DNA from: Allokutzneria sp. A3M-2-11 16
GTDB taxonomy: Bacteria > Actinomycetota > Actinomycetes > Mycobacteriales > Pseudonocardiaceae
Direction of reading: 5' to 3'
DNA: 64,000 nt
Assembly (NCBI RefSeq): GCF_024213555.1
Contig: NZ_JANAVO010000001.1
Location: 930,001-994,000, forward strand
Shown: positions 1 through 64,000 of the stretch, one piece after another
How positions within the stretch are numbered: position 1 is the first letter of the stretch
Layout of the letters: each line of letters begins with the position of its first letter
The notes under the pieces: generated by a model
What the model was told of the DNA's origin: nothing
Database searches by the model: none
What the model saw: only the letters and a program-made list of their open reading frames with translations
Position numbers and translations under genes: made by a program

Positions 1-1
1 C

Positions 2-331
2 CTCGGCGGGATGGGCGTACTGCACTTCGTGAAGCCGGAGCCCTTCGACGCGATCGTGCCGAGCCGGTTGCCCGGCTCGGCACGAACGTGGACCCATCTC
101 TCCGGCGTCGCCGAGCTGGGTTGCGCGGCGGCCGTCGCCGTTCCGCGCACCCGCGGGCTGGGCGGACTGCTCACCGCGGGCCTGTTCGCGGCGGTCTTCC
201 CGGCCAACGTGAAGATGGCCTACGACTACCGGAACAAGCCCGCGAAGCAGCGGCTGATCGCCTACGCCCGTCTGCCCTTCCAGGTTCCCCTGGTGCTGTG
301 GGCGCTGCGGGTGCGCAAACGGGCTCAGTAG
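2..331 (+). CDS. DoxX-like small membrane protein, 5' end outside the window
   Basis: The frame is open back to the window edge, so only the C-terminal part is seen. The fragment begins near the motif LGGMGVLHFVKPEPFDAIVP, has hydrophobic helices around residues 30-60, and ends in a basic tail (RVRKRAQ). The combination of HFxxPEPFD, a P-A-N-V-K-M-A-Y-D-Y-R stretch and LPFQxPLVLWA is typical of the DoxX/MauE-type four-helix membrane proteins of actinobacteria. Substrate and role are unknown. Its last 7 bases overlap the convergent gene ending at 325. An internal ATG at 11 exists but is probably not the true start because the family homology continues upstream of it. Confidence 0.7.
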   Translation, partial: LGGMGVLHFVKPEPFDAIVPSRLPGSARTWTHLSGVAELGCAAAVAVPRTRGLGGLLTAGLFAAVFPANVKMAYDYRNKPAKQRLIAYARLPFQVPLVLWALRVRKRAQ

Positions 332-879
332 TACAGAACGTCCCAGTGCGGCGGGTTCGCCTCACGGGTGTAGATGTTTCCGGCGGCCGAGACGTACTGC
401 TCCACGCCGAAGGTGGGCGTGCGCTTGGTGAAGCTGCGCCGGATGTAGCCCTCGATGCAGTCGTTGCGCCGGAAGTCGACCTTGTAGCCGTTCCAGTGGC
501 TGTACGTGCCGCCGCCGTGGCCGGTCTCGGTGCCACCGGTGAGGTGCAGCGCGCAGCCGCTGGCCCGCTTGAGCACGATCACCTGGTCGATCGTGCCGGA
601 GAAGATCTGGTCGAACGAGGTGCAGTTGGGGTTGTTGCGGTCGGAGCAGTTGCCGCTGGAACCCCAGGTGATGCCCGCCGCGCGCAGCCGCGAGGTGGCG
701 GTGGCGTGGCTGATCTTGGTGCCGCTGCGGCCCGCGACCGGGACTACGTCGCCGAGCCGGACCGCCTCGGGGGTGGTGAGTTCGCTCGCTCCGGCGGGAG
801 CGGTCGCCGACGCCTGCGGAACGAGGGTCAGTGTGGCGCTCGCCGCGAGGACGAACGCGCCTAAGACGCGCCTGGACAT
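325..879 (-). CDS. Secreted protein with peptidase M15/Hedgehog-like zinc-site signature (copy 1)
   Basis: 184 residues beginning with a signal peptide (MSRRVLGAFVLAASATLTLV, cleaved near ASA at 24-26). The mature part contains GNCSDRNNPNC, a TGGTETGHGGGT turn and YSHWNGYKVDF, which fits the S-H-x2-G-x3-D zinc signature of D-Ala-D-Ala peptidases and Hedgehog domains. It ends in PPHWDVLYY, resembling the ExxHW metal/catalytic motif, but here the nearest Glu (REANPPHW) is two residues further away than in that motif. GGAG lies 5 bases before ATG 879. It is a tandem paralogue of the gene at 933-1493. Catalytic activity is inferred, not shown; the protein could be a non-catalytic binding module. 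Confidence 0.8.
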   Translation of the reverse strand: MSRRVLGAFVLAASATLTLVPQASATAPAGASELTTPEAVRLGDVVPVAGRSGTKISHATATSRLRAAGITWGSSGNCSDRNNPNCTSFDQIFSGTIDQVIVLKRASGCALHLTGGTETGHGGGTYSHWNGYKVDFRRNDCIEGYIRRSFTKRTPTFGVEQYVSAAGNIYTREANPPHWDVLYY

Positions 880-932
880 GGTTCTCCTTCAGAAGTGCTC
901 GCAGGGGGGTGGGGAGGGGAGTCAGGCGCGGC

Positions 933-1493
933 TCACCAGTAGAGAACGTCCCAGTGGTTGCTCTCGTTGGTGTAGATGTTGCCGCTGGGCGCCTTGTACT
1001 GCTCGATCCCGAAGGTCGGCGGGACGACCTTGGTGAAGGTGCGCCGGATGTAGCCCTCGACGCAGTCGTTGCGCCGGAAGTCGATCTTGTAGCCGTTCCA
1101 GTGCGAGTAGCCCGCGTGCGAGCCGTGCGCGTCCTCGGTGCCGCCGGTGGCGACGAGCGCGCACCCGCTGGCGTTGCGCAGCGTGATGATCCCGTCGATC
1201 GTCCCGGAGTTGATCTGCTCGAAGGACGTGCAGTTGGGGTTGAGGCGGTCCGAGCAGTTGCCGCTGGACCAGATGCCGATCCCGGCGGCGGTCAGCCGGG
1301 AGACCGCGGTGGCGTGGCTGAGCTTGACGCCGCTGCGATCGACGGCGGGCGGGGTGAACCCGGCGAGGCGCTGGGCCTCGGGCACGCTCGCCTCGGTGCC
1401 CGGAAGGGCGGACGCGAGTGCCGAGGGGCCGGGAAGCAGGGTGGCGGCGACGGCCGCGAGGCCGAACGCGGTGATGACCGAGCGCAGGTTCAT
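933..1493 (-). CDS. Secreted protein with peptidase M15/Hedgehog-like zinc-site signature (copy 2)
   Basis: 186 residues. ATG 1493 was chosen because it opens a signal peptide (MNLRSVITAFGLAAVAATLL) and is preceded by GGAG; the open frame continues upstream to 1688 but that part is not protein-like. It shares most of its sequence with the neighbour at 325-879: a WSSGNCSDRLNPNC block, TGGTEDAHGSHAG, YSHWNGYKIDF and a C-terminal NESNHWDVLYW. Unlike copy 1 it keeps the exact E-x-x-H-W arrangement seen in M15 peptidases, so it is the better candidate for an active enzyme on peptidoglycan or small peptides. The four conserved Cys may form disulfides. Exported protein, 53 bases upstream of its paralogue and probably cotranscribed with it. 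Confidence 0.82.
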   Translation of the reverse strand: MNLRSVITAFGLAAVAATLLPGPSALASALPGTEASVPEAQRLAGFTPPAVDRSGVKLSHATAVSRLTAAGIGIWSSGNCSDRLNPNCTSFEQINSGTIDGIITLRNASGCALVATGGTEDAHGSHAGYSHWNGYKIDFRRNDCVEGYIRRTFTKVVPPTFGIEQYKAPSGNIYTNESNHWDVLYW

Positions 1494-1651
1494 CGACCTG
1501 ACTCCTTCACGTGTTGACGCCCGACCTGCGAGGCAGGGGTGCAGGTGGGCGCTGGCCACCCGATAGGGCGACACGCGGTGGAGAGTCGACAGGGTGGCTA
1601 AAAATCTGGTGAATGCGCGCCAAAATCCGCAGGTAGTCGGGGGTAAGGCGC

Positions 1652-1670
1652 CAAATGCCAATTGCATTTG
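1652..1670. promoter_or_regulatory. Inverted repeat CAAATGC-n5-GCATTTG, operator candidate
   Basis: Perfect 7-base arms around CAATT, in an AT-rich patch of an otherwise GC-rich intergenic region between the divergent genes starting at 1493 (minus) and 1720 (plus). Its size and position suit a dimeric repressor site. No known regulator consensus is recognised. Confidence 0.4.
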
Positions 1671-1719
1671 CTCCGGCGCGGCCTCCACAAGGCGTTGCGC
1701 CGGGGCCTACGATGCCCCG

Positions 1720-2244
1720 GTGCCGCCTCTTGAACACGCCGCGAACGCACTCGGCTGGCACGGCGTGGTCGTCCCAGACGTGTCCGTGCTGGGACAGCAG
1801 GTTTCCGCCGTCGTCCGGATCCGGAGCGACGTGCACGAGTGGCGCGCGCGCAACGGCTGGCCGCCGGAGTCCGACCCCTCGTGGTTCCGCTCCTGGTTCG
1901 AGCCGAGCTTCCACGACCAGGTCCCGGTGCCCGCGGTCGAGCTGCTCGGGGTCCTGGTGTTCGAGTCCTCGGTGGACCGGGCGCTGACCTCCTGCGGCAC
2001 GCTGATGACCCTGGCGCCGTGCGCGGTGGTGCTGCCGTCACCGCAGCCCGAGGACCCGTGGCGGATGATCGAGCTCGACTACTACGGCATCGGCGTGGTC
2101 ACCGCGGACAGCACGGGCGCGACCGCGCTGGTCCCGCCGGAGGACCGCTCCGGGGAGTTCGGCCCGTCGCTGTTCGGCCGCTGGCTGCTGGAAGTCCTCT
2201 ACGAGCGCACGCTGGAGCTGGCGCACCAGCCGTCGTCGCGCTGA
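1720..2244 (+). CDS. Hypothetical protein
   Basis: GTG 1720 gives 174 residues; the frame is open further upstream to an ATG at 1594, but that stretch reads through the intergenic palindrome and is not protein-like. The protein is soluble, acidic and rich in Trp/Phe (RNGWPPESDPSWFRSWFEPS), with no signal peptide or membrane segment. I recognise no family. The ending LFGRWLLEVLYERTLELAHQ looks helical. The last 46 bases overlap the convergent MarR gene at 2199-2720. Confidence 0.6.
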   Translation: MPPLEHAANALGWHGVVVPDVSVLGQQVSAVVRIRSDVHEWRARNGWPPESDPSWFRSWFEPSFHDQVPVPAVELLGVLVFESSVDRALTSCGTLMTLAPCAVVLPSPQPEDPWRMIELDYYGIGVVTADSTGATALVPPEDRSGEFGPSLFGRWLLEVLYERTLELAHQPSSR

Positions 2245-2720
2245 CGCCCCAGGTCCTCCAGCCTCGTCCCCAGCCGCCCCAGCAGGGCGCGCAGGGTGAT
2301 CAGCTCCTCCTCGGCCAGGCACGACCGCATCTCGGCGTCGGCCTCGGCGACCTCCTGGCGCAGCGTGGTCAGCAGCGCGCGGCCCCCGCGGGTCAGCGAC
2401 AGCCGCACGCACCGCCGGTTGTGCTCCGGCACGATCCGCTCGACCAGCCCGGACGCGACCAGCTTGTTGATCTGCCTGGTCAGCGTCGGCGCCTCGATCT
2501 CCAGCCGGGCGGCCAGCTCGGAGTTGCCCCGGGTGCCCGCGGCCAGCTCCTGGAGCGCGAGGAACCCGGCGAAGGTCAGCCCGCGCGCGGCGAGCAGCCG
2601 GTCGAGGTGGCAGCGGATGGCCCTGGCGACGACCGTCAGCTCCCTGCCGACGCAGGACCACGCGCCGTTCTCCGGGTCGAGCAGGACAGCGGGCTCGCGG
2701 CTGGCGGGAGAGGCGGGCAC
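2199..2720 (-). CDS. MarR family transcriptional regulator
   Basis: 173 residues with a central winged helix: AGFLALQELAAGTRGNSELAARL, then LEIEAPTLTRQINKLVASGLVERIV as the recognition helix region, and the wing NRRCVRLSLTRGGRALL. N- and C-terminal helices form the usual dimer interface. MarR proteins bind short palindromes and are released by small ligands; the ligand here is unknown. It ends 46 bases inside the convergent hypothetical gene and starts 9 bases beyond the end of adnB, reading in the same direction, so it probably shares the adnAB transcript. Confidence in the family is high, in the target low. Confidence 0.85.
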   Translation of the reverse strand: MPASPASREPAVLLDPENGAWSCVGRELTVVARAIRCHLDRLLAARGLTFAGFLALQELAAGTRGNSELAARLEIEAPTLTRQINKLVASGLVERIVPEHNRRCVRLSLTRGGRALLTTLRQEVAEADAEMRSCLAEEELITLRALLGRLGTRLEDLGRQRDDGWCASSSVRS

Positions 2721-2729
2721 GCCGCCAGG

Positions 2730-5700
2730 TTAGCCGGGTCGCGGGACCGAGCGGAGCAGGCCGCGCAGGCCTTCAGCATCGAGCAGATCGGACGGGCGCA
2801 GCGTGTGGTCGTGCCGCACGTAGTGGAACGCGGCGCGCACCCGCTCCAGCGGCACCTCGCGCAGGCTCGCCCAGGCCAGCCGGTACGCGGCCAGCTGCAC
2901 GGTGACCGCGGGCAGGTGCGCGGCGTCGGGCACCGCGCCGGTCTTCCAGTCCACCACCGTCCAGCCGCCGTCCGGATCGGCGAAGACCGCGTCCATCCGG
3001 CCGCGCACCGCGATGCCGTCGACCTCGGTCTCGAACGGCACCTCGACCTCCTCCGGCGTGCGGTCGGCCCACTCGCTGGCCAGGAACGCGCGTTGCAGGT
3101 TCTCCAGGTCCGCGTCGGGCACGGCGGTCTCGTCCGCGGCTCCCGGCAGCTCGTCCAGGTCCAGCAGCCTGGTGGCGCCGAAGCGCCGCTCCAGCCACGC
3201 GTGGAAGGCGGTGCCCCGGCGCGCGGTGGGGTTGGGCGGGAACGGCAGCGGACGGCGCAGCCGCCGGGCGAGCGCTTCCGGATCGGCGGCCAGCTCGACC
3301 AGCTGGCTCACCGACAGCTGTGACGGCAGCTGCACCTGTTCCCGCCTGCTCGCCGCCGCGGCTCGCTCGGCGAGCAGGACCTCCACGTCGCGCGCCCAGC
3401 CCTCGGGGTCCTCCTCGCCGGCCTCCGGTGCCTCTCTGAGCGCCGCGCGCACCAGGTCCGCGCCCTTCTGCACCGCGGATCGCCTGCGGGCCAACGGGTC
3501 GTGCGGCCACTTCGCGCTCTTCGTGGCCTGGGCCAACGGGTTGCCCGCGTCCACGACGGGCTCCGGCGCCCAGTGCTGAACGGAGCCGATCTCCGGCGAC
3601 TCGAACATCGCTTCGTGGATCTCGGTCAGGAACTTTGAGGGCCCACGCGGTTTCTCCCCCGTCTCGCCCCACCAGTGCCCGGACACCAGCAGCGCGTGCT
3701 CGGCGCGCGTCAACGCGACGTAGAGCAGCCGCCGCTCCTCGATCAGCCTGCGCTCCTCGAAGTCCTCCTCGTGCACCTTCAGCGCGGTCTCGATCTCCTT
3801 GCGGTTGGCGCAGCTCTCCAGCGACAGCGTCGGCAGGTCCTGCGAGTCACCCCGCAGCTCCGCGGGCAGCTGTTGCGGAGTGCGCAGCCAGCTGGACGAC
3901 TTCTTCTTGCCGGGGAACACATCCCGCACCAGGTGCGGCATCGCGACGATCTCCCACTCCAGCCCCTTGGCGGAGTGCACGGTCAGGATCTGCACGCGGT
4001 CCTCGGCGACCTCGACCTCCCCCGGCTCCAGGCCGTCCTCGGCCCGCTCCGCCGCGCTGAGGAAGTCCAGCAAGGACGGCAGCGTCGCCGAAGGGCTCGC
4101 GGAGGCGAAATCCGCGACCACATCGGCGAAAGCGTCCAACTGGGCCCGGCCGATCTTGTTGGGCCGCGCCAGGGTTTCGATGTCCAGCAACAGGTTCCGC
4201 TCGACATCGGCGACCAGTTCCGGCAGCGGCTGGTCCATCCTGCGGCGCAGTGCGGCCAACTCGCGCCCCAGTTTGCGGACCCGCTTGAAGCCCTCCGGGG
4301 AGTACGCCTCCGCGTCACCGGGGTCGTCCACCGCGTCCACCAGCCCGGCCAGCTCGGCGTGCTCACCGGGCAGCGCGTCGGCGATGGCGTCGGTCCCGGT
4401 CGGCTTCGCGTCGGCGCCACCGGCGAGGAACTTCGCCCGGTCCCACAACGCGGCGATATCGGAAACGCCCATGCGCCAACGAGATCCGGTCAGCAGCCGC
4501 ATCGCCGCCGTGCCCGCGAGCGGGTCGACCAGCACCCGCAGCGCGCTGACCAGGTCGCGCACCTCCGGCTCGTCCAGCAACCCGCCGAGCCCGACGACCT
4601 CGACCGGCAGCCCGCGATCGCGCAGGGCCGTGGCCATCTCGGCCATGTCGGACCTCCGCCGCACGAGGACCGCGGCGGTCGGCGACTCCCCCGTCGCGTC
4701 CACTCTGGACTCCCAGTAGGCGGCGATCGTGTCGGCCACCCAGTCCAGCTCCTGCTCAACGTCGGGCAGCAGTGCCACCCGCACATCTCCCGGGCCCGCG
4801 TTGTCCTTGGCGCGCAAAGCTTCCACGTCCAGCCCGGCGGAGCGCAGCGGCTCCGACACCGCGTTGGCCAACGCGAGGACCTCGGGCGGGTTGCGGAAGC
4901 TGGTGAGCAGGCCGTACCGCCGCGCGGGCTCCAGCCGATCCTCGCCGTAGCGCGGGAAGTCGGTGGCGAAGCGCGGGAGGTTGGCCGCGCTCGCGCCACG
5001 CCAGCCGTAGATCGCCTGCGCCGGATCACCCACCGCCGTAACGGGAACCGGGGTTCGATGTCCCCCGCCGAACAGCGAGCGCAGCAACACGCGCTGGGCG
5101 TGACCGGTGTCCTGGTACTCGTCGAGCAGCACCGCGCCGTAGCGCTCGCGCTCGCCCGTCACGACCTCCGGGTGCTCCTCCGCGAGACGAGCTGCCATTG
5201 CCATCTGGTCGGCGAAGTCCATCGACGCCTCTCGCCGCTTCCGCGCGGCGTACTCTTCGACGAGTGGCAGAAGCGCGATCCGAAGTCTTTGTGCGGCAAG
5301 GACTTTCTGCATGTCCTGGCTCAGCTCGTCGCGCTGCCGCGGCCCCTTCGGCGCGCTCTCCACGTAGCGGCAGAAGTCCTCGGCGTGCTTGCGCAGGCGC
5401 TCCGGGCTGACCAGGTGCTCACCGAGTTCACCCGCGAGTGCGAGCAGGTATCCGGTCACGGTGGAGGGCACCTTGTCGGTGTTGATGTCCTCGGTCCACG
5501 ACGAGACAACGCGATGCGCGAGCTGCCATGAAGCCGTCTCGCGCAGTAGCCGCGCTCCGGGCTCGACGGGCAGGCGCAGCCCGTGTTCACCGACGAGCCG
5601 ACCCGCATAGGCGTGATAGGTCAACACCGTCGGCTCACCGGTCAGCACCGCGTTCGCGCGGTCACCGCTGGGGTCGAGCTCATCCAGCAGCCCCGAACCC

Positions 5701-5966
5701 GCGAGGCGCCGCAACCGCAACCGGACGCGGTCGGCCAGCTGCCGCGCCGCCTTGCGGGTGAACGTCAAGCCGAGCACGCGATCCGGTGTGACGAGGCCGT
5801 TGGCGACGAGCCAGACCACGCGCGCGGCCATCGTCTCCGTCTTGCCAGCACCCGCGCCCGCGATCACCAAAGCGGGTTCGGTGGTAGCCGCGATCACCTC
5901 GGCCTGTTCGGGTGTCGGGGGGTGCAGGCCGAGGGCGTCCGCGATGCGAGCCGGGCTGGCGGTCAC
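2730..5966 (-). CDS. adnB: AdnB, helicase-nuclease subunit of the AdnAB end-resection motor
   Basis: 1078 residues. It starts at GTG 5966, which overlaps the adnA stop (GTGA). The UvrD-like superfamily 1 motor has Walker A AGAGAGKT at about residues 36-43, a DEYQDT-type Walker B, and a C-terminal helicase half with LTVHSAKGLEWE and VALTRAEHALLVSG. A RecB-type PD-(D/E)XK nuclease follows near 985-1010 (GRMDAV...VVDWKTG). In mycobacteria AdnB (Rv3201c) and AdnA form a heterodimer that unwinds and resects double-strand breaks. The adjacent adnA gene and translational coupling support the same complex here. Cytoplasmic, DNA repair. Confidence 0.93.
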   Translation of the reverse strand: MTASPARIADALGLHPPTPEQAEVIAATTEPALVIAGAGAGKTETMAARVVWLVANGLVTPDRVLGLTFTRKAARQLADRVRLRLRRLAGSGLLDELDPSGDRANAVLTGEPTVLTYHAYAGRLVGEHGLRLPVEPGARLLRETASWQLAHRVVSSWTEDINTDKVPSTVTGYLLALAGELGEHLVSPERLRKHAEDFCRYVESAPKGPRQRDELSQDMQKVLAAQRLRIALLPLVEEYAARKRREASMDFADQMAMAARLAEEHPEVVTGERERYGAVLLDEYQDTGHAQRVLLRSLFGGGHRTPVPVTAVGDPAQAIYGWRGASAANLPRFATDFPRYGEDRLEPARRYGLLTSFRNPPEVLALANAVSEPLRSAGLDVEALRAKDNAGPGDVRVALLPDVEQELDWVADTIAAYWESRVDATGESPTAAVLVRRRSDMAEMATALRDRGLPVEVVGLGGLLDEPEVRDLVSALRVLVDPLAGTAAMRLLTGSRWRMGVSDIAALWDRAKFLAGGADAKPTGTDAIADALPGEHAELAGLVDAVDDPGDAEAYSPEGFKRVRKLGRELAALRRRMDQPLPELVADVERNLLLDIETLARPNKIGRAQLDAFADVVADFASASPSATLPSLLDFLSAAERAEDGLEPGEVEVAEDRVQILTVHSAKGLEWEIVAMPHLVRDVFPGKKKSSSWLRTPQQLPAELRGDSQDLPTLSLESCANRKEIETALKVHEEDFEERRLIEERRLLYVALTRAEHALLVSGHWWGETGEKPRGPSKFLTEIHEAMFESPEIGSVQHWAPEPVVDAGNPLAQATKSAKWPHDPLARRRSAVQKGADLVRAALREAPEAGEEDPEGWARDVEVLLAERAAAASRREQVQLPSQLSVSQLVELAADPEALARRLRRPLPFPPNPTARRGTAFHAWLERRFGATRLLDLDELPGAADETAVPDADLENLQRAFLASEWADRTPEEVEVPFETEVDGIAVRGRMDAVFADPDGGWTVVDWKTGAVPDAAHLPAVTVQLAAYRLAWASLREVPLERVRAAFHYVRHDHTLRPSDLLDAEGLRGLLRSVPRPG

Positions 5967-8900
5967 TCCGGGACCTGTCGACCCGAAGGCTGAATAGGGC
6001 AACAAGTCCTTGCGGGACAACGAGAACAGTCCGCGTTCTCGGTTGCCGTGTACTCGGGGCCGACGCAGGAGGCCGCCGCCGCGTGCACCACGTCCGTCCA
6101 CGCTTTGACGGCCTGCTCGTCCAACGGCGGCTGCACTCGCTCAGCGGCGCCGGTCTTCTTGTCCTCTTTGGACACGAACAACAAGCGCGCTCCGCCGGGC
6201 TCCGTGCCGAGCCCGAGCTTGGTGAACGCGCCGAGAGCCACCGCGAGCTGGTAGACCGCGAGCTGCGGGTGCTCCTCCGCATCGGCCTTGCTGACCGGAT
6301 TGCGCCCGGTCTTGACGTCCACCACGACCGCGCGGCCGTCCTTGTCCATGTCGAGCCGGTCGACCCGGCCGCGCACCTTCAACCACGGGCCACCGGCTTT
6401 CGGTTCCAGCGTCACCGAAAGCTCGTTCTCCACCGCGACCTGTGTCAGCTCCGCACGGCTGTTGGACAGCCACGTCATGAAGGCGGTCAGCATTGCCTCG
6501 ACGCGCGTTCGCTCTTTGCGCGAGAACCACGGGGCTCCGGCGTCCACCGTCGCCCACGCCTGGTCGAGCGTCTTGCGCAGCGTGTCGTTGTCCGCCCCTT
6601 CGGCCGCCGCCTGCACCAGGGCGTGCACCAGCGAACCCGTGATCGACGCCAGCTCCGCGGAGTCCTGCCCACCGTGGCGCTCCACCATCCACCGCATCGG
6701 GCAGCGCGTCAGGATGTCCACAGTAGATGGTGAAACCGATACGGTGTCCTCTTCTGTCCACAGTGGAGCGTCGGTCGAGGTCTCCGGCAGGCCGTACCAG
6801 TTGTCCGGATGCGCACCGGGAACCCCGGCCTCCGCCAACTTCGCCAGCTGCGCGGCGGCGCGGGATCGCTTGTCCGGCTCGGAATCCGGGTCGCAGACCA
6901 CCGAACGAAGCTCACCGACGAGCTCGGCGAGCACCAGTCCGCGCTCCGGCTTCGCGATCGGCCTCGGCGCCTCCTCTGTGCCGAACTGGTCGAAGCCGTC
7001 CAGCTCGTCGAGGAACCGCGACGGTTGCTCGTCCTCCCCGCGTACGGCGCTGACCAGGAGCTTGTTCCTGGCCCGGCTCGCCGCGACGAGCAGCAGCCTG
7101 CGCTCCTCGGCCAGGATCGGCGCGGTCGCGGAGAGCTTGTCCGAGGGCTCCAGCCCGGCGAGCTGGTCGATGAGCTTTTCCACGCCCAGCAACGATCCGC
7201 GCAGCCGGAGATCCGGCCAGGCACCTTCCTGCACACCGGGCACCGCGACGACCGTCCACTCGCGACCGACAGCTGCGTGCGCGGTGAGCACCGACACCGA
7301 CTCGCCCTGTGGCGCGGTGGCGGCCAGCGTGTCTCCCGCGATCTGTTGTGCCGTAAGGTAATCCGCGAACCCAGCGACGTCCTGTCCCGGAAGCCGGTCG
7401 GTGTAACGAGCCGCCGCGTCGAAGAGCGCGACGATCGCGTCGAGATCGCGATCCGCCTGCGCCCCTGTGGGTCCCGGGCGCGCGGCCTGCCGGGTCCACC
7501 GGATCTCCAGGCCGCTGGCCTGCCACACCTGCCACAGGACCTGCTCGACGCTGGCGTGCTTCGCGATCGCCTCCCTGGCGATCTGCATCAGCCCGGAAAC
7601 CCTGCGCGCGGGCGCTGCGGCCAAATCCTCAAGCGCAGCAAGCTGATCCGGCTCTTGCAAGACGTCGACGAGCAGATCGCCGCTCGCGCGGTCACTGCCC
7701 GCGGCAAGCTCAAGCCGCCGAAGCCCGCGCCGCAATCGCCGCAGTGCCAACGGGTCCGCGCCACCGAGCGGGCTCGACAGCAAGGCCGCGGCGACCTCCG
7801 GGTTCAACTCCTCGGGCCGCGCGGCGCACCGTAGCAACGTCAGTAAGGGCCACACCGCGCTCTGTTGCGGCAAAGGCAACTCGTCCAGGTCGACGTTCAC
7901 CGGAACACCCGCCGCGAGCAGCGCTCTCCGCAGCACCGGCATCACTCGGCCTGTCGACCGCGCCACCACTGCCATCTCCGACCACGGCACCTCGTCGATG
8001 AGGTGCGCGCGCCGCAACTGATCCGCCACCCACGACGCCTCTTGCGCCCCCGAGGCGAACAAGCGCACCGCGACCTCGCCCGGCACCTCATCCTCGGGAC
8101 CGGTCAAAGTCCTTGGTGGGCCAGGCAAACGAGCCATCAACCGACGAACGGCCTCACGCACTGCCGGGCGCATCCGGTGGTCTGTCGAGAGCGTGACAGT
8201 TCGCCCGGCGGCATCCCGCAACAGCTGCGGATCGGCTCCGCGGAAGGAGAACACCGCCTGGTCCGGATCACCGGCGAGCACGAACTCCCCCGCCGAGTCA
8301 CCGATCACGCGGATCAGCTCGAACTGTTGCGGGTCAAGGTGTTGCGCGTCGTCGACCAGCAACAGCCGCACCCGGGCGCGCTCGCGCTCCAGCAGCTCCG
8401 GCTCCAGGTGGAAGACCCCAAGCGCCGAGCCCACCAGCTCGGCGGCGTCCAGCGCGGGTGCGGTGGCCTGCGGCGACTCGGACCCCACCGATCCGCGCAG
8501 CAGCTGCACCTGCTCGTACTGGGCGCCGAACGTGCCCGCGGCGACCCACTCCGACCGCCCGTGCTCCCTGCCCAGTTCGACCAGGTCCTCCGGCCCCAGC
8601 CCGCGTTCTGCCGCTCGCAGCAGCAGATCCCGCAGCTCGGCGGCGAAACCGGGTACCGCGATGGCGGGCCGCAACCGCTCCGGCCAGTAGTCCGCGTCGT
8701 CCTCGATGTCACCGGCGAGCAGTTCGCGCACCACCACGTCCTGCTCCGGCCCGGACAGCAGGCGCGGCGGCGGCAGCTCGAAGGTCGTCGCGTGCAACCG
8801 AAGCACCGCGAACGCGTAGGAATGCACCGTGCGCACAAGCGGCTCACGAATCGTGCGCAGCGGACTGCCAACCCGCGCTTCGCTGATCAGCGAGGTGATG

Positions 8901-9202
8901 TGCGCCCGCATCGCCGTGGCCGCCCTGCGGTTCGTGCACAGGACCAGCACGTTCTCCGGATCGAGCCCGCGGTTGAGGATGCGGTCGGCGGCCACCTCGG
9001 CCAGCAGCGTGGTCTTCCCGGTGCCCGGACCGCCGAGCACCCGCACCGGCCCGCCCGGGTTGTCGAGCACGCGTCGGCCCGCGACGTCCCACTCGGGACG
9101 ACGCCGGATCCGGTCCGACCCCCGTACCAGGGTCGGCGCGTGAACTGCGGGCACGCCTCCGATGCAATCACGCTGCCCCGACGACGCCCAGCACGGGGGC
9201 AC
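5963..9202 (-). CDS. adnA: AdnA, helicase-nuclease subunit of the AdnAB end-resection motor
   Basis: About 1079 residues from GTG 9202; a GTG at 9154 is an alternative, with GGAGG only one base upstream of it, so the start is uncertain by 16 residues. The N-terminal UvrD-like motor has Walker A GGPGTGKT (about 57-64) and LLLVDDAQHLD. The C-terminal RecB-like nuclease has GRVDRLD and VVVDVKTG, followed by a terminal Cys cluster (CSRCPARTCC) that resembles the Fe-S staple of AddB/AdnA nucleases. Homologue of Rv3202c. Together with AdnB it replaces RecBCD/AddAB in actinobacteria. Stop and adnB start overlap by 4 bases. Confidence 0.93.
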   Translation of the reverse strand: MPPCWASSGQRDCIGGVPAVHAPTLVRGSDRIRRRPEWDVAGRRVLDNPGGPVRVLGGPGTGKTTLLAEVAADRILNRGLDPENVLVLCTNRRAATAMRAHITSLISEARVGSPLRTIREPLVRTVHSYAFAVLRLHATTFELPPPRLLSGPEQDVVVRELLAGDIEDDADYWPERLRPAIAVPGFAAELRDLLLRAAERGLGPEDLVELGREHGRSEWVAAGTFGAQYEQVQLLRGSVGSESPQATAPALDAAELVGSALGVFHLEPELLERERARVRLLLVDDAQHLDPQQFELIRVIGDSAGEFVLAGDPDQAVFSFRGADPQLLRDAAGRTVTLSTDHRMRPAVREAVRRLMARLPGPPRTLTGPEDEVPGEVAVRLFASGAQEASWVADQLRRAHLIDEVPWSEMAVVARSTGRVMPVLRRALLAAGVPVNVDLDELPLPQQSAVWPLLTLLRCAARPEELNPEVAAALLSSPLGGADPLALRRLRRGLRRLELAAGSDRASGDLLVDVLQEPDQLAALEDLAAAPARRVSGLMQIAREAIAKHASVEQVLWQVWQASGLEIRWTRQAARPGPTGAQADRDLDAIVALFDAAARYTDRLPGQDVAGFADYLTAQQIAGDTLAATAPQGESVSVLTAHAAVGREWTVVAVPGVQEGAWPDLRLRGSLLGVEKLIDQLAGLEPSDKLSATAPILAEERRLLLVAASRARNKLLVSAVRGEDEQPSRFLDELDGFDQFGTEEAPRPIAKPERGLVLAELVGELRSVVCDPDSEPDKRSRAAAQLAKLAEAGVPGAHPDNWYGLPETSTDAPLWTEEDTVSVSPSTVDILTRCPMRWMVERHGGQDSAELASITGSLVHALVQAAAEGADNDTLRKTLDQAWATVDAGAPWFSRKERTRVEAMLTAFMTWLSNSRAELTQVAVENELSVTLEPKAGGPWLKVRGRVDRLDMDKDGRAVVVDVKTGRNPVSKADAEEHPQLAVYQLAVALGAFTKLGLGTEPGGARLLFVSKEDKKTGAAERVQPPLDEQAVKAWTDVVHAAAASCVGPEYTATENADCSRCPARTCCPIQPSGRQVPE

Positions 9203-9232
9203 CCGTGTCGCGGCTTTTCCCGCCCGCGAGGG

Positions 9233-10297
9233 CTAGGGATAGGCGACCCACGACCGGTAGGTCGTCGACGGCGACGTGAGGTGGGCTCGGTCGGCGGCGA
9301 CAACTGTCAGCTCCAGGCGCCCGGTGTACCCCGGCGCCCAGTCCACGGTCGCGGTACCACCCGGGCGGTCCGCCGCGACGAAGTGAACCGGCTCCGATCC
9401 ACCGTAGTAGAACCCGGCGACGTCCTGGTCCCCTGCCGCGGAGAAGGTGAACTTGCCGGGCACATCCGGCCCACCGTGCCCGGGCGGGCCTGCGTTCTCC
9501 GGGTAGCCGGTGGAGCTGACCTTGGGCGCGTTCGCCGGGCGGACGTAGTCGGTGACGAACCGGCACGTGCGGCTCGGTGCGGAGCCGAACTCGTCGTCAT
9601 GGGCGGTCGCGGTCCACGCGTACTCCCGGCCGTGCACGAGGAATCCTTCGTGCAGCACGGCCCTCGCCGGGAGGCCAGACCCGGCGTAGCTCGCGGTCAC
9701 CTCCTTGCGAGTGCTCGGATCGGCGACGTCCCACACCGCGAACCGGACCGTCATGGTGTCCTTGTCCGGATCGGTCGGTGTCGCTTCGAGCATCGGCGCC
9801 GTGGAGCGCGTGTACCTGGGGTTCTCGGTGCACGCACTGCTGTCCATCAGCAGGCCGGTCGGCGCCTCGGGCTTCCGGTTGTGGCTGACGCTGATCGTGA
9901 GGTCGTTCCGGTAGCGGCGCCCGAACTCGGCCGCGAACTGGTTGGCCCCGGACATCCGCAGCGCCAGCGTCACCTTGGACTCGCCAGCCGCGAGCGCCGC
10001 TCCCAGCACTTCTTTGGCGTCCCAGTCCAAGTACTCCGACACGCAGTTCGTCAGGCTGCCCGGTCCGGGCAGGTCGAAAGTGAAGTACGCCTTCGACGAG
10101 TGCACCTGCCCCCGGTCGTCCCGCCAGGCCCCGACCGGCATGTCCCCCGGCTCTCCGGCGAAGCTCCGATCCGGCGCCAGGACGTCTGTGTACGCCCACG
10201 ACGCACGCAGGACCGACGTGTGCGACTCGGCCGCGGCGGGAGCCGCCACGAGTCCGGTCAGGACGACGGCGGCGGACAACGCGCTGATGACTCTCAT
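9233..10297 (-). CDS. Secreted protein with beta-sandwich-like repeats, function unknown
   Basis: 354 residues with a clear signal peptide (MRVISALSAAVVLTGLVAAP, AAA cleavage near 23). The mature protein opens with a region like the DNRLRE/wall-associated beta domains (TDVLAPDRSF, SSKAYFTFDLPGPG), then two Ig- or fibronectin-like stretches (PEAPTGLLMDSSAC, and a final domain ending LTSPSTTYRSWVAYP). No catalytic motif is visible; a cell-surface or polymer-binding role is a guess. It lies divergent to the chitinase, so the promoter region at 10298-10462 may serve both. It ends 30 bases before the adnA start on the same strand. Confidence 0.75.
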   Translation of the reverse strand: MRVISALSAAVVLTGLVAAPAAAESHTSVLRASWAYTDVLAPDRSFAGEPGDMPVGAWRDDRGQVHSSKAYFTFDLPGPGSLTNCVSEYLDWDAKEVLGAALAAGESKVTLALRMSGANQFAAEFGRRYRNDLTISVSHNRKPEAPTGLLMDSSACTENPRYTRSTAPMLEATPTDPDKDTMTVRFAVWDVADPSTRKEVTASYAGSGLPARAVLHEGFLVHGREYAWTATAHDDEFGSAPSRTCRFVTDYVRPANAPKVSSTGYPENAGPPGHGGPDVPGKFTFSAAGDQDVAGFYYGGSEPVHFVAADRPGGTATVDWAPGYTGRLELTVVAADRAHLTSPSTTYRSWVAYP

Positions 10298-10368
10298 CGA
10301 TCTCCTTCACCGCGCCCGGCCGCGATCCTCCCGCAGTCCGGTGCCCTCGTTGATCTCCCTTCCAACAC

Positions 10369-10395
10369 TTGACAGCGCAAGTGGTCTAGTCCACC
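10369..10395 (+). promoter_or_regulatory. Chitinase promoter region with DasR-type operator (dre)
   Basis: A TTGACA -35-like hexamer (10369-10374) is followed by GTGGTCTAGTCCAC (10381-10394), a near-palindrome that matches the consensus of dre sites bound by the N-acetylglucosamine-responsive GntR repressor DasR of Streptomyces. It is 68 bases before the chitinase ATG, the typical place for control of chitin-utilisation genes. That DasR itself regulates this gene is inference. Confidence 0.75.
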
Positions 10396-10462
10396 TTGGA
10401 GAGCGCTTACCGCTCGCTCGGTTCGCCGCCTCGACGCGAGTCCCCCCTGCACTGGAGGACCC

Positions 10463-11410
10463 ATGAGGTTTCTGCGGCGAACCCTGCTCTGCGCTCTCAG
10501 CGCCACCGCCATCGTCGGCACGGCCACCCCGGCCCACGCCGCCGTCAACCCGGTCACCGCTTCGCCCTACCTCTACAGCTGGGGCCGGACCATCAACCCC
10601 GTCGACGTGATGCGGCAGACCGGCGTGAAGTCGTTCACCCTGGCCTTCGTGCTCTCCGACGGGGGCTGCAACCCGAAGTGGGACGGCAACCAGGAGCTCT
10701 CGTCGAAGTCCGCGCTGATCAACCAGATCCGCGGCGCGGGCGGCGAGATCGTGCCCTCCTTCGGCGGGTGGTCCGGCAACAAGCTCGGTGACCGCTGCTC
10801 CAGCGCGAGCGCGCTCGCCGGGGCCTACCAGAAGGTGATCGACGCGTTCCGCCTCACCGCGATCGACATCGACATCGAGAACACCGAGTTCCACAACCCG
10901 TCTTCGCAGGACAAGGTGCTCGGCGCGCTGAAGATCGTGAAGGACCGCAACCCCGGCGTGAGGACCGTGATCACCATGGGCACGGCCAAATCCGGCCCGG
11001 ACGCCGACGGCCAGCGCCTGATCCGCCGCGCCCGCGAACTCGGCTCCAACGTGGACGTGTGGACGCTGATGCCGTTCAACTTCGGCGGCGGCAACATGGT
11101 CAACGACACGATCAGCGCCGTGGACAACCTCCGTTCCCGGCTGAGCAGCACCTTCGGCTACTCCGCCGCCGAGGCGTACCGGCGCAGCGGCATCTCGTCG
11201 ATGAACGGCAAGACCGACCAGAACGAGACCGTCACCGCGGCCAACTACAAGTCCATGCGCGACTATGCCGCCCGCAACCACTTGGGGCGCTTCACCTTCT
11301 GGGCCCTCAACCGCGATTTCGGCAACTGCGGCGCCGCGGGCTCCAACTGCTCGGGCATCAACCAGGGCACCTACGAGTTCACCCGCGTCACCGCCGGCTA
11401 CACCGGCTGA
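10463..11410 (+). CDS. Secreted glycoside hydrolase family 18 chitinase
   Basis: 315 residues. Signal peptide 1-26 (ends ATPAHA), then a single GH18 barrel without chitin-binding or fibronectin modules. Start ATG 10463 is preceded by GGAGG. The catalytic strand reads LTAIDIDIE with the proton donor at Glu139; the first Asp of the DxxDxDxE motif is replaced by Thr132. SFGGWSG near 99-105 is the second conserved GH18 strand. It should cleave chitin or chitin oligomers outside the cell by substrate-assisted catalysis. An upstream dre-like operator suggests induction by GlcNAc. Single-domain chitinases of this kind are common in Streptomyces and relatives. Confidence 0.92.
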   Translation: MRFLRRTLLCALSATAIVGTATPAHAAVNPVTASPYLYSWGRTINPVDVMRQTGVKSFTLAFVLSDGGCNPKWDGNQELSSKSALINQIRGAGGEIVPSFGGWSGNKLGDRCSSASALAGAYQKVIDAFRLTAIDIDIENTEFHNPSSQDKVLGALKIVKDRNPGVRTVITMGTAKSGPDADGQRLIRRARELGSNVDVWTLMPFNFGGGNMVNDTISAVDNLRSRLSSTFGYSAAEAYRRSGISSMNGKTDQNETVTAANYKSMRDYAARNHLGRFTFWALNRDFGNCGAAGSNCSGINQGTYEFTRVTAGYTG

Positions 11411-11442
11411 GCGTTGTCGGTGCCCTGCGCCACAATCGGGGT

Positions 11443-11781
11443 GTGGACGAACAGATACACGAGCGCGTGCGGGACGTGATCCGCTCCATCCCGGTCGGCC
11501 AGGTGGCGACCTACGGTGACGTGGCGGCGGTGGCGAAGGCTCCGTCGCCGCGCATCGTCGGCCGCATCCTCGCCGAGGACGGGCACGACCTGCCGTGGCA
11601 ACGCGTCCTGCGCGCGAACGGCACGCCCGCGCCGCACCTCGCCGACGAGCAACTCCAACTGCTCCGCGAAGAAGGCGTGGCGATCCTCGACGGCAAAATC
11701 GACTTCGCCGCGCACCGCTGGTCCGAGTCCCCCACCGCCCACGCGACCCCGAAAGACGACCCCCAACCCGGCCTCTTCTAA
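11443..11781 (+). CDS. Alkyltransferase-like (ATL) DNA-binding protein
   Basis: 112 residues from GTG 11443. It resembles the C-terminal domain of O6-alkylguanine transferases: IPVGQVATYGDVAAVA, then SPRIVGRILAEDG, LPWQRVLRANG and LLREEGV. The reactive Cys of the PCHRV motif is replaced by Trp (PWQRV), the hallmark of ATL proteins, which bind O6-alkylguanine without repairing it and recruit nucleotide excision repair. Homologue of Rv3204, which also neighbours adnAB in M. tuberculosis. No Shine-Dalgarno; CACAAT lies 6 bases upstream, so the mRNA may be leaderless. The C-terminal tail is Pro/Thr-rich. Confidence 0.88.
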   Translation: MDEQIHERVRDVIRSIPVGQVATYGDVAAVAKAPSPRIVGRILAEDGHDLPWQRVLRANGTPAPHLADEQLQLLREEGVAILDGKIDFAAHRWSESPTAHATPKDDPQPGLF

Positions 11782-11795
11782 CCCCCCGGGGGTAC

Positions 11796-11858
11796 CCCGT
11801 TTCGTACTCTTAGCCGTAAAGAGAGCGCTCCCATAGGTGGCTAAGAGTACGAAACGGG
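11796..11858. repeat. Palindromic element family 2, copy 1
   Basis: Perfect 20-base inverted repeat, left arm CCCGTTTCGTACTCTTAGCC at 11796-11815 and right arm 11839-11858, around a 23-base centre containing AGAGAGCGCTCCC. Sister copies are at 38120-38182 and 46926-46988. It lies between convergent genes, 14 bases after the ATL stop, and its right arm encodes the last codons and stop of the TPR gene. It would fold into a strong hairpin in both transcripts and may act as a bidirectional terminator. Confidence 0.9.
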
Positions 11859-12170
11859 CGAAATGTCGGCGCCGAGGGCCGTGGCGAGCTTGAGTTCGAC
11901 CGCGGCCTCGGAGTGCCGGGACAGCCGTGCCAACGTGCGGCCGAGCAGCAGGCGCGCATAACCGTCGGACGGGTCCAGCCGCACCAGCTCACGGGCCACG
12001 GTCTCGGCACGGCCGAGCGACGCGGACTGGTAGTGCGCCAACGCCAACTCCTCCAGCACGGCGCGGTTCGTCGGCTCAAGTGCGGCCGCCTCGGCGAGGA
12101 ACCGCGCGGCACCACTGGGATCACCGGCGGCGCGGAACATCCGCCCGCGCTCGAACAGCTCCATGGTCAC
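11841..12170 (-). CDS. Small tetratricopeptide-repeat protein
   Basis: 109 residues, nearly all TPR helices (FLAEAAALEPTNRAVLEELALAHYQ, AETVARELVRLDPSDGYARLLLGRTLARL). GTG 12170 overlaps the pirin stop by four bases (GTGA), so it is translationally coupled to pirin; an ATG two codons later (12164) is an alternative start. The final residues PVSYS and the TAG stop are encoded by the right arm of the palindromic element at 11796-11858, so the natural C-terminus was probably replaced or extended when the element arrived. A protein-protein interaction role is expected; its partner is unknown, but coupling to pirin suggests a functional link. Confidence 0.8.
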   Translation of the reverse strand: MTMELFERGRMFRAAGDPSGAARFLAEAAALEPTNRAVLEELALAHYQSASLGRAETVARELVRLDPSDGYARLLLGRTLARLSRHSEAAVELKLATALGADISPVSYS

Positions 12171-13138
12171 GTGGACACCTCCTCGTCGGTCGGGCCGCGG
12201 TGGGCGATGCGCTCGGCCGGGATCGTGCCGAGGCGGCCCGCCTGGTAGTCCTCCATCGCCTGCATGATCTCCGCGCGGGTGTTCATCACGAACGGCCCGT
12301 AGCGCGCGACCGGCTCGTTGATCGGCCGACCGCCCAGCACGAGCACGTCCCAGGCCGAGCGCGCCCGCATGGTCAGGGCGTCACCAGCGCTGAACACGCC
12401 GAGCTGCCCCTCCTCCAGCGGTCGCCCCTCACGGCCGATCGTGCCGCGGCCGGAAAGCACGTAGACCATGGCGTTGAAGTCGTTCGGCCAGGGCAGATCG
12501 AGCTGAGCGCCCGCGCTGACCGTGGCGTGCAGGTAGGTGATCGGAGTCCACGTCACCCCGGGGCCGTCGTGCCCGTCGAGCGAGCCCGCGATCACCCGGA
12601 CCAACGCACCACCGTCCACACTGGACAGAAGCGTCACGTCCCCGCCGCCGATGTCCTGGTAGCGCGGAGCGGTCAGCTTCATCGCGCGCGGCAGGTTCAC
12701 CCACAGCTGCACGCCGTGGAAGAGCCCGCCCTTGGTGACCAGTTCCTGCGGCGGCAGCTCGTTGTGCAGGATGCCCGCGCCCGCGGTCATCCACTGCGTG
12801 CCGCCGTCCTTGATCACGCCGCCGCCCCCGATGGAGTCGGTGTGCTCCATCGCGCCGTCGATCATGTAGGTGACCGTCTCGAAGCCGCGGTGCGGATGCC
12901 ACGGGGCGCCCTTCGCCTCACCCGGCGCGTACTCCACCGCGCCGAGGTGGTCCAGCAGCAGGAACGGATCGGCGAGGCTGAGGTCGATGCCGGGAAACGG
13001 GCGGCGAACGGCGAAACCCTCGCCTTCGAGGAAGCGCTGGGCCTGCACGACGCGCTTGACGCCGCGCCAGCCGGTCTCCGCCTGGGGCAGCTCCGGCAGG
13101 CGGGGCAGGGTCAGGGTGTTCGCGGTGATTGCGGGCAT
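12167..13138 (-). CDS. Pirin family bicupin protein
   Basis: 323 residues. ATG 13138 has GGAGG six bases upstream. Two cupin domains: the N-terminal one carries the metal-binding pattern PHRGFETVTYMIDGAMEHTDS and the downstream GAGILHNE, matching the three His and one Glu of pirins. The C-terminal cupin (GRGTIGREGRPLEEGQLGVFSAGDALTM) lacks metal ligands, as usual. Bacterial pirins bind Fe and some act as quercetinases or redox-linked regulators; the substrate cannot be told here. Upstream of the coupled TPR gene. A GTTGA-n4-TCAAC palindrome lies about 45 bases before the start. Confidence 0.9.
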   Translation of the reverse strand: MPAITANTLTLPRLPELPQAETGWRGVKRVVQAQRFLEGEGFAVRRPFPGIDLSLADPFLLLDHLGAVEYAPGEAKGAPWHPHRGFETVTYMIDGAMEHTDSIGGGGVIKDGGTQWMTAGAGILHNELPPQELVTKGGLFHGVQLWVNLPRAMKLTAPRYQDIGGGDVTLLSSVDGGALVRVIAGSLDGHDGPGVTWTPITYLHATVSAGAQLDLPWPNDFNAMVYVLSGRGTIGREGRPLEEGQLGVFSAGDALTMRARSAWDVLVLGGRPINEPVARYGPFVMNTRAEIMQAMEDYQAGRLGTIPAERIAHRGPTDEEVST

Positions 13139-13181
13139 GGTGGGCCTCCTCGGTCGACGGCCATCCACACCCTACAAGCTC

Positions 13182-13195
13182 GTTGAACTCTCAAC
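13182..13195. promoter_or_regulatory. Palindrome GTTGAACTCTCAAC upstream of pirin
   Basis: Five-base arms around ACTC, 44 bases before the pirin ATG and 16 bases downstream of the nirD stop. Position suits a repressor or activator site for the pirin-TPR operon. The cognate regulator is unknown. Confidence 0.35.
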
Positions 13196-13210
13196 TATTC
13201 CCCGGATGGC

Positions 13211-13549
13211 TCAGGCGGCCACGCCGAGCTCCACCGTGCCGTCGACCACGCGCACCGGGTAGACGGGAATGCGCAGCTCCGGGTCCTCGACGCACTCGCC
13301 GGTCTCCAGGTCGAACGCGCGCTCGCGCGCCGGGGAGATCACCACCAGCCGCCCGCGCCGATCACCGATGATGCCGCGCGAGAGCACGGGAGCCCCGGTC
13401 GCCGGGTCGAGGTTGCCGACCGCGCGCACGTAGCCCTCGAAGGTGCGGAACACCGCGGCCTGCGCACCGTCGGGCAGCGAGGTCACCGAACCGCGGTCAG
13501 GCCAGAGCGCGTCGTAGCCACAGATCTGGATCCACGAGAGCGGGTTCAT
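13211..13549 (-). CDS. nirD: NirD-like Rieske protein (nitrite reductase small subunit)
   Basis: 112 residues from ATG 13549 with GGAGG upstream. Matches the NirD Rieske-like fold: WIQICGYDALWPDRGSV, FRTFEGYVRAVGNLDPATGAPVLSRGIIGDRRGRLVVISPARERAFDLETGECVEDPELRIPVYPV (the latter spread over residues 36-101). As in most NirD proteins the two Cys-His Rieske ligand pairs are incomplete, so it probably binds no cluster. NirD normally partners NirB in assimilatory nitrite reduction, yet nirB is not adjacent: upstream is a repeat element and then TIGR02569. It is either an orphan subunit serving a NirB encoded elsewhere or has another role. Confidence 0.82.
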   Translation of the reverse strand: MNPLSWIQICGYDALWPDRGSVTSLPDGAQAAVFRTFEGYVRAVGNLDPATGAPVLSRGIIGDRRGRLVVISPARERAFDLETGECVEDPELRIPVYPVRVVDGTVELGVAA

Positions 13550-13570
13550 CTGCTCACCTCCGAAAAGCGC

Positions 13571-13586
13571 GTTGGACGCATCCAAC
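13571..13586. promoter_or_regulatory. Palindrome GTTGGA-CGCA-TCCAAC upstream of nirD
   Basis: Six-base perfect arms with a four-base centre, 21 bases upstream of the nirD ATG. The distance fits an operator overlapping the promoter or the start of the transcript. No consensus is recognised; it does not match the GlnR box. Confidence 0.4.
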
Positions 13587-13655
13587 GTCACCCGGATGTC
13601 GCAGTGTTCACCCCGATGTGACAGCCGTGTTAACCAGCCGCCCGTCACCTCCCAG

Positions 13656-13800
13656 CCGGGTCGCACAGTCTTCAAGTCCCACGAACCCCACCCGCACAGG
13701 TCTTCAACCGCCCCCAACCCCCGGACTGCCAGGGGGGTACGAGGCGGTTGAAGACGGTCGCGGAGGGGGTTGGGCGTACTTGAAGACCGGCGAACCGCGG
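13656..13800. repeat. Long-hairpin repeat family 1, copy A
   Basis: Imperfect inverted repeat of about 145 bases with ends GTCTTCAAGT (13669-13678) and ACTTGAAGAC (13778-13787), plus degenerate flanks of about 12 bases. This copy also has an inner pair GTCTTCAACCGCC (13700-13712) / GGCGGTTGAAGAC (13743-13755), not seen in the others. It ends 3 bases from the stop of the TIGR02569 gene on the minus strand. Confidence 0.9.
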
Positions 13801-13803
13801 CGG

Positions 13804-14598
13804 CTACAGGGTTTCGAGCACCAGGTGTGCCGCGCGGTCGAGGCCGGTCAGCGTCTGCGCGGAGGAGCGCGGGTGCAGCGCGTGCATGGCGAGCCGGTAC
13901 AGCAGCGCGCGCAGCAGCATCTGCGGCCACTCCGGCAGGTGCGCCCAGCGCTTGGTCAGCCCCTGATCCGCTCCGCCCCAGGCCAACGCGTCCACGGTGA
14001 TCACCGCGGCGGCCCACTCCGGCGGCCGCCAGTACGGCGTGAAGTCCATGATCCCGGGCGGCGCGTTGCCCGCGAAGAGCACGTTGCCGAACAGGTCGCC
14101 GTGCACCAGCTGCGAGCGCAGGCGGGTCGGCCTGCGCGAGTTGGCCAGCACCGCGAACATCCGCCCACCGAGGTCCGGGACGAGCCGCGAATCGGCCTCA
14201 CCCCAGGCCATCCGGTCGGCGATGGCGTTGATGTCCTTGCGCGCGTCCAGGAAGTCGGGCCTGCGCAGCTCCACCGTTGCCGCGTGCAGGCGCAGCGACA
14301 CCGAGATCACCTCGTCGTGCCGCGACTCCGGCTGACCGGCGATGTGCCGGGTGGCCGACCACCCGGCGACCACCCACCTGCCGTCGGTGGAGCGCAGCGG
14401 CCGGGCGAGCCGGAGCTGGTCCACCTCAAGGGAGTCCAGGGTCTGGGCGGCCCACGCCGCCTCCGACGGGTCGAAGATCGGTTTGAGCACGACGTCGCCG
14501 CACAACCACGCCGGGCCGCCCGCGTAGGGCTCGGGCAGCGCGGTACGCGCACCGAACGCCGCGCGCACGTGTTGGGGTGGCGGCTCCGGTGGTTTCAC
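13804..14598 (-). CDS. TIGR02569 family protein, aminoglycoside-phosphotransferase-like
   Basis: 264 residues from GTG 14598, the start implied by the mycobacterial homologue Rv3205c and by TAGCGT 8 bases upstream (leaderless pattern, no Shine-Dalgarno). The body resembles APH/choline-kinase-like phosphotransferases: LVHGDLFGNVLFAGNAPPGIMDFTPYWRPPEWA contains the catalytic-loop-like HGDLFxxN and the metal-binding Asp (MDFTPYWR). The N-lobe is short and lacks an obvious nucleotide-binding Lys motif. It always neighbours moeZ in actinobacteria, but its substrate is unknown. Its 3' end abuts repeat copy A. Confidence 0.85.
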   Translation of the reverse strand: MKPPEPPPQHVRAAFGARTALPEPYAGGPAWLCGDVVLKPIFDPSEAAWAAQTLDSLEVDQLRLARPLRSTDGRWVVAGWSATRHIAGQPESRHDEVISVSLRLHAATVELRRPDFLDARKDINAIADRMAWGEADSRLVPDLGGRMFAVLANSRRPTRLRSQLVHGDLFGNVLFAGNAPPGIMDFTPYWRPPEWAAAVITVDALAWGGADQGLTKRWAHLPEWPQMLLRALLYRLAMHALHPRSSAQTLTGLDRAAHLVLETL

Positions 14599-14653
14599 GA
14601 CTCGGCACGCTACCCCGACCCACCGACAGAACGCGGGATAGGCACGGCAGGAG

Positions 14654-14685
14654 AAGGGGCGCTTTTGGCTTAACAAGCGCCCCTT
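14654..14685 (-). terminator. Hairpin terminator after moeZ
   Basis: Perfect 11-base arms AAGGGGCGCTT / AAGCGCCCCTT with a 10-base loop, 9 bases after the moeZ stop on the minus strand. There is no long U-tract, as is common in high-GC actinobacteria. Confidence 0.75.
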
Positions 14686-14694
14686 CGACCACAG

Positions 14695-15873
14695 CTAGTA
14701 CGTCGGCAGGCTCGGGTCGATGTCCCTTGCCCAGCCCAGGACTCCGCCGCCGACGTGCACGGCGTCGCCGAAGCCCGCGCGGTGCAGCGCGGCGAGCGCC
14801 TCGGCCGAACGAGCGCCGGACTTGCAGTGCAGCACGATCGGCCGGTCCTGCGGCAGCTCGCCGAACGCCTCGCCGGAGAGGATCCGGTCCTTGGGGATCA
14901 GCACGGAGCCGGGGATCTTGACGATCTCGTACTCGTGCGGCTCGCGGACGTCGACCAGCACGAAGTCCTCCTTGCGGTCGAACTTCTCCTTGAGCTCGCG
15001 CGGCGTGATGGTCCGCCCGGCCGCCGCGTTCTGCGCCGCGTCGGAGACCACCCCGCAGAACGCCTCGTAGTCGATCAGCTCGGTGACCGGCTCACCGTTG
15101 GGGTCCTTGCGGATGCGGATGGTCCGGTAGGACATCTCCAGCGCGTCGAAGACCATCAGCCTGCCCAGCAGGGTCTCGCCGATGCCGGTGATCAGCTTGA
15201 TCGCCTCGGTGACCATGATCGAGCCGATGGAGGCGCACAGCACGCCGAGCACGCCGCCCTCCGCGCAGGAGGGGACCATGCCGGGCGGCGGGGCCTCCGG
15301 GTAGAGGTCGCGGTACTGCACGCCCTCCGCGCCACCGGGCGGGTCGGCCCAGTACACGCTGGCCTGGCCCTCGAAGCGGAAGATCGAGCCCCAGACGTAG
15401 GGCTTGCCGAGCAGCACGCAGGCGTCGTTGACCAGGTACCGGGTGGCGAAGTTGTCCGTGCCGTCCAGGATCAGGTCGTAGTCGCGGAAGACGTCCAGGA
15501 CGTTGTCCGCTTCCAGGCGCACCTGGTGCAGGTTGACCTTGACGAACGGGTTGACCTCGGCGATCGAGTCGCGGGCCGACTCCGCCTTGGGCCGCCCGAG
15601 GTCGGACTGGCCGTGGATGATCTGCCGGTGCAGGTTCGACTCGTCGACGGTGTCGAACTCGACGATGCCGATCGTGCCGACCCCGGCCGCGGCGAGGTAC
15701 AGCAGCGCCGGACTGCCGAGCCCACCGGCGCCGACCACCAGCACCTTGGCGTTCTTCAGCCGCTTCTGACCGTCCACCCCGACCTCGGGGATGATCAGGT
15801 GGCGGCTGTAGCGGGCGACCTCCTCGTTGGTCAGCTCCGCAGCGGGCTCCACCAGCGGTGGCAGCGTCGACAT
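14695..15873 (-). CDS. moeZ: MoeZ, sulfur-carrier adenylyltransferase/sulfurtransferase
   Basis: 392 residues; ATG 15873 with GGAGG upstream. The N-terminal ThiF/E1-like domain has the ATP-binding GAGGLGSP near 48-55 and the DGTDNFATRYLVND loop; the C-terminal rhodanese domain (about 285-392) has active-site Cys350 in HCKSGARS. Such MoeBR fusion proteins adenylate and then thiolate the C-terminal Gly-Gly of small sulfur carriers (MoaD, CysO, ThiS types) used for molybdopterin, cysteine and thiamine synthesis. Homologue of Rv3206c. Upstream of TIGR02569 on the same strand but separated by a terminator. Confidence 0.93.
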   Translation of the reverse strand: MSTLPPLVEPAAELTNEEVARYSRHLIIPEVGVDGQKRLKNAKVLVVGAGGLGSPALLYLAAAGVGTIGIVEFDTVDESNLHRQIIHGQSDLGRPKAESARDSIAEVNPFVKVNLHQVRLEADNVLDVFRDYDLILDGTDNFATRYLVNDACVLLGKPYVWGSIFRFEGQASVYWADPPGGAEGVQYRDLYPEAPPPGMVPSCAEGGVLGVLCASIGSIMVTEAIKLITGIGETLLGRLMVFDALEMSYRTIRIRKDPNGEPVTELIDYEAFCGVVSDAAQNAAAGRTITPRELKEKFDRKEDFVLVDVREPHEYEIVKIPGSVLIPKDRILSGEAFGELPQDRPIVLHCKSGARSAEALAALHRAGFGDAVHVGGGVLGWARDIDPSLPTY

Positions 15874-15982
15874 GGGTGTTCCTCCTCGCCACATGGGCAC
15901 CGAAAACGTCCCTGCGCTCGTCAACGCCCGTCTTACACGCGTTCTTCCACGTGGACCAGGCATCCCAGCAAATGGGAGCGGC

Positions 15983-17062
15983 TCAGGGGTTCGGCCACGG
16001 GTTGGGTTTGCACGTCTTCCCGTCGGCCTTGACCGCGTTCTTGTTGCCCGGGTCGTTCTGGTTGAGCAGGGCGACGTAGTCGTTGGCGACGCCGAAGGAC
16101 TGCTGCATCATCACCGGCGCGACGCCGTTCTCCTCGGCGCAGCCGCGGTGCTGGTTGCGGAACACGTGCCCGACCTCGTGGTTGATCGCGTAGGTGCGGT
16201 ACAGACCGAGGTCGGGGCCGTAGGCGATCGCTCCCCTGACCCACCTCGCGAGGTTGATGTAGACCCGGTCCTGCGTGCTGTTCCAGCAGGACGCCTCGTA
16301 CTGGATCGTGTAGTTGCACACGTCGGGTCTGCGCGCGGTGTTCGGCGTGGTGAGGCTGATCCGGAAGTCCGGGGCCGGGGTGGTGCTGTCCACCCGCTGG
16401 AGCCGGACGCCGCTGCCGTTCTTGCTGCCCACCCAGCTCTTCGGGCTGCCGAGGATGCCGTCGACCACCCTGGCGAAGGCGTCCTCGCCCTGCACGACCG
16501 AGGTGTCGATGCCGTTCTCGATCTCGATCGTGTAGCGGTAGAGCTTGCCGGTGGTGCCCACCACGCCGGTGGAGCCGCGGACGACGCTGAAGGTGTTCGG
16601 TCCGGACTCGGCGTACTTCTCGCCGGTCTTGGGCAGCTCGGCCGTGGGGATGTTCACATCGATCTTGCCCGGCGGCGCCTCGGCGACCACGGGCTCCAGC
16701 TGCTCGGGTGGCTCCTCGCTGGAGCTGCTCTGCGGTCCGCCCCCGGCCTGCGAATCGGTGGGCGCGGTGCCGAAGTCGACGAAGGCGAGGACGGTCAGCA
16801 CCACCAGCACGGGCAGCGCGTAGACCCGCCAGCCGTAGGTGGCGATGGCCCCGCCGACACCGGGCTTCTTCTTGGCCTTCGGCCGTTCGCGCTGCTCCTT
16901 GGGCTTCTCACCGTGCGGGTCCCAGGAGGCGACGAGCGGCTCGAACTGGGTGCGGCGCTCGCGCCGGACGCGCTGCGACTGCTGGACCTTCTGCGGCCGG
17001 ACCGGACGAGCGGAGCCCCCGTTGTCGTGCGTTCCGCGTCGTCCGTGCTCCGTTCGGGTCAC
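15983..17062 (-). CDS. DUF3152 membrane-anchored zincin-like protein
   Basis: 359 residues from GTG 17062. A basic, disordered N-terminus (RRERRTQFEPLVASWDPHG) precedes one transmembrane segment near 80-97 (VYALPVLVVLTVLAFVDF), then an extracytoplasmic domain. HEVGHVFRNQH (295-305) matches an HExxH zinc-binding core with a third His like metzincins, and several Cys may form disulfides. Family DUF3152, homologue of Rv3207c; peptidase activity is predicted from the motif only. The gene follows the alpha/beta hydrolase with a 53-base gap on the same strand. Confidence 0.85.
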   Translation of the reverse strand: MTRTEHGRRGTHDNGGSARPVRPQKVQQSQRVRRERRTQFEPLVASWDPHGEKPKEQRERPKAKKKPGVGGAIATYGWRVYALPVLVVLTVLAFVDFGTAPTDSQAGGGPQSSSSEEPPEQLEPVVAEAPPGKIDVNIPTAELPKTGEKYAESGPNTFSVVRGSTGVVGTTGKLYRYTIEIENGIDTSVVQGEDAFARVVDGILGSPKSWVGSKNGSGVRLQRVDSTTPAPDFRISLTTPNTARRPDVCNYTIQYEASCWNSTQDRVYINLARWVRGAIAYGPDLGLYRTYAINHEVGHVFRNQHRGCAEENGVAPVMMQQSFGVANDYVALLNQNDPGNKNAVKADGKTCKPNPWPNP

Positions 17063-17115
17063 CGATCCAGATTGCCACAGCCGCCGAGGGGCCCGCGTGC
17101 GCGACCCTCCCGGGT

Positions 17116-18111
17116 TCACCATTCGTGGGCGTCGACCGCTTCGAGCATGCCGAGGAACGCCTTGGCCACCGTCCTCGGCCGCTCCATCTGCGCGACGTGC
17201 CCGGTCCTGGGCAGCACGAGCAGCCTGCCGCGCGGGAGCAGGCGGGCCGTCCGGGGCGCTTTGCGCACGCTGACCAGGCGGTCCTCCGTGCCCCACACCA
17301 CCAGCGCCGGCTTGTCCACCTTGGGCAGCACGGTCCGCCAGACCGACCGGTGCGGCGGCGCCAGCCAGGACCTGATCAGCCCGTACGCGGTCCGGTCCAG
17401 CGCGTCGTTGGCCCAGTGCTGCCCGGCCCGGACGTGGTACTCCTGCTCGGCGAGCGCCCAGCGGCCCTCGGGGATCTCCTCGGTGCTGGCCATCACCAGT
17501 TTGGCCAGCCGCTCGGTGCGCATCCGCGCGGTGATCACCCCGACCTGGCGGCGCATCCTCGGCCCGATCAGCGGCATGTTCATCAGCAGGTAGCGCGGGT
17601 CGGAGACGCGCCGGGGGTCGGGGCGCAGGTCCGGCATGGCGGGCGAGACGAGCGTCAGGGTGCGCACCAGGTCCGGCCGCAGCGCCGCGATCCGCAGCGC
17701 GATCGCCCCGCCGAGGGAGTTGCCGAACAGGTGCACCGGTCCCAGCTCCAGACCGGCCAGGAACTTGATGATCATCGGCACCACGGAGGTGATGTCGTAG
17801 TCGTGGTCCGGCCCCGGCTCGGTCAGCCCGAACCCGGGAAGGTCGATCGCGATACCGGGAAACCTGCTGCCCAGCAGGGCCGCCAGGTCCGTCCAGTTGG
17901 TCGCGGAGCCACCGAGACCGTGGATGTAGAAGGCGGTCGCCGCGCCTGTGGTGCCGCCCTCCGGGCCGGGGGTCTCCCGCACGTGCAGCCGCACGCCGCC
18001 GGAGGTGAGGACCCGGCCCGGCCACCATTCGCGGGACAGGTCGACCTCGGGCAGGGCGGCCCTGGACAGCGGGATCCTGGTCAACGGCGCGCGCTCGGCT
18101 GTCCGGCTCAT
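17116..18111 (-). CDS. Alpha/beta hydrolase
   Basis: 331 residues from ATG 18111 (an ATG at 18141 is also possible; neither has a clear Shine-Dalgarno). The fold is typical: oxyanion HGLGGSATNW, nucleophile elbow GNSLGG, acid in VVWGTEDRLVS, and catalytic His in RTGHVAQMERP. A basic cap domain lies between. The substrate is probably a lipid or small ester but cannot be assigned. Divergent from the FasR-like regulator, which may control it; the 111-base gap contains both promoters. Confidence 0.85.
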   Translation of the reverse strand: MSRTAERAPLTRIPLSRAALPEVDLSREWWPGRVLTSGGVRLHVRETPGPEGGTTGAATAFYIHGLGGSATNWTDLAALLGSRFPGIAIDLPGFGLTEPGPDHDYDITSVVPMIIKFLAGLELGPVHLFGNSLGGAIALRIAALRPDLVRTLTLVSPAMPDLRPDPRRVSDPRYLLMNMPLIGPRMRRQVGVITARMRTERLAKLVMASTEEIPEGRWALAEQEYHVRAGQHWANDALDRTAYGLIRSWLAPPHRSVWRTVLPKVDKPALVVWGTEDRLVSVRKAPRTARLLPRGRLLVLPRTGHVAQMERPRTVAKAFLGMLEAVDAHEW

Positions 18112-18222
18112 GGGACAAAGGATGCCGCGCGGCGGTGACATCTGACTACCAGCGAGTAAGGTCATGACAACCGTGCGGGCGGTGAACCCCGGCGGCACGG
18201 CAGGAGCACGGCTGGAGGCGGT

Positions 18223-18867
18223 ATGACGGAGACGGCGCAGGGCAACGAGCAGGTGGCGCGTGGGGTTCGGCTGCCACGCACGGCCCGCCGGGCGCAGTTG
18301 CTCACGGCGGCGCAGGACGTGTTCGTGGCCAACGGCTACCACGCCGCGGCCATGGACGAGATCGCCGAGCGCGCCGGAGTCAGCAAGCCCGTGCTCTACC
18401 AGCACTTCCCGGGGAAGCTTGAGCTCTACCTCGCGTTGCTGGAGACGCACACCGACGAGCTGGTCCGCCGGGTGCGCGAGGCCATCGAGTCCACCACGGA
18501 CAACAAGCTGCGGGTGCACGCCGCGGTGGCGGCGTACTTCGACTTCGTCGACGGCGAGGGCCAGGCGTTCCGGCTGGTCTTCGAGTCCGACCTGCGCCGC
18601 GAGCCCGCGGTGCAGGACGCGGTGGACCGGGCGACGAGCACCTGCGTCGACACGATCGTCGGCGCGGTCACGGCCGACGCCGGCCTCGACGAGGACCGGG
18701 CGCGGCTGCTGGCGATGGGCCTGGTCGGGCTGAGCCAGGTGACCGCGCGGTTCTGGCTGGACGCCAACCGCGTGGTGCCGAAGCAGGAGGCGATCTCGCT
18801 GATCGCGACCCTGGCCTGGAAGGGCATCGGTGGCGGTTACCCGATGCAGCAACAACAACAGCACTGA
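18223..18867 (+). CDS. fasR: FasR-like TetR family regulator of fatty-acid synthesis
   Basis: 214 residues, GGAGG before ATG 18223. N-terminal TetR helix-turn-helix: [40 protein letters not shown]. The protein tracks the M. tuberculosis FasR (Rv3208) closely along its length ([20 protein letters not shown]-type motif, STTDN, YFDFV, GLVGLS and FWLDAN), and lies in the same neighbourhood between the DUF3152 and DUF3107 genes. FasR senses long-chain acyl-CoA and activates fas-acpS in mycobacteria. The same role here is inference. It has an odd C-terminal MQQQQQH tail. A strong terminator follows. Confidence 0.85.
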   Translation: [214 protein letters not shown]

Positions 18868-18878
18868 CCGAACGGAGA

Positions 18879-18906
18879 AGGGGCGGGCCCGGTGGGGCCC
18901 GCCCCT
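18879..18906. terminator. Bidirectional hairpin terminator
   Basis: AGGGGCGGGCCC / GGGCCCGCCCCT, 12-base perfect arms with a 4-base loop, between the convergent fasR-like gene and the hydrolase ending at 18916. Confidence 0.88.
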
Positions 18907-18915
18907 CATTCGCGT

Positions 18916-19803
18916 CTAGCCGACCGGAACCGCGGACCTGACCATCCCGGCCAGGTGCCGCGCGGCCTCCCGACTGCGCTCCACCGGCACCATGTGCCCG
19001 GCGCCCGGGTAGATCACCAGCTCCGCGCGCGGCAGCTGCTCGGCGATCACCCGTGAGTGCTCCGGCGGGGTGAGCCGGTCCCGGCCGCCGGTCAGCACCA
19101 CCACCGGCACCTCGCTCAGCACCGCCAGCGCCTTCGCCCGGTCGTGCAGCAGCACGTCGCTGAGGAATCCGTGCAGGGTCAACGGGTGCGATCCCGCGAT
19201 GATCTCCGAGGTCTCGCGCAGGTGCACGCGGTCGTAGCCGACGCCGAAGAGCAGCCACCGCAGGTACGGCCGCAGCAGGGCGGGCGGCCCGAGCTTGCGC
19301 ACCCCGCGCCGCTCCAGCAGCTGTCCGTGGACGAGCTGCGCTTTGATCATCGCCCGCGCGACCGGAGCGGGAACGCCCGGCGTCTGCTTGCCGAGGTCAC
19401 CGCTGGAGGTGTTGACGAACTCCACGCCCGCCACCCGCGCCGCGAACAGCTCCGGGTGCCGCTCGGCCAGCGCCATGATCGTCATCCCGCCGATCGAGTG
19501 CCCGGCGAGCACCACCGGACCGGTCGGCACGACCTCGGTCAGCACCTCGGCGAGGTCGTCGGCCAGGTGCGCGATCGTCGTGCTGCCCGGTTCCGGCGCG
19601 GCGGAGTCGCCGTGGCCGCGGTGGTCGTAGCGCAGCACCCGGACCGGGCCGCCGACCTCCTCCGGGAGCAACTGCGCGACACGCGCCCACGTGCGCCTGC
19701 TCAGCGTCCACGCGTGCAGCAGCAACACCGTGACCGGCGCGTCCGGTTCCCCGGTCTCCTCGATGACCAGCCGCGTCCCGTCGCTGGTGGTGAAGGTCCG
19801 CAT
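18916..19803 (-). CDS. Alpha/beta hydrolase, last gene of the AurF-SDR operon
   Basis: 295 residues from ATG 19803 with GGAGG upstream. Motifs: LLLHAWTLSRRTW, YDHRGHGDSA, nucleophile AGHSIGG, acid TGGRDRLTPP and His in GAGHMVPVERS. It resembles lipases/esterases or haloperoxidase-like hydrolases of lipid pathways. It follows the diiron-oxygenase gene by 11 bases and so belongs to the SDR-oxygenase-hydrolase operon; it probably hydrolyses an ester produced or used by those enzymes. Confidence 0.87.
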   Translation of the reverse strand: MRTFTTSDGTRLVIEETGEPDAPVTVLLLHAWTLSRRTWARVAQLLPEEVGGPVRVLRYDHRGHGDSAAPEPGSTTIAHLADDLAEVLTEVVPTGPVVLAGHSIGGMTIMALAERHPELFAARVAGVEFVNTSSGDLGKQTPGVPAPVARAMIKAQLVHGQLLERRGVRKLGPPALLRPYLRWLLFGVGYDRVHLRETSEIIAGSHPLTLHGFLSDVLLHDRAKALAVLSEVPVVVLTGGRDRLTPPEHSRVIAEQLPRAELVIYPGAGHMVPVERSREAARHLAGMVRSAVPVG

Positions 19804-19814
19804 CCGCCCCTCCG

Positions 19815-20717
19815 CTACTTCCCGATGAAGAACGACTTGCGCCACAACCGCATCCCCGGCGCGCCCAGCAGTCCGACCTCGTCGACGAAGGGCACCAGGC
19901 GCTCCGCGGACCACTTCATCGTCTCCTGGTGGTGCGGATTCGACAGCGCGGCCTTGCGGCCGACCTTCGGATCGATCCCCACCGCGCGGTAGACCTCGGG
20001 GTTGATCAGCGTGCGCGAGACGTAGTACGCCATGGCGCCCGCCTGGTACCGGTGCACGGCCAGCTCCGCCTTGGACAGTCCTTCCATGCCGCGCACGATC
20101 TCCTCGCGGGCGTAGCGGACGTGCCGCGCCTCCTCCAGCACGTGGATCCGGTTGATCATCCGGACCAGCGGCTGCACCGACTCGTCGGCCATGGACTCGC
20201 GCTGGATGCGGTCCAGGATCTCCTCGGCGATGAGGATGCCCGCGAACATCGACGGTCCCCAGCCGATCGTCTTCAGGACGCGGCCGAGGAAGTGCGGGGT
20301 GCGCTGCGGCCCGTAGGCGGGGCAGCCGAGGCGCTCGACCGCCCTGGCGAACATGATCGAGTGGCGGCACTCGTCGGCGATCTCGGTCAGCGCGTACTGC
20401 ACGTGCCTGCTGGTCGGATCCATGCTGTAGGTGTGCCTGATCAGCAGCTGCATCAGGATCATCTCGAACCAGATCCCGTTGCTGGCGACGCTGGCGACCT
20501 CGTGCTTGGACAGCTCGATCCGCTGTTCCTCGGAGAGCTGGTCCCATAACTGCGTGCCGTAGAGCGAAACCCGGTTCGGCGGGGTGTAGTAGGCGCCGTC
20601 GACCAGCGGAGCTTCCCAGTCGATGTCGAGGTCGGGGTCGTAGGAGTTCTTCGCCGAGGAGTTCAGCAGCCGCTCGGCCGTCTTCTCCCGGTCCGCGACC
20701 TGTAGTGCACGGCTCAT
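19815..20717 (-). CDS. AurF-type diiron oxygenase
   Basis: 300 residues; ATG 20717 overlaps the SDR stop (ATGA). The helical ferritin-like diiron core is marked by FEMILMQ, EIADECRHSIMF, EEILDRIQRE and EEARHVRYAREE, supplying the Glu/His ligand set of the AurF family (p-aminobenzoate N-oxygenase; also acyl-chain hydroxylases). Actinobacterial members next to SDR and hydrolase genes are usually of unknown substrate, and lipid or xenobiotic oxidation is more likely here than antibiotic biosynthesis, as no such cluster surrounds it. Requires O2 and an electron donor not encoded nearby. Confidence 0.87.
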   Translation of the reverse strand: MSRALQVADREKTAERLLNSSAKNSYDPDLDIDWEAPLVDGAYYTPPNRVSLYGTQLWDQLSEEQRIELSKHEVASVASNGIWFEMILMQLLIRHTYSMDPTSRHVQYALTEIADECRHSIMFARAVERLGCPAYGPQRTPHFLGRVLKTIGWGPSMFAGILIAEEILDRIQRESMADESVQPLVRMINRIHVLEEARHVRYAREEIVRGMEGLSKAELAVHRYQAGAMAYYVSRTLINPEVYRAVGIDPKVGRKAALSNPHHQETMKWSAERLVPFVDEVGLLGAPGMRLWRKSFFIGK

Positions 20718-21559
20718 CGCTTGGTCACCTTCTCCCGATCGGTCCGAATCATTCGTTGTGCCAGCGCCACGGCGTCGTACTCCCCGCGCCGCAGGTCCCG
20801 GCCGTGCCGCGCCAGCACGACGCGGTCGACCAGCGCGGGCAGCGCCCTGGCGAACCTGGTGGTGGCCCCGCCGAGGCGGGTGGTGCCGACGTCCCTCGGC
20901 GGTCTGCGGGCCTCCAGCACCCGCACCGCCGTGTTGATCACGTCTTCGAGCCGCTCCGCGGGCACCTTCCCCTCCAGGGCGGTCCCCGCGGCCTGGCTCT
21001 CGCGGTGGATCGGCGTGCGCACGTAGCCCGGGTAGAGCGTGGTCACGTCCACCGCCGAGCCGTACTCGATGCGCACCGAGTCCGCGTAGGCGACCAGCGC
21101 GCGCTTTGACACGGTGTACGCGCTGGCGAACGGCGCGGTGACGTACGCGAGACCCGAAGCCGTGAACACCAGGCGAGGCCGGTAGCCGCTGGATCGGCTC
21201 TCCAGCAGTGCGGGCAGGGCCGCGGCGGTGACCCGCCAGGCGCCGAGCAGGTTGACCTCGAACGTCCGCCGCACCTTCTCGCCCGGCGGGTCGCCGCTGT
21301 CCACTGGCAGCCCGATGCCCGCGTAGTGCACCACCGCGTCCAGCCCGCCGAGCTGTTCCACCGCGTGGGCGACGGCCACTTCGGTGGCGTCGTCGTCGGT
21401 GAGATCGCAGCTCAGCACGTCTTCGTCGGCGGTGACATCAAGGCCGAGCACCTCGGCCCCGCGCAGCCGCAGCGCGGCCAGCGTGGCACTGCCGAACGCC
21501 CCGGCCGCCCCGGTGACCAGCACCCGGCGCCCGGCGAGAGGGGAGGGAGCAACCGCCAT
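20714..21559 (-). CDS. Short-chain dehydrogenase/reductase
   Basis: 281 residues from ATG 21559 (GGAG nine bases upstream). Rossmann signature VTGAAGAFGSATL, structural NLLGAWR, and active-site YTVSKRALVAYADSVR with the Y-x3-K dyad and an upstream FTAS Ser. Cofactor preference is probably NAD(H) because an Asp (LGLDVTADED) ends beta-2. First gene of the operon SDR, AurF-like oxygenase, hydrolase; divergent from the TetR gene at 21622, the probable regulator. Confidence 0.88.
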   Translation of the reverse strand: MAVAPSPLAGRRVLVTGAAGAFGSATLAALRLRGAEVLGLDVTADEDVLSCDLTDDDATEVAVAHAVEQLGGLDAVVHYAGIGLPVDSGDPPGEKVRRTFEVNLLGAWRVTAAALPALLESRSSGYRPRLVFTASGLAYVTAPFASAYTVSKRALVAYADSVRIEYGSAVDVTTLYPGYVRTPIHRESQAAGTALEGKVPAERLEDVINTAVRVLEARRPPRDVGTTRLGGATTRFARALPALVDRVVLARHGRDLRRGEYDAVALAQRMIRTDREKVTKR

Positions 21560-21581
21560 GCCGCGAACTCCTTCGAATTGT

Positions 21582-21612
21582 GTAACCACAAGTAACAGCT
21601 ACTACTGGTAAC
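21582..21612. promoter_or_regulatory. GTAAC-repeat operator candidate between TetR and SDR operon
   Basis: Three GTAAC copies (21582, 21592, 21608) with the surrounding AGTAACAGCTACTACTGG lie in the 62-base divergent promoter region, one of few AT-rich spots. This is the expected place for the TetR protein encoded at 21622 to bind. The exact dyad is not clear. Confidence 0.4.
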
Positions 21613-21621
21613 GTCCCCGCT

Positions 21622-22365
21622 ATGGCCGGATCTGTCAAGGGCAAGCGCGGACAACCCGACGCCAGGCGGGAGCGCTGGAAGGAGCACCGCAGCGCGCGCC
21701 GGGCGGAGTTCGTCGAAGCCACCATCAGCGCGCTGCGCGAGCACGGCCCGGACGTGGGCATGGACGAGATCGCCGCGGCGGCCGGGGTCACCAAACCCGT
21801 GCTGTACCGGCACTTCTCCGACAAGGCCGATCTCTACGTCGCGGTCGGCCAGCACGCGACGGAGCTGCTGATGGAGCGCCTCATCCCGGCGCTGGAGGAG
21901 CTCGGAACGATCAACGAGATCATCCACCGGGGCATCGACGCGTACCTGTGCACCATCGAGGAGCAGCCGGAGCTCTACCGCTTCATGATCCGCGGCGGCT
22001 TCGCGGACCGGCCGCTGGAGCAGAACCCGGCCACCGCGACCGAGGACATGATCGCCACGAAGCTGGCCCGGCTGCTCGGCGTGTACATGCGGCTGCTGCA
22101 ACTGGACTCCGGCGCGGCGGAGCCGTACGCGTTCGCGCTGGTCGGAGCCGTGGAGAAGGCCGGGGAGTGGTGGTTGGAGCGGCAGTCGATGAGCCGGGAG
22201 AACCTGCGGGACTACCTGGCGCAGATCGTCTGGCACGCCATCGACGGCGCGGCGCGGACGGGCGGGATCGAACTGGACCCCGACCAGCCGCTGGACGAGT
22301 TGGTGCCGCAGGAAGGGGCGCAGTTGACCGTGATCAGGGGCGAGGCGGGAGGCACCGGTGACTGA
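21622..22365 (+). CDS. TetR family transcriptional regulator
   Basis: 247 residues. TetR N-domain: RRAEFVEATISALREHGPDVGMDEIAAAAGVTKPVLYRHFSDKADLY (residues about 25-72), here preceded by a basic tail rich in Arg and Lys. The ligand domain is similar in length to lipid-sensing TetR proteins. Divergent from the SDR operon across 62 bases, so it is the likely repressor of that operon. Its end overlaps the start of the DUF4873 gene by 8 bases, indicating an operon. Confidence 0.87.
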   Translation: MAGSVKGKRGQPDARRERWKEHRSARRAEFVEATISALREHGPDVGMDEIAAAAGVTKPVLYRHFSDKADLYVAVGQHATELLMERLIPALEELGTINEIIHRGIDAYLCTIEEQPELYRFMIRGGFADRPLEQNPATATEDMIATKLARLLGVYMRLLQLDSGAAEPYAFALVGAVEKAGEWWLERQSMSRENLRDYLAQIVWHAIDGAARTGGIELDPDQPLDELVPQEGAQLTVIRGEAGGTGD

Positions 22366-22681
22366 CGAACACGACCACGACGAGGACGGCTACAGCGGTC
22401 CGGCGACCCTGGTCACCAAGGATGGCGAGGCCGTCGTCGAGGTGCGCCTGGCAGGCCACTTCGAACCCATCGACGGCCGCTACCACTGGTACGGCCGGTT
22501 GGCCGCGAACGGCAAGGTGACCGAGGCCGCGGAGAAGCACCGCCGCGCGGTCGTGCTCCGAACCCCGCACGGCGAGGCCGTCGGCGCCCTGTCCGACCAG
22601 GACCCCTGGGGCCGCTTCCGCATCACCGGCCTGGGCCGCCCCCCGTTCGAGGTCCTGGAAACCCTCCCCGACGAGGACTGA
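22358..22681 (+). CDS. DUF4873 domain protein
   Basis: 107 residues from GTG 22358, inside the last codons of the TetR gene. YSGPATLVTKDGEAVVEVRLAGHF, then DGRYHWYGRLA and GLGRPPFEV match DUF4873, a small beta-rich domain of actinobacteria also found fused to monooxygenases. No function is established. The position behind the regulator of an oxygenase operon suggests an accessory role in that pathway. An AT-rich palindrome follows 22 bases after the stop. Confidence 0.82.
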   Translation: MTDEHDHDEDGYSGPATLVTKDGEAVVEVRLAGHFEPIDGRYHWYGRLAANGKVTEAAEKHRRAVVLRTPHGEAVGALSDQDPWGRFRITGLGRPPFEVLETLPDED

Positions 22682-22703
22682 CCGCCCCGCACGGCCGATG
22701 TCC

Positions 22704-22749
22704 CAATGTCTTTTACAAAGAGACACATGTCCCTATGTAAAAGACATTG
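22704..22749. repeat. AT-rich palindromic element
   Basis: Perfect 13-base arms CAATGTCTTTTAC (22704-22716) and GTAAAAGACATTG (22737-22749) around an inner GACACATGTC near-palindrome; the half-sites ATGTCCCAATGT and ATGTCCCTATGT are also direct repeats. It differs sharply in composition from its surroundings. The gap from 22750 to 22938 shows no gene. Confidence 0.8.
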
Positions 22750-22938
22750 ACTTCGTGGGCGTCAGACACCACCAAGCTGATCACCAGCGAACTCCGATCG
22801 TGGCGTCGAAGCCCGATGGAGATGGGTTTCCCCGCCAACTGGGAATCAGAGTCGCTCTGGCGCGGCCTGGCCTGTTCTGGCTGACCTGAGGGACGCGGAA
22901 CGCGGACTGACCGCCCCGGCGGACCGGGGCGGTGAGCC

Positions 22939-24015
22939 TCACTTCAGCTGCCCCGGCTTGAGCCGCTCGGAGGGCCAGGACGGTCCCTTCGGCTTGCCGA
23001 GTTGGCTCGTCTCCGGCACCGGGAGCTTGCCGTCCCACAGGTACTCCACCCGCCGCGCGGATCCCTCCGCTCCGGTCGGGTCGTACTTCGGCTCGTAGCT
23101 CAGCTGCTCGGAGTACGCGGGCAGCAGGGTCTTCGGGTCCAGGTAGAACACCATCTCGGTCGTGCCGGAGCTGTTGCCCATGGGGTAGTAGGGGTGGTCG
23201 TCGAACGAGAGCTTCGTCTGCTGGAACGCCCAGATGAAGATCTGCGACCCCGCCCGTCCACTGCTGGTCTCGACCACGCTGAACACCACCGGGAAGCGGA
23301 CGTACTGCTTGCCCTCCCGAGGGACCACGGTGGGCTTGCCGGGATTGAGGAAGCCCTCCGACTTGTGCAGGTACGCCAGGAATGCCTGCGCCTGCGTCTC
23401 GTTCATCCCACCGGGGAACAGACCGTTGCCGATCTTGCCGCCCATCTCCACCCCCTTGATGGGGTCGCACGGCCCGGCTTCGGCGATGGCGCCGTCGTAG
23501 CGGACCCGGCGCTTGGCGCCGTCGACGCAGGCGTTCGTCTCGTCGAGGAAGTTCATCTTGCGCTGCCGGTAGTCGAACCCGCCCTCGACGATCTTGCCTT
23601 CGTAGGGCTGCCCCGCCAGGTACGGCGCGATCTGGCTGAGCACGACCGACTCGATCCTGGTGTGCACCACGGGCTGGGTGAGCAACGTCGTGATCAGCTC
23701 GTCGAGGAGCTTCTTCGGGTCCATCTTGACGACGTCGGCCTCGGTCCGCTCCTGGCCCTTACCGCCTCCGGCCTGCGACGAGTCCGCTCCACCACCGCCG
23801 AACAGCGCCCAGCCACCGACGCCCAGACCGGCCACGAGCACGACCACCAGCGACACGATCAGGGCCGTCCGTCCCCGTCGCGGCCGAGGCGGTGCCGGGG
23901 GCGGCTGCTGCGGTGGGTACGGGTAGGGCTGCTGCCGCGGGTAAGGCGGTCCGGGCTGGTAGGGCCCCTGCGGGCCGGGCTGTCCCGGCCATCCCGGGCC
24001 CTGAGGTGCGGTCAT
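22939..24015 (-). CDS. Membrane-anchored protein with Pro-rich cytoplasmic N-terminus
   Basis: 358 residues from ATG 24015, with GACAAT seven bases upstream and no Shine-Dalgarno. Residues 1-48 are Pro/Gly/Tyr/Gln repeats (PGPPYPRQQPYPYPPQQ), followed by a basic stretch, one transmembrane helix near 51-73 (ALIVSLVVVLVAGLGVGGWA) and an extracytoplasmic domain of about 280 residues with two Cys. Domain sequence (DPKKLLDELITTLL, VVFYLDP-type strand TTEMVFYLDPKTLLP) is faintly like the LolA/LppX-type lipoprotein folds that bind lipids, but I do not recognise a family with confidence. Confidence 0.72.
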   Translation of the reverse strand: MTAPQGPGWPGQPGPQGPYQPGPPYPRQQPYPYPPQQPPPAPPRPRRGRTALIVSLVVVLVAGLGVGGWALFGGGGADSSQAGGGKGQERTEADVVKMDPKKLLDELITTLLTQPVVHTRIESVVLSQIAPYLAGQPYEGKIVEGGFDYRQRKMNFLDETNACVDGAKRRVRYDGAIAEAGPCDPIKGVEMGGKIGNGLFPGGMNETQAQAFLAYLHKSEGFLNPGKPTVVPREGKQYVRFPVVFSVVETSSGRAGSQIFIWAFQQTKLSFDDHPYYPMGNSSGTTEMVFYLDPKTLLPAYSEQLSYEPKYDPTGAEGSARRVEYLWDGKLPVPETSQLGKPKGPSWPSERLKPGQLK

Positions 24016-24067
24016 GGCGCGGATTGTCACATCGACCCCGGCCGAACGGCCCAGGCTTCAGCCCAAC

Positions 24068-24108
24068 GTGAAGGCCCGCCTCCCCGGTGCGGGGCGACGG
24101 GCCTTCAC
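24068..24108 (-). terminator. Hairpin terminator after DUF3107 gene
   Basis: GTGAAGGCCCG (24068-24078) and CGGGCCTTCAC (24098-24108) form an 11-base stem, with an inner CCCC/GGGG pair in the loop, 11 bases after the DUF3107 stop on the minus strand. Confidence 0.8.
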
Positions 24109-24119
24109 GGTGCGAGGAC

Positions 24120-24347
24120 CTACGGAACGGCGAAGCCGACGCGGCGGACGTCGGCCGCGCCGATCTCGATGTAGGAGACCTTGCTCGCCGGGATGATGAA
24201 GCGCTTGCCCTTGTCGTCGGTCAGGGAGAGCACGCCGCCTTCCCTGCGAAGCGAGTCGGCGACCAGCTCCTCGACCTCGTCCTGAGACAACGCGCTTGAG
24301 ACGACCAGCTCACGCGGGCTGTACTCGACGCCGATCTTGACCTCCAC
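24120..24347 (-). CDS. DUF3107 small conserved protein
   Basis: 75 residues from GTG 24347 with GGAGGT upstream. Matches the actinobacterial DUF3107 family (Rv3208A, TB9.4): EVKIGVEYSPRELVVSS, EVEELVADSLR, LTDDKGKRFIIPASKVSYIEIG. Compact, acidic, no membrane segment. Function unknown; in M. tuberculosis the gene also sits next to the fasR homologue and the DEAD-box helicase, so the neighbourhood is conserved. Confidence 0.9.
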   Translation of the reverse strand: MEVKIGVEYSPRELVVSSALSQDEVEELVADSLRREGGVLSLTDDKGKRFIIPASKVSYIEIGAADVRRVGFAVP

Positions 24348-24457
24348 GCCGACCTCCGTGCTGAAAAGTCCGAATAAGAGACGGTTGCCAGGCTAGTCCA
24401 GGGCGTCCGTGGCCCACCGTGGCACCACCCGGCTTGCGCTGAAGGCGGAACCGGGAA

Positions 24458-25132
24458 TCACCCGAGACCGAGCGCCTGCATCCGCTGCCCGTGGTTGTTC
24501 TGCAGCCTGCGGATCAGCGTGCCGATGCCGGAGAGGTCGCCGGTGCCCCTGATGATCAGCTCGGCGAGGCCGTCGCGCTCCGCGGCGACGTGCTGGGCCT
24601 GGGTGACCGCCTCGCCGAGCAGGCGCCGCCCCCACAGGGCGAGCCGGTCGCGGACCTTGCGGTCGGTCTCGCAGGCGGCGAGGACCTCGCGCTCGGCGAA
24701 GGCGGAGTGGCCGGTGTCGGCGAGCACGTCCAGCACCAGCTGCTTGGTCGCCGGGTCCAGCCACTCGGCGATCTCGCGGTAGAAGTCCGCGGCCAGGCCG
24801 TCGCCGACGTAGGCCTTGACCAGGGACTCCAGCCAGGAGCGCGGGGCGGTGGAGGCGTGGAAGGCGTCCAGCGGGGCCTGGAACGGGGCCATGACCTCCT
24901 CGATGCGCAGGCCGCGCCGGGCGAGGAACTGCTCGAGCTGCCGGTAGTGGCCCATCTCCGCGCCCGCCATCCCGGCCAGCGCGGCGCGCCCGGCCAGCGT
25001 CGGGGCGCTGCGCGCGTCCTCGGCCATCCGGTCGAAGGCAGAGAGCTCGCCGTAGGCCAGCACGCCGATCAGGTCGACGACGCCGGGATCAAGGGGCTCG
25101 GTGTCCGGTTTCTGCAGGTCCGCCTCGGTCAT
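24458..25132 (-). CDS. Ferritin-like protein, MiaE-type fold
   Basis: 224 residues from ATG 25132; TACGCT lies seven bases upstream, consistent with a leaderless mRNA. All-helical, with [12 protein letters not shown] and later [23 protein letters not shown] as candidate carboxylate/His metal ligands, resembling tRNA-hydroxylase-like (MiaE) or rubrerythrin-like diiron proteins. Homologue of Rv3210c by content and neighbourhood. Whether a full diiron site exists is uncertain, because the ExxH pairs are irregular. Divergent from the DEAD-box helicase. Confidence 0.8.
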
Positions 25133-25449
25133 GGGAGTGAGCGTATCGGGCAGCGCGGAGCACACCCGGATGGCTGAGCGGACGACGCCGGAGCGTGAGA
25201 CACGTCCTAACGGTATGCGTACAGCGCTGGTCGTCTGGCATTTCCCGGGTAGACTCCCGACCCAGACGCACGACGACTGCCTGAGTGAAGCCGCCGGTGA
25301 TGAGTACATCGCCCGCTCTCCAGGCCGCGTCGGCGACGAAGGTGGCGGAGAGGAACCGTCACCGCGACAGGGCGCGCGTATCGCCTCGTCAAGCCCTCCC
25401 GCGCGGGAGGTCCACCCAGTGGACGCCACGCCGCGGTTGAGCGCCGCTC
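25133..25449. other. Long divergent intergenic region, probable 5' leader of the DEAD-box helicase
   Basis: 317 bases between the ferritin-like and helicase starts. A leaderless-type -10 (TACGCT) serves the minus gene. On the plus strand a TAGACT hexamer (25251-25256) could start a transcript with a leader of about 190 bases containing a CCTCCCGCGCGGGAGG hairpin (about 25396-25411). Long leaders are common for cold- or growth-regulated DEAD-box helicase mRNAs. No convincing protein is seen. Confidence 0.4.
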
Positions 25450-27243
25450 ATGGCATGCGCGCAAGGCACGAGAGAGGCGATCACTCTGACCGTCAGCAGC
25501 AACACCAAGACCGGCACCACCGAGACCGACGACCCCGTCGAGGCGATCGTCGCCGAGGTGCTCGCCGAGGCCCATCCCCTGCGTGCGGCGGCCGTCGTCA
25601 CCGACGACGCCCCCACGTTCGCCGAGCTCGGCGTGCACGACAAGATCGTCAAGGCGCTCGGCGAGGCCGGTATCGAGCGGACCTTCGCCATCCAGAAGCT
25701 GACCCTCCCGCTGGCGCTGGCCGGCGAGGACGTCATCGGCCAGGCGCGCACCGGCACCGGCAAGACCCTGGGCTTCGGCGTGCCCGCGCTGCAGCGCCTG
25801 GAGCTGCCCGGCGACGGCACCCCGCAGGTGCTCGTGGTCGTGCCGACCCGTGAGCTGTGCCTCCAGGTGACCGCCGACCTCAAGGACGCGGGCAAGTACC
25901 TCAAGGCGCGCGTGCTCCCGGTCTACGGCGGACGCCCGTACGAGCCGCAGATCGCCGCGTTGCGCAAGGGCGTCGACGTGGTCATCGGCACCCCGGGCCG
26001 ACTGCTGGACCTGGCCGAGCAGCGCCACCTGGTGCTGGGCAAGGTCCGCACCCTGGTGCTGGACGAGGCCGACGAGATGCTCGACCTCGGCTTCCTCCCG
26101 GACATCGAGCGCGTGCTGCGGATGGTTCCGGACAAGCGGCAGACCATGCTGTTCTCGGCGACCATGCCGGGCCCGATCATCACGCTGGCCAGGACCTTCC
26201 TCAGCCAGCCGACGCACATCCGGGCCGAGGAGGTGGACGCCAGCGCCGTGCACGAGCGCACCACGCAGTTCGTCTACCGCGCGCACTCCCTGGACAAGGT
26301 CGAGGTCGTCTCCCGGGTGCTCCAGGCCGAAGGCCGCTCCCTCACGATGATCTTCACCAGGACCAAGCGCACCGCGCAGAAGCTCGCCGACGACCTCGCC
26401 GAGCGCGGGTTCGCGGTCGCGCCGGTGCACGGTGACCTGGGCCAGGGCGCTCGCGAGCAGGCGCTGCGCGCGTTCCGCTCCGGCAAGGTGGACGTGCTGG
26501 TCTGCACCGACGTCGCCGCCCGCGGCATCGACGTCGAGGGCGTCACGCACGTGGTCAACTACCAGTGCCCCGAGGACGAGAAGACCTACGTGCACCGGAT
26601 CGGCCGCACCGGCCGGGCCGGCCGCACCGGCGTCGCGGTCACCCTGGTCGACTGGGACGAGGAGCCGCGCTGGAAGTCCATCAGCGAGGCGCTCGAACTG
26701 GGCAAGCCGGAGCCGGTGGAGACCTACTCCACCTCCGACCACCTGTTCAGCGACCTGGGCATCCCGACCGACACCTCCGGCAGGCTGCCGTTGGGCCAGC
26801 GCACCCGCGAGGGCCTGGCCGCCGAGGAGCTGGACGAGGAGCCGCGCCGCGGCCGCGGTGCCAAGCGGAGCGAGGCGAAGCCGAAGCCGAAGCGCGAGCG
26901 GGTCCGCAGGCGCACCAGGGGCGGCCTCGCCGGCGACGCGGACGATGAGGAGAACGGTGACGCCAAGGCGTGCACCGCCGAGCCCCCCGCGGCCACCGCC
27001 GAGGCCGGTGACGAGACCCGGCCGACCACCCCGCGCAGGCGCAGGCGCCGGACCAGGGCCGGAGGCGGAAACGCCGAGGGTGGCCAGGCCGCAGACGGGG
27101 GCCAGGAACCGGCCGCCGCACGCGCCCAGGAAGATGGGGACAGCAGCGCGACCGAGCGCCCGGCCCGGCGTCGGCGCAGCAGGCGTCGCGCGGGCGTGGA
27201 GACCACCGGCGAGCAGGCCGTGGCGGCGAGCGGCGAGGAGTGA
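25450..27243 (+). CDS. DEAD-box ATP-dependent RNA helicase
   Basis: 597 residues from ATG 25450 (start uncertain, no Shine-Dalgarno; conserved homology begins near residue 50 at PTFAELGVHDKIVKAL). Motifs in order: Q motif FAIQKLTLPLAL, Walker A ARTGTGKT, PTRELCLQV, GTPGRLLD, DEAD, SAT, then ARGIDVEG and HRIGRTGRAGR. The tail after about residue 425 is a long Arg/Lys/Glu-rich disordered extension (RRRRRRTRAGGG), as in RhlE-type actinobacterial helicases (Rv3211). It unwinds structured RNA in ribosome assembly or mRNA decay. Overlaps the next gene's start (TGATG). Confidence 0.92.
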   Translation: MACAQGTREAITLTVSSNTKTGTTETDDPVEAIVAEVLAEAHPLRAAAVVTDDAPTFAELGVHDKIVKALGEAGIERTFAIQKLTLPLALAGEDVIGQARTGTGKTLGFGVPALQRLELPGDGTPQVLVVVPTRELCLQVTADLKDAGKYLKARVLPVYGGRPYEPQIAALRKGVDVVIGTPGRLLDLAEQRHLVLGKVRTLVLDEADEMLDLGFLPDIERVLRMVPDKRQTMLFSATMPGPIITLARTFLSQPTHIRAEEVDASAVHERTTQFVYRAHSLDKVEVVSRVLQAEGRSLTMIFTRTKRTAQKLADDLAERGFAVAPVHGDLGQGAREQALRAFRSGKVDVLVCTDVAARGIDVEGVTHVVNYQCPEDEKTYVHRIGRTGRAGRTGVAVTLVDWDEEPRWKSISEALELGKPEPVETYSTSDHLFSDLGIPTDTSGRLPLGQRTREGLAAEELDEEPRRGRGAKRSEAKPKPKRERVRRRTRGGLAGDADDEENGDAKACTAEPPAATAEAGDETRPTTPRRRRRRTRAGGGNAEGGQAADGGQEPAAARAQEDGDSSATERPARRRRSRRRAGVETTGEQAVAASGEE

Positions 27244-28892
27244 TGCGGGTGACGGGCCCTGGGCAGCACGGCGATCAGAACCAGCCGACCAGCCACGACC
27301 CGGAGCCCGTCTCCCCCGCACCCCCCGACGCAGCACGCTCTGACACAGCGCTCCCCGACACAGCACCTTCCGGCGAGGCGGCCGCGGCCCGGGACGACAC
27401 AGCTCGGGACACGGCCGTCCTGAACACGGCGGGCCTGGACACCCCGGCGTCCGGCACAGCGACCCCGGACGCCCCGGGCCCAGCCGCGAACGCTGACGCC
27501 ACAGACGCGGGCACAGCGGACCTGGACACGCCGCCCTTGGGCACAACGGTCCCGGCAGCCGCGGCGTCCCACGCCGCCGTGAACCCGGACCCGTGGCACG
27601 CGCACGAAGCCGTTGACGTGGCCACCGAGCCCGTCGCCGAGCAGCGCCCGCAGGTGCCCGCGCGGTCCTTCCACCGCAGGGCCGACTACGTCGTCGCGGC
27701 GCTGATCGCGGTCGCGGTGCTGGTCGCCGCCTTCATCGTCCGACAGAGCGGTGACGCGGCCGCGACCGTCTCGCGGACCAGCGCCGAGCCGATGTACCAA
27801 CTGCCGCAGCCCACCGCGCTGCCGCCGTCCTTCGCCGAGGTCTGGCGGGCGCCGAGCTCGGCGACCTTCGCCCCGGTGGTGGCCGGGCCCGCCGTCGTGA
27901 CCGGCGAGGGCGGCGAGATGGCCGGTCGCGACCCGCTGACCGGCGAGAAGAAGTGGTCCTACGCGCGCGACCTGCCGCTGTGCACGGTCGGCATGTCGTG
28001 GGGGCAGGCGTTCGCGATCTACACGAAGCAGGGCTGGACCGGCGGCAGCGGCCCGCAGTCGGGCAACTGCAGCGAGATCACCGGCGTCGACCCGGCGACC
28101 GGCAAGCGCGCGCTGGCCCGCAACGGCAACGCCCCGATCGGCACCCGGCTGCTCAGCGACGGCACCCACCTGGTGATGACCGGGAAGCGGCTGATCGAAG
28201 TGGTGCGCTTCGACCTGGTCAAGACGCTGGAGTACGGCAAGGTCGAGGCGGAGATCCAGCCGAACAAGCAACCGAGGACCAACTGCGAGTTCGGCTCCGT
28301 CGCGCTCGGTGGCAGCAGGCTCGGCGTGATCGAGCGCTGCCCAGACGACCTGGGCGACCGGCTGACGATGCAGAAGCCCAACCCCAAGGACTGGGACGCC
28401 CCCGAGGTCGCGTTCAGCACCGTGCTCAACGGCAGGGGCGCACGGCTGGTGGCGATCACCGAGGACCGCACCGTGATCGCGCTGCCCGGTCCCCCTCGGC
28501 TGGTCACCTACGACACCAACGGCACCCAGACCGACGAGCAGCCGCTGGCCATCCCGGACTCCGACCTGGCGGGCGACCCGCCGGGGCAGGTGCCGCCGGT
28601 GGTCGAGGGCAGCGCGAACTCGTACTGGTTCACCGGTTCGAAGCTGATCGCGCTGTCCTCGAAGGAGCTTCGTCCACAGTGGACGGTGGAGAACGTGGTC
28701 GGCTCGCCGACGCTGTTCTCCGGCAGGCTGGTGGTGCCGGTGCCGGACGGGTTGCTGGTGCTGGACGCGGTCACCGGCGCGCGGATCGGTTCGGTTCCGG
28801 TGCGCCGTGACCAGCCCGGCCCGGTCGCGCTGGCGACGGCCGGTCCGGTGATCCTCGAACAGCGTGCGGGGACTCTCGTCGCGTTGCGGTGA
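27243..28892 (+). CDS. Membrane-anchored PQQ-type beta-propeller protein
   Basis: 549 residues from ATG 27243, coupled to the helicase stop. The first 130 residues are disordered and dominated by Asp-Thr-Ala-Pro repeats (SDTALPDTAPSGE, DTARDTAVLNTAGLDTPASG). One transmembrane helix near 142-162 (YVVAALIAVAVLVAAFIV) anchors an extracytoplasmic propeller with repeats such as AGRDPLTGEKKWSYARDL and LVLDAVTGARIGSV. Homologue of Rv3212, also downstream of the DEAD-box gene. Role unknown; possibly a scaffold or lipid/wall sensor. Confidence 0.83.
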   Translation: MRVTGPGQHGDQNQPTSHDPEPVSPAPPDAARSDTALPDTAPSGEAAAARDDTARDTAVLNTAGLDTPASGTATPDAPGPAANADATDAGTADLDTPPLGTTVPAAAASHAAVNPDPWHAHEAVDVATEPVAEQRPQVPARSFHRRADYVVAALIAVAVLVAAFIVRQSGDAAATVSRTSAEPMYQLPQPTALPPSFAEVWRAPSSATFAPVVAGPAVVTGEGGEMAGRDPLTGEKKWSYARDLPLCTVGMSWGQAFAIYTKQGWTGGSGPQSGNCSEITGVDPATGKRALARNGNAPIGTRLLSDGTHLVMTGKRLIEVVRFDLVKTLEYGKVEAEIQPNKQPRTNCEFGSVALGGSRLGVIERCPDDLGDRLTMQKPNPKDWDAPEVAFSTVLNGRGARLVAITEDRTVIALPGPPRLVTYDTNGTQTDEQPLAIPDSDLAGDPPGQVPPVVEGSANSYWFTGSKLIALSSKELRPQWTVENVVGSPTLFSGRLVVPVPDGLLVLDAVTGARIGSVPVRRDQPGPVALATAGPVILEQRAGTLVALR

Positions 28893-28923
28893 AACCGGGC
28901 GCGCTCTGGGAGAGAATCAACGG

Positions 28924-29826
28924 GTGACCGTGCCGTTCCCATCTCCACTCACCCCGCACCGCGGCACCAGGGTCGAGCTGCCAAGCCGCTACGGCCCGAT
29001 CGCCGCGCTCCGGGCCATGCCGGATCCCTCAGCGGATCTCGGCGCCGTCGCGCTGCTCGTGCCCGGCTACCCGGGGTCCAAAGAGGACTTCGCGCCGCTG
29101 CTCGACCCGATCTCCGACGCCGGGTTCGACGTCGTCGCGATCGACCTGCCCGGGCTGAACGAGTCCGGCGGCCCCGAGGAGGAGGCGGCCTACCGCCCCG
29201 GCGCGCTCGGCGAGGTGGTCGCGGAGCTGATCACCGATCTCGGCGACGGCGGGACCAGGCCGGTGCTGCTGCTCGGGCACTCCTTCGGCGGCCTGGTGAC
29301 ACGGGCGGCGGTGCTCGTGGGCGCGCGGATCGCCGGGCTGACGCTGCTGTGCTCGGGACCGAGCGAGCTGCCGGACGGCGACCGCAGGCAGGCGATCATC
29401 GAGGGTGAGCCGATCCTGCGCACCAAGGGCATGGCCGCGGCGCAGGAGCTGCGGGAGGCCCGTGACGCGCGCAGGCCGGGCTGGGCGCACGTGCCGCAAC
29501 GGCTCAAGGAGTTCTACCGGCGCCGGTTCCTCGCATCGAAGCCGGCGGGGCTGCTCGGGATGGCTGACGGCCTGCGCTACGAACCGGACCTGGTGCCGAA
29601 GCTCGGCGTCGTCCTCCAGTCGTCCGGCACGCCGAGCCTGGTGGTCTGCGGCGAGGGCGACGACGTCTGGCCGGTGAGCGCGCAGCGGGACATGGCCGAG
29701 CGCCTGGACGCGGACTTCGCGGTCCTGGCGGGCGCGGGCCACTCCCCCAACGTCGAGAACCCCGAGGCCCTGCTGGCGACCCTGCTGCCGACCTGGCGAG
29801 CCTGGCTCACCGAGAAGACCCCCTGA
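28924..29826 (+). CDS. Alpha/beta hydrolase
   Basis: 300 residues from GTG 28924; GAGAAT six bases upstream suggests a leaderless mRNA. Motifs: LLVPGYPGSKEDF as oxyanion loop, IDLPGLNESGG, nucleophile elbow GHSFGG, acid in VVCGEGDDVWPV, and His in GAGHSPNVENPEAL. Cytoplasmic, substrate unknown. It ends 17 bases before repeat copy B, with the convergent membrane-protein gene beyond. Confidence 0.87.
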   Translation: MTVPFPSPLTPHRGTRVELPSRYGPIAALRAMPDPSADLGAVALLVPGYPGSKEDFAPLLDPISDAGFDVVAIDLPGLNESGGPEEEAAYRPGALGEVVAELITDLGDGGTRPVLLLGHSFGGLVTRAAVLVGARIAGLTLLCSGPSELPDGDRRQAIIEGEPILRTKGMAAAQELREARDARRPGWAHVPQRLKEFYRRRFLASKPAGLLGMADGLRYEPDLVPKLGVVLQSSGTPSLVVCGEGDDVWPVSAQRDMAERLDADFAVLAGAGHSPNVENPEALLATLLPTWRAWLTEKTP

Positions 29827-29843
29827 CCGAAGCACTCCCGTCA

Positions 29844-30032
29844 CCGCGGTTGACCCGTCTTCAAGTACCCCCGACCCCCACCCAGAACATCGCTAACCAC
29901 AGCAGACCCAGCCGCCGTTCGCCGCGCGAACTCCGCTCCGGACGCGCGCGCCCGCAGTGGACTGCCGGGGTTGGGGGCGGTTAGCGATCGCTGGGGGTGG
30001 GGTTCGTAGGACTTGAAGACCGTCACACCGCG
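29844..30032. repeat. Long-hairpin repeat family 1, copy B
   Basis: The longest copy, with termini GTCTTCAAGT (29857) and ACTTGAAGAC (30011-30020) and inner arms ATCGCTAACC (29889-29898) / GGTTAGCGAT (29979-29988); the arms pair over about 52 bases with a central loop of about 60 bases. It fills the space between two convergent genes and may terminate both. Confidence 0.92.
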
Positions 30033-30054
30033 CTGGGAGTGGGGTGCGGCGCGG

Positions 30055-30357
30055 TCAGGACCACCACCAGAACCAGAGGGTGGCGGCCGCGATGACGTAG
30101 ACGCCGAAGATCATGGCGAGTCCGATGCGGCCGGGCTCGTGGTCGGAGCGCTGTTGCAGCACCACCATCACGGCCGCGACCACCAGGTGGCCGACCACCT
30201 CGGCGACGCCCGGCCCGGGTATCCCGGTCGCGCCCGCGTAGACCTGCGCGATCACCATCGCCAGCGCCAGCACCGCCATCCCGGCGGCGAGCGAGCCCGC
30301 CACGCCGCTGAGCAGGCGGCGGGCCAGCGAGTTGCGGCGACCGATCGCGGGGCTCAT
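30055..30357 (-). CDS. Small membrane protein with three transmembrane helices
   Basis: 100 residues from ATG 30357, overlapping the RecB-like stop (ATGA). Helices near 15-40 (SGVAGSLAAGMAVLALAMVIAQVY), 51-66 and 78-98 (IGLAMIFGVYVIAAATLWFW). No family is recognised. Coupling to a nuclease gene suggests coexpression but gives no clear role. Confidence 0.75.
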   Translation of the reverse strand: MSPAIGRRNSLARRLLSGVAGSLAAGMAVLALAMVIAQVYAGATGIPGPGVAEVVGHLVVAAVMVVLQQRSDHEPGRIGLAMIFGVYVIAAATLWFWWWS

Positions 30358-31193
30358 GGCGCCAGCGTCGCCCACGGCTCCACCTCCGGTGCCGCACCCT
30401 GCCCCTCCGGGCAGTGCCTGCGGAAGTCGCACCACGAGCACTGCCTGCCGGGCGTCGGCGGGAACAGCACGTCCCGGTCCCCGCCCGCCGCGAGCGTGTC
30501 CGCGGCGAGCGACAGGTCCTCCGCGGCCTCCTCGGCGCGGCTGAGGTGCCTGCCGAGGGACTCCTCGGTGTGCTCCCACACCGCGACCTCGCCGGAGGGC
30601 AGGTGGTGCAGCTCGACCCGGCGGCACGGGCGGCGCAACGTGCGGCGCGCGGCGATGGCGTAGAGCGCCAGGGCCTGCGAACCGCGCGCGTCGTCAACGC
30701 CGAGCGCGTGCCTGCCGGTCTTGTAGTCCACGATCACCAGCTCGCCGTCGCGCAGGTCGATGCGGTCGACCCGGCCCTCGGCGACGATCTTCTCCGTGGG
30801 GGTGGAGACCCAGCGCTCCAGGCCGATCGGCTCCATCCCCGGCGGCAGCCCGCGCACGTAGTCGGCGACCCACCGCTTGGCCCGGTCGCGGTAGACCTCG
30901 GCCTGCTCGGCGTCCCGGAACCCGTCGCTCTTCCAGCACCTGCGCACCAGGTCCGCGGCCTGCTCCTCGCTGCGGCGCTCCTGCGGCAGGTCGAAGTAGC
31001 CCTTCAGGGCGTTGTGCACCACCGCGCCCAGCGTGCTGCTGGCCCAGGGCCCGCCGCGCTTCGGGGCGGGCCGGTCGAGGTAGGCCATCCGGTACCGGCG
31101 AGGGCAGTCGCTCCAGGTCGCCAGCTTCGCCGGGGTCACCTTCACCAGCCTGCGCGGCATTCCTCCGAGATCAAGACCCAGCTGCCCGTCCAC
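30354..31193 (-). CDS. RecB/Cas4-like PD-(D/E)XK nuclease with Fe-S cysteines
   Basis: About 279 residues from GTG 31193; GTG 31229 and ATG 31160 are alternatives and no start has ideal spacing. Nuclease motifs: GAVVHNALKGYF, EGRVDRIDLRDGELVIVDYKTG with the catalytic Asp and Lys. One Cys near residue 30 (SDCPRRYRMAYL) and three at the end (CSWCDFRRHC) form the four-Cys set that binds an Fe-S cluster in Cas4/AddB-type nucleases. No cas genes or CRISPR are near, so a housekeeping DNA-repair role is likely. Operon with the small membrane protein. Confidence 0.88.
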   Translation of the reverse strand: MDGQLGLDLGGMPRRLVKVTPAKLATWSDCPRRYRMAYLDRPAPKRGGPWASSTLGAVVHNALKGYFDLPQERRSEEQAADLVRRCWKSDGFRDAEQAEVYRDRAKRWVADYVRGLPPGMEPIGLERWVSTPTEKIVAEGRVDRIDLRDGELVIVDYKTGRHALGVDDARGSQALALYAIAARRTLRRPCRRVELHHLPSGEVAVWEHTEESLGRHLSRAEEAAEDLSLAADTLAAGGDRDVLFPPTPGRQCSWCDFRRHCPEGQGAAPEVEPWATLAP

Positions 31194-31207
31194 CCATCCC
31201 ACGGTAC

Positions 31208-32083
31208 TCAGGACAGCTGTTGCTCCCACACCGGGCAGGAACCGGGCTTGGCGCGCGCGACCAACGCCTCGAACTGCTCGGGGTCGGTCGTCTCCTGGCC
31301 GAGCCGGATCGTCTTGTTCGTGCCGTGGTAGTCGCTGGAGCCCGTCATCACCAGCCCCAGCTCGGCGGCGAGGGCCCGCAGCTCGGCGCGGGTCGGCTCG
31401 TCGTGGTCGGGGTGGTCGACCTCGACGCCGGAGAGCCCGAACTCGACGAGGTCGGCGACGACTCCCGGCGTGACGACCGGGCCCCGCGCCCTGGCGAAGG
31501 GGTGCGCGAGCACCGTGACCCCACCGGCGTCGGCGATCATCGAGATCGCCCGCTCGACCGGGGTGTCGGTGCGCGGCAGCAGGTAGGAGCCGCCGGAGCC
31601 CAGGAACCGGTCGAACGCCTCGTCCACCGAACCGACCACGCCCGCCCGCATCAGCGCCTGGGCCAGGTGCGGGCGCCCGGCGGGAACGTCCGGCGGCAGC
31701 GCGGCCATCAGCTCGTCGGGGTCCACCGGGAACCCGTCCGCGGCCATCCGCCCGGCCATCCGGTGCAGCCGCTGCCTGCGCTCCAGCCGCAGCCGCGTCT
31801 GCTCGACGACCAGCGGCTCGGAGGCGGGATCGAACAGGTAGGCCAGCAGGTGGACGGTGACGGAGCCGCCGAGCCCGTCCGGCGACTCGCAGGAGAGCTC
31901 GGCGCCGGGGAGCATGCGCATCCCGGGCGGCAGGGCGGCCAGCGCCTCGGACCAGCCCGCGGTGGTGTCGTGGTCGGTCACCGCGATCACGTCGAGCCCG
32001 GCGAGCGCGGCCGCCTCGATCAGCCCCGCGGGCGAGTCGGTGCCGTCGGACGCCGTGGAATGGGTATGCAAGTCGATCCGCAC
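31208..32083 (-). CDS. PHP domain metal-dependent phosphoesterase
   Basis: 291 residues from GTG 32083 (a GTG at 32101 is possible). Begins RIDLHTHSTASDGTDSP, the PHP HxH motif, followed by VTDHDTTAGW, GAELSC, VLAHPF and GSSDYHG, giving the full trinuclear metal ligand set. Related proteins (RNase AM/YciV-like, 3',5'-nucleotide phosphatase) remove nucleotides from RNA 5' ends or hydrolyse pAp. The precise substrate is not known here. Located 14 bases before the nuclease gene on the same strand. Confidence 0.88.
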   Translation of the reverse strand: MRIDLHTHSTASDGTDSPAGLIEAAALAGLDVIAVTDHDTTAGWSEALAALPPGMRMLPGAELSCESPDGLGGSVTVHLLAYLFDPASEPLVVEQTRLRLERRQRLHRMAGRMAADGFPVDPDELMAALPPDVPAGRPHLAQALMRAGVVGSVDEAFDRFLGSGGSYLLPRTDTPVERAISMIADAGGVTVLAHPFARARGPVVTPGVVADLVEFGLSGVEVDHPDHDEPTRAELRALAAELGLVMTGSSDYHGTNKTIRLGQETTDPEQFEALVARAKPGSCPVWEQQLS

Positions 32084-32117
32084 CCCAGGAGTCTGCTCCA
32101 CGACCCGGGAAAACACA

Positions 32118-32154
32118 GAACCCCCCGGCCAGGCGTCTGCCTGGCGGAGGGTTC
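32118..32154 (-). terminator. Hairpin terminator after the PH-domain gene
   Basis: GAACCC-CGGCCAGGC and GCCTGGC-GGAGGGTTC form a long stem with a GTCT loop, 60 bases after the stop of the gene at 32215 on the minus strand. Confidence 0.75.
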
Positions 32155-32214
32155 CACGGCTGGCCACCAACCCCGTGCGGCCAGCCGTTGTCGTGCCTGT
32201 CTAGAGCGGAACCA

Positions 32215-32778
32215 TCAGCCTGTCGCGCGCTTGCTCAACGCGGCCTTCTTCTTGGCCTGCATCATCGAGAACCGCTCGGCCTGGGCCTTCTTGTCACCGA
32301 AGACGAGCTCGGAGATGGCGTCGTAGACCTCCTCCGGGCGGGGCAGGTACTCGATCCGGTTGAGCGCCTGGATCTGACCCGCCGACTCGACGACGATCGT
32401 GCCGTAACCCCACATGCGACCGCTGAGGCTGCGCTCGTAGGTGAGGTCGGTGACCTTGCCGATCGGCATCATCGCCACCTTGGTGGTGAAGACGCCGTTG
32501 GTGAGCATGAAGCGCTTGTCCGTCACGACGATGCGCTCGACCCACCACTCGATCACGAAGTAGGCGAACCGAAGAAGTACGAACAGGGCGGCGTACCACA
32601 GGATGTTCTGCAGCAGCCACTGACCCGCCGGGAGCAGGTACGAGATCATCACGGCGCCGGCGAGCAACGCGACGGTCTCGAAGATGTCCCACAGCAGGGT
32701 GGCCCAGTGTCGGCGCACCCTGATGATCCGTCGCTCGGTTTCGAGCAGGTACTCGTCGGGATCGCGAGGTGCGAACAC
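32215..32778 (-). CDS. PH-domain (bPH_2, YdbS-like) membrane protein
   Basis: 187 residues from GTG 32778. A short cytoplasmic N-terminus (PDEYLLETERRIIRVRRHW) leads into two transmembrane helices near 29-49 and 58-78, then a bacterial PH domain: RIVVTDKRFMLTNGVFTTKVAMMPIGKVTDLTY and YGTIVVESAG. The tail is Lys-rich. Such proteins are common in actinobacteria, of unknown role, perhaps in cell-envelope stress. Divided from the next downstream gene by a terminator. Confidence 0.87.
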   Translation of the reverse strand: MFAPRDPDEYLLETERRIIRVRRHWATLLWDIFETVALLAGAVMISYLLPAGQWLLQNILWYAALFVLLRFAYFVIEWWVERIVVTDKRFMLTNGVFTTKVAMMPIGKVTDLTYERSLSGRMWGYGTIVVESAGQIQALNRIEYLPRPEEVYDAISELVFGDKKAQAERFSMMQAKKKAALSKRATG

Positions 32779-32802
32779 GGTCTCACCGCCCTGTCGGTGT
32801 CA

Positions 32803-32964
32803 TCAGACGAACAACGACCTGACGAACGTGATGATCGCCTGAGCCGCGTCCCGCAGTCTGCCCAGGATCCCGTTCACAGCGCCCGCGGCCTGATCCGGTG
32901 CGGTGAACACAAGGAACAGGACCAGCGCAATGCCAGCAAAGGTGAGGATCTTCTTGATGTTCAC
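32803..32964 (-). CDS. Small membrane protein, 53 residues
   Basis: GTG 32964 to stop 32803. It begins VNIKKILTFAGIALVLFLVF, one transmembrane helix, and continues with an amphipathic helix (NGILGRLRDAAQAIITFVRS). This is too short for usual thresholds, but the hydrophobic helix, high-GC third positions and place just ahead of the PH-domain gene (24-base gap) support it. Function unknown; actinobacteria often keep a tiny membrane protein of this kind here. Confidence 0.72.
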   Translation of the reverse strand: MNIKKILTFAGIALVLFLVFTAPDQAAGAVNGILGRLRDAAQAIITFVRSLFV

Positions 32965-33012
32965 GTTGTCCAACCCCGTCCGCTAACGGCCTTGTTGGCG
33001 CCTGCGGAACCG

Positions 33013-33055
33013 TTGTACCGCACTCCGCCGCGCTTCGGCAGATTTGTACCGCACT
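33013..33055. promoter_or_regulatory. 12-base direct repeats TTGTACCGCACT
   Basis: Copies at 33013-33024 and 33044-33055, 31 bases apart (about three helical turns), in the divergent promoter region between the small membrane protein and the NUDIX gene. A pair of identical activator or repressor sites is likely; the regulator is unknown. Confidence 0.5.
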
Positions 33056-33062
33056 TGGCTGA

Positions 33063-33551
33063 GTGTCAGTGCCAACTGCCTCGGCAAGACTACTGTCCGT
33101 GTTCGTGCTTGGCGATCGCGAATCTTCGATCCGCTGCGTCGGGGGGATCACATTCGACGCCGACGGCCGACTCCTGCTGATCCGCCGTTCGAACGACCCC
33201 GGTCGGGGCAGGTGGTCCATTCCGGGAGGGCGGGTGGAGCCCGGCGAGGACGACGCCGTGGCCGTGGCCAGAGAGCTGCACGAGGAGACCGGGCTGGTCG
33301 TGACGGTGGGCGACTTGATCGGTTCTGTCGTCCGGTCGGCTGAACGCGGGTCGTACGAGATCTACGACTACTCCTGCCAGGCGGTCGGCGGACGCCTGCG
33401 GCCGGGGGACGACGCGGCCGCGGTGGCGTGGATCGATGGTGTGATCTTTACCGCACTCGATCAGGCCGGGGCGCTCACCGAGGGACTCGGCGAGGCGCTC
33501 CGGGACTGGGACGCAGTGCCCCAAATCACCAAGAATCGCCCACCCCGGTGA
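33063..33551 (+). CDS. NUDIX hydrolase
   Basis: 162 residues from GTG 33063. Complete Nudix box GGRVEPGEDDAVAVARELHEETG (positions about 55-77), with the preceding RGRWSIPGG and following EIYDYSCQAVGG strands. Such MutT-like enzymes hydrolyse nucleoside diphosphates linked to another group. The substrate is not predictable. Divergent from the PH-domain operon and convergent with the DUF2332 gene 9 bases away. Confidence 0.88.
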   Translation: MSVPTASARLLSVFVLGDRESSIRCVGGITFDADGRLLLIRRSNDPGRGRWSIPGGRVEPGEDDAVAVARELHEETGLVVTVGDLIGSVVRSAERGSYEIYDYSCQAVGGRLRPGDDAAAVAWIDGVIFTALDQAGALTEGLGEALRDWDAVPQITKNRPPR

Positions 33552-33560
33552 CGCAGCGTC

Positions 33561-34658
33561 CTAGAGCCACTCCACCCACTGCCCGTGCATCCCGCTCCTG
33601 GCCAGCGGACGCACCTCTGACCTGCCCTTTTCCCAGCGCGTGATGCTGACGAGATTGTGCGCGGGGCCGTCGAGGACGAGGTCCTCGCGCTCCGGCAGCA
33701 ACGTGTTCAGGCAGGCGCCGAAGGGTTCCTGGGCGACCCACCACAGCGTCCGCGCGGCGGCCAGCTCCCGGATCGCCTCGACGTAGTCCGCGCGCCGCGC
33801 CTCCGACACGTACGCCAGCAGGTTGCTGTTGAACACCACCAGCGGCAGGTCGGTGGGCACGCGCGCGGCCGCGGCGTGCAGGTCGTCGACGGCGTCCCCG
33901 GCGACCAGCGCGGGCGGGTCGGCCTTGACCTCCTCGGCGGCCAGCCGCAGGAAGCTGAGCCTGCGCGGCTGGTCCGGCCACACGCACGCCTCCAGCCAGC
34001 TCAGCTGTTCCTCGTCCCGCACGTCGACCGGGGTGAGGTCCAGCCCGACCTTCGCGCCGAAGGCGGGCGCCTTGGACCTGGCCCGGCCCTGCTCGCGGCG
34101 GACCATGGTGTCCAGCACCAGGCGCGCCTTCTTCCGCCCGGTGTTCACATCGGTGCCGTCGGGCTGGCGGTAGCGGTAGCCGTAGCGGTCCATGCCCAGC
34201 AGCAGCCCCGCGCTCGCGCCGACCTCCAGCAGGCCGAGGGGAGCCTTGCCCACCTGGGCCGCGATCGTCGACAGGACCGGGTGCAGCACGGCGGCCCGCC
34301 GGACCTCGTTGGTCTGCGTGGTCCTGGACGCGATCAGCTCGCGCATCTTGTCCGCGCGGCCGAGCACGAACTCGCGGAACTCCGGCCAGGCCGCGTCGTC
34401 GACGCCGTTGTGGCCGCCGACGGAGGGGTAGTAGCGGGTCAGCGGGTGCCACGGCTCGGCGAACAGCGCGCGCTGGGCGGCGGCGAAGAACAGCGTCGGC
34501 ATGGCGAAGTTGACCGAGGTCGCGGTCAGCAGGTCGGCGACCTCGGCGTCCTCGGCCGCGCCGAGCGCGAACCGCTCGTACAGCGGGGAATTGCCCGCGG
34601 CCTCCTGCTCGGCGAACCGGTGGAACCGCTGTTGGACGGCGTCGAGCTGGGAGGTCAT
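33561..34658 (-). CDS. DUF2332 family protein
   Basis: 365 residues from ATG 34658. Family hallmarks: RYYPSVGGHNGVDDAAWPEF, TTQTNEVRRAAVLHPVL, LLEVGASAGLLLGMDRYGY, CVWPDQPRRLSFL and FNSNLLAYVS. The GASAGL block resembles the SAM-binding glycine motif of methyltransferases, so a methyltransferase-like fold is plausible but unproven. A paralogue lies at 42380-43507. It follows the MaoC gene by 8 bases and is probably cotranscribed. Confidence 0.85.
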   Translation of the reverse strand: MTSQLDAVQQRFHRFAEQEAAGNSPLYERFALGAAEDAEVADLLTATSVNFAMPTLFFAAAQRALFAEPWHPLTRYYPSVGGHNGVDDAAWPEFREFVLGRADKMRELIASRTTQTNEVRRAAVLHPVLSTIAAQVGKAPLGLLEVGASAGLLLGMDRYGYRYRQPDGTDVNTGRKKARLVLDTMVRREQGRARSKAPAFGAKVGLDLTPVDVRDEEQLSWLEACVWPDQPRRLSFLRLAAEEVKADPPALVAGDAVDDLHAAAARVPTDLPLVVFNSNLLAYVSEARRADYVEAIRELAAARTLWWVAQEPFGACLNTLLPEREDLVLDGPAHNLVSITRWEKGRSEVRPLARSGMHGQWVEWL

Positions 34659-34666
34659 GCTGGCTC

Positions 34667-35173
34667 CTACGAGAGCTTCGGCTCGGGGCGACCGGGCTGC
34701 TCGCCACCGCGCGCGAGCCCGTAGGACTTCTTCGGCACCATGACCTTGCGGCGGAACACGCAGACGACCGTGCCGTCCTGCTTGTAGCCGCGGGTCTCCA
34801 CGTAGACAACCCCACGGTCGTCCTTGGACTTCGACGGGGTCTTGTCGAGCACCTCCGTCTCGCCGTAGATCGTGTCGCCGTGGAAGGTCGGCTTGATGTG
34901 CTTGAGCGACTCGACCTCCAGGTTGGCGATAGCCTTGCCGGAGACGTCGGGCACCGACATGCCCAGCAGCAGCGAGTAGATGTAGTTGCCGACAACCACG
35001 TTCTTGCCGAAGTCGGTGGTCTCCCCCGCGTAGTGCGCGTCCATGTGCAGGGGGTGGTGGTTCATCGTGAGCAGGCAGAACAGGTGATCGTCGTACTCGG
35101 TCACCGTCTTGCCCGGCCAGTGCTTGTAGACAGCTCCGACCTCGAACTCTTCGAAGTAGCGCCCGAACTGCAC
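34667..35173 (-). CDS. MaoC-like (R)-specific hydratase
   Basis: 168 residues from GTG 35173, chosen for the GGAGG five bases upstream and because family members start with QFGRYFEEFEVGAVYKHWPG. Single hot-dog domain with the hydratase motif NHHPLHMDAHYA and GNYIYSLLLGMSV. Members hydrate trans-2-enoyl-CoA thioesters in fatty-acid or polyketide pathways; the exact acyl substrate is unknown. A conserved start to KxMVPKKSYG closes the domain, with a short polar tail. Confidence 0.88.
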   Translation of the reverse strand: MQFGRYFEEFEVGAVYKHWPGKTVTEYDDHLFCLLTMNHHPLHMDAHYAGETTDFGKNVVVGNYIYSLLLGMSVPDVSGKAIANLEVESLKHIKPTFHGDTIYGETEVLDKTPSKSKDDRGVVYVETRGYKQDGTVVCVFRRKVMVPKKSYGLARGGEQPGRPEPKLS

Positions 35174-35305
35174 AGCGTCCTCCCGGGTGTGTTGGATCAT
35201 GGTGACCGCGAGGGACAGTCTTGCCCCAGGGGAGGTACCCTCGACAACTGGTCTGTGAGCGACTCCACCGTTCACCGGCTCCCGGCATAAGGAGGTGGGA
35301 CGCTG

Positions 35306-35374
35306 ATGAGTGCAGACAGCACGCCTCCCAGTACCGGCTCGCGTCCCCGCCGCCGGACCGCCATCCTCGGGTAG
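35306..35374 (+). CDS. Short upstream ORF (22 codons), possible leader peptide of corA
   Basis: ATG 35306 lies after an excellent Shine-Dalgarno (AAGGAGGT, about nine bases upstream) and encodes MSADSTPPSTGSRPRRR plus five more residues before TAG 35374. It is rich in Pro, Ser and Arg and is followed by 112 bases to the corA ATG. Proline- and arginine-rich leaders control Mg2+ transporter genes in enterobacteria; that mechanism is only an analogy here. It could also be a remnant of a larger gene. Confidence 0.45.
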   Translation: MSADSTPPSTGSRPRRRTAILG

Positions 35375-35486
35375 GTCCGTCCACATCGGATAGGCCGGGA
35401 CGCGCACCCCAGAGTCGGAGCGGCCCGTGCGGCCAGGGCTCCGGCATTTCGTACGCATTCGCCGCGCGAACTCTCGGGAGCCCGTC

Positions 35487-36566
35487 ATGCCTGCTCTGCC
35501 CACGCTCGGCCGCAAGGGCCGCACAACTCGAAACGGTCGAGGGATGACTCCGATTCCGGTCCCGCTTTCGGCTTACGTGGTCGACTGCGGCGTGTACGTC
35601 GACGGCAAGCGCCTGCCGGGGCGGTGGACGCACATCGCCGCGATCGAGGAAGTGCGCAAGCGCGAGAACGGTTTCGTCTGGATCGGCCTGCACGAGCCGG
35701 ACGAGGAGCAGATCCAGAGCATCGCCGACACCTTCGGCCTGCACGAGCTGGCCGTCGAGGACGCGGTGCACGCGCACCAGCGGCCGAAGCTCGAACGCTA
35801 CGACGACATGCTGTTCATGGTGCTCAAGACCGTTCGCTACGTGGCGCACGAGTCACCGGAGACGGCCAACGAGATCGTCGAGAGCGGCGAGATCATGGTC
35901 TTCGTCGGCCGCGACTACGTGATCACGGTGCGGCACGGCAAGCACGCCGGGCTGGCCACGCTGCGGCACCTGCTGGAGGAGGACCCGGAGAAGCTGGCGC
36001 TCGGGCCCGCCGCGGTGCTCTACCAGATCGCCGACCACGTCGTGGACCGCTACCTGGAGGTCACCAGCGCGGTCGAGGACGACATCGACACGATGGAGGT
36101 CGAGGTCTTCGACCCGCGCAGTGACGTCGACCCCGAGCAGATCTACCTGATGAAGCGCGAGGTCATGGAGCTGCGCCGGGCGGTGGGGCCGCTGGCGACC
36201 CCGCTGCGGCGGCTGGCCGAGGGCTACATCCCGCTGGTGCCGGAGCAGGTCCGCTCGTACTTCCGGGACGTCGACGACCACCTCACCACCGTGCACGACC
36301 GGGTCGTGGCCTTCGACGAACTGCTGACCACGCTGATCGACGCGGTGCTCGCCAAGATCACGCTCCGGCAGAACAACGACATGCGCAAGATCTCCGCGTG
36401 GGTCGCGATCATCTCCGTGCCGACCATGGTCGCCGGGATCTACGGCATGAACTTCGACTTCATGCCGGAACTGAAGTGGGCCTTCGGCTACCCGATGGTC
36501 CTGTGCGTCATCGTCATCGCCTGCGTCGTGGTGTACCGGATCTTCCGGCGCAACCGCTGGCTCTAG
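35487..36566 (+). CDS. corA: CorA magnesium/cobalt channel
   Basis: 359 residues from ATG 35487 (GGGAG upstream). Large cytoplasmic funnel (DDIDTMEVEVFDPRSDVDPEQIYLMKREVMELRRAVGPL helices) and two C-terminal transmembrane helices separated by the signature YGMNFDFMPEL (Gly-Met-Asn at about 320-322), ending in a basic RRNRWL. Homopentameric channel for Mg2+ (also Co2+, Ni2+) in the cytoplasmic membrane. Homologue of Rv1239c; followed after 19 bases by a small membrane protein in the same operon. Confidence 0.93.
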   Translation: MPALPTLGRKGRTTRNGRGMTPIPVPLSAYVVDCGVYVDGKRLPGRWTHIAAIEEVRKRENGFVWIGLHEPDEEQIQSIADTFGLHELAVEDAVHAHQRPKLERYDDMLFMVLKTVRYVAHESPETANEIVESGEIMVFVGRDYVITVRHGKHAGLATLRHLLEEDPEKLALGPAAVLYQIADHVVDRYLEVTSAVEDDIDTMEVEVFDPRSDVDPEQIYLMKREVMELRRAVGPLATPLRRLAEGYIPLVPEQVRSYFRDVDDHLTTVHDRVVAFDELLTTLIDAVLAKITLRQNNDMRKISAWVAIISVPTMVAGIYGMNFDFMPELKWAFGYPMVLCVIVIACVVVYRIFRRNRWL

Positions 36567-36585
36567 TGTCGTTGGGAGGTTCCCC

Positions 36586-36981
36586 ATGCTCCGGATGCTG
36601 CGCAGCCTGCGCGCCTGGATCTTGGTCATGGTAGTCGCCTGGATCGCCACCATCATCGTGCTGATCGTGAGCAAACCCGAGGACGGGGCGCCTTCGGCCG
36701 ACGTCCTGGCCACGCAGATCGCCGACGCGCTGCGTGCCCAGGACGCCGACCGCCTGGCCCAGCTCGTGTCCTTGGACGAGGGCGGCGACGAGGTCGCGCG
36801 GGTGACCGTCGCCAACTTCGGCACCGTGGACACGCAGTTGATCAGCTCACACCTGGAGCGGCTCAACGGTGTGCAGGTGGTCGTGGACTACGTGCGCCCC
36901 AACGGTGAACGGGGTGCGCTGCGGCTGCCCGCGGTGGTCAGTGCCGGGCGGTGGAAGGTCACCCCCGTCGCCACGCCCTGA
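36586..36981 (+). CDS. Small single-pass membrane protein downstream of corA
   Basis: 131 residues; GGGAGG before ATG 36586. One N-terminal transmembrane helix (RAWILVMVVAWIATIIVLIV) and an extracytoplasmic domain of about 100 residues beginning ADVLATQIADALRAQDADRLAQL, similar in shape to the NTF2-like domains of actinobacterial Mce-associated proteins. Function unknown. Its end overlaps the convergent HXXEE gene by 23 bases. Confidence 0.75.
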   Translation: MLRMLRSLRAWILVMVVAWIATIIVLIVSKPEDGAPSADVLATQIADALRAQDADRLAQLVSLDEGGDEVARVTVANFGTVDTQLISSHLERLNGVQVVVDYVRPNGERGALRLPAVVSAGRWKVTPVATP

Positions 36982-37450
36982 ACGACCTGGTGAGCACGGC
37001 CGCCGCGCCGTGCACTCCGCCGAGCACGACGGGGAACCAGGCGAACGAGCTCGCCCGTGCCTTGAGTGGGATTCCGTTGTCCCGCAAGCGTTTCAGGGCC
37101 CACAACGAGTAGGGCGCCACGATCAGCGGCGCCGTGATGAGCCCCGGCGTGTAGCGGCGCAGCAGCGCGGACTGGGCGAGGTGGGTCAGTGAGTGCAGGC
37201 CGAACCCGGTGAGCACGGTCTGGAACAACGGCGACCGCCCGCCCGTTCGCGCGCCCGCCGCGGCTGCCGTCGCGACCACCGCGCCCATCAGGCCGATGGC
37301 GGTGCTGACGTGCGCCTGGTCCACCTCGGGCAGCCAGGTGTCGTTGTCGCGGGAGAACTTCGCCATGGTCAGCAGCTCCTCGGCGTCGTGCACCAGCCAG
37401 GCCGCGAGCAGCCCCCAGGCCAGGGCTTTATTTTCGTTACGTGACGTCAT
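36959..37450 (-). CDS. HXXEE domain membrane protein
   Basis: 163 residues from ATG 37450. Four to five hydrophobic helices; first helix LAWGLLAAWLVHDAEELLT carries the defining HxxEE motif (His21, Glu24, Glu25) and a later helix GFGLHSLTHLAQSALL carries more His. Family of unknown function, possibly metal-linked. A TetR gene is divergent 35 bases away, and a palindrome covers this gene's start codon, so it is probably repressed by that regulator. Confidence 0.85.
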   Translation of the reverse strand: MTSRNENKALAWGLLAAWLVHDAEELLTMAKFSRDNDTWLPEVDQAHVSTAIGLMGAVVATAAAAGARTGGRSPLFQTVLTGFGLHSLTHLAQSALLRRYTPGLITAPLIVAPYSLWALKRLRDNGIPLKARASSFAWFPVVLGGVHGAAAVLTRSFRAWRRG

Positions 37451-37454
37451 GTAA
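37437..37454. promoter_or_regulatory. Palindrome TTACGTGACGTCATGTAA, TetR operator candidate
   Basis: Dyad TTAC-n10-GTAA with a perfect TGACGTCA core, overlapping the ATG of the HXXEE gene. Next to it lie GTAATTTAC (37451-37459, palindromic) and TACAAT (37457-37462), a -10 for the TetR gene. Binding would block both promoters, a standard autoregulatory arrangement. Confidence 0.7.
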
Positions 37455-37485
37455 TTTACAATAGCTCCGAGGAAGGGAGGCGTCC

Positions 37486-38055
37486 ATGGCCCGTGGCAGG
37501 CCGCGCAGCGCGCAGGCCCAGGAAGCGATCATCTCCGCGACCCTCGCCGTGCTCGTGGAGACCGGGTTCGCCGGGCTGACCATCGAGGCCGTCGCGACCA
37601 GGGCGGGCGTCGGCAGGCCCACGGTCTACCGGCGCTGGGCGAGCAGGGAGGACCTGGTGGTCGACGCACTCGCCGCGACGGTGCCCGTTGCGTCCACTGT
37701 GGACACTGGAGATCCGTTGGCGGACATCGCTTCCACGGTGCGCACCGCCATCGACGGCCTCGGCGGCTCGGAGCTGGGCGGTGCGGTCGTCGGGGTTCTC
37801 GCCGCTTCGGCGGCCAACCCGCTGCTGGCTTCGGCGCTCGCCGAGCGCTACCTCGCGCCGCGCCTGGGCGTGGTGTCGGAGCTGATCGCGCGCGGGGTGG
37901 CGGCGGGGGTGCTGCGGTCGGACCTCAGCCCGGAGGTGATCCGCGACCTGCTGATCGGACCGCTGGTGTACCACTGGCTGGTGACCGGCGCCCCGATGCC
38001 GAAGCCCGACACCGAGGCGCTGTTCACCGCCGTCCTCTCCACCCTGCGCGCCTGA
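37486..38055 (+). CDS. TetR family transcriptional regulator
   Basis: 189 residues; GGGAGG before ATG 37486. N-terminal helix-turn-helix: QEAIISATLAVLVETGFAGL, TIEAVATRAGVGRPTVYRRWASREDLV, then a C-terminal ligand domain of the TetR_C_16/AcrR kind (IRDLLIGPLVYHWLVTGAP). Predicted repressor of the HXXEE gene, divergent across 35 bases with a shared palindrome. Ligand unknown. Confidence 0.88.
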   Translation: MARGRPRSAQAQEAIISATLAVLVETGFAGLTIEAVATRAGVGRPTVYRRWASREDLVVDALAATVPVASTVDTGDPLADIASTVRTAIDGLGGSELGGAVVGVLAASAANPLLASALAERYLAPRLGVVSELIARGVAAGVLRSDLSPEVIRDLLIGPLVYHWLVTGAPMPKPDTEALFTAVLSTLRA

Positions 38056-38119
38056 GCGGTGCACCGGTAGGCGCTCTCCTCGCGATCAGCCAAGATCGCG
38101 TCCGACCCCGGGCCGTGCG

Positions 38120-38182
38120 CCCGTTTCGTACTCTTGTCCGCCAAGAGAGCGCTCCCAAATCCCGTTATGAGTACGAAACGGG
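38120..38182. repeat. Palindromic element family 2, copy 2
   Basis: Arms CCCGTTTCGTACTC (38120-38133) and GAGTACGAAACGGG (38169-38182) around a 35-base centre with AAGAGAGCGCTCCC, in the same orientation as copy 1. It lies 64 bases after the TetR stop. Confidence 0.9.
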
Positions 38183-38208
38183 AATCGCGGCGGTGCCGGA
38201 GTGCCTGG

Positions 38209-38388
38209 TCAGGCGGTGTGGGCGTGGTCGCGAGACGGAAGATCGGCGTGGCTGGCGAACAGGCCGATGACGGCGCCCATCATCGCGCGGAAGAGGAAAC
38301 TCGTCGTGCGCGGAGTGGTGGTCGTGGTCCCGTTGGGGGTCATCGCTGTGTGCCTTGTCTGCTCGTTCGTGGGTGCCGATGTGATCAT
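38209..38388 (-). CDS. Possible small protein, 59 residues
   Basis: ATG 38388 to stop 38209 encodes a Thr-rich start (MTPNGTTTTTPRTTSFLF) and a short hydrophobic stretch (RAMMGAVIGLFA) ending HADLPSRDHAHTA. Third positions are mostly G/C, better than the opposite strand, but there is no clear ribosome site and no recognised family. Recorded as doubtful. The rest of 38056-38535 holds repeat copy 2 and no other gene. Confidence 0.3.
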   Translation of the reverse strand: MITSAPTNEQTRHTAMTPNGTTTTTPRTTSFLFRAMMGAVIGLFASHADLPSRDHAHTA

Positions 38389-38535
38389 CGGCCTACCCGG
38401 TTCTCGCGGCGCCAAACCTGGTCGTTAACGACCCGGACCCGGCTTCATCCGGTCAGGCGTGAATCCGATTCTGCGGGTAACGAAGCCGGGTCCGCGAACG
38501 AATTTCCCAGTCACGTCCACTGTGGACAATGCCAT

Positions 38536-39234
38536 TCAGTCCTCCGGGTGGTGTGTCACGAGTCTCCAGCTGACCGAGGTGATGCCCGGTCGCAGGCTCA
38601 GCGAGCTCACGGCGCGCTCCAGTTTCCCGCCGCCCGCCCCTCGGCCGAGCACGCACGCGATCACCTCGACGCGGTCGGGGGCGAGATCGGTGCTGGTCAG
38701 CGCCCGTAGCTCGAAGCCGCCATCGGCGACGGAGCGGACGACCAGCGCGCGGACGTGCGCCTCGTCGGAGTCGCGGCACACGGCGCGCAGCTCGTAGTCG
38801 ATCTCGGCGAGCGCGGGATCGGTCGCGCGCCCGTCCACGAGGCGGCCGAGCGGGCGCAGGCCGACGTTGGCGATGACGATCACCACGGCACCGGCGGCGG
38901 CCACGCCGTAGTGGCCTCCGCCGCACATGAGCCCGACCCCGGCGGTGCCCCAGATCGTCGCGGCGGTGTTGATGCCGCGCAGGTTGCCGCCGTCACGGAT
39001 GATCACTCCGGCACCGAGGAAGCCGACGCCGGAGACGATGTAGGAAGCGATCCGGGTCGTGCTGCCGCCGTCCGGCGTGAGCACGCTGAACAGCTCGAAC
39101 AGCGCGGCGCCCACGCAGACGAGCGCATTGGTGCGCAGCCCGGCCGTGCGCGCCCGCCACTGCCGCTCCAGCCCGACCAGCGCGCCGAACGACGCCGCGC
39201 ACAGCAGGCGGAGCCCGATCTCCCACCAGGTCAT
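38536..39234 (-). CDS. MgtC/SapB family membrane protein
   Basis: 232 residues from ATG 39234, 3 bases after the ABC ATPase stop. N-terminal membrane domain (RLLCAASFGALVGLERQW, RTNALVCVGAALFEL, SYIVSGVGFLGAGVII with the conserved GxLGAGxI, then GINTAATIW) and a C-terminal ACT-like cytoplasmic domain of about 85 residues. MgtC proteins modulate Mg2+-limited growth and inhibit F-ATP synthase in pathogens; here it is the last gene of an ABC transporter operon, hinting at a metal or ion link for that transporter. Confidence 0.9.
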   Translation of the reverse strand: MTWWEIGLRLLCAASFGALVGLERQWRARTAGLRTNALVCVGAALFELFSVLTPDGGSTTRIASYIVSGVGFLGAGVIIRDGGNLRGINTAATIWGTAGVGLMCGGGHYGVAAAGAVVIVIANVGLRPLGRLVDGRATDPALAEIDYELRAVCRDSDEAHVRALVVRSVADGGFELRALTSTDLAPDRVEVIACVLGRGAGGGKLERAVSSLSLRPGITSVSWRLVTHHPED

Positions 39235-39237
39235 GGC

Positions 39238-40467
39238 TCACTCCTCAAGCACCAGTTCGCGGGCGACCGCGTCGAAGGAGAACAGTTCGCCGTAGCGGCC
39301 CCAGTCGACGGCCGTTGCGAGCTGCCGCTGGGCGTCCGGCTCCGGGAAGCCGGTGCGGAGCAGGTCGAGGAAGAACTCGTCCCGCAACCGGCCGGACCTG
39401 CTCGTGCGCAGCGCGTCCGCGATCACGCGCACCAGCGGAGCGCTGGCGACGGCCCGCCGCGCGAAGATCGACTTCGCGGTGGGGATGTCCGCGGCGAGCC
39501 AGTCCTCCCCCGCCCCGGTGATCAGCAACTCGGCTCCGGCGACCTCCACGAGGCCGAGCAGGGACGCCGCGTCGACCAACGGCAGCAGGTCGTCCACCGC
39601 GAAGGTCAGCGCCGCGGCCAGCGAGTGCAGATCGGTCCGGCCGCCGTGCGCGCCGAGCAGCTCGATCAGCCCGGCGAGGCCGCCGACGGTCGCCGGGGGC
39701 AACGGCCTGCGCAGCGGGGTGTCGTGGTCGACCTCCGCGCGGGTCTGGCCCATGAGGGCCGTGTAGATCTGGTCGACGATCGCGGTGAACGCGGCGTTGC
39801 GCCGGTCACGCGGCCGGGCAAGCGGCACGGTCAGCTCAAGGGAGATTCGGCCGTCGCCGAGCACCACGATCCGGTCTGCCATCGCCACCGCCTCCTCGAT
39901 GTTGTGCGTTACCAGGCACATCGCCTTCGTGGGAAAGCGCGCGCTGGTCCACAGAGACATCAGCTCACCGCGCAGGTTCTCCGCGGTGAGCACGTCGAGC
40001 GCGGAGAACGGCTCGTCCATCAGCAACGCGTCCGGCTCCAGCACGAGCGCCCGCGCGAAGCCGACGCGCTGGCGCATACCCCCGGAGAGTTCCTTGGGGT
40101 AGGCGGTTTCGAAGCCGTCGAGGCCGATCAGGTCGATCGCCTCCGCCGCGCGACGGCGGCGCTCCGCGACGGGAAGTCCCTTCGCGCGCAAGCCGAGTTC
40201 GACGTTCTCCCGCACGGTCAACCACGGCAGCAACGCGAAGTTCTGGAACACCATGCCCACGCTCAGGGTGTTGCCCCGATACGTGACGCGCCCGCCGGAC
40301 GGCTCGACGAGACCGGCGAGCGTGCGCAGCAACGTGGACTTGCCGGAGCCGGACTTGCCAAGCAGCGCAAGCACTTCGCCCTCGCGCACCTCCAGGCAGA
40401 CGTCGCGGAGCACGGTCCGCGAACCGGTGAAGGACTTGGTGACGTTCTCGGTGGTGATCAGGGCCAT
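39238..40467 (-). CDS. ABC transporter ATPase with AAA-associated C-terminal domain
   Basis: 409 residues from ATG 40467 (GGAG upstream). N-terminal ABC domain of the nitrate/sulfonate/taurine class: Walker A GKSGSGKST (37-45), Q-loop MVFQNFALLPWLTV, signature LSGGMRQRVGFARAL, Walker B LLMDEPFSALD and H-loop VTHNIEEA. Residues about 290-409 form the AAA-associated C-terminal domain (ADIPTAKSIFARRAV, LRTGFPEPDAQRQLATAVDWGRYGELF), found in a subset of these transporters that lack a solute-binding protein. Operon order: permease, ATPase, mgtC. Confidence 0.9.
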   Translation of the reverse strand: MALITTENVTKSFTGSRTVLRDVCLEVREGEVLALLGKSGSGKSTLLRTLAGLVEPSGGRVTYRGNTLSVGMVFQNFALLPWLTVRENVELGLRAKGLPVAERRRRAAEAIDLIGLDGFETAYPKELSGGMRQRVGFARALVLEPDALLMDEPFSALDVLTAENLRGELMSLWTSARFPTKAMCLVTHNIEEAVAMADRIVVLGDGRISLELTVPLARPRDRRNAAFTAIVDQIYTALMGQTRAEVDHDTPLRRPLPPATVGGLAGLIELLGAHGGRTDLHSLAAALTFAVDDLLPLVDAASLLGLVEVAGAELLITGAGEDWLAADIPTAKSIFARRAVASAPLVRVIADALRTSRSGRLRDEFFLDLLRTGFPEPDAQRQLATAVDWGRYGELFSFDAVARELVLEE

Positions 40468-40478
40468 GACGTTTCTCC

Positions 40479-42167
40479 TCACTGGAGCGCGTAGTGCTCG
40501 GACAGGCGGTGCAGGCGGCGCCAGAACAGGCGGTTGACGCCGACGACGAAGGCGCTCATCACCACGACACCGACGAAAACCCTTGGCATGTCACCGAGTT
40601 CGGTGGCGTTGGTGATGTACGCGCCGAGCCCGGGGGCTTCCATCCGGGCTGATCCGTAGGTGATCACCTCGGCGACGATCGAGGCGTTCCACGCTCCGCC
40701 CGCCGCGGTCAGCGCGCCGGTGACGAAGGCGGGGAAGATCGCGGGCAGGACCAGGAAACGCCAGCGCTGCCACCGCTTCAGCCGCAGGTTCGTCGCGGCC
40801 TCGCGCAGGTCGCTGGGGATCGCGCTGGCCCCGGCGATGACGTTGAACAGCACGTACCACTGCGCGCCGAGGCTCATCAGCAGGATGCCGCCCCAGCCGA
40901 GGCCGACGTGCCACACCAGGAAGAGCGCGGCGGCGAAGGGGAACAGGAAGTTCGCCGGGAAGCTCGCCAGCACCTGCACGACCGGCTGCGCGAGCCTGCT
41001 CACCCTCGGGTTCATCCCGATCCACACCCCGATCGGCACCCACACCAGCGCCGACGCGAGCACCACGACGAGCACCCGGCTCAGCGTGATCAGGCCGAGG
41101 CTGATGGTGTGCAGGACCTCCGGCCATCCCGTCGTCGCGGAGACGTAGTCGGCGATCAGCCACAATCCGACGACCGTGAGGACGGTCAACAACGTCGAGC
41201 GTTCACGGGAAGCGAGGGCGCGGCGTGCTCCGGTTCTGCCGAAAACCCTTGCCGCGCGGTCGATTCCCTCGCCCATGGGGCGCAGCGCGCGGCCCGCGAG
41301 GCCGGGCAACCGGGAACGCCGGAGCAGGTCGAGCACCATGCTGCGCGGCGCGTGCGCGGCTTCGGACTGCTCCAGCCGGAACCGCTCCGCCCACGCGGTC
41401 AACGGCCGCCAGAACAGCACGTTGACCGCGACCACCATGATGACCATCGCGCCGATGGCGAGCAGCAGGAGATCGGTGCGCTCCGCCGCGGACGCCGCCG
41501 CGACATAACTGCCGATTCCGGGCAAAGCGAACTTCTGGTTGAGCACGCTGATCGCCTCGGACTGCACGAGAAAGAACCAGCCGCCGCCGAAGCTCATCGT
41601 CCCGTTCCACACCAGGGGAATCATCGAGCCCGGAACGTCGAGCTCGCGGAATCGCTGCCAACGGGTGAGCCGCAGCGCCCTGGCCGCTTCGTCCAGTTCC
41701 GCCGACTGCGTCACCAGCGACTGGTAGAAGGCGAATGTCAGGTTCCACGCCTGCGAGGTGAAGATCGCGAACACCGACGCCGCCTCCAGGCCGAGCGTCG
41801 AACCGGGGAACAACGCGATGAACGCGGTCACGGTGACCGAGAGATAAGCGAGCACCGGCACCGACTGGAGGATGTCCAGCACCGGAATGATGATCTTCTC
41901 GGCCCGCCGGGACTTGGCCGCCAGACCACCTACCACCAGCGAGAACAGCAGGGACAGAGCCAATGCCGCGAACATCCGCAGCAGTGACCGGCCCGCGTAT
42001 CCGGGCAGCGCGGCCGGATCGAGTTCGACGGCGGTCTCCACCGGCAGCGGCGCGAGCGTCCCGGAACCGACTCGGACGACCGACCAGAGCAGAACGCAGA
42101 CGCCGACGGCCACGGCGATATCGACGAGCACGCGACGAGGGCGCGCGGAAACAACACGTGTGAACAT
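40479..42167 (-). CDS. ABC transporter permease, two fused permease domains
   Basis: 562 residues from ATG 42167 (GTG 42194 possible). Two BPD-type permease domains in one chain: the first has an EAA loop at ELDEAARALRLTRWQRFRELDVPGSMIPLVW, the second at SDLREAATNLRLKRWQRWRFLVLPAIFPAF, each followed by the conserved Gly. About 12 transmembrane helices in total. Fusion gives the full membrane part as a single protein, matching the one ATPase subunit. No solute-binding protein gene is present. Substrate unknown; the nitrate/sulfonate/bicarbonate type is only a class label. A Cys-containing leader ORF precedes it. Confidence 0.88.
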   Translation of the reverse strand: MFTRVVSARPRRVLVDIAVAVGVCVLLWSVVRVGSGTLAPLPVETAVELDPAALPGYAGRSLLRMFAALALSLLFSLVVGGLAAKSRRAEKIIIPVLDILQSVPVLAYLSVTVTAFIALFPGSTLGLEAASVFAIFTSQAWNLTFAFYQSLVTQSAELDEAARALRLTRWQRFRELDVPGSMIPLVWNGTMSFGGGWFFLVQSEAISVLNQKFALPGIGSYVAAASAAERTDLLLLAIGAMVIMVVAVNVLFWRPLTAWAERFRLEQSEAAHAPRSMVLDLLRRSRLPGLAGRALRPMGEGIDRAARVFGRTGARRALASRERSTLLTVLTVVGLWLIADYVSATTGWPEVLHTISLGLITLSRVLVVVLASALVWVPIGVWIGMNPRVSRLAQPVVQVLASFPANFLFPFAAALFLVWHVGLGWGGILLMSLGAQWYVLFNVIAGASAIPSDLREAATNLRLKRWQRWRFLVLPAIFPAFVTGALTAAGGAWNASIVAEVITYGSARMEAPGLGAYITNATELGDMPRVFVGVVVMSAFVVGVNRLFWRRLHRLSEHYALQ

Positions 42168-42254
42168 GGGAATGCCCCGAATCAAGCGCAGCACGAATCA
42201 CACCGAAGGCGAAGCCGACGGCGTGCGAAAAGAGAGGGAGAAGGGGGCGGTCGC

Positions 42255-42299
42255 TCAGCCCCGGCGACTACTGGGGGGATCGCACGGATTCAGGCTCAC
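42255..42299 (-). CDS. Short leader ORF upstream of the ABC transporter operon
   Basis: GTG 42299 to TGA 42255 encodes VSLNPCDPPSSRRG. It is preceded by an almost perfect Shine-Dalgarno, GGAGGTGATC at 42303-42312, eight bases from the GTG when counted from GGAGG. The stop is 87 bases before the permease ATG. Short Cys-containing leaders upstream of sulfur-related operons act as cysteine-responsive attenuators in actinobacteria. That this one does so is inference, as it has only one Cys. Confidence 0.55.
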   Translation of the reverse strand: MSLNPCDPPSSRRG

Positions 42300-42379
42300 G
42301 GCGATCACCTCCCCAGCGCGCGACACAAAAACCCGAACGCGCAAAAGGCTACTCCCGCCCTTCGCGGAAACGAAACCCC

Positions 42380-43507
42380 TCAGACCCAGTGACGCTCGTC
42401 CCAGGCGAAGGGGTCGCCGTGGCCGACGCCGGTACCGAGGTGCAGCGAGATCCCGGCCGGCCACAGCCGCAGCAGGAGGTCGAAGCGGTACGGGTCCGCC
42501 GGGTCGTTGGCGCGGCGCGGTTCGAACACCAGCAGGGCGAGCGGAGCGTCCTTGGTCGCCTTGGCCGCCGCCGCGGCCACCACCGCCCGGCCGCGGGCGC
42601 GCTCCCTCGGCGGGGCGTACTGCCACACGATCGAGTGCCACACGACGGTGACCATGCCGCTGGCGTCCTTGGCGAGCTGGGTGCGCAACCACTCCGACCC
42701 CTCGGCGCGGTGCACCGGAACGGGGTCCGCCTGGGCGAGGTCGATCGCGCCCTGGAGCCGCTGGTAGCGGTCCACCTGGTCCGGCCACACGAAGGAGGAC
42801 AGGTGCTTGCGGCCGTCCTCGGTGGTCGCGTCGACCGGGTTCATGTCGCAGGCGGCGCGGTCGGCGACCGTGAGCGGGGTGGTCAGATCGGCGCGCGGGC
42901 GCCCGCTCCAGGACAGGTCGAGCTGCACGGGACTGGCGTCGTCGCCGAAGCTGGTGCCGTCGTCGAGGCGGTAGCCGAAACGGTGCGGGCGCAGGTTCAG
43001 GCCACCGCTCGCGCCGATCTCCAGCAGCCGCACGGGGAACGGCAGGTCCCGGCCCGCGTGCTCGGCGGCGCGCTCGGCCGCGACCAGCAGGCCGCCGTAG
43101 AGCGCCGCGCTGCGGGCGGGCTCGTTGGTCTGCACGGCGTTCGCGCGGATCATCGCGCGCAGCATGTCGGCGTGTTCGTCGAGCACCGGCTCGGCGTCGG
43201 CCCAGAGGCGGTCTCGTTCGAGGTGCCCACCGACCGTGGGGTAGTGCTTGGCGAGGCCCGGGGCCTTGCCCTCCAGGACGAGCCGGTGGACGGAACCGGC
43301 GAACCGAAGACCGGGGACGGTGCCACCGCGGTCCAGTTCACTGCCCGCCATCACCTTCGTGGTCACGCCGCCGGCAGCGAGGTCGTCTGCCGCCGCGCGC
43401 AACAGGGTGGCGTTGAGCGGGCTGTGGGTCTGGCAACCGCGGGCCGCATCTCGAAACAGCTCCACGAGCACCTGTGGAACGGTAGTCCGGCGATGTGGTG
43501 AAAGCAC
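42380..43507 (-). CDS. DUF2332 family protein (second copy)
   Basis: 375 residues from GTG 43507 (GGAGG six bases upstream). Same family as the gene at 33561: KHYPTVGGHLERDRLWADAEPVL, NAVQTNEPARSAAL, RLLEIGASGGLNLRPHRFGY, FVWPDQVDRYQRL, and a C-terminal AGISLHLGTGVGHGDPFAWDERHW. The two differ widely in the middle, so the duplication is old or they were acquired separately. Methyltransferase-like fold suspected. It lies upstream of the ABC transporter leader on the same strand. Confidence 0.85.
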   Translation of the reverse strand: MLSPHRRTTVPQVLVELFRDAARGCQTHSPLNATLLRAAADDLAAGGVTTKVMAGSELDRGGTVPGLRFAGSVHRLVLEGKAPGLAKHYPTVGGHLERDRLWADAEPVLDEHADMLRAMIRANAVQTNEPARSAALYGGLLVAAERAAEHAGRDLPFPVRLLEIGASGGLNLRPHRFGYRLDDGTSFGDDASPVQLDLSWSGRPRADLTTPLTVADRAACDMNPVDATTEDGRKHLSSFVWPDQVDRYQRLQGAIDLAQADPVPVHRAEGSEWLRTQLAKDASGMVTVVWHSIVWQYAPPRERARGRAVVAAAAAKATKDAPLALLVFEPRRANDPADPYRFDLLLRLWPAGISLHLGTGVGHGDPFAWDERHWV

Positions 43508-43592
43508 GCCCCGCCTCCTCGATTCACTCGGCTGCGAGCAAGCTTTACCGGCCGTTCACGCAACGTCGATCCGTGACAACGTTGGCCCCGCG

Positions 43593-43706
43593 GAACCCAG
43601 GCGCCACAAGGACGTTCGGCATCCCGTTCGGGCCAGGCGCGGTGGTGAACCAGGCGTTCGCCGAACACAACCGGTCACCGAAAACCGCCACCCCCGCCGC
43701 AGTAGG
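43593..43706 (-). pseudogene. Decayed C-terminal fragment of a beta-propeller paralogue
   Basis: The translation VAVFGDRLCSANAWFTTAPGPN and the following MPNVLVAPGF match the end of the intact neighbour (VAAFGDRLYLPNARFGTEPGPN..VVAVPRF). The reading frame has lost its stop at the homologous place and has no N-terminus: homology stops at the edge of repeat copy C. It is the remnant of a tandem duplicate. Confidence 0.7.
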
Positions 43707-43843
43707 AGCGTCTTCAAGTACCACCGACCCCCGCCGACGATCACCGCTAACCGCCCCCAACCCCCGCGGAGCTTCCCGGGGTTGGGGGCGGTTGAGGACA
43801 GCAGGGAGGGGGGTTCGGGGTACTTGAAGACCGTCAAACCCGG
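43697..43843. repeat. Long-hairpin repeat family 1, copy C
   Basis: Termini GTCTTCAAGTAC (43710) and GTACTTGAAGAC (43820-43831) with arms pairing over about 55 bases, including CCGCCCCCAACCCC / GGGGTTGGGGGCGG. It sits between the intact propeller gene (stop 8 bases away) and the fragment of its paralogue. Confidence 0.92.
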
Positions 43844-43850
43844 TGGATGA

Positions 43851-44762
43851 TCAGAATCTGGGCACCGCGACGACGTTGTAGGTCACGTTCGGGCCGGGCT
43901 CGGTGCCGAACCTGGCGTTCGGCAGGTAGAGGCGGTCACCGAAGGCCGCAACGGTCGTCGGCACGTCGAAGCGCGGGTCGGTGACCTTCTTGTGCAGAGC
44001 GCCCTTCGCGCCCGTGTGGTCGAGGCGCACCGCGCTGAGCGTGTTGATCCGGTTCTGCACCACGTAGAGCAGGTGTCCCTGGCGCAAGAGGCCGTCGCCG
44101 TTGGTCAGCACGAGCCCGCCGAGGTCGACGAGCTTGGCGTCGCCGGTGCGCGGGTCGACGCGGAAGAGCTTGCCGGAGCCAATGTTGATCACGAGCAGGC
44201 TCCGCCCGTCCGGCGTGGTCTCGATGCCGTTGGCGTTGAAGCCCGCCGCCTGCACCCACTCACCGCCGAGCGGGATGGTCTCGGCCTTCGCGGGTAACTC
44301 GCGGCCCAGGGAGAGCTTGTACAGCACGGCCTTGTGCGAGTCGGTGAAGTAGGCGGCGTCCTCGGTCAGCACGACGTCGTTCACGAAACCGCCGCCGAGC
44401 GGGTACTTGGCGAGGAGCTTGCCGGTCCGCGCGTCGACCACCCGCGCGTCGCCGCCCACACCGCCCGCGATGAACAGCCGGTCCCGCTTGTCGATCTTGA
44501 GTCCGACCGACGGGGTGCCGGTGGGCGCGCTGAGCTGGGCGCCGCGCCCGGTGCGGAGGTCGATCTTGTGGACGGACCCGTCCCTGAGGGAGCCGAAGTA
44601 GCCGGTCGTGCCGCCGATGGCGATGCCCTCGGGCTGGAAGTGGTTGGGGAGCTGGAGCGTCGTGGGGAACGCCGGAGCGTGCTGTGCCTGCGCAGGGATG
44701 CCGAACACCGCGACCAGTCCGGCCGCAGCCACACCGATCGCGAACGCGCGTCGATTCGTCAT
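43851..44762 (-). CDS. Secreted SMP-30/gluconolactonase-like beta-propeller protein
   Basis: 303 residues from ATG 44762, which opens a signal peptide (MTNRRAFAIGVAAAGLVAVF, cleavage near AQA at 25-27). Mature propeller with repeats such as NHFQPEGIAIGGTTGYFGSL, KIDLRTGRGAQLS, GGFVNDVVLTEDAAYFTDS and NGIETTPDGRSLLVINIGSGKLFRVD. The pattern suits SMP-30-like hydrolases or a binding propeller; metal ligands are not clear enough to claim an enzyme. A fragment of a paralogue follows beyond repeat copy C. Confidence 0.82.
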   Translation of the reverse strand: MTNRRAFAIGVAAAGLVAVFGIPAQAQHAPAFPTTLQLPNHFQPEGIAIGGTTGYFGSLRDGSVHKIDLRTGRGAQLSAPTGTPSVGLKIDKRDRLFIAGGVGGDARVVDARTGKLLAKYPLGGGFVNDVVLTEDAAYFTDSHKAVLYKLSLGRELPAKAETIPLGGEWVQAAGFNANGIETTPDGRSLLVINIGSGKLFRVDPRTGDAKLVDLGGLVLTNGDGLLRQGHLLYVVQNRINTLSAVRLDHTGAKGALHKKVTDPRFDVPTTVAAFGDRLYLPNARFGTEPGPNVTYNVVAVPRF

Positions 44763-44842
44763 GCGCCGAACGGTAGGGATCGCCGTGTGAGGTGTGAGTT
44801 GCGTCAAGGCGGAGTGCTCCGTTCGGCCCTAGGCTCTGCCGC

Positions 44843-45523
44843 GTGGTCAAGGTGCTCGCGGTAGCGGACGAGGTCGTTGAACAGCTCTGGACCTCCTACA
44901 TCCAGCAGATAGAGGTCGATCTGATCCTCGCGGCGGGTGATCTCCCCTACGACTACCTGGAGCACCTGAGCAACGCGTTGGACCGGCCGTGCGTCTTCGT
45001 GCCCGGTAACCATGACCCCGACCTGACCGGATACACCAACGTGCGCGGTTTGTGGACGAAGAGCGGGATCCCGACCAGGTGGCCGGGCCCGGCCGGTGGC
45101 GTGAACGCCGACGGCAGGGTGGTGGACGCGGCCGGGCTGCGGATCGCGGGCATCGGCGGTTCGATCCGCTACAACCGCGGGCCGAACCAGTGGACCGAGC
45201 GCCAGCAGGCGCGGCGCGTCCGCCGGATGACCCGGCTCGCGAACTGGCGGCGGCTGCGCGACGGCCGCGGGGTGGACGTCCTGCTCACCCACAGCCCGCC
45301 GAAGGACTGCGGCGACCGCGAGGACCCGCCGCACCGGGGCTTCGCCTGCCTGCACGACGCCGTGCGGAGACTGCGGCCACCGCTCATGCTGCACGGGCAC
45401 ATCCACCCGCACGGCGAGCCGACACCGGATCGTCGACTCGTGGCAACCCGGGTGGTCAACGTCGTCGGATATCACGTCATGGAGATTCCTTCGCGCGGTC
45501 AGGAGGCGACAGATGCGCGGTGA
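44843..45523 (+). CDS. Metallophosphoesterase family protein
   Basis: 226 residues from GTG 44843; TAGGCT seven bases upstream suggests a leaderless mRNA. Calcineurin-like motifs: AAGDLPYD, PGNHDPD (55-60), LLTHSPP and HGHIHPHG. The usual first DxH motif is absent, the first strand reading VLAVADEVVEQ, so the metal site may be incomplete. The stop overlaps the next gene by 11 bases, so both proteins are coexpressed and perhaps act together. Substrate unknown. Confidence 0.82.
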   Translation: MVKVLAVADEVVEQLWTSYIQQIEVDLILAAGDLPYDYLEHLSNALDRPCVFVPGNHDPDLTGYTNVRGLWTKSGIPTRWPGPAGGVNADGRVVDAAGLRIAGIGGSIRYNRGPNQWTERQQARRVRRMTRLANWRRLRDGRGVDVLLTHSPPKDCGDREDPPHRGFACLHDAVRRLRPPLMLHGHIHPHGEPTPDRRLVATRVVNVVGYHVMEIPSRGQEATDAR

Positions 45524-46361
45524 CACCGGATTCCCGCGTGCCGACGCGGAGAACGACTTCATCAGGGCGCGCCGCCGCCAGGTCATGTCCCGGCTGGCGA
45601 AGTGGATGCGCAGGGAGCCGGACGACGTCAACATCATGCTTCCCTACGCCGAGGTCGTCGCCGCCCTCGGCCAGGTGGGCGAGCGGCGGCTCGGGCGCCA
45701 GGTGATCCAGGTCGACTCGATCATCGGCAGCGTGGACCGCACGCGCGACTTCGACCGCCGCTTCCGCCCGACCTCCGGCCGCACCCGGGAGCGGTGGGAA
45801 CGGCTCGCGCTGGCGCAGCGGCGCGGCGAGTCCATCCCGCCGATCGACGTCTACCGCGTCGGCGAGCTGCACTTCGTCAAGGACGGCCACCACCGGGTCT
45901 CGGTGGCGCACGCGCTCGGCCTGCGCACCATCGAGGCGCACGTGACCGAGGTGCGCACCAAGATCGGCGCCTACGACATCCGGTACCGCCACGACCTGAT
46001 GATCAAGAACGACCGCAGGCTGTTCCTGGAGCGGGTCCCGCTGCCCGGCGAGGCGCGGGCCGCGGTGCTGATGAGCGACCCGTGGGAGTACACCGAGCTG
46101 GGCGAGACGGTGGAGGCGTGGGGCTTCCGGCTGATGCAGGACGAGGGCAAGTTCCTGGACCGGCTCACCGTCGCCAAGCGGTGGTACGAGGAGGAGTTCG
46201 TCCCGGTGGTGCGGATGCTCCAGCAGGCGGACCTGGTCGGCGACCGGACCGAGGCCGAGGCGTACCTGCACATCGCGGGCGAGCGCTTCCGGCTGATCAG
46301 GACGCACCGTTGGGACGACGAGGTCATCGACGCGGTGCGCGAGAGCAAGAGACGCAGATAG
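45513..46361 (+). CDS. ParB/Srx-like domain protein
   Basis: 282 residues from ATG 45513 (AGGAGG upstream). A helical N-terminus (RRRQVMSRLAKWMRRE) precedes a ParB/sulfiredoxin-like fold: IQVDSIIGSVDR, IPPIDVYRVGELHFVKDGHHRVSVAHALGLRTIEAHV, where the GHHRV segment takes the place of the ParB GERR nucleotide loop. The rest is helical and unassigned. The family is usually labelled chromosome-partitioning-like but is not ParB itself. Coupled to the metallophosphoesterase gene. Confidence 0.8.
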   Translation: MRGDTGFPRADAENDFIRARRRQVMSRLAKWMRREPDDVNIMLPYAEVVAALGQVGERRLGRQVIQVDSIIGSVDRTRDFDRRFRPTSGRTRERWERLALAQRRGESIPPIDVYRVGELHFVKDGHHRVSVAHALGLRTIEAHVTEVRTKIGAYDIRYRHDLMIKNDRRLFLERVPLPGEARAAVLMSDPWEYTELGETVEAWGFRLMQDEGKFLDRLTVAKRWYEEEFVPVVRMLQQADLVGDRTEAEAYLHIAGERFRLIRTHRWDDEVIDAVRESKRRR

Positions 46362-46371
46362 CGTGAGGGGT

Positions 46372-46845
46372 ATGAGTGGTCTCGGTGCTCGTGTGCTCCC
46401 GCTGCTGGTCCTCTTCGCCGCCGGGTGCGGCTCGGCTCCCGCGCCCGGCTCAGGCGTGGAAGCCGGTCGCATCGACACGTGCGCCATCTTCACCGAGGCG
46501 GACCTGAAAGCGCTGGACCTCGCCCGGGGGCAGCGCATGCCGAACAAGCCGACGGGCTGCATGCTCGGCTCGCCGCGCGGCTTCCGGGTGTTCGCGATCA
46601 ACGAGGACAAGGTGACGATCGCGGACGCGGAGAAGCGCACGCACATCTCCTTCTCCCGCAACGAGGTCAACGGCCGCAAGGGTTTCCTGTCGGTCGGCGA
46701 GCTGACCGCCTGCACGCAGGGCGTGGAGTTCGGCGGCGGCACGCTCCAGGTCCTGGCCAACGTGGCGGGCGCCCAGGTGCCGATGGACGCGTGCGACCTG
46801 GCCCGCAAGGTCATGGACGTCGTCGAGCCCAAACTGCCGGACTAG
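46372..46845 (+). CDS. DUF3558-like lipoprotein
   Basis: 157 residues from ATG 46372, with TAGCGT seven bases upstream (leaderless type). Lipobox at LLVLFAAGCGS, lipidated Cys19. The mature domain contains DTCAIFTEADLKALDL and two later Cys (GCMLGSPRGF, ACDLARKV), as in the DUF3558 family of actinobacterial lipoproteins, which are exported and of unknown function. Family members are abundant in Streptomyces and Pseudonocardiaceae. Confidence 0.82.
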   Translation: MSGLGARVLPLLVLFAAGCGSAPAPGSGVEAGRIDTCAIFTEADLKALDLARGQRMPNKPTGCMLGSPRGFRVFAINEDKVTIADAEKRTHISFSRNEVNGRKGFLSVGELTACTQGVEFGGGTLQVLANVAGAQVPMDACDLARKVMDVVEPKLPD

Positions 46846-46925
46846 GCGGTGTCCTGCAAGTGGTCACCAGCAACCGTCACGCCCCCCGTGCACTCCCCAT
46901 AACGTCAACCAGCGCAGCCCAAAAT

Positions 46926-46988
46926 CCCGTTTCGTACTCAAAACGGGTTTTGGGAGCGCTCTTTTTCCCGTTATGAGTACGAAACGGG
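46926..46988. repeat. Palindromic element family 2, copy 3 (inverted orientation)
   Basis: Arms CCCGTTTCGTACTC (46926-46939) and GAGTACGAAACGGG (46975-46988); the centre reads GGGAGCGCTCT, so it is inverted relative to copies 1 and 2. It lies 80 bases after the lipoprotein stop. Between 46989 and 47095 I see no gene. Confidence 0.9.
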
Positions 46989-47095
46989 GTTCTCTAGACG
47001 GCGCCCGCAGGGGATGGGGTGAGCGGGCGGGTGGGGTGCATGGGTTCAGTTTACGTGGTGTGCGGAGTGCTTGAGGACTTGTAGGACAAGGCCTA

Positions 47096-47238
47096 GCCAG
47101 TTCGCCGGTCTTCAAGTGCCCCGCACCCCGCTCACGAGATCGCCAACGACGACGAACCCGGCTTCGCCGCTGGGGTTTGTCGTGGTTAGCGATGTTTTCG
47201 GCGAGGGTGCGGGGTACTTGAAGACGAGTCAACCGCCG
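47096..47238. repeat. Long-hairpin repeat family 1, copy D
   Basis: Termini GTCTTCAAGT (47108) and ACTTGAAGAC (47216-47225). Both arms carry the same variant (ACGACGAACCC left, ACGACAAACCC right when read inward) instead of the C-rich core of the other copies, so the two arms have changed together. Confidence 0.9.
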
Positions 47239-47256
47239 TGCGGGGATGGATGAGAT

Positions 47257-47270
47257 CTATCCATCGATAG
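47257..47270. promoter_or_regulatory. Palindrome CTATCCATCGATAG
   Basis: Five-base arms around CATC, 35 bases before the start of the secreted hydrolase gene and just beyond repeat copy D. Operator candidate for that gene; regulator unknown. Confidence 0.4.
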
Positions 47271-47305
47271 ACGAAGTGCGGCCCGGTGATCGCGAACCTG
47301 GGGGA

Positions 47306-48673
47306 ATGAGATCACGATTCCGAGGACTGCGCTGTGCGGTGGCCGCGCTCAGCCTGGTACCGCTGATGGCCACCGCGGCGCAGGCGGACGAGGCGGTCCA
47401 GTGGCGGGACTGCGGGGACGGCGTGCTGTGCGGCGGAGTCACCGTGCCCTCCGACTGGGCCTCCCCCAAGCATTCCGAGCCGATCACCGTCAACCTCGCG
47501 AAGCTGCCCGCCCGAGACCAGGCGCACAAGCTCGGCGCGCTTCTGGTGAACCCTGGCGGCCCCAACGTGGCGATCCCGAACTTCAAGCGTTCCAAGGCGA
47601 GTTACGCCGACCTGACACAGTGGTTCGACGTCGTCGTCTTCGATCCGCGCGGGTTCGGCGAGGGTGACGGGGTCAGCTGTCCGACGCCGTTTCCCTCGGC
47701 CGCCGATTCTCCCTTGCAACACAAGGCTTTCACCGACTACCGCAATGCGAACGCGGAGTTCGCCGAGTCGTGCGCGCCGAAGCTGGGGCCACTGACAGGG
47801 AAGGTCAACTCGTGGCAGGTCGCACACGACATGGACGCGATCCGCACCGCGCTCGGTGAGCGCAAGCTCCGCTACTACGGCAACTCCTACGGCACGGTCT
47901 TCGGCCAGGCGTACGCGGAGTTGTTCACGCGCAATGTTGATCGCATGTTCCTGGACAGCGTGCTGGACCACGGAGAACCACGGCTCTTCGAGTGGATGGC
48001 CCCGATGGCCGCCACGACCGAGCGCAACCTCCACCGCTTCGCCGAGTGGTGCTCGGTAACGGAAACCTGTGCGCTGCACGGAAAAGACGTCATCGCGGTG
48101 TTCGATCGCGTGGCTCCGAAAGCAAGCAGCATCCCCGCGCGGGTCGGCGATCAGGCTTCGTCGCAAGCACGGTGGCCCGCGCTCGCCGAAGGACTTGCCA
48201 AGGCAGAAAACGGTGACACCAGCGCGTTCGACAAGGCGCCGTTGCAACCGCCGGACCACAGCCTCGCCCGCGACATGGTGTGCGCGGACTTCCCGTTCGA
48301 CGCCGGATTCCTCGGCCACAAAGCGATCGAGCACCGGCTGCGGTCGGTGGCACCGCGAGTCGGCTGGGCCGATCCGATCTTCGGGATGACCGGGCACTGC
48401 GACGGCCTGCCCGAAATCGGCGTGCACCCGCCGCACCGCATCCGCCCGGCCGGACTGCCGCCGGTGCTGATCACCAGTGGCAGCAACGACACCATCACCC
48501 CGGTCGAGCACGGGAAGCACGTCGCCGCGCAGCTGCCCGGTTCGCGCTACCTACCCGCCTTCGGCGGGCACGCGCTCTACCGGAGCGGGAATCCCTGTGT
48601 GCGCCAACACGTTCACCACTACCTGACCACCGGAGAGCTCCCCGCGCCGACCGCGAGCTGTCCCGCGTCCTGA
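47306..48673 (+). CDS. Secreted S33-type tripeptidyl aminopeptidase-like hydrolase
   Basis: 455 residues from ATG 47306, which starts a signal peptide (MRSRFRGLRCAVAALSLVPL, AQA near 24-26). The alpha/beta fold matches actinomycete tripeptidyl aminopeptidases: VVFDPRGFGEGDGVSC, nucleophile YYGNSYGTVFG (Ser194), acid in ITSGSNDTITP and His in AFGGHALYRSGNPCV. The usual N-terminal W-x-x-C and C-terminal Cys pairs suggest disulfides. It should cleave short peptides or esters outside the cell. Followed by a terminator. Confidence 0.88.
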   Translation: MRSRFRGLRCAVAALSLVPLMATAAQADEAVQWRDCGDGVLCGGVTVPSDWASPKHSEPITVNLAKLPARDQAHKLGALLVNPGGPNVAIPNFKRSKASYADLTQWFDVVVFDPRGFGEGDGVSCPTPFPSAADSPLQHKAFTDYRNANAEFAESCAPKLGPLTGKVNSWQVAHDMDAIRTALGERKLRYYGNSYGTVFGQAYAELFTRNVDRMFLDSVLDHGEPRLFEWMAPMAATTERNLHRFAEWCSVTETCALHGKDVIAVFDRVAPKASSIPARVGDQASSQARWPALAEGLAKAENGDTSAFDKAPLQPPDHSLARDMVCADFPFDAGFLGHKAIEHRLRSVAPRVGWADPIFGMTGHCDGLPEIGVHPPHRIRPAGLPPVLITSGSNDTITPVEHGKHVAAQLPGSRYLPAFGGHALYRSGNPCVRQHVHHYLTTGELPAPTASCPAS

Positions 48674-48686
48674 ACCAGGAACGACG

Positions 48687-48720
48687 AAGGCCGCATCCCC
48701 GGAACCAGGGATGCGGCCTT
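48687..48720. terminator. Bidirectional hairpin terminator
   Basis: AAGGCCGCATCCC / GGGATGCGGCCTT, 13-base perfect arms, loop 8 bases, between the convergent secreted hydrolase and sugC. Confidence 0.9.
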
Positions 48721-48741
48721 TCGACGACTACCGGCGAGGAC

Positions 48742-49920
48742 CTAGTCCGAGTAGGTCAGCGCCTTGCCGCTCTCCGGGTCGAACAGCTGGATCTTGTCCA
48801 GGTCCACCCAGACGTCCAGCGAGGAGCCCTCCTTGGCCCTGGAGGCCGCGGAGATGCGTGCGACAGTCTGGCCCGCGCCGAGGTCCGAGACACCGACGTC
48901 CGCCGCCAGCTCGTCCAGCTGCGCCGAGCTGGCGCGCTTGCCGGAGATCGAGAAGTAGGCGTACTTGTCCGAACCCATCGACTCGAGCACGTCGACCTGC
49001 GTGGTGAACGTGGCACCACGCGAGCTGTTCGCGCCCTCGACCATGGAGGCGTCCTCGAGGTGCTCCGGGCGCAGGCCCATGATCACTTCGCGGACCGGCC
49101 TGCGGCCACGCTCGGCCATCCTGCGGACCTTGTCGCTGAGCGGGAAGGTCCCCAGCGCGGTCGAGAGCTCGCCGTTCTCCAGGGTCGCCGGGATGAAGTT
49201 CATCGCCGGAGAGCCGATGAAGCCCGCCACGAAGAGGTTCGCCGGGTTCTCGTAGAGGTACTGCGGCGACCCGACCTGCTGCACCGCACCGCCGCGCATG
49301 ACCACGACACGGTCGCCGAGGGTCATCGCCTCGGTCTGGTCGTGGGTCACGTAGACGGTGGTGGTGCCCAGGTTCTTCTGCAGCCTGGAGACCTCGGTCC
49401 GCATCTGCACGCGCAGCTTGGCGTCCAGGTTGGACAGTGGTTCGTCCATCAGGAACGCCTTGGGGTTGCGCACGATCGCGCGACCCATCGCGACGCGCTG
49501 CCGCTGACCACCGGAGAGGTTGGACGGCTTGCGGTCGAGGTGCTGACCGAGGTCGAGGATCTTGCTGGCCTCGGCCACCTTGGCGTCGACGATCTTGTCG
49601 TCGATCTTCGCCAAGCGCAGCGGGAACGCCATGTTCTCGCGCACGGTCATGTGCGGGTAGAGGGCGTAGGACTGGAACACCATCGCGATGTCCCGGTCCT
49701 TGGGCGCCTTCTCGTTGACCCGCTCGCCACCGATGCGCAGCTCGCCCGCGGTGATGTCCTCCAGGCCCGCCAGCATGTTCAGCGTGGTGGACTTACCGCA
49801 GCCCGATGGTCCGACCAGGATGATGAACTCGCCGTCGGCGATTTCGAGGTTCACTTCCTGGACGGCCAAAGCGCCGTCCGGGTACTTCTTCGTCACTTTG
49901 TCCAGGACGATGTCGGCCAC
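48742..49920 (-). CDS. sugC: SugC, ATPase of the LpqY-SugABC trehalose importer
   Basis: 392 residues. MalK/UgpC-type ABC ATPase: Walker A GPSGCGKST (37-45), Q-loop MVFQSYALYPHMTV, signature LSGGQRQRVAMGRA, Walker B FLMDEPLSNLD, H-loop YVTHDQTEA, and a C-terminal TOBE/OB domain with MGLRPEHLEDA. In M. tuberculosis SugC (Rv1238) powers uptake of trehalose released during mycolate synthesis. The operon lpqY-sugA-sugB-sugC is complete here. An ATPase of this class can serve several sugar importers. Confidence 0.92.
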   Translation of the reverse strand: MADIVLDKVTKKYPDGALAVQEVNLEIADGEFIILVGPSGCGKSTTLNMLAGLEDITAGELRIGGERVNEKAPKDRDIAMVFQSYALYPHMTVRENMAFPLRLAKIDDKIVDAKVAEASKILDLGQHLDRKPSNLSGGQRQRVAMGRAIVRNPKAFLMDEPLSNLDAKLRVQMRTEVSRLQKNLGTTTVYVTHDQTEAMTLGDRVVVMRGGAVQQVGSPQYLYENPANLFVAGFIGSPAMNFIPATLENGELSTALGTFPLSDKVRRMAERGRRPVREVIMGLRPEHLEDASMVEGANSSRGATFTTQVDVLESMGSDKYAYFSISGKRASSAQLDELAADVGVSDLGAGQTVARISAASRAKEGSSLDVWVDLDKIQLFDPESGKALTYSD

Positions 49921-49927
49921 GACTCAC

Positions 49928-50773
49928 CTACCCCTTGACCGCGCCGGACGTCAGACCGGCGACGATTCTGCGCTGGAAGAACAGCACGAAAATGATGATC
50001 GGAATGGTGATCACCACGGCCGCGGCCGAGGTGGTCCCCGTTGGGTCTTCGAACTGGCTGCTACCGGTGAAGAACGCCAGCGCGGCGGGAACGGTCCTGG
50101 ACGTCTCGGTCGAGGTGAGCGAGATCGCGAACAGGAAGTCGTTCCAGCAGAAGATGAACACCAGGATCGCCGTGGTGAACACACCGGGTGCGGCGAGCGG
50201 GGCGATGACCTTCTGGAAGGCCTGGCCCGGCGTCGCGCCGTCCATCTTGGCCGCCTTCTCCAGCTCCCACGGGATCTCCTTGAAGAACGCCGAGAGCGTG
50301 TAGATCGCCAGCGGCAGGGAGAAGGTGATGTAGGGCAGGATCAGGCCCGGCCAGGTGTCGAACAGGCCGAGCGCGCGCTCGATGTTGAACAGCGGCGAGA
50401 CCAGCGACACCTGCGGGAACATCGCGATCAGCAGCGAGACGCCCACCAGCAGTTGCTTGCCGGGGAAGTCCAGCCGGGCGATCGCGTACGCCGCCATCGT
50501 GCCGAACACCACCGCGATCAAGGTGGCGATGATCGCGATGCCGATCGAGTTGAACAGCGGCCGGATGAACTCCGTGGTGGAGAAGATCGCGGCGTAGTTG
50601 TCCAGCGTCCACTCGGTGGGGAAGAACCCGCCCTCGCTGATGGCCTTCTTCGACTTGAAGGAGAGCGAGACGATCCACAGCACCGGGAACAACGCGTAGA
50701 CGACAACAACGACGTTGACCAGGCCCCAGCGGGCCTTCTTCCCCGTCGTTTCGGCACCTCCAATGCCGGCCAT
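49928..50773 (-). CDS. sugB: SugB, permease of the trehalose importer
   Basis: 281 residues from ATG 50773, which overlaps the sugA stop by one base (TGATG). Six transmembrane helices of the MalG type: [19 protein letters not shown] at the N-terminus, and the EAA-type loop [36 protein letters not shown]. It ends in a cytoplasmic basic tail. Forms the channel with SugA in the cytoplasmic membrane. Homologue of Rv1237. Confidence 0.9.
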
Positions 50774-51687
50774 CAGCGCTTACCTCCGTTGTCACTGCCC
50801 GGCGCGGCGGTGCCGAACACCTTGATGAAGACGAACGCGATGATCGCCACCGCGACGAAGATCAGCACCGACATGGTCGAGCCGATGCCCAGGTTCAACC
50901 CCTTGATGAGGTTGTTGTAGGTCAGCATCGACACCGATCCCGTGCCCTGCGAACCCGCGGTCAGCACGAAGATGTTGTCGAAGATCCGGAACGCGTCGAG
51001 CGTGCGGAACAGCAGCGCGACCAGGATCGCCGGCTTCATCATCGGCACCATGATCTTGGTGAACCGCTGCCAGCCGCTCGCCCCGTCCATCGCCGCGGCC
51101 TTGAGCATGTCGTCCGGCACCAGGGCCAGACCCGCCATCAGCAGCAGCGCCATGAACGGCGTGGTCTTCCAGATCTCGGCGGAGGCGATGATGGCGAGCG
51201 CGCTCGCCTTGTCGGTCAGCGGCGCGCCGCCGAACAACTCCGCCAGGTAGCCGGTCTCCGGGGTGTAGGCGTACTTCCAGGAGAACGCCGCGACCACGGT
51301 CACGATGCCGTACGGGATCAGCGCGGAGGTCCGCACCAGTCCTCGGCCGACCAGCGTGCGGTGCATGACCAGGGCCAGCGCCATGCCGAGCACGAGCTCG
51401 ATCACGACGGTGATCACGGTCAGCAGCGCGGTGATGCCGAAGGCGTCCCACCAGTACGGGCTGCTGAGCACCGCGGTGTAGTTCTCCAGGCCGATGAACT
51501 CCTGCTTGTCCGGGAACTTCAGGTCGTAACGCTGAAGGGACAACCAGAACGAGTAGATGATCGGCCAGGCGGTGACCGCGATCATGATGAACGCGGCCGG
51601 TGCGCACAGCAGCAGGCCGAGGCGGCGCTCCGCCTTCTTGCCCTCGCTCAGCACGGGCTTCGCCTTGACGGCGGCGTGGGTGCTCAC
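50773..51687 (-). CDS. sugA: SugA, permease of the trehalose importer
   Basis: 304 residues from GTG 51687, overlapping the lpqY stop by four bases (GTGA). MalF-type permease: N-terminal helix [23 protein letters not shown] loop [30 protein letters not shown], six helices, with a conserved [20 protein letters not shown] near the end. Partners SugB. Homologue of Rv1236. All four genes of the operon overlap or abut, so subunit synthesis is coupled. Confidence 0.9.
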
Positions 51688-52991
51688 GGCATGACCCCCT
51701 TGGAGTCAATGGCAGCCTGGAGCTCGGTGCGCAGCCGCGCCGCGGTCTTCTGCGGATCGATGCTCGCCGGCGGGGAGAGAACGGTGGACAGCACCGTGGA
51801 GACGTTCTGCCAGGCGGCGGTCAGCGGACGGTTGGCCGCGTCCCGCAGCTCCTCGCGGATGGTCTCCTTCATCGGGTACTTCTCGGTCATCTCCGGGCGG
51901 TCGTAGACCGACTCGATGGTCGGCGCGACGCCGGAGTTGATCGCGGAGTAGAGCTGGTTCTCCGGCTTGCGCAGGCACAGCACCGCCTCGAAGGCCAGGT
52001 CGGCCTTGGTGGAGTAGGTGCTCACGCCGTAGTTCGCGCCACCGATGGTGACCTTGCTCGGCTTGCCCTTGTCGATGCCGGGGTAACGGGCCCACTTGAA
52101 GTTCTTGGCCAGGTCCGGCTTTTCCTTCTGCATGGACGCGTACACGTACGGCCAGTTCAGCTGGAACGCCGAGTTGCCGCCCTGGAACTCCTTGCGGACC
52201 TCGTCCTCCTGGGAGTTGGTCAGCGAGGCGCTGGCGATCCCTGAGGTGGCGAAGTCCTTGAGGGTGGACAGCGCCCGCACCGCGCCGTCGTCGACGACGG
52301 CGGTGAGGCCGTCCTCGGAGATGATCTTGCCGCCTGCCGAGGCCACCATCGTGTTGTACTGCACGACGAGGCCCTCGTACTGCGCACCGGTCATCACGGC
52401 GGTGTAGGGCTTGCCCGCGGCCTTGAGCGCCTTGGCCTGGGCGATCATCTCGGCCCAGGTCTCCGGCGGCTTGGGCACCACGTCGTCGCGGTACCACAGC
52501 AGCTGCACGTTGGTGTTCTTCGTGGCCGCATAGGTGCGGTTCTTGTAGCGCGTGGACTCCAGCGGCCCGGCGAGGACGCCGCGCTCGGCCTCCTCCTTGT
52601 AGTTGCCGGTCCACTCCCGGATCCAGCCGGCCTCGGCGAACTCGGCGAGCCACGGGCTGTCGAGATAGAGGATGTCCATCTCGTCGTCGCCCGCGGCGAG
52701 CCTGCGCACCATCTGCTCGCGCTGGCCGTCCGCGCCGCGCGGGAGCTTGTTGTAGACGATGTTGTACTTGCCGTTCGCGCTGGCGTTGCAGCTCTCGATG
52801 ACCTTCTCGAAGTTCTCTTCGGGAGCCGCGTACAGGTTGAGTGTGTTACCCCCAGTGTCACCGGAGCCGCAGGCCGCGAGCAGCGGAGCGGTCACCAGCG
52901 CGACCCCGAGGAGCGCTGACGCTCGACTCCGCGAACGGGTCTTGGTTGACGTGGTGGATCGATAGCGGGCACTGCGACCCGGGCCGTCCAT
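51684..52991 (-). CDS. lpqY: LpqY-like trehalose-binding lipoprotein
   Basis: 435 residues from ATG 52991 (GGAGG about nine bases upstream). Lipobox LLAACGSG with lipidated Cys41. Extracytoplasmic solute-binding protein of the cluster-1 type: LNLYAAPEENFEKVIESCN, DILYLDSPWLAEFAEAGWI, GQYEGLVVQYN-like ligand strands, FQLNWPYVYASM and TIGGANYGVSTYS. Homologue of M. tuberculosis LpqY (Rv1235), which binds trehalose. It is the first gene of lpqY-sugA-sugB-sugC; trehalose specificity is inferred from the operon and similarity. Confidence 0.88.
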   Translation of the reverse strand: MDGPGRSARYRSTTSTKTRSRSRASALLGVALVTAPLLAACGSGDTGGNTLNLYAAPEENFEKVIESCNASANGKYNIVYNKLPRGADGQREQMVRRLAAGDDEMDILYLDSPWLAEFAEAGWIREWTGNYKEEAERGVLAGPLESTRYKNRTYAATKNTNVQLLWYRDDVVPKPPETWAEMIAQAKALKAAGKPYTAVMTGAQYEGLVVQYNTMVASAGGKIISEDGLTAVVDDGAVRALSTLKDFATSGIASASLTNSQEDEVRKEFQGGNSAFQLNWPYVYASMQKEKPDLAKNFKWARYPGIDKGKPSKVTIGGANYGVSTYSTKADLAFEAVLCLRKPENQLYSAINSGVAPTIESVYDRPEMTEKYPMKETIREELRDAANRPLTAAWQNVSTVLSTVLSPPASIDPQKTAARLRTELQAAIDSKGVMP

Positions 52992-53312
52992 GTAACCCAG
53001 CCTCCTTCCTCTGAAAAGCACGGAAGGCTTTCGAGGCTGTGGTCACTCCAGCGGCGGCACGAACCCTCGACGACGAGGACTGGTGGATACACCAAGACAC
53101 CTCGTCGTGCCCTCCGACACGAGCGTGAGCCATCGCACACGCCCGCAGGCTGGTGACAGAACCTAGGGCGAGAGTTCCGACTCCCGCAACCGGGTGACGG
53201 CAACGATTCAGATAAGCCCATCGCGGAAAGGATTCAGAAAAGCCTCTGCGCCGGTCACGGTGGGTACGCGCGCGCACATCAACATCAACTCAGGAGAATG
53301 TGAAACAACAAA
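52992..53312 (-). promoter_or_regulatory. lpqY-sugABC upstream region with 15-base direct repeats
   Basis: About 320 bases without a gene. On the plus strand GATTCAGATAAGCCC (53205-53219) and GATTCAGAAAAGCCT (53231-53245) are direct repeats 26 bases apart, in an AT-richer stretch some 215 bases before lpqY. They are the best candidate operator or activator sites for the operon. No known carbon-control consensus is recognised. Confidence 0.45.
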
Positions 53313-53344
53313 CGGGCCACCATTCGTCGCCGAAGGGCGGCCCG
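53313..53344 (-). terminator. Intrinsic terminator of the YflT-like gene
   Basis: GGCCCG (53339-53344 on plus) pairs with CGGGCC (53313-53318), with an inner GCCCTTCGGC turn; on the minus strand the stem is followed by TTTGTTGTTT, one of the few T-rich tracts in the window. Confidence 0.75.
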
Positions 53345-53359
53345 TCGGTCAAGCCCTTA

Positions 53360-53878
53360 TCAAGTCTCCTGGCCCGGGGCCTTCATGGCGAGCTTCGCCA
53401 GGGCGTCGCGTCCCTTCTCCGCATTGCGAGGCTGGCACAGCACGTCGTAGCGCCCTGCCACCAGCTGGCTCGCCGAGACGAAGTCACGGCGACCGCGCGT
53501 AGCCGCGTAACCGAACGCGTTGAAGATCATGAAGAAGATCACACCTGTGGCCAACGCCACAAGAATCGGGCCCAGTTGGAACCCGGTCGAGTTAAAGAGA
53601 CTCAGCAGGATCCCGACGAACAGACCGAACCACGCGCCCGAAGCGGCGCCGGTGGCCAGCACCCGGCCCCAGGTGAGCCTGCCGGTGACCCGCTCGACCA
53701 GCATCAGGTCGACGCCGACGATCGTCACCTCCTGGACCGGGAACGACTCGTCGGCCAGGTAGTCGACCGCCCGCTGCGCCTCCTCGTAGGTGGCGTAGGA
53801 CCCGATCGGCCACCCCGAGGGAGGCGTTGGCAGGCTCTGCGCACCGCCGGCGGGCCTGCCGGAAAATGGACTCGTCAC
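53360..53878 (-). CDS. YflT-like general-stress-type membrane protein
   Basis: 172 residues from GTG 53878, chosen because GGAGG lies eight bases upstream (GTG 53887 has no spacing). A Pro/Gly-rich start, then YATYEEAQRAVDYLADESFPVQEVTIVGVDLMLVERVTG, the heat-induced/general stress protein 17M (YflT) fold, followed by two transmembrane helices (SGAWFGLFVGILLSLF, GPILVALATGVIFFMIF). Homologue by position of Rv1234 next to lpqY. Function unknown. Confidence 0.83.
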   Translation of the reverse strand: MTSPFSGRPAGGAQSLPTPPSGWPIGSYATYEEAQRAVDYLADESFPVQEVTIVGVDLMLVERVTGRLTWGRVLATGAASGAWFGLFVGILLSLFNSTGFQLGPILVALATGVIFFMIFNAFGYAATRGRRDFVSASQLVAGRYDVLCQPRNAEKGRDALAKLAMKAPGQET

Positions 53879-54101
53879 CGTTGTCACCTCCGCGAGCTGG
53901 ACTGGCTCAGAGCTGGACCGGCTCAGAGCTGGCCTCGCTACATGCTGACTCCGATCATCCTCGCCCGCGTGCCGGGCGGGGACACGCGCCCCCCAAACGG
54001 CCCACCCCGGACAACGGAACGGCCCACCGCGGCCACCGCCGCACCCCGGCGAACCGGCCCACCCCGGAGATCAGAACGGCCCACCACGACGACCCCGCCC
54101 A
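53879..54101. other. Intergenic region with short direct repeats
   Basis: No gene is seen. It contains two copies of GGCTCAGAGCTGG (about 53905 and 53923) and several degenerate copies of AACGGCCCACC-CCGG between 53994 and 54085, before repeat copy E begins. The short repeats look like slippage products. Confidence 0.5.
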
Positions 54102-54234
54102 CGGGTTCGCCGGTCTTCAAGTACCCCCTACCCCCGCCGGAACCGTCGCCAACCGCGGCGAACCCCGGGGTTGGGCGCGGTTGACGATTCCGGGAGCGGG
54201 GGTGCGGCGTACTTGAAGACCGTCCTACCCGGGG
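54102..54234. repeat. Long-hairpin repeat family 1, copy E
   Basis: Termini GTCTTCAAGT (54113) and ACTTGAAGAC (54211-54220); arms pair through ACCGCG-GAACCCC. The right end touches the stop codon of the acyl-CoA dehydrogenase gene (54235), so the element forms the start of that gene's 3' untranslated region. Confidence 0.92.
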
Positions 54235-55431
54235 TCAGCCGCGCGAGCGGTACTCGCGCAGCAGGCCCCGGCTGATGATCGTCTTCTGGATCTCCGAGGT
54301 GCCCTCGCCGATCAGCAGGAACGGCGCCTCGCGCATCAGCCGCTCGATCTCGTACTCCTTGGAGTAGCCGTAGCCGCCGTGGATGCGGAACGACTCCTGG
54401 GTGACCTCGGCGCAGTACTCCGAGGCGATCAGCTTGGCCATGCCCGCCTCGACGTCGTTGCGCTGACCGGAGTCCTTGAGCCGGGCGGCGTTGACCATCA
54501 TCAGGTGCGCGGCCTCCACCTTCGTCGCCATCTCGGCCAGCTTGAACGCGATCGCCTGGTGCTGGGCGATCGGCTTGCCGAAGGTGGTGCGCTGCTGGGC
54601 GTACTCCACGGCCAGCTCGAAGGCGCGGATGGCGATGCCGCACGCCCGCGCGGCGACGTTGACCCGGCCGACCTCGACGCCGTCCATCATGTGCGCGAAG
54701 CCCTTGCCGCGTTCCCCGCCGAGGATCGCGTCCGCGCCGACCCGGAAGCCGTCGAAGACCATCTCGGTGGTGTCGACGCCCTTGTAGCCCATCTTCTCGA
54801 TCTTGCCGGGGATGGTGAGGCCGGGAAGCACCTCGCCGAACCCGGTCGGCTTCTCGATGAGGAACGTCGTGAGGTTCTGGTGCGGCCTCTCAGCACCCTC
54901 GTCGGTGCGGACCAGGGTGGCGACCAACGTGGAGCTACCGCCGTTGGTCAGCCACATCTTCTGGCCGTCGATGACAAAACCGTCGCCATCCTGCCGTGCT
55001 TTGGTGCGGATCGCCGCGACGTCGGACCCCAGCTCCGGCTCGGACATGGAGAACGCCCCGCGCACCTCGCCGGTCGCCATGCGCGGCAGGAAGTGCTGTT
55101 TCTGCGCGTCCGTGGCGTGTTGCTTGATCATGTGCGCCACGATGAAGTGCGTGTTGATCACGCCGGAGACGCTCATCCAGCCGCGCGCGATCTCCTCGAC
55201 CACCAGCGCGTAGGTCAGCAGCGACTCGCCGAGCCCGCCGTAGGACTCGGGGATGGTGAGGCCGAACAGCCCCATCTCCTTCATGCCCTCGACGATGTCC
55301 GCAGGGTAGGTGTCACCGTGCTCCAGCGCCTGCGCGTGCGGGATGATCTCCTTGTCCACGAAGCTGCGGACGGTGGCCAGGATCTCCTGCTGGACATCGG
55401 TGAGACCGGCGGTCTGGGCGAGCCGAGCCAT
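54235..55431 (-). CDS. Acyl-CoA dehydrogenase
   Basis: 398 residues from ATG 55431 (AAGGGG upstream). FAD-dependent family with FSMSEPELGSDVAAI, MWLTNGGSSTLV, QRTTFGKPIAQHQA and the catalytic Glu376 in GEGTSEIQ. Closest in pattern to short/medium-chain or isovaleryl/glutaryl types; the exact acyl chain is not deducible. Cytoplasmic, first step of beta-oxidation or amino-acid breakdown; needs an electron-transferring flavoprotein not encoded nearby. Its stop abuts repeat copy E. Confidence 0.9.
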   Translation of the reverse strand: MARLAQTAGLTDVQQEILATVRSFVDKEIIPHAQALEHGDTYPADIVEGMKEMGLFGLTIPESYGGLGESLLTYALVVEEIARGWMSVSGVINTHFIVAHMIKQHATDAQKQHFLPRMATGEVRGAFSMSEPELGSDVAAIRTKARQDGDGFVIDGQKMWLTNGGSSTLVATLVRTDEGAERPHQNLTTFLIEKPTGFGEVLPGLTIPGKIEKMGYKGVDTTEMVFDGFRVGADAILGGERGKGFAHMMDGVEVGRVNVAARACGIAIRAFELAVEYAQQRTTFGKPIAQHQAIAFKLAEMATKVEAAHLMMVNAARLKDSGQRNDVEAGMAKLIASEYCAEVTQESFRIHGGYGYSKEYEIERLMREAPFLLIGEGTSEIQKTIISRGLLREYRSRG

Positions 55432-55536
55432 GGCGAGGTCCCCTTTCCTGCGACGCTGCGTCAACTGGGATTCAGGCGACTAGGGTTACCGGCGAGTATC
55501 GCGCGTCTACGTGGGGTTCGCGGTGTGAGAAGGTCC

Positions 55537-55944
55537 TCAACGGCGCTCTTGACCGGTACCGGTTTCGATCGGGTGCCGGTCCCACTTCCAGGTCTGGAAC
55601 CCGCCGATGAGCTTCTTCACGGTGAACCCGAGCTCGGCCAGCTTCAGCGCGCCCTTGTCCGCCGCGTTGCAGCCCGGACCCCAGCAGTAGGTCACCAGCA
55701 CCGCGTCGCGTGGCAGGTCGCGCGTCGTCTGCGCGGTGATGTCCTTGGCGGGAAAGGAAATCGAGCCGGGGATGTGTCCGGCCGCGTAGTGCTCGGGCGC
55801 GCGCACGTCCAGGACGAGGAAGCCGCCGTTGCCGTCCTCCATGTCCGCGCGGAGGTCGGCGGGGTCGGTCTCGAAGGACAGCAGGTGGCGGAAGTGGTCG
55901 GCGGCCGTGGCGGGCTCTGCGGGCTTCGCGGCAACTCGTGTCAT
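55537..55944 (-). CDS. Rhodanese-like sulfurtransferase
   Basis: 135 residues from ATG 55944; TAGCGT seven bases upstream and no Shine-Dalgarno (leaderless type). Single rhodanese domain: FLVLDVRAPEHYAAGHIPGSISFP and active-site loop TYCWGPGCNAADKGA with the catalytic Cys and a second Cys. Ends GGFQTWKWDRHPIETG. The CWGPxCN loop is a known subgroup that may reduce or transfer sulfur in stress responses. Divergent from an AsnC-type regulator, its likely controller. Confidence 0.88.
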   Translation of the reverse strand: MTRVAAKPAEPATAADHFRHLLSFETDPADLRADMEDGNGGFLVLDVRAPEHYAAGHIPGSISFPAKDITAQTTRDLPRDAVLVTYCWGPGCNAADKGALKLAELGFTVKKLIGGFQTWKWDRHPIETGTGQERR

Positions 55945-56037
55945 GTGAAGAACGCTATGCCGCTGCCGCGCGTTTGAGCAGGGCGTATCCACGCCAGTAT
56001 CCGCGCTTTGTAGTGGAAACCACGCTAGTTTGAGCAC

Positions 56038-56502
56038 ATGAGCGGTGATTCCACGCTAGCGCTGGATGCGGTGGACTGGCGGGTCCTGGCGGAACTCCAG
56101 GAGGACGCGCGCCTGAGCTACGCGGAGTTGGGCCGCCGGGTCGGACTCGGCGCCACGGCCGCGACCGAGCGGGTGCGGCGGCTGGTCGAGGGCGGGGTGA
56201 TCAAGGGCTTCCGGGCGGAGGTCGACCTCGAACGCGTCGGCTACGCGGTGCTCGCCGTGGTGCGGCTGCGTTATCCCTCCGGGAACTACCGCAAGCTGCA
56301 CGCGGAACTGGAGCGCACCACGGAGATCCTCCAGTGCCACCACGTGACCGGCGAGGACTGCTTCGTGTTGTTCGTGGCGGCGCGGGACATGCGCCACCTG
56401 GAGCGCCTGGCGGGACGGATCGCGACGCTGGGATCGATCACCACGTCGATCGTCTACTCGTCGCCGCTGCCGTCGAGGGCGGTCGCCGCGCCGTCCGAGT
56501 GA
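56038..56502 (+). CDS. Lrp/AsnC family transcriptional regulator
   Basis: 154 residues from ATG 56038, with TAGTTT six bases upstream. N-terminal helix-turn-helix (ALDAVDWRVLAELQEDARLSYAELGRRVGLGATAATERVRRLVEGGVIKGF) and a C-terminal RAM ligand domain (YAVLAVVRLRYPSGNYRKL, CHHVTGEDCFVLFVAARDM). Forms octamers that sense small ligands, often amino acids. Divergent from the rhodanese gene across 93 bases that hold GTATCC direct repeats (55986 and 55998), the likely binding sites. Confidence 0.9.
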   Translation: MSGDSTLALDAVDWRVLAELQEDARLSYAELGRRVGLGATAATERVRRLVEGGVIKGFRAEVDLERVGYAVLAVVRLRYPSGNYRKLHAELERTTEILQCHHVTGEDCFVLFVAARDMRHLERLAGRIATLGSITTSIVYSSPLPSRAVAAPSE

Positions 56503-56525
56503 TGACGTGACTATCTTGTGCGCCC

Positions 56526-56921
56526 GTGACAGAACCAGCCGCGGTGGCGCCCGCTGGCGATGAGCCGAAGAAGCGCCGTTCTCCGATCAACAAGCCGGAC
56601 TTCGACTCGTGGGCGACGGGCAAGAAAGCGCTCACGGTCCTCGCGCTGCTCCCCGTATTCGCGGTGGTGGCCTTCTTCGCCCAGTTCCTCGAACTCCTCT
56701 ACTACCTGGTGATGGGCGTCTACTACCTCGTCACCAGCCCGTACTGGATCTGCCGGGCGATCTATCGGGCGAGCAGCAGTGAGGACACGCCGCGCCGTCA
56801 GGAGGCGCGCGCGTCGATCGCTACATTCTTCAAGGTGTCCGGCTGCCTCCTGGCGATCGTGGTGGTATTCGGCGGAGGGTTGTTCCTGCTGGTGACGCTG
56901 ATCAACATGGGGAACGAATGA
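56526..56921 (+). CDS. Small membrane protein with three hydrophobic segments
   Basis: 131 residues from GTG 56526; TATCTT eight bases upstream. Basic N-terminus (KKRRSPINKP), helices near 33-53 (KALTVLALLPVFAVVAFFAQ), 56-75 and 104-124 (VSGCLLAIVVVFGGGLFLL). No family recognised. Immediately downstream of the AsnC gene (23 bases) but with its own promoter-like hexamer. A strong terminator follows. Confidence 0.72.
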   Translation: MTEPAAVAPAGDEPKKRRSPINKPDFDSWATGKKALTVLALLPVFAVVAFFAQFLELLYYLVMGVYYLVTSPYWICRAIYRASSSEDTPRRQEARASIATFFKVSGCLLAIVVVFGGGLFLLVTLINMGNE

Positions 56922-56937
56922 CCCTATTCCCCGGAAA

Positions 56938-56966
56938 CGGGCACGGCCGCGTTCCGGCCGTGCCCG
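56938..56966. terminator. Bidirectional hairpin terminator
   Basis: CGGGCACGGCCG / CGGCCGTGCCCG, 12-base perfect arms with a 5-base loop, between convergent genes ending at 56921 and 56974. Confidence 0.88.
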
Positions 56967-56973
56967 GCCCGAG

Positions 56974-57606
56974 CTAGGGGCAGGTCTTCCAGTGGAAGTG
57001 ATAGGTCGTCTTAATGCTGCCGTCGGTCGAGTCCATCGCAATGAAACTCGTCTCGGTGGCCGGCGACGTCCCCTTGCTCACCCGGAGCTCGGTGTTGATG
57101 TTGACGTTGCGCTTCTCGCCGCAGGGCGCGTAGACGAGCGACGCGATGTCCACCTTGTCCGTGGTCTGCCAGTTGTCGTCCAGCGGGCCGGAGAAATTGT
57201 GCCGCGCTGCTACGGTCGGTGACATTCCCTGGAAGTAGTAGTTCGCCTGTTCGATCGCCGTCGCGCCGCGCGCGAGGTTCGCGAAACCGCGGTAGTCGGA
57301 CTGCGCGATCGCGTACGTGAAGCCCTGAGGCACGTGCACCTTCAGGTTGAGCTGGCAGTTCTTCCTGGCCTCCGTCGGGCTGATACCTGGCCCGACCTGC
57401 GCCATGTACTGGCTGTAGGTCACCGTGAAGGCGGTGTTGTCGGGGGAGACCGCGATGGCGGCGGTACCGGCCGGACAGCCGGATCCGTTCACGGTTGCCA
57501 CTTCGATGACAATTTTGTCCGGGGGCGGCGCGATATCCGCCTGAGCCACTGCCGGGATGGAAATCAAAGCCAGGGACATTCCAGCAACGGCTAACTTCCT
57601 CAACAT
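56974..57606 (-). CDS. Secreted DUF4360 protein
   Basis: 210 residues from ATG 57606 (GGAGGGTG upstream). Signal peptide MLRKLAVAGMSLALISIPAV, cleaved near AQA. Mature part matches DUF4360: IEVATVNGSGCPAGTAAIAVSPDNTAFTVTYSQY, RKNCQLNLKVHVPQGFTYAIA and SDYRGFANL (conserved in order), with Cys residues likely paired. The family is widespread in actinomycetes and fungi, secreted, function unknown. It stands alone with a long upstream region. Confidence 0.87.
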   Translation of the reverse strand: MLRKLAVAGMSLALISIPAVAQADIAPPPDKIVIEVATVNGSGCPAGTAAIAVSPDNTAFTVTYSQYMAQVGPGISPTEARKNCQLNLKVHVPQGFTYAIAQSDYRGFANLARGATAIEQANYYFQGMSPTVAARHNFSGPLDDNWQTTDKVDIASLVYAPCGEKRNVNINTELRVSKGTSPATETSFIAMDSTDGSIKTTYHFHWKTCP

Positions 57607-57881
57607 GGATGCACCCTCCGCTAAGCAGGGATTGTTGTCACCAGCTAGGCAGCCACGGTATCGGAAGCAAACTTTCCGCGTACCCCTGAACGGGCGATGG
57701 GAACCAAGGCGTGATCCAACATGACCTCAACGGAGTACGGGCTATACCCATCCTAATGGACACTATACCCCGGTGCTTGACCGAACAATCAATTCAGGGT
57801 TGAGAATCCAGCCGGAATGCAACCGATTGTAGGGCTCTCGATTAGGCCCTTGGCGTGAATGGTCTTGCCATAACGACGAAA
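57607..57881. promoter_or_regulatory. Upstream region of the DUF4360 gene
   Basis: About 275 bases without a gene, AT-richer than average. On the minus strand TATAGT (57762-57767 on plus) is a good -10; the nearest -35 candidates (TTGATT, 19 bases away; TTGTTC, 15 bases) are not ideally spaced. A second TATAGC lies at 57742-57747. The terminator of the next gene begins at 57882. Confidence 0.45.
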
Positions 57882-57910
57882 GGCACCGGCGGCACGAGGC
57901 CGCCGGTGCC
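57882..57910 (-). terminator. Hairpin terminator after the gene at 57930
   Basis: GGCACCGGCGGC / GCCGCCGGTGCC, 12-base perfect arms with a 5-base loop, followed on the minus strand by TTTCGTCGTT. Confidence 0.85.
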
Positions 57911-57929
57911 CGGGGAGAACGGCACTGGG

Positions 57930-58247
57930 TCAGTGCTGCTCGTCCGGCTCCGCGATGAGCCGGACGACGCGGAGCTTGAACTCGTAGCTCAGCATCGCCT
58001 TGCGGTAGAGCACCACGTAGGTGTCCTCGCCGACCAGGAAGACGTTGCGCTTGCTCGCGGCGCGCGCGGAGCTCTTGAACTCGAAAGCCTGTTTCCTCGC
58101 TTCGGCCCTGGCCTGTTCGGCGGTGTCGAACCCGCCCGCGAGGACCTTGGTCGTGTAGCCGTGCTCATGCGGCGTCTCGACGAGTACGAACCACGGACGC
58201 TCGTGCGTCAGCTCCGGGTGTTCCTCGGGCTCCTGCGACTCGCTCAT
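57930..58247 (-). CDS. Small conserved protein, possibly SPOR-like
   Basis: 105 residues from ATG 58247; TAGCGT eight bases upstream (leaderless type). Sequence PWFVLVETPHEHGYTTKVLAGGFDTAEQARAEARKQAF (residues about 20-57) resembles short SPOR-like or stress-related beta-alpha domains; the end YVVLYRKAMLSYEFKLRVVRL is basic. No membrane segment. Family not recognised with certainty. Confidence 0.7.
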   Translation of the reverse strand: MSESQEPEEHPELTHERPWFVLVETPHEHGYTTKVLAGGFDTAEQARAEARKQAFEFKSSARAASKRNVFLVGEDTYVVLYRKAMLSYEFKLRVVRLIAEPDEQH

Positions 58248-58297
58248 GCCAGTGAACGCTATCGCGTCCTCGCGTTCCCCAGCAGTGCCGGATCGAC

Positions 58298-59257
58298 TCA
58301 TTCGGCGGGCGGCGTCCAGCGGTCGGTGCGCGTCATCCCGGCGGCCCTGCCCTTCGCGGAGACCACGAGCGCCATCTTGCGGGACGCCTCGTCGATCATC
58401 TCGTCGCCGAGCATCGCCGCGCCGCGCTTGCCGCCCGCCTCCGAGGTGAACCAGTCGTAGGCGTCGAGGATGTTCTCGGCGTGGTCGTAGTCCTCCTGCC
58501 GCGGGCTGAACAGCTCGTTGCAGGCGTCGATCTGGCCGGGGTGCAGCACCCACTTGCCGTCGTAGCCCAGCGCCGCGGAGCGGCCGGTGACCCTGCGGAA
58601 CCCGTCCAGGTCGCGGATCTGGAGGTAGGGCCCGTCGATGGCCTGCACGTCGGTGGCGCGCGCGGCCATCAGGATGCGCATCAGGATGTAGTGGTAAGCA
58701 TCGCCGACGTCGTAGCCGGTCGGCTGCTCGCCGACCACGAGTGACTTCATGTTGATCGAGGCCATGAAGTCGGCCGGGCCGAAGATGATCGTCTCGATGC
58801 GGGGCGAGGCGGTGGCGATCGCGTCGACCTCGACAAGGCCCTTGGCGTTCTCGATCTGCGCCTCGATGCCGATCCGGCCGACCTCGTAGCCCATGGTCTT
58901 CTCGATCTGGGTCAACGTCAGGTCCAGCCAGGCGACCTGGCCGGCCGTCTGCACCTTGGGCAGCATGATGCAGTCCAGGTTCGCGCCCGCGCCCTCGACC
59001 ACCTCGACGACGTCGCGGTAGGTCCACTCGGTGGTGAGGTCGTTGACCCGGACCACCCGGGCCTTGCCCTCCCAGCCGCCCTCGTTGAGCGCCGCGACGA
59101 TCGTCTTGCGCGCACCGGGCTTGGCCAGCGGGGCGCACGCGTCCTCCAGGTCCAGGAAGACCTGGTCGGCGGGCAGGCCGCGAGCCTTGTCGATCATCTT
59201 CTGGCTCGACCCGGGAACGGCCAGGCAGGAGCGACGGGGACGCCGACGATCAACCAC
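58298..59257 (-). CDS. HpcH/HpaI aldolase, citrate lyase beta-like (CitE family)
   Basis: 319 residues from GTG 59257 (GGAGG six bases upstream). TIM barrel with DRRRPRRSCLAVPGSSQKM, FLDLEDACAPLAK, RVNDL, IMLPKVQTAGQV, EAQIENAKGLVEVDAI and FGPADFMASI; the Glu and Asp of the last two motifs bind Mg2+. It ends with the C-terminal RRGAAMLGDEMIDEASRK lid. Members cleave malyl-CoA, beta-methylmalyl-CoA or citramalyl-CoA; as there are no citDF partners, it acts alone. Exact substrate unknown. Confidence 0.88.
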   Translation of the reverse strand: MVDRRRPRRSCLAVPGSSQKMIDKARGLPADQVFLDLEDACAPLAKPGARKTIVAALNEGGWEGKARVVRVNDLTTEWTYRDVVEVVEGAGANLDCIMLPKVQTAGQVAWLDLTLTQIEKTMGYEVGRIGIEAQIENAKGLVEVDAIATASPRIETIIFGPADFMASINMKSLVVGEQPTGYDVGDAYHYILMRILMAARATDVQAIDGPYLQIRDLDGFRRVTGRSAALGYDGKWVLHPGQIDACNELFSPRQEDYDHAENILDAYDWFTSEAGGKRGAAMLGDEMIDEASRKMALVVSAKGRAAGMTRTDRWTPPAE

Positions 59258-59361
59258 TTCGGACCTCCTTGTACCGACGGGTAACACGCGTGATGCTGGC
59301 ACGGCCGGTGCGGCTCGACCACACGCTGAGGCGCCTTTCACAGCCGTGGGATGCTGCGGGA

Positions 59362-59715
59362 ATGGATATCACCCGGCTGCTGGACGCCGCGCTGCGCAAG
59401 GCCGCGGCGGTCTGGGTCCGGCCGGAGGGTCAGCCCGCGCGCCTGGTCTGGGCGCTGTGGCGGGACGGGGCGATCTGGCTCGCCACCGGCCCCTCGGAGC
59501 AGGAGGTGCCCGGCCTGGAGTCGGCCACCACGGCCACCGTCACCGTCCGCTCCCCCAGCACCCACTCCCACCTCGTCGACGTGCCGGTGACCGTCGAGGC
59601 CGTGATCCCCGACGAGGCGACCACTTCGGCGCTCGCCACCGCCCGCCTCAACCGTCCCTCCCTCTCCGCTCCCCCGTCGTGGACCACCGTCCACCGCCTC
59701 GTCCCGACTCCCTGA
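59362..59715 (+). CDS. Small hypothetical protein
   Basis: 117 residues from ATG 59362 (a start at 59269 would add 31 unlikely residues). MDITRLLDAALRKAAAVWVRP, then AIWLATGPSEQEVPGLESA and a beta-rich half (ATVTVRSPSTHSHLVDVPVTVEAVIP) with a Pro-rich end, like small PNPOx-type flavin-binding folds, but without enough signal to claim it. Convergent with the PhzF-like gene, 2 bases apart. Confidence 0.68.
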   Translation: MDITRLLDAALRKAAAVWVRPEGQPARLVWALWRDGAIWLATGPSEQEVPGLESATTATVTVRSPSTHSHLVDVPVTVEAVIPDEATTSALATARLNRPSLSAPPSWTTVHRLVPTP

Positions 59716-59717
59716 CG

Positions 59718-60593
59718 TCAGGGGATGGCGATGGTGCCGGAGGCGACGGGGGCCACGCCGCCGCGGACGGTGGCGCGGGTGACCGCGTAGTCCTCGACCG
59801 TCACGGCGCAGTCCAATGTGGACGGTCGGCCGATCTCGGCGCCCTGGCTGACCACGTAACGGGTGTCGCCGTCGCCGATCAGGCCGCGGTCGGCCAGCCA
59901 CACGCCGAGGCCGAGCGCGGCGGAGCCGGTCGCGGGGTCCTCGCGCACACCGAGCTTGGGCGCGAACATCCGCGCGTGCGCGGCGTTGCTCTCGCTGTCG
60001 AAGGAGACCACCACGAGTCCGTGCGGCACTCCGGCGCGCTTGGCGGCCGACTCCTCGACCACCGCGCGGGACACGGCGTCCGGGCTCACCAGCAGGTACG
60101 CGAAGTCGATGCCGCAGCCCGCGATCCCCGGCGCGCCAGCACTGTCCACATCGGACGGATCGAGCCCCGCGGCCGCGGCGAGCGACTCGGCGTCGAGGTC
60201 CGGGCCGAGGTGGGCCGCACCTCCGGTCAACGTGGCCCCGGCCTGGTCGACCGAGATCGGCAGCAGCCCGGCGCCGCATTCCTGGACGGCCTCGCCGATG
60301 CCGATCACACCGTCCCGGGCGAGCACCCACGCCGACCCGATGCTGGGGTGACCGGCGAAGGGCAGCTCGGTCGACGCGGTGAAGATCCGCAGCCGGTAGT
60401 CGGCGCCCTCCTGGGTCGGCCGCATCGGGAAAGCGGTCTCGGAGAGGTTGAACTCGCGGGCGATCCGTTGCAGCTGGTCGGTGTCCAGCTCGTCGGCGCC
60501 GTGCACCACGGCGAGCGGGTTACCGGCGTAGGGACGGTCGGTGAAGACGTCCACAACGTCGTAGCGAAGGCGCGCGTCACCAGGCTCGATCAT
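59718..60593 (-). CDS. PhzF family isomerase-like protein
   Basis: 291 residues from ATG 60593. YDVVDVFTDRPYAGNPLAVV, then REFNLSETAFPM with the catalytic Glu52, TASTELPFAGHPSIGSAWVL and REDPATGSAALGLGVWL match PhzF/YddE proteins, dimers that isomerise diaminopimelate-like or phenazine precursors. No phenazine genes are nearby, so the enzyme is of the housekeeping, substrate-unknown kind. It shares a 24-base divergent region with the CBS-domain gene. Confidence 0.9.
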   Translation of the reverse strand: MIEPGDARLRYDVVDVFTDRPYAGNPLAVVHGADELDTDQLQRIAREFNLSETAFPMRPTQEGADYRLRIFTASTELPFAGHPSIGSAWVLARDGVIGIGEAVQECGAGLLPISVDQAGATLTGGAAHLGPDLDAESLAAAAGLDPSDVDSAGAPGIAGCGIDFAYLLVSPDAVSRAVVEESAAKRAGVPHGLVVVSFDSESNAAHARMFAPKLGVREDPATGSAALGLGVWLADRGLIGDGDTRYVVSQGAEIGRPSTLDCAVTVEDYAVTRATVRGGVAPVASGTIAIP

Positions 60594-60617
60594 GGTCCGG
60601 ACACTAATGTTGCCGAC

Positions 60618-61892
60618 GTGGCAGGCACTAGCAGGGTCTTCGCCGCCCAGCTCGCCGGGCTGCCGGTGTTCGGGCCGGACGGGGAGTCCGTCGGCAAGGT
60701 GCGCGACGTGGTCGCCGGGCTCCGGCTGGACCGGCAGCCGCCGCGCGTGCTCGGCATGGTCGTCGAGCTGATCACCCGCCGCCGCATCTTCGTCCCGATG
60801 CTCAGGGTGACCTCCCTGGAGGCCAACGCGGTGACGCTGGCGACCGGAATGGTGAACCTGAGGCATTTCCACCAGCGCCCGAACGAGGTGATGGTCCTCG
60901 GCGAGCTGCTGGACGCGCGCGTGAGCGTGACCTCGGACGACAACCCCGCGGTGGTGGTGGACGCCGGGATGGAGCAGACCCGCACGCGGGACTGGGTGAT
61001 CACCAAGCTCGCGGTGCGCGAGCGCACCGGGCGGCTCAGCCGCCGGGGCCCGCTCCAGGTGCTGCCGTGGGAGGCGGTCACCGGGCTCGGCTTCGCCGAG
61101 ATCAGCGCGCAGCCGCAGGGCGCGCAGGAGCTGATGGCGGTCTTCGACACGATGCGCGCGGTCGACGTCGCCAGCGCGCTGCACGAGCTGCCGGTGAAAC
61201 GGCGCTACGAGATCGCCGACGCGATGGACGACGAACGACTCGCCGACGTGCTGGAGGAGCTGCCGGAGGAGGACCAGAAGGACCTGCTCACCCACCTCAA
61301 CGAGGACCGGGCGGCGGACGTGCTGGAGGCGATGAACCCCGACGACGCCGCCGACCTGCTGGCCGAGCTGCCCGACTTCGACAAGGACCGGCTGCTGTCG
61401 CTGATGGAGCCGGAGGAGTCGGCCCCGGTGCGCAGGCTGCTCGCCTACTCCCGCGACACCGCGGGCGGCCTGATGACCCCGGAGCCGGTGGTGCTCACCC
61501 CGGACGCCACCGTCGCCGAAGCGCTGGCGCGGGTGCGCAACCCCGACCTCACCCCCGCGCTGGCCAGCATGGTCTTCGTCGCCCGCCCGCCGCAGGCCAC
61601 GCCGACCGGCCGCTACCTCGGCTGCGTGCACTTCCAGCGGCTGCTGCGCGAAGCGCCGTTCGACCTCGTAGCGGGCATGGTCGACCACCACCTGGGTTCG
61701 TTGTCCCCCAATGCTTCCCTCAGCGAGGTCACCCGCTACTTCGCCGCGTACAACCTGGTCGTCGCGCCGGTGGTCGACGACCAGGAGCACCTGCTGGGCG
61801 CGGTCAGCGTCGACGACGTGCTCGACCACCTGCTGCCGGACGACTGGCGGGAGAGCGGGCTACCGGAAACCACTGTGACAGCGGAGAGCTAG
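60618..61892 (+). CDS. MgtE N-domain and CBS protein with PRC-barrel, no membrane channel
   Basis: 424 residues from GTG 60618; TAATGT seven bases upstream suggests a leaderless mRNA. Order: PRC-barrel-like N-terminus (FGPDGESVGKVRDVVAGLRL), an MgtE N-terminal helical repeat (DVASALHELPVKRRYEIADAM, EDRAADVLEAMNPDDAADLLAELPDFDKDRLL) and a CBS pair (GGLMTPEPVVLTPDATVAEAL, AAYNLVVAPVVDDQEHLLG). The MgtE transmembrane domain is absent, as in Rv1232c. It may sense Mg2+ or nucleotides and act on a partner. Followed by DUF1003 with a 10-base gap. Confidence 0.88.
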   Translation: MAGTSRVFAAQLAGLPVFGPDGESVGKVRDVVAGLRLDRQPPRVLGMVVELITRRRIFVPMLRVTSLEANAVTLATGMVNLRHFHQRPNEVMVLGELLDARVSVTSDDNPAVVVDAGMEQTRTRDWVITKLAVRERTGRLSRRGPLQVLPWEAVTGLGFAEISAQPQGAQELMAVFDTMRAVDVASALHELPVKRRYEIADAMDDERLADVLEELPEEDQKDLLTHLNEDRAADVLEAMNPDDAADLLAELPDFDKDRLLSLMEPEESAPVRRLLAYSRDTAGGLMTPEPVVLTPDATVAEALARVRNPDLTPALASMVFVARPPQATPTGRYLGCVHFQRLLREAPFDLVAGMVDHHLGSLSPNASLSEVTRYFAAYNLVVAPVVDDQEHLLGAVSVDDVLDHLLPDDWRESGLPETTVTAES

Positions 61893-61902
61893 GAGCGAGG
61901 CC

Positions 61903-62448
61903 ATGCCCGAGTTGCACCCGCGCCGCCGCCTCGACCAGCCGCGCCAGCCGCGCAGGCTGTCCTTCGACCTGGACCCCGAGGCGTTCGGCCGGTTCTCCGA
62001 GCGGATCGCGCGGTTCCTCGGCACCGGCACGTTCCTGTTCTGGCAGACGGTGCTGGTGATCGTGTGGATCACGGTGAACCTGCTCGCGGTCTCGTTGCAG
62101 TGGGACCCGTACCCGTTCATCCTGCTCAACCTGGCCTTCTCCACCCAGGCGGCGTACGCCGCGCCGCTGATCCTGCTGGCGCAGAACCGCCAGGACGACC
62201 GGGACCGGGTCTCGTTGGAGGAGGACCGGGCGCGGGCGGAGCGCACGAAAGCCGATACGGAGTACCTGGCGCGGGAGTTGGCGGCGCTGCGCCTGGCCGT
62301 TGGCGAGTCGGTGACGCGGGACTTCCTGCGCTCCGAGCTGGACCGGCTGCGCGGGGATCTGCTTGAGGGAAAAGCCAAGCGGGGCAAGCGCTCTCACGCC
62401 GTCGACGACACCGCGCGATGGGACGGCGAACCCGCCGAGACGCGTTAG
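61903..62448 (+). CDS. DUF1003 membrane protein
   Basis: 181 residues; AGGAG before ATG 61903. LSFDLDPEAFGRFSERIARFLGTGTFL leads to two transmembrane helices (FWQTVLVIVWITVNLL, FILLNLAFSTQAAYAAPLILLAQNRQ), the DUF1003 signature, then a coiled, charged C-terminus (EEDRARAERTKADTEYLARE). Homologue of Rv1231c. Always paired with the CBS/MgtE-like gene in actinobacteria, so the pair may form a complex. Its end overlaps the convergent MarR gene by four bases. Confidence 0.9.
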   Translation: MPELHPRRRLDQPRQPRRLSFDLDPEAFGRFSERIARFLGTGTFLFWQTVLVIVWITVNLLAVSLQWDPYPFILLNLAFSTQAAYAAPLILLAQNRQDDRDRVSLEEDRARAERTKADTEYLARELAALRLAVGESVTRDFLRSELDRLRGDLLEGKAKRGKRSHAVDDTARWDGEPAETR

Positions 62449-62936
62449 GCCTGCGCCCGTTTGGGTTGCGTGACGGGGAGTTCGCCGTCGGCGAGCCTGC
62501 CGCAGGTGTGCCCGAGCAGGTCGAGCTCCTTGTTGTCCAGCAAGGCGACGAAGTGCCGCGCGATGCCGCGCATGTGCGTCGCCGCGGCGGCGCGCAACCG
62601 CTCCAGCCCGCGCTCGGTGAGCACGGCGACGACACCGCGGCCGTCGCAGTCCGCGCGCTCCCGGCTGACCAGTCCCGCGCGCTCGAGGCGGTCCACCAAC
62701 CGGGTCACCCCCGACCTGGACAGCAGGACCAGCTCCGCGAGCTCGGTCATCCTGAGCTTGTACTCAGGGGCCCCGGCCAGCTGCACGAGAACGTCGTAGG
62801 CCGCCAGGGAAAGCCGCTGCTCCGCGATGAGCTCCGTTTCAAGCCATCGCGTCACGCGTGCGTGCGCCCGCAGGAACGAGCGCCAGGCGGTCAGTTCCCC
62901 ACTGGTCGGTAATCGAGCAGTTCCCGAATCTGACAC
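62445..62936 (-). CDS. MarR family transcriptional regulator
   Basis: 163 residues from GTG 62936. ELTAWRSFLRAHARVTRWLE opens the dimer helices; the DNA-binding region is LSLAAYDVLVQLAG, RMTELAELVLLSRSGVTRLVDRLERAGLVSRE, with the wing CDGRGVVAVLTERGLERL. Divergent from mrp across 151 bases, though no operator is obvious. Ligand and targets unknown. Confidence 0.88.
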   Translation of the reverse strand: MSDSGTARLPTSGELTAWRSFLRAHARVTRWLETELIAEQRLSLAAYDVLVQLAGAPEYKLRMTELAELVLLSRSGVTRLVDRLERAGLVSRERADCDGRGVVAVLTERGLERLRAAAATHMRGIARHFVALLDNKELDLLGHTCGRLADGELPVTQPKRAQA

Positions 62937-63087
62937 GAATCCATGTTACGGAGCGCGTCCTTCCGGTCGCTCAACGCCCCCGTGCCGCAAGGCACACAGC
63001 CGGTGAGCAACGGGTAGCTGAACCGGCCGTAGCATGGTCCGAGCGGGGGTAAGCCGCTCCAGCAAGCCAATCGGTACCGGAAGGTCG

Positions 63088-64000
63088 GTGTCCGCACTCG
63101 TGACCACCATCGACATCGAGGCCGTTCGCACGGCCGCGGGACGCGTCCAGGACCCGGAGATCCGCAAGCCGTTCGCGGAACTGGGCATGATCAAGGACGT
63201 CTCCGTCGTCGCCGACGGGGTGGTGTCGGTCGTGGTGTGGCTGACCGTCGCGGGCTGCCCGTTGCGCGACAAGATCACCAAGGACGTCACCGCCGAGGTG
63301 TCCCAGGTGCCCGGCGTCCGCGAGGTCCGGGTGAGCCTGGACGTGATGGGCGACCAGCAGCGCACCGAGCTGCGGCAGAAGCTGCGCGGCGACGCCAAGG
63401 AGCCGGTCATCCCGTTCGCCCAGCCGGGCTCGCTGACCAGGGTCTACTGCGTCGCCTCCGGCAAGGGCGGGGTCGGCAAGTCCAGCGTGACGGTGAACCT
63501 GGCCGCGGCGCTGGCCCAGCGCGGGCTGTCGGTCGGAGTGGTCGACGCGGACATCTACGGCCACTCGGTGCCCAGGATGCTCGGCGCGGACGGCAAGCCC
63601 ACCCAGGTGGAGAAGATGATCATGCCGCCGCAGGCGCACGGCGTGAAGGTCATCTCCATCGGCATGTTCACCCCCGGCAACACCCCGGTGGTCTGGCGCG
63701 GGCCGATGCTGCACCGCGCGCTGCAGCAGTTCCTCGCCGACGTGTTCTGGGGCGACCTCGACGTGCTGCTGCTCGACCTGCCCCCGGGCACCGGCGACGT
63801 GGCGATCTCGGTGGCGCAGCTGATCCCCAACGCGGAGATCCTGGTGGTGACCACCCCGCAGCAGGCGGCGGCCGAGGTCGCGGAGCGGGCGGGCGCGATC
63901 GCGCTGCAGACCCGCCAGCGCGTGGTCGGCGTCGTGGAGAACATGTCCTGGCTGGAGATGCCCGACGGCTCCCGCATGGACATCTTCGGCACCGGCGGCG
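63088..64000 (+). CDS. mrp: Mrp/NBP35 family Fe-S carrier ATPase, 3' end outside the window
   Basis: 304 residues are visible from GTG 63088 (GTG 63100 is an alternative). N-terminal DUF59/MIP18 domain (QDPEIRKPFAELGMIKDV, TVAGCPLRDKI with Cys57) and the Mrp ATPase: deviant Walker A SGKGGVGKSS (124-133), VVDADIYGHSVP, LDLPPGTGDVAIS and VTTPQQAAAEVAERAGA; the final CxxC region lies beyond 64000. It loads or transfers [4Fe-4S] clusters in the cytoplasm. Homologue of Rv1229c, ending the conserved block that starts with corA. Confidence 0.92.
   Translation, partial: MSALVTTIDIEAVRTAAGRVQDPEIRKPFAELGMIKDVSVVADGVVSVVVWLTVAGCPLRDKITKDVTAEVSQVPGVREVRVSLDVMGDQQRTELRQKLRGDAKEPVIPFAQPGSLTRVYCVASGKGGVGKSSVTVNLAAALAQRGLSVGVVDADIYGHSVPRMLGADGKPTQVEKMIMPPQAHGVKVISIGMFTPGNTPVVWRGPMLHRALQQFLADVFWGDLDVLLLDLPPGTGDVAISVAQLIPNAEILVVTTPQQAAAEVAERAGAIALQTRQRVVGVVENMSWLEMPDGSRMDIFGTGG

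Follow-up and report, generated by a model that had tools for sequence, protein, structure and literature searches.

A REP-like family of two-arm repeats lying mainly just past stop codons in an Allokutzneria genome

The window, by which we mean the whole 64,000-nucleotide stretch of DNA analysed here, contains five copies of a high-copy repeat, family A, whose elements consist of two facing arms and lie mainly just past stop codons in the genome of origin (G000). We tentatively interpret family A as a REP-like 3'-end module that was amplified in this lineage and is read sequence-specifically, acting as a bidirectional terminator or as a boundary or protection of mRNA 3' ends, and we put the chance that this whole reading holds at somewhat below even. 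The reader, the termination or 3'-end protection, the insertion origin of the copies and the selection on their letters are all what we infer from the patterns described below. Judged from sequence, a terminator or 3'-end role as such is plausible.

Copies and anatomy of family A

A strict two-ended pattern matched the whole genome 188 times, and its half-sites occurred 568 times, with zero matches for the reversed pattern and zero on the reversed half-site controls. Over 800 contiguous kb, ends with at most one mismatch formed 34 L...R pairs, of which 33 remained after removal of one pair bridging two adjacent elements, against two L-L pairs and no R-L pair. This excess over the L-L, R-L and reversed controls means that the family is not due to chance, and the counts dispel the concern, raised in the first-pass annotation, that copies might be rare. 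Elements were read in detail in 1.6 of the 8.8 Mb of G000, where 93 two-arm elements account for 186 of the 202 arms and are extragenic inverted doublets like those of REPINs; 10 of the 202 arms are single-arm copies, and one facing arm pair brackets a small ORF.

All five window copies are present as first described, with cores running from GTCTTCAAGT to ACTTGAAGAC, and four of them indeed adjoin a stop codon (gaps are measured from the outermost core letter). The element at 13656-13800 (core 13668-13787) lies 16 nt from the stop of the minus-strand gene 13804-14568, and that at 29844-30032 (core 29857-30020), which has a long tip, sits between convergent genes with gaps of 30 and 34 nt to the stops at 29826 (plus) and 30055 (minus), respectively. 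The elements at 43697-43843 (core 43710-43831) and 54102-54234 (core 54113-54220) lie 19 and 14 nt from the stops of the minus-strand genes 43851-44762 and 54235-55464, respectively. The exception, at 47096-47238 (core 47108-47225), is not at a gene 3' end: it is found 262 nt past a stop and 20 nt ahead of the ATG of the plus-strand ORF 47246-48673, whose start was placed at 47339 by the gene caller used. All five elements are absent from a close relative, G002; those at 43697 and 54102 are also absent from another genome, G001, which carries different DNA at the 47096 site, including the next gene. The 47096 element is adjoined by a hairpin copy of a second family, B (CCCGTTTCGTACTC...), at 46923-46991, which does not belong to family A. 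Family B is placed much like family A, with 28 of 39 clusters convergent.

Each arm comprises a pair of 22-nt units phased at 32 nt, of which the outer begins with GTCTTCAAG (for example, 43710-43731 on the plus strand, where GTCTTCAAG is followed by nnCnnCnnACCCC) and the inner is GTCnnnAAC. Measured from start to start, 168 of 180 arms have their units 32 nt apart, in contrast to the two linkers of one element, which are only 36% identical to each other. Among 204 arms found in 1.6 Mb with the nine letters of GTCTTCAAG masked (0 in the reversed control), 203 had these letters exact, and no weaker or decaying arms were among them. The nine letters are surrounded by half-sites, GGGTTnGG / CCnAACCC, in the 12-nt flanks, which had already been described as related between copies. 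The sense strand is C-rich, and terminal inverted repeats are present, as in MITEs.

Regarding structure, cross-arm covariation was in excess in the inner columns, with no consistent excess in the outer variable columns (n = 33). Across the whole structure, 121 cells were changed on both sides compared with 62 after shuffling, and both-side changes affected 14 of 22 inner pairs versus 3 of 22 outer pairs; alignment A1 comprised 44 of 49 copies, those of unusual length or extending over the edge of a stretch being excluded. Thus, the inner unit covaries and the outer unit hardly does, which indicates that the outer unit behaves as a sequence signal and not as a stem. The arms of about 55 bases in the first-pass annotation are therefore right in overall length, with the outer 22-nt unit reliably paired only in its invariant letters.

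Transcripts of four of the five window copies (six strands) fold into very stable hairpins, with z values of -6.9 to -9.3 relative to shuffles. This stability, together with several arms lying upstream of an ordinary hairpin, would suit an element that solely stabilises mRNA, its hairpin blocking 3' exonucleases, a role proposed for REPs, while termination takes place elsewhere; the single-arm copies (10 of 202 in G000, and several in G010, a genome of another genus) nevertheless form no long hairpin although they retain the nine letters and, for the most part, their distance to the stop, and we regard this explanation as highly improbable.

Placement at gene ends and occurrence in other genera

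Among 90 elements, 56 were convergent, 30 tandem and 2 divergent, 2 lay at stretch edges and none was inside a called gene; the median distance to a stop was 22 nt. The median sense distance to a stop was 23 nt, and 112 of 142 such distances were within 60 nt. Spacers of at least 20 bp held an element in 55 of 189 convergent cases (half of the sampled stretches having been picked for holding copies), 30 of 576 tandem cases and 2 of 262 divergent cases (Fisher p 7e-17 and 8e-4). In tandem pairs, the element was nearer the upstream stop in 26 of 30, and eight of ten solo arms were called sense to the upstream stop. The misfits are the window copy at 47096, the two divergent copies and a solo arm (L209) inside a called ORF. 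The expectation that these hairpins form a REP/MITE-like family of high copy number with a preference for gene 3' ends is thus borne out, and the prospect of finding no such bias is removed; part of the bias would follow if insertions beside gene ends were neutrally tolerated.

The same arm is present in two other genera, represented by G010 and G266, again mainly just past stop codons. In G266, 14 of 19 arms were sense and 2-17 nt past a stop, the other five not being sense to the upstream stop. In G010, 9 of 15 arms were sense at 14-29 nt, two more, also sense, lay at 46 and 61 nt and four were not sense, and all four further arms were sense at 0-26 nt. Placement was looser in G001, where ten arms comprised three sense within 44 nt, four sense at 84-568 nt and three not sense. 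When letters 4-6 were left free, the dyad read GTCTTCAAG in 16 of 16 G001 and 10 of 11 G010 matches and GTCTCCAAG in all 16 matches listed of 20 in G266, a dialect that is not absolute, as two GTCTTCAAG dyads also occur in G266; in G010, one arm has GTCTTGAAG. In a broader collection of genome contigs, from which the genome's own and very near records were possibly excluded, nothing matched the strict two-ended pattern. Arm-pattern matches in genus g8 (G269, G278 and G281) had similar peptides by eye-read codons and were set aside because they probably lie in coding sequence.

This orientation bears on a second explanation, namely that family A is a DNA-level dyad site for a topology or nucleoid protein where transcription converges, with RNA irrelevant, as in the model of BIMEs and gyrase. 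A sequence-conserved dyad, a phasing of 32 nt (about three helical turns), the scant covariation of the outer arms and the convergent bias are all consistent with such a site. However, it would need no orientation, and most single arms have the sense orientation relative to the upstream stop (the solo arms above and most G010 and G266 arms); because the inner helix also covaries, we consider a DNA-level site quite improbable.

Possible gain and loss of copies

G002, although 93% identical, has only 13 half-sites, which indicates that the element is dispensable. Most compared sites are empty there, as is expected for a MITE, and two are also cleanly empty in G001. Where a spacer held a family A arm, its length in G000 exceeded that in G002 by a median of 135.5 bp when convergent (n = 10) and 158.5 bp when tandem (n = 6), whereas 138 of 168 spacers without an arm had lengths within 10 bp of each other in the two genomes and unoccupied spacers were 93% identical. 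Such length differences and clean empty sites favour a selfish, transposase-dependent MITE/REP-like repeat, for which the gene-end sites would be harmless insertions and the nine letters the recognition site of the mover, and the linker and tip haplotypes common to several copies (among the top pairs listed) and the like placement of family B point the same way.

We judge this explanation somewhat unlikely. The best pair among 90 copies was only 0.864 identical, below the 93% of the unoccupied spacers, so that no plainly recent copying is apparent in the sample, and the masked-letter arms of the 1.6 Mb gave no decaying ones. Regarding target duplication, the five best left/right flank cells were all at or below the shuffled maximum and the largest same-copy excess was small; the exact element borders are uncertain, and an oddly placed duplication could escape this flank test. 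The Y1 (IS200/IS605-type) transposase, the only type searched (PF01797), had no match in G000, G001, G002, G010 or G266, compared with matches in 5 of 14 well-known genomes in a control search. The oriented placement of the 14 G266 arms at 2-17 nt past a stop exceeds what tolerance alone predicts. Finally, among the 16 G002 spacers, one retains a degenerate half-element whose score exceeds those of all 167 control spacers, so that new insertion does not account for every site. The mean score of the 16 G002 spacers was not above length-matched controls (p 0.11), which points mostly to gain or complete loss; decay in G002 instead of gain was accordingly rejected, the single degenerate half-element notwithstanding. 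It remains a puzzle that the family is near-absent from a close relative, yet the sample holds neither near-identical nor decayed copies.

The name REP/MITE-like therefore suits family A, whereas the strict labels are not supported: the Y1/RAYT gene that a REP would require was not found in G000, G001, G002 or G010, nor was the target duplication that a MITE would require.

A possible 3'-end role and comparison with known systems

Returning to the REP-like 3'-end module, its working unit would be a single arm of given orientation, made up of a dyad centred on GTCTTCAAG and the GTCnnnAAC unit 32 nt on, usually just past the stop. In G000, two arms usually face each other, one per converging gene, and either transcript would then contain a long, imperfectly paired hairpin. 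The nine letters may be read sequence-specifically, in DNA or in the nascent transcript, by a putative host factor that is either a protein or an RNA pairing with them; this reading and the inner hairpin together would act in both directions, either stopping transcription or fixing and protecting the mRNA 3' end. Each gain or loss of a copy would concern an entire module of about 140-200 bp. A stronger form is a 3'-end code locked to the stop codon, written in a nine-letter lineage dialect (GTCTTCAAG, and mainly GTCTCCAAG in another genus) with 32-nt phasing, read by a dedicated factor and serving a bidirectional transcription end or mRNA maturation, its modules having been inserted and then kept by selection at every copy; we consider this form unlikely.

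As in intrinsic terminators, a GC-rich hairpin lies shortly past the stop. By eye, none of the copies listed from 800 kb has a T-run after ACTTGAAGAC, which means that family A is not a classical intrinsic terminator, and an ordinary GC hairpin stands beside some arms (L179, L184, L194, L187 and the site at 1105358), so that the element is perhaps not the terminator at those sites.

Where we searched, family A matched no catalogued repeat, a possibility that had been named as a ground for refutation: Rfam gave nothing at the gathering threshold in the whole window, and the plasmid and phage collections gave no match for one query copy (43690-43850). The sole Rfam overlap with an element in 43600-47300, mir-1260b, scored 22.5 versus 81 bits (E 0.42) and was attributed to chance. 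A literature search by end sequence returned, among the matches listed, no bacterial repeat of such a kind by title, and the listings on actinobacterial palindromes and REPs, convergent genes, REPIN/RAYT, bidirectional terminators and Pseudonocardiaceae repeats named no such family.

REPINs, which are associated with RAYT transposases, are likened to family A by their hundreds of extragenic copies, inverted hairpin doublets and conserved ends around variable interiors, and their doublets are described as having a random distribution within extragenic space (Bertels and Rainey 2011, PMC3116915). In contrast, family A lies mostly just past stops, has an outer unit conserved as sequence and not as a stem, builds its arm from two phased 22-nt units and comes without a Y1/RAYT gene in the five genomes; REPIN/RAYT membership was rejected on the PF01797 result. 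CGTC-tagged REPs, whose stems measure 8-9 bp and whose loops measure 4-5 nt, followed by a tail resembling CCA, are listed for five phyla that do not include Actinobacteria, a word absent from the text searched (PMC3733652); they resemble family A as high-copy palindromes that are said to lack a dedicated transposase, occur predominantly as head-to-head dimers and have GTC at the end. However, of 66 GTCTTCAAG ends of family A, 42% have G and 40% have C immediately before GTC, and a complete element measures about 145 bp. An unpaired GTAG or CGTC tag on a palindrome of 20-40 bp was not found, these 66 ends being GTCTTCAAG.

MITE-type repeats such as ERIC, Correia and RUP are palindromic, intergenic and noncoding, measure 100-200 bp and vary in abundance between lineages. 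By description, family A is like them in size, palindrome, intergenic site, lack of coding capacity and lineage-dependent abundance, and differs in its oriented post-stop placement, with no target duplication found and no near-identical copies among 90. The MIRU of mycobacteria are dispersed actinobacterial repeats at stop codons, a placement that family A shares; they are direct repeats, and the two-arm hairpin sets family A apart by description. Bidirectional intrinsic terminators are hairpins shortly past the stop between convergent genes that are usable both ways, whereas family A lacks the T-run, is repeated and has an invariant nine-letter core and a fixed internal spacing. T-run terminators are often absent in high-GC actinobacteria, and to our knowledge how transcription ends between their converging genes is unsettled. 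Overall, with its presence in 55 of 189 convergent spacers (in a sample half chosen for copies), its invariant core, fixed spacing and genus-level letter change, family A offers a handle on this 3'-end question.

Copy number and arm anatomy of family A

The five hairpins that the first-pass annotation had reported in the window were all found at their positions, and the genome-wide copy search that it proposed returned 188 strict two-ended matches (GTCTTCAAGTnC ... GnACTTGAAGAC, with 70–100 nt required between the ends) and 282 + 286 half-site matches across the source genome (G000; 8.81 Mb in 43 contigs), with zero matches in the reversed control of the strict pattern and zero in the half-site control. 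The window corresponds to bases 930001–994000 of contig C11 in G000. The end pairs represent largely distinct elements (34 pairs corresponding to 33 elements in 800 kb of contiguous DNA). A covariance model run on both strands gave at least 150 scored matches in G000, and 42 and 28 in its relatives G001 and G002, respectively; we based the counts of this family (family A) on the patterns in preference to these matches.

An element consists of two facing arms. Read inward, an arm comprises a GGGTTnGGnn flank, an invariant nine-letter core (GTCTTCAAG), nnCnnCnnACCCC, a linker of approximately 10 nt, an inner unit (GTCnnnAACnRCnnCnAACCCC), and the tip, and one 22-nt scheme is common to the outer and inner units. 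The two units started 32 nt apart in 168/180 arms, 31 nt apart in two, and 33 nt apart in four; the remaining six arms, with a spacing of 22 nt, were probably misassigned. The mean identity between both linkers within one element was only 36%.

Placement relative to genes and other repeats

Genes were called with a purpose-written codon-usage script (1500 genes, 85% coding) in 1.6 Mb of G000. Among spacers of at least 20 bp, an element was present in 55/189 convergent, 30/576 tandem, and 2/262 divergent ones, and since 0.8 Mb of the sample was contiguous and the other 0.8 Mb was picked for holding listed copies, these occupancies are biased upward, a bias that weighs less on the contrast between spacer classes. 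The 90 elements lay in convergent (56), tandem (30), and divergent (2) settings and at stretch edges (2), and none was within a called gene. Stop-codon distances, whose mapping had also been proposed earlier, peaked at 10–40 nt after the stop for sense arms, i.e., arms oriented with the upstream gene. Under looser pairing, 186 of 202 arms formed 93 two-arm elements, 6 had a degraded partner, and 10 were solo. Eight of the solo arms were called sense to the upstream stop (one of them 934 nt away, within a called ORF), one was antisense, and one was at a stretch edge with no upstream call.

Several unusual arrangements were also observed. A solo arm at L209:15094 lies within a called 2-kb ORF (14157–16187), where either the gene call is wrong or the arm does sit in a gene. 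Three sense arms are arrayed in tandem with a 68-bp period directly 3' of a stop codon at L187:5295–5564 (G000 C11:1450296–1450564), where the last arm closes a two-arm hairpin and a GC hairpin of ordinary appearance comes next. Outside the window, two arms face each other 517 bp apart (G000 C11:926154–926670), with a small called ORF between them (926209–926562, minus strand).

A second, separate hairpin family (family B) has a copy with CCCGTTTCGTACTCnnnACGGG halves at 46923–46991 of the window. Allowing at most one mismatch, it had 193 + 200 matches in G000, 36 + 46 in G001, and none in G002, G010, or G266, the last two being genomes of other genera. It formed 39 clusters in 1.6 Mb of G000, 28 of them convergent, and 4 of the 39 lay within 400 bp of a family A arm; 89 of 189 convergent spacers carried the letters of either family. 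A different hairpin-like repeat, around GAATGAGTCATTC...GATGACTCATTC, was found in G002 at four places in 360 kb (C1 near 5337300, 5429400, 5442420, and 5474270); visual inspection places two of these at, or close to, the ends of called genes. The palindrome CCACWGTGGAC was common in the G002 stretch, seemingly within genes too.

Related genomes and the age of copies

Of 150 genomes of the family, 8 had matches to the dyad pattern, as did 2 of 200 genomes of the order, the latter two both from the source's own genus in a sample without G001. With letters 4–6 left free, the arm pattern was present in 8 of 249 family genomes; matches in G269, G278, and G281 were dropped because they look like coding matches. 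The counts were 204 + 190 in G000, 9 + 7 in G001, 6 + 5 in G010, 9 + 11 in G266, and 1 + 1 in G261, with no match in G002. The nine letters read GTCTTCAAG in 16/16 G001 matches and 10/11 G010 matches, the remaining one being GTCTTGAAG, and GTCTCCAAG in all 16 of the 20 G266 matches that were listed. A strict dialect is contradicted by two GTCTTCAAG dyads also present in G266, one of which (L175) has a diverged second unit.

In G266, 14 of 19 arms (13 loci) were sense at 2–17 nt after a stop and five were not sense. Among 15 arms (11 loci) of G010, nine were sense at 14–29 nt, two at 46 and 61 nt, and four were not sense; four additional loci were all sense at 0–26 nt. Placement was looser in G001, where, of ten arms in five loci, three were sense at 13, 24, and 44 nt, four at 84, 189, 246, and 568 nt, and three were not sense, with an additional arm at a contig edge. 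Single loci were sense at 15 nt (G245), in a divergent spacer (G238), and within a called ORF (G261); two additional G261 loci were sense at 19 nt and inside, respectively.

Genes flanking the elements were 93% identical between G000 and G002, as were 91 unoccupied spacers. Spacers without an arm agreed in length within 10 bp in 138 of 168 cases, and of 16 spacers with an arm, G000 was longer by at least 80 bp in 15 and G002 was longer in one. The window sites at 43697 and 54102 were cleanly empty in G001 too, and the 47096 site held different DNA there. A clear degenerate half-element remained in 1 of 16 G002 spacers; thus, at least one site predates the split. Among the 90 sampled copies, the closest pair had an identity of 0.864 (median nearest neighbour, 0.82; median pair, 0.74), less than that of the unoccupied spacers, and therefore their divergence exceeds what simple copying after the split gives. 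The sampled copies are either older than the split and lost in G002, diversified by recombination, as linker and tip haplotypes shared between copies among the pairs listed suggest, or derived from outside. One copy used as a query had no plasmid or phage matches, a transposase search confined to the Y1 type found none, and no target duplication was found at elements.

Sequence signal, proposed role, and known repeat kinds

In a 44-copy alignment, 12 of the 22 outer-helix pairs were invariant, and five variable pairs of this helix (columns 25, 27, 28, 30, and 31) were formed in only 50–64% of copies. Changes on both sides affected 14 of 22 inner pairs versus 3 of 22 outer ones. Against partner shuffles (n = 33), matching was clearly elevated in eight of the inner columns in the range 35–47, with no consistent excess in the outer arm and flank, where a single flank column reached an uncorrected p of 0.03. 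At least five of seven variable inner positions matched in 54 of 90 elements, versus approximately 20 expected. Thus, the inner part behaves like a maintained palindrome, and the outer part like a maintained sequence. When the nine letters were masked, 204 arms scored at least 14 in 1.6 Mb of G000 (reversed control, 0), and 203 carried exact GTCTTCAAG and the remaining one a single change; the matrix was trained on elements picked by these letters, and strongly different arms could be missed. No continuum of weaker copies was seen at the scores examined. Selection on the nine letters at every copy would explain why they do not vary.

Family A may act as a two-way 3'-end module that is read sequence-specifically, a reading favoured because sequence, spacing, and stop distance are conserved and are kept by single arms. 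Pure stabilisation is a less probable role than termination, given that elements lie most often between convergent genes and that single arms have no long hairpin.

We found no description of such a family in the openly licensed literature searched and know of no published one. Intergenic stem-loops are concentrated 3' of genes in the 40 genomes studied in one report (PMC1590033), and a 3' bias alone is therefore ordinary. The first-pass annotation had proposed a REP/MITE-like family; family A does work like REP/REPIN elements, yet it lacks a defining feature of them, and it likewise works like a bidirectional terminator without a defining feature of such terminators. Since a defining feature fails in both cases, it is placed more broadly among the dispersed hairpin repeats, as a variant.
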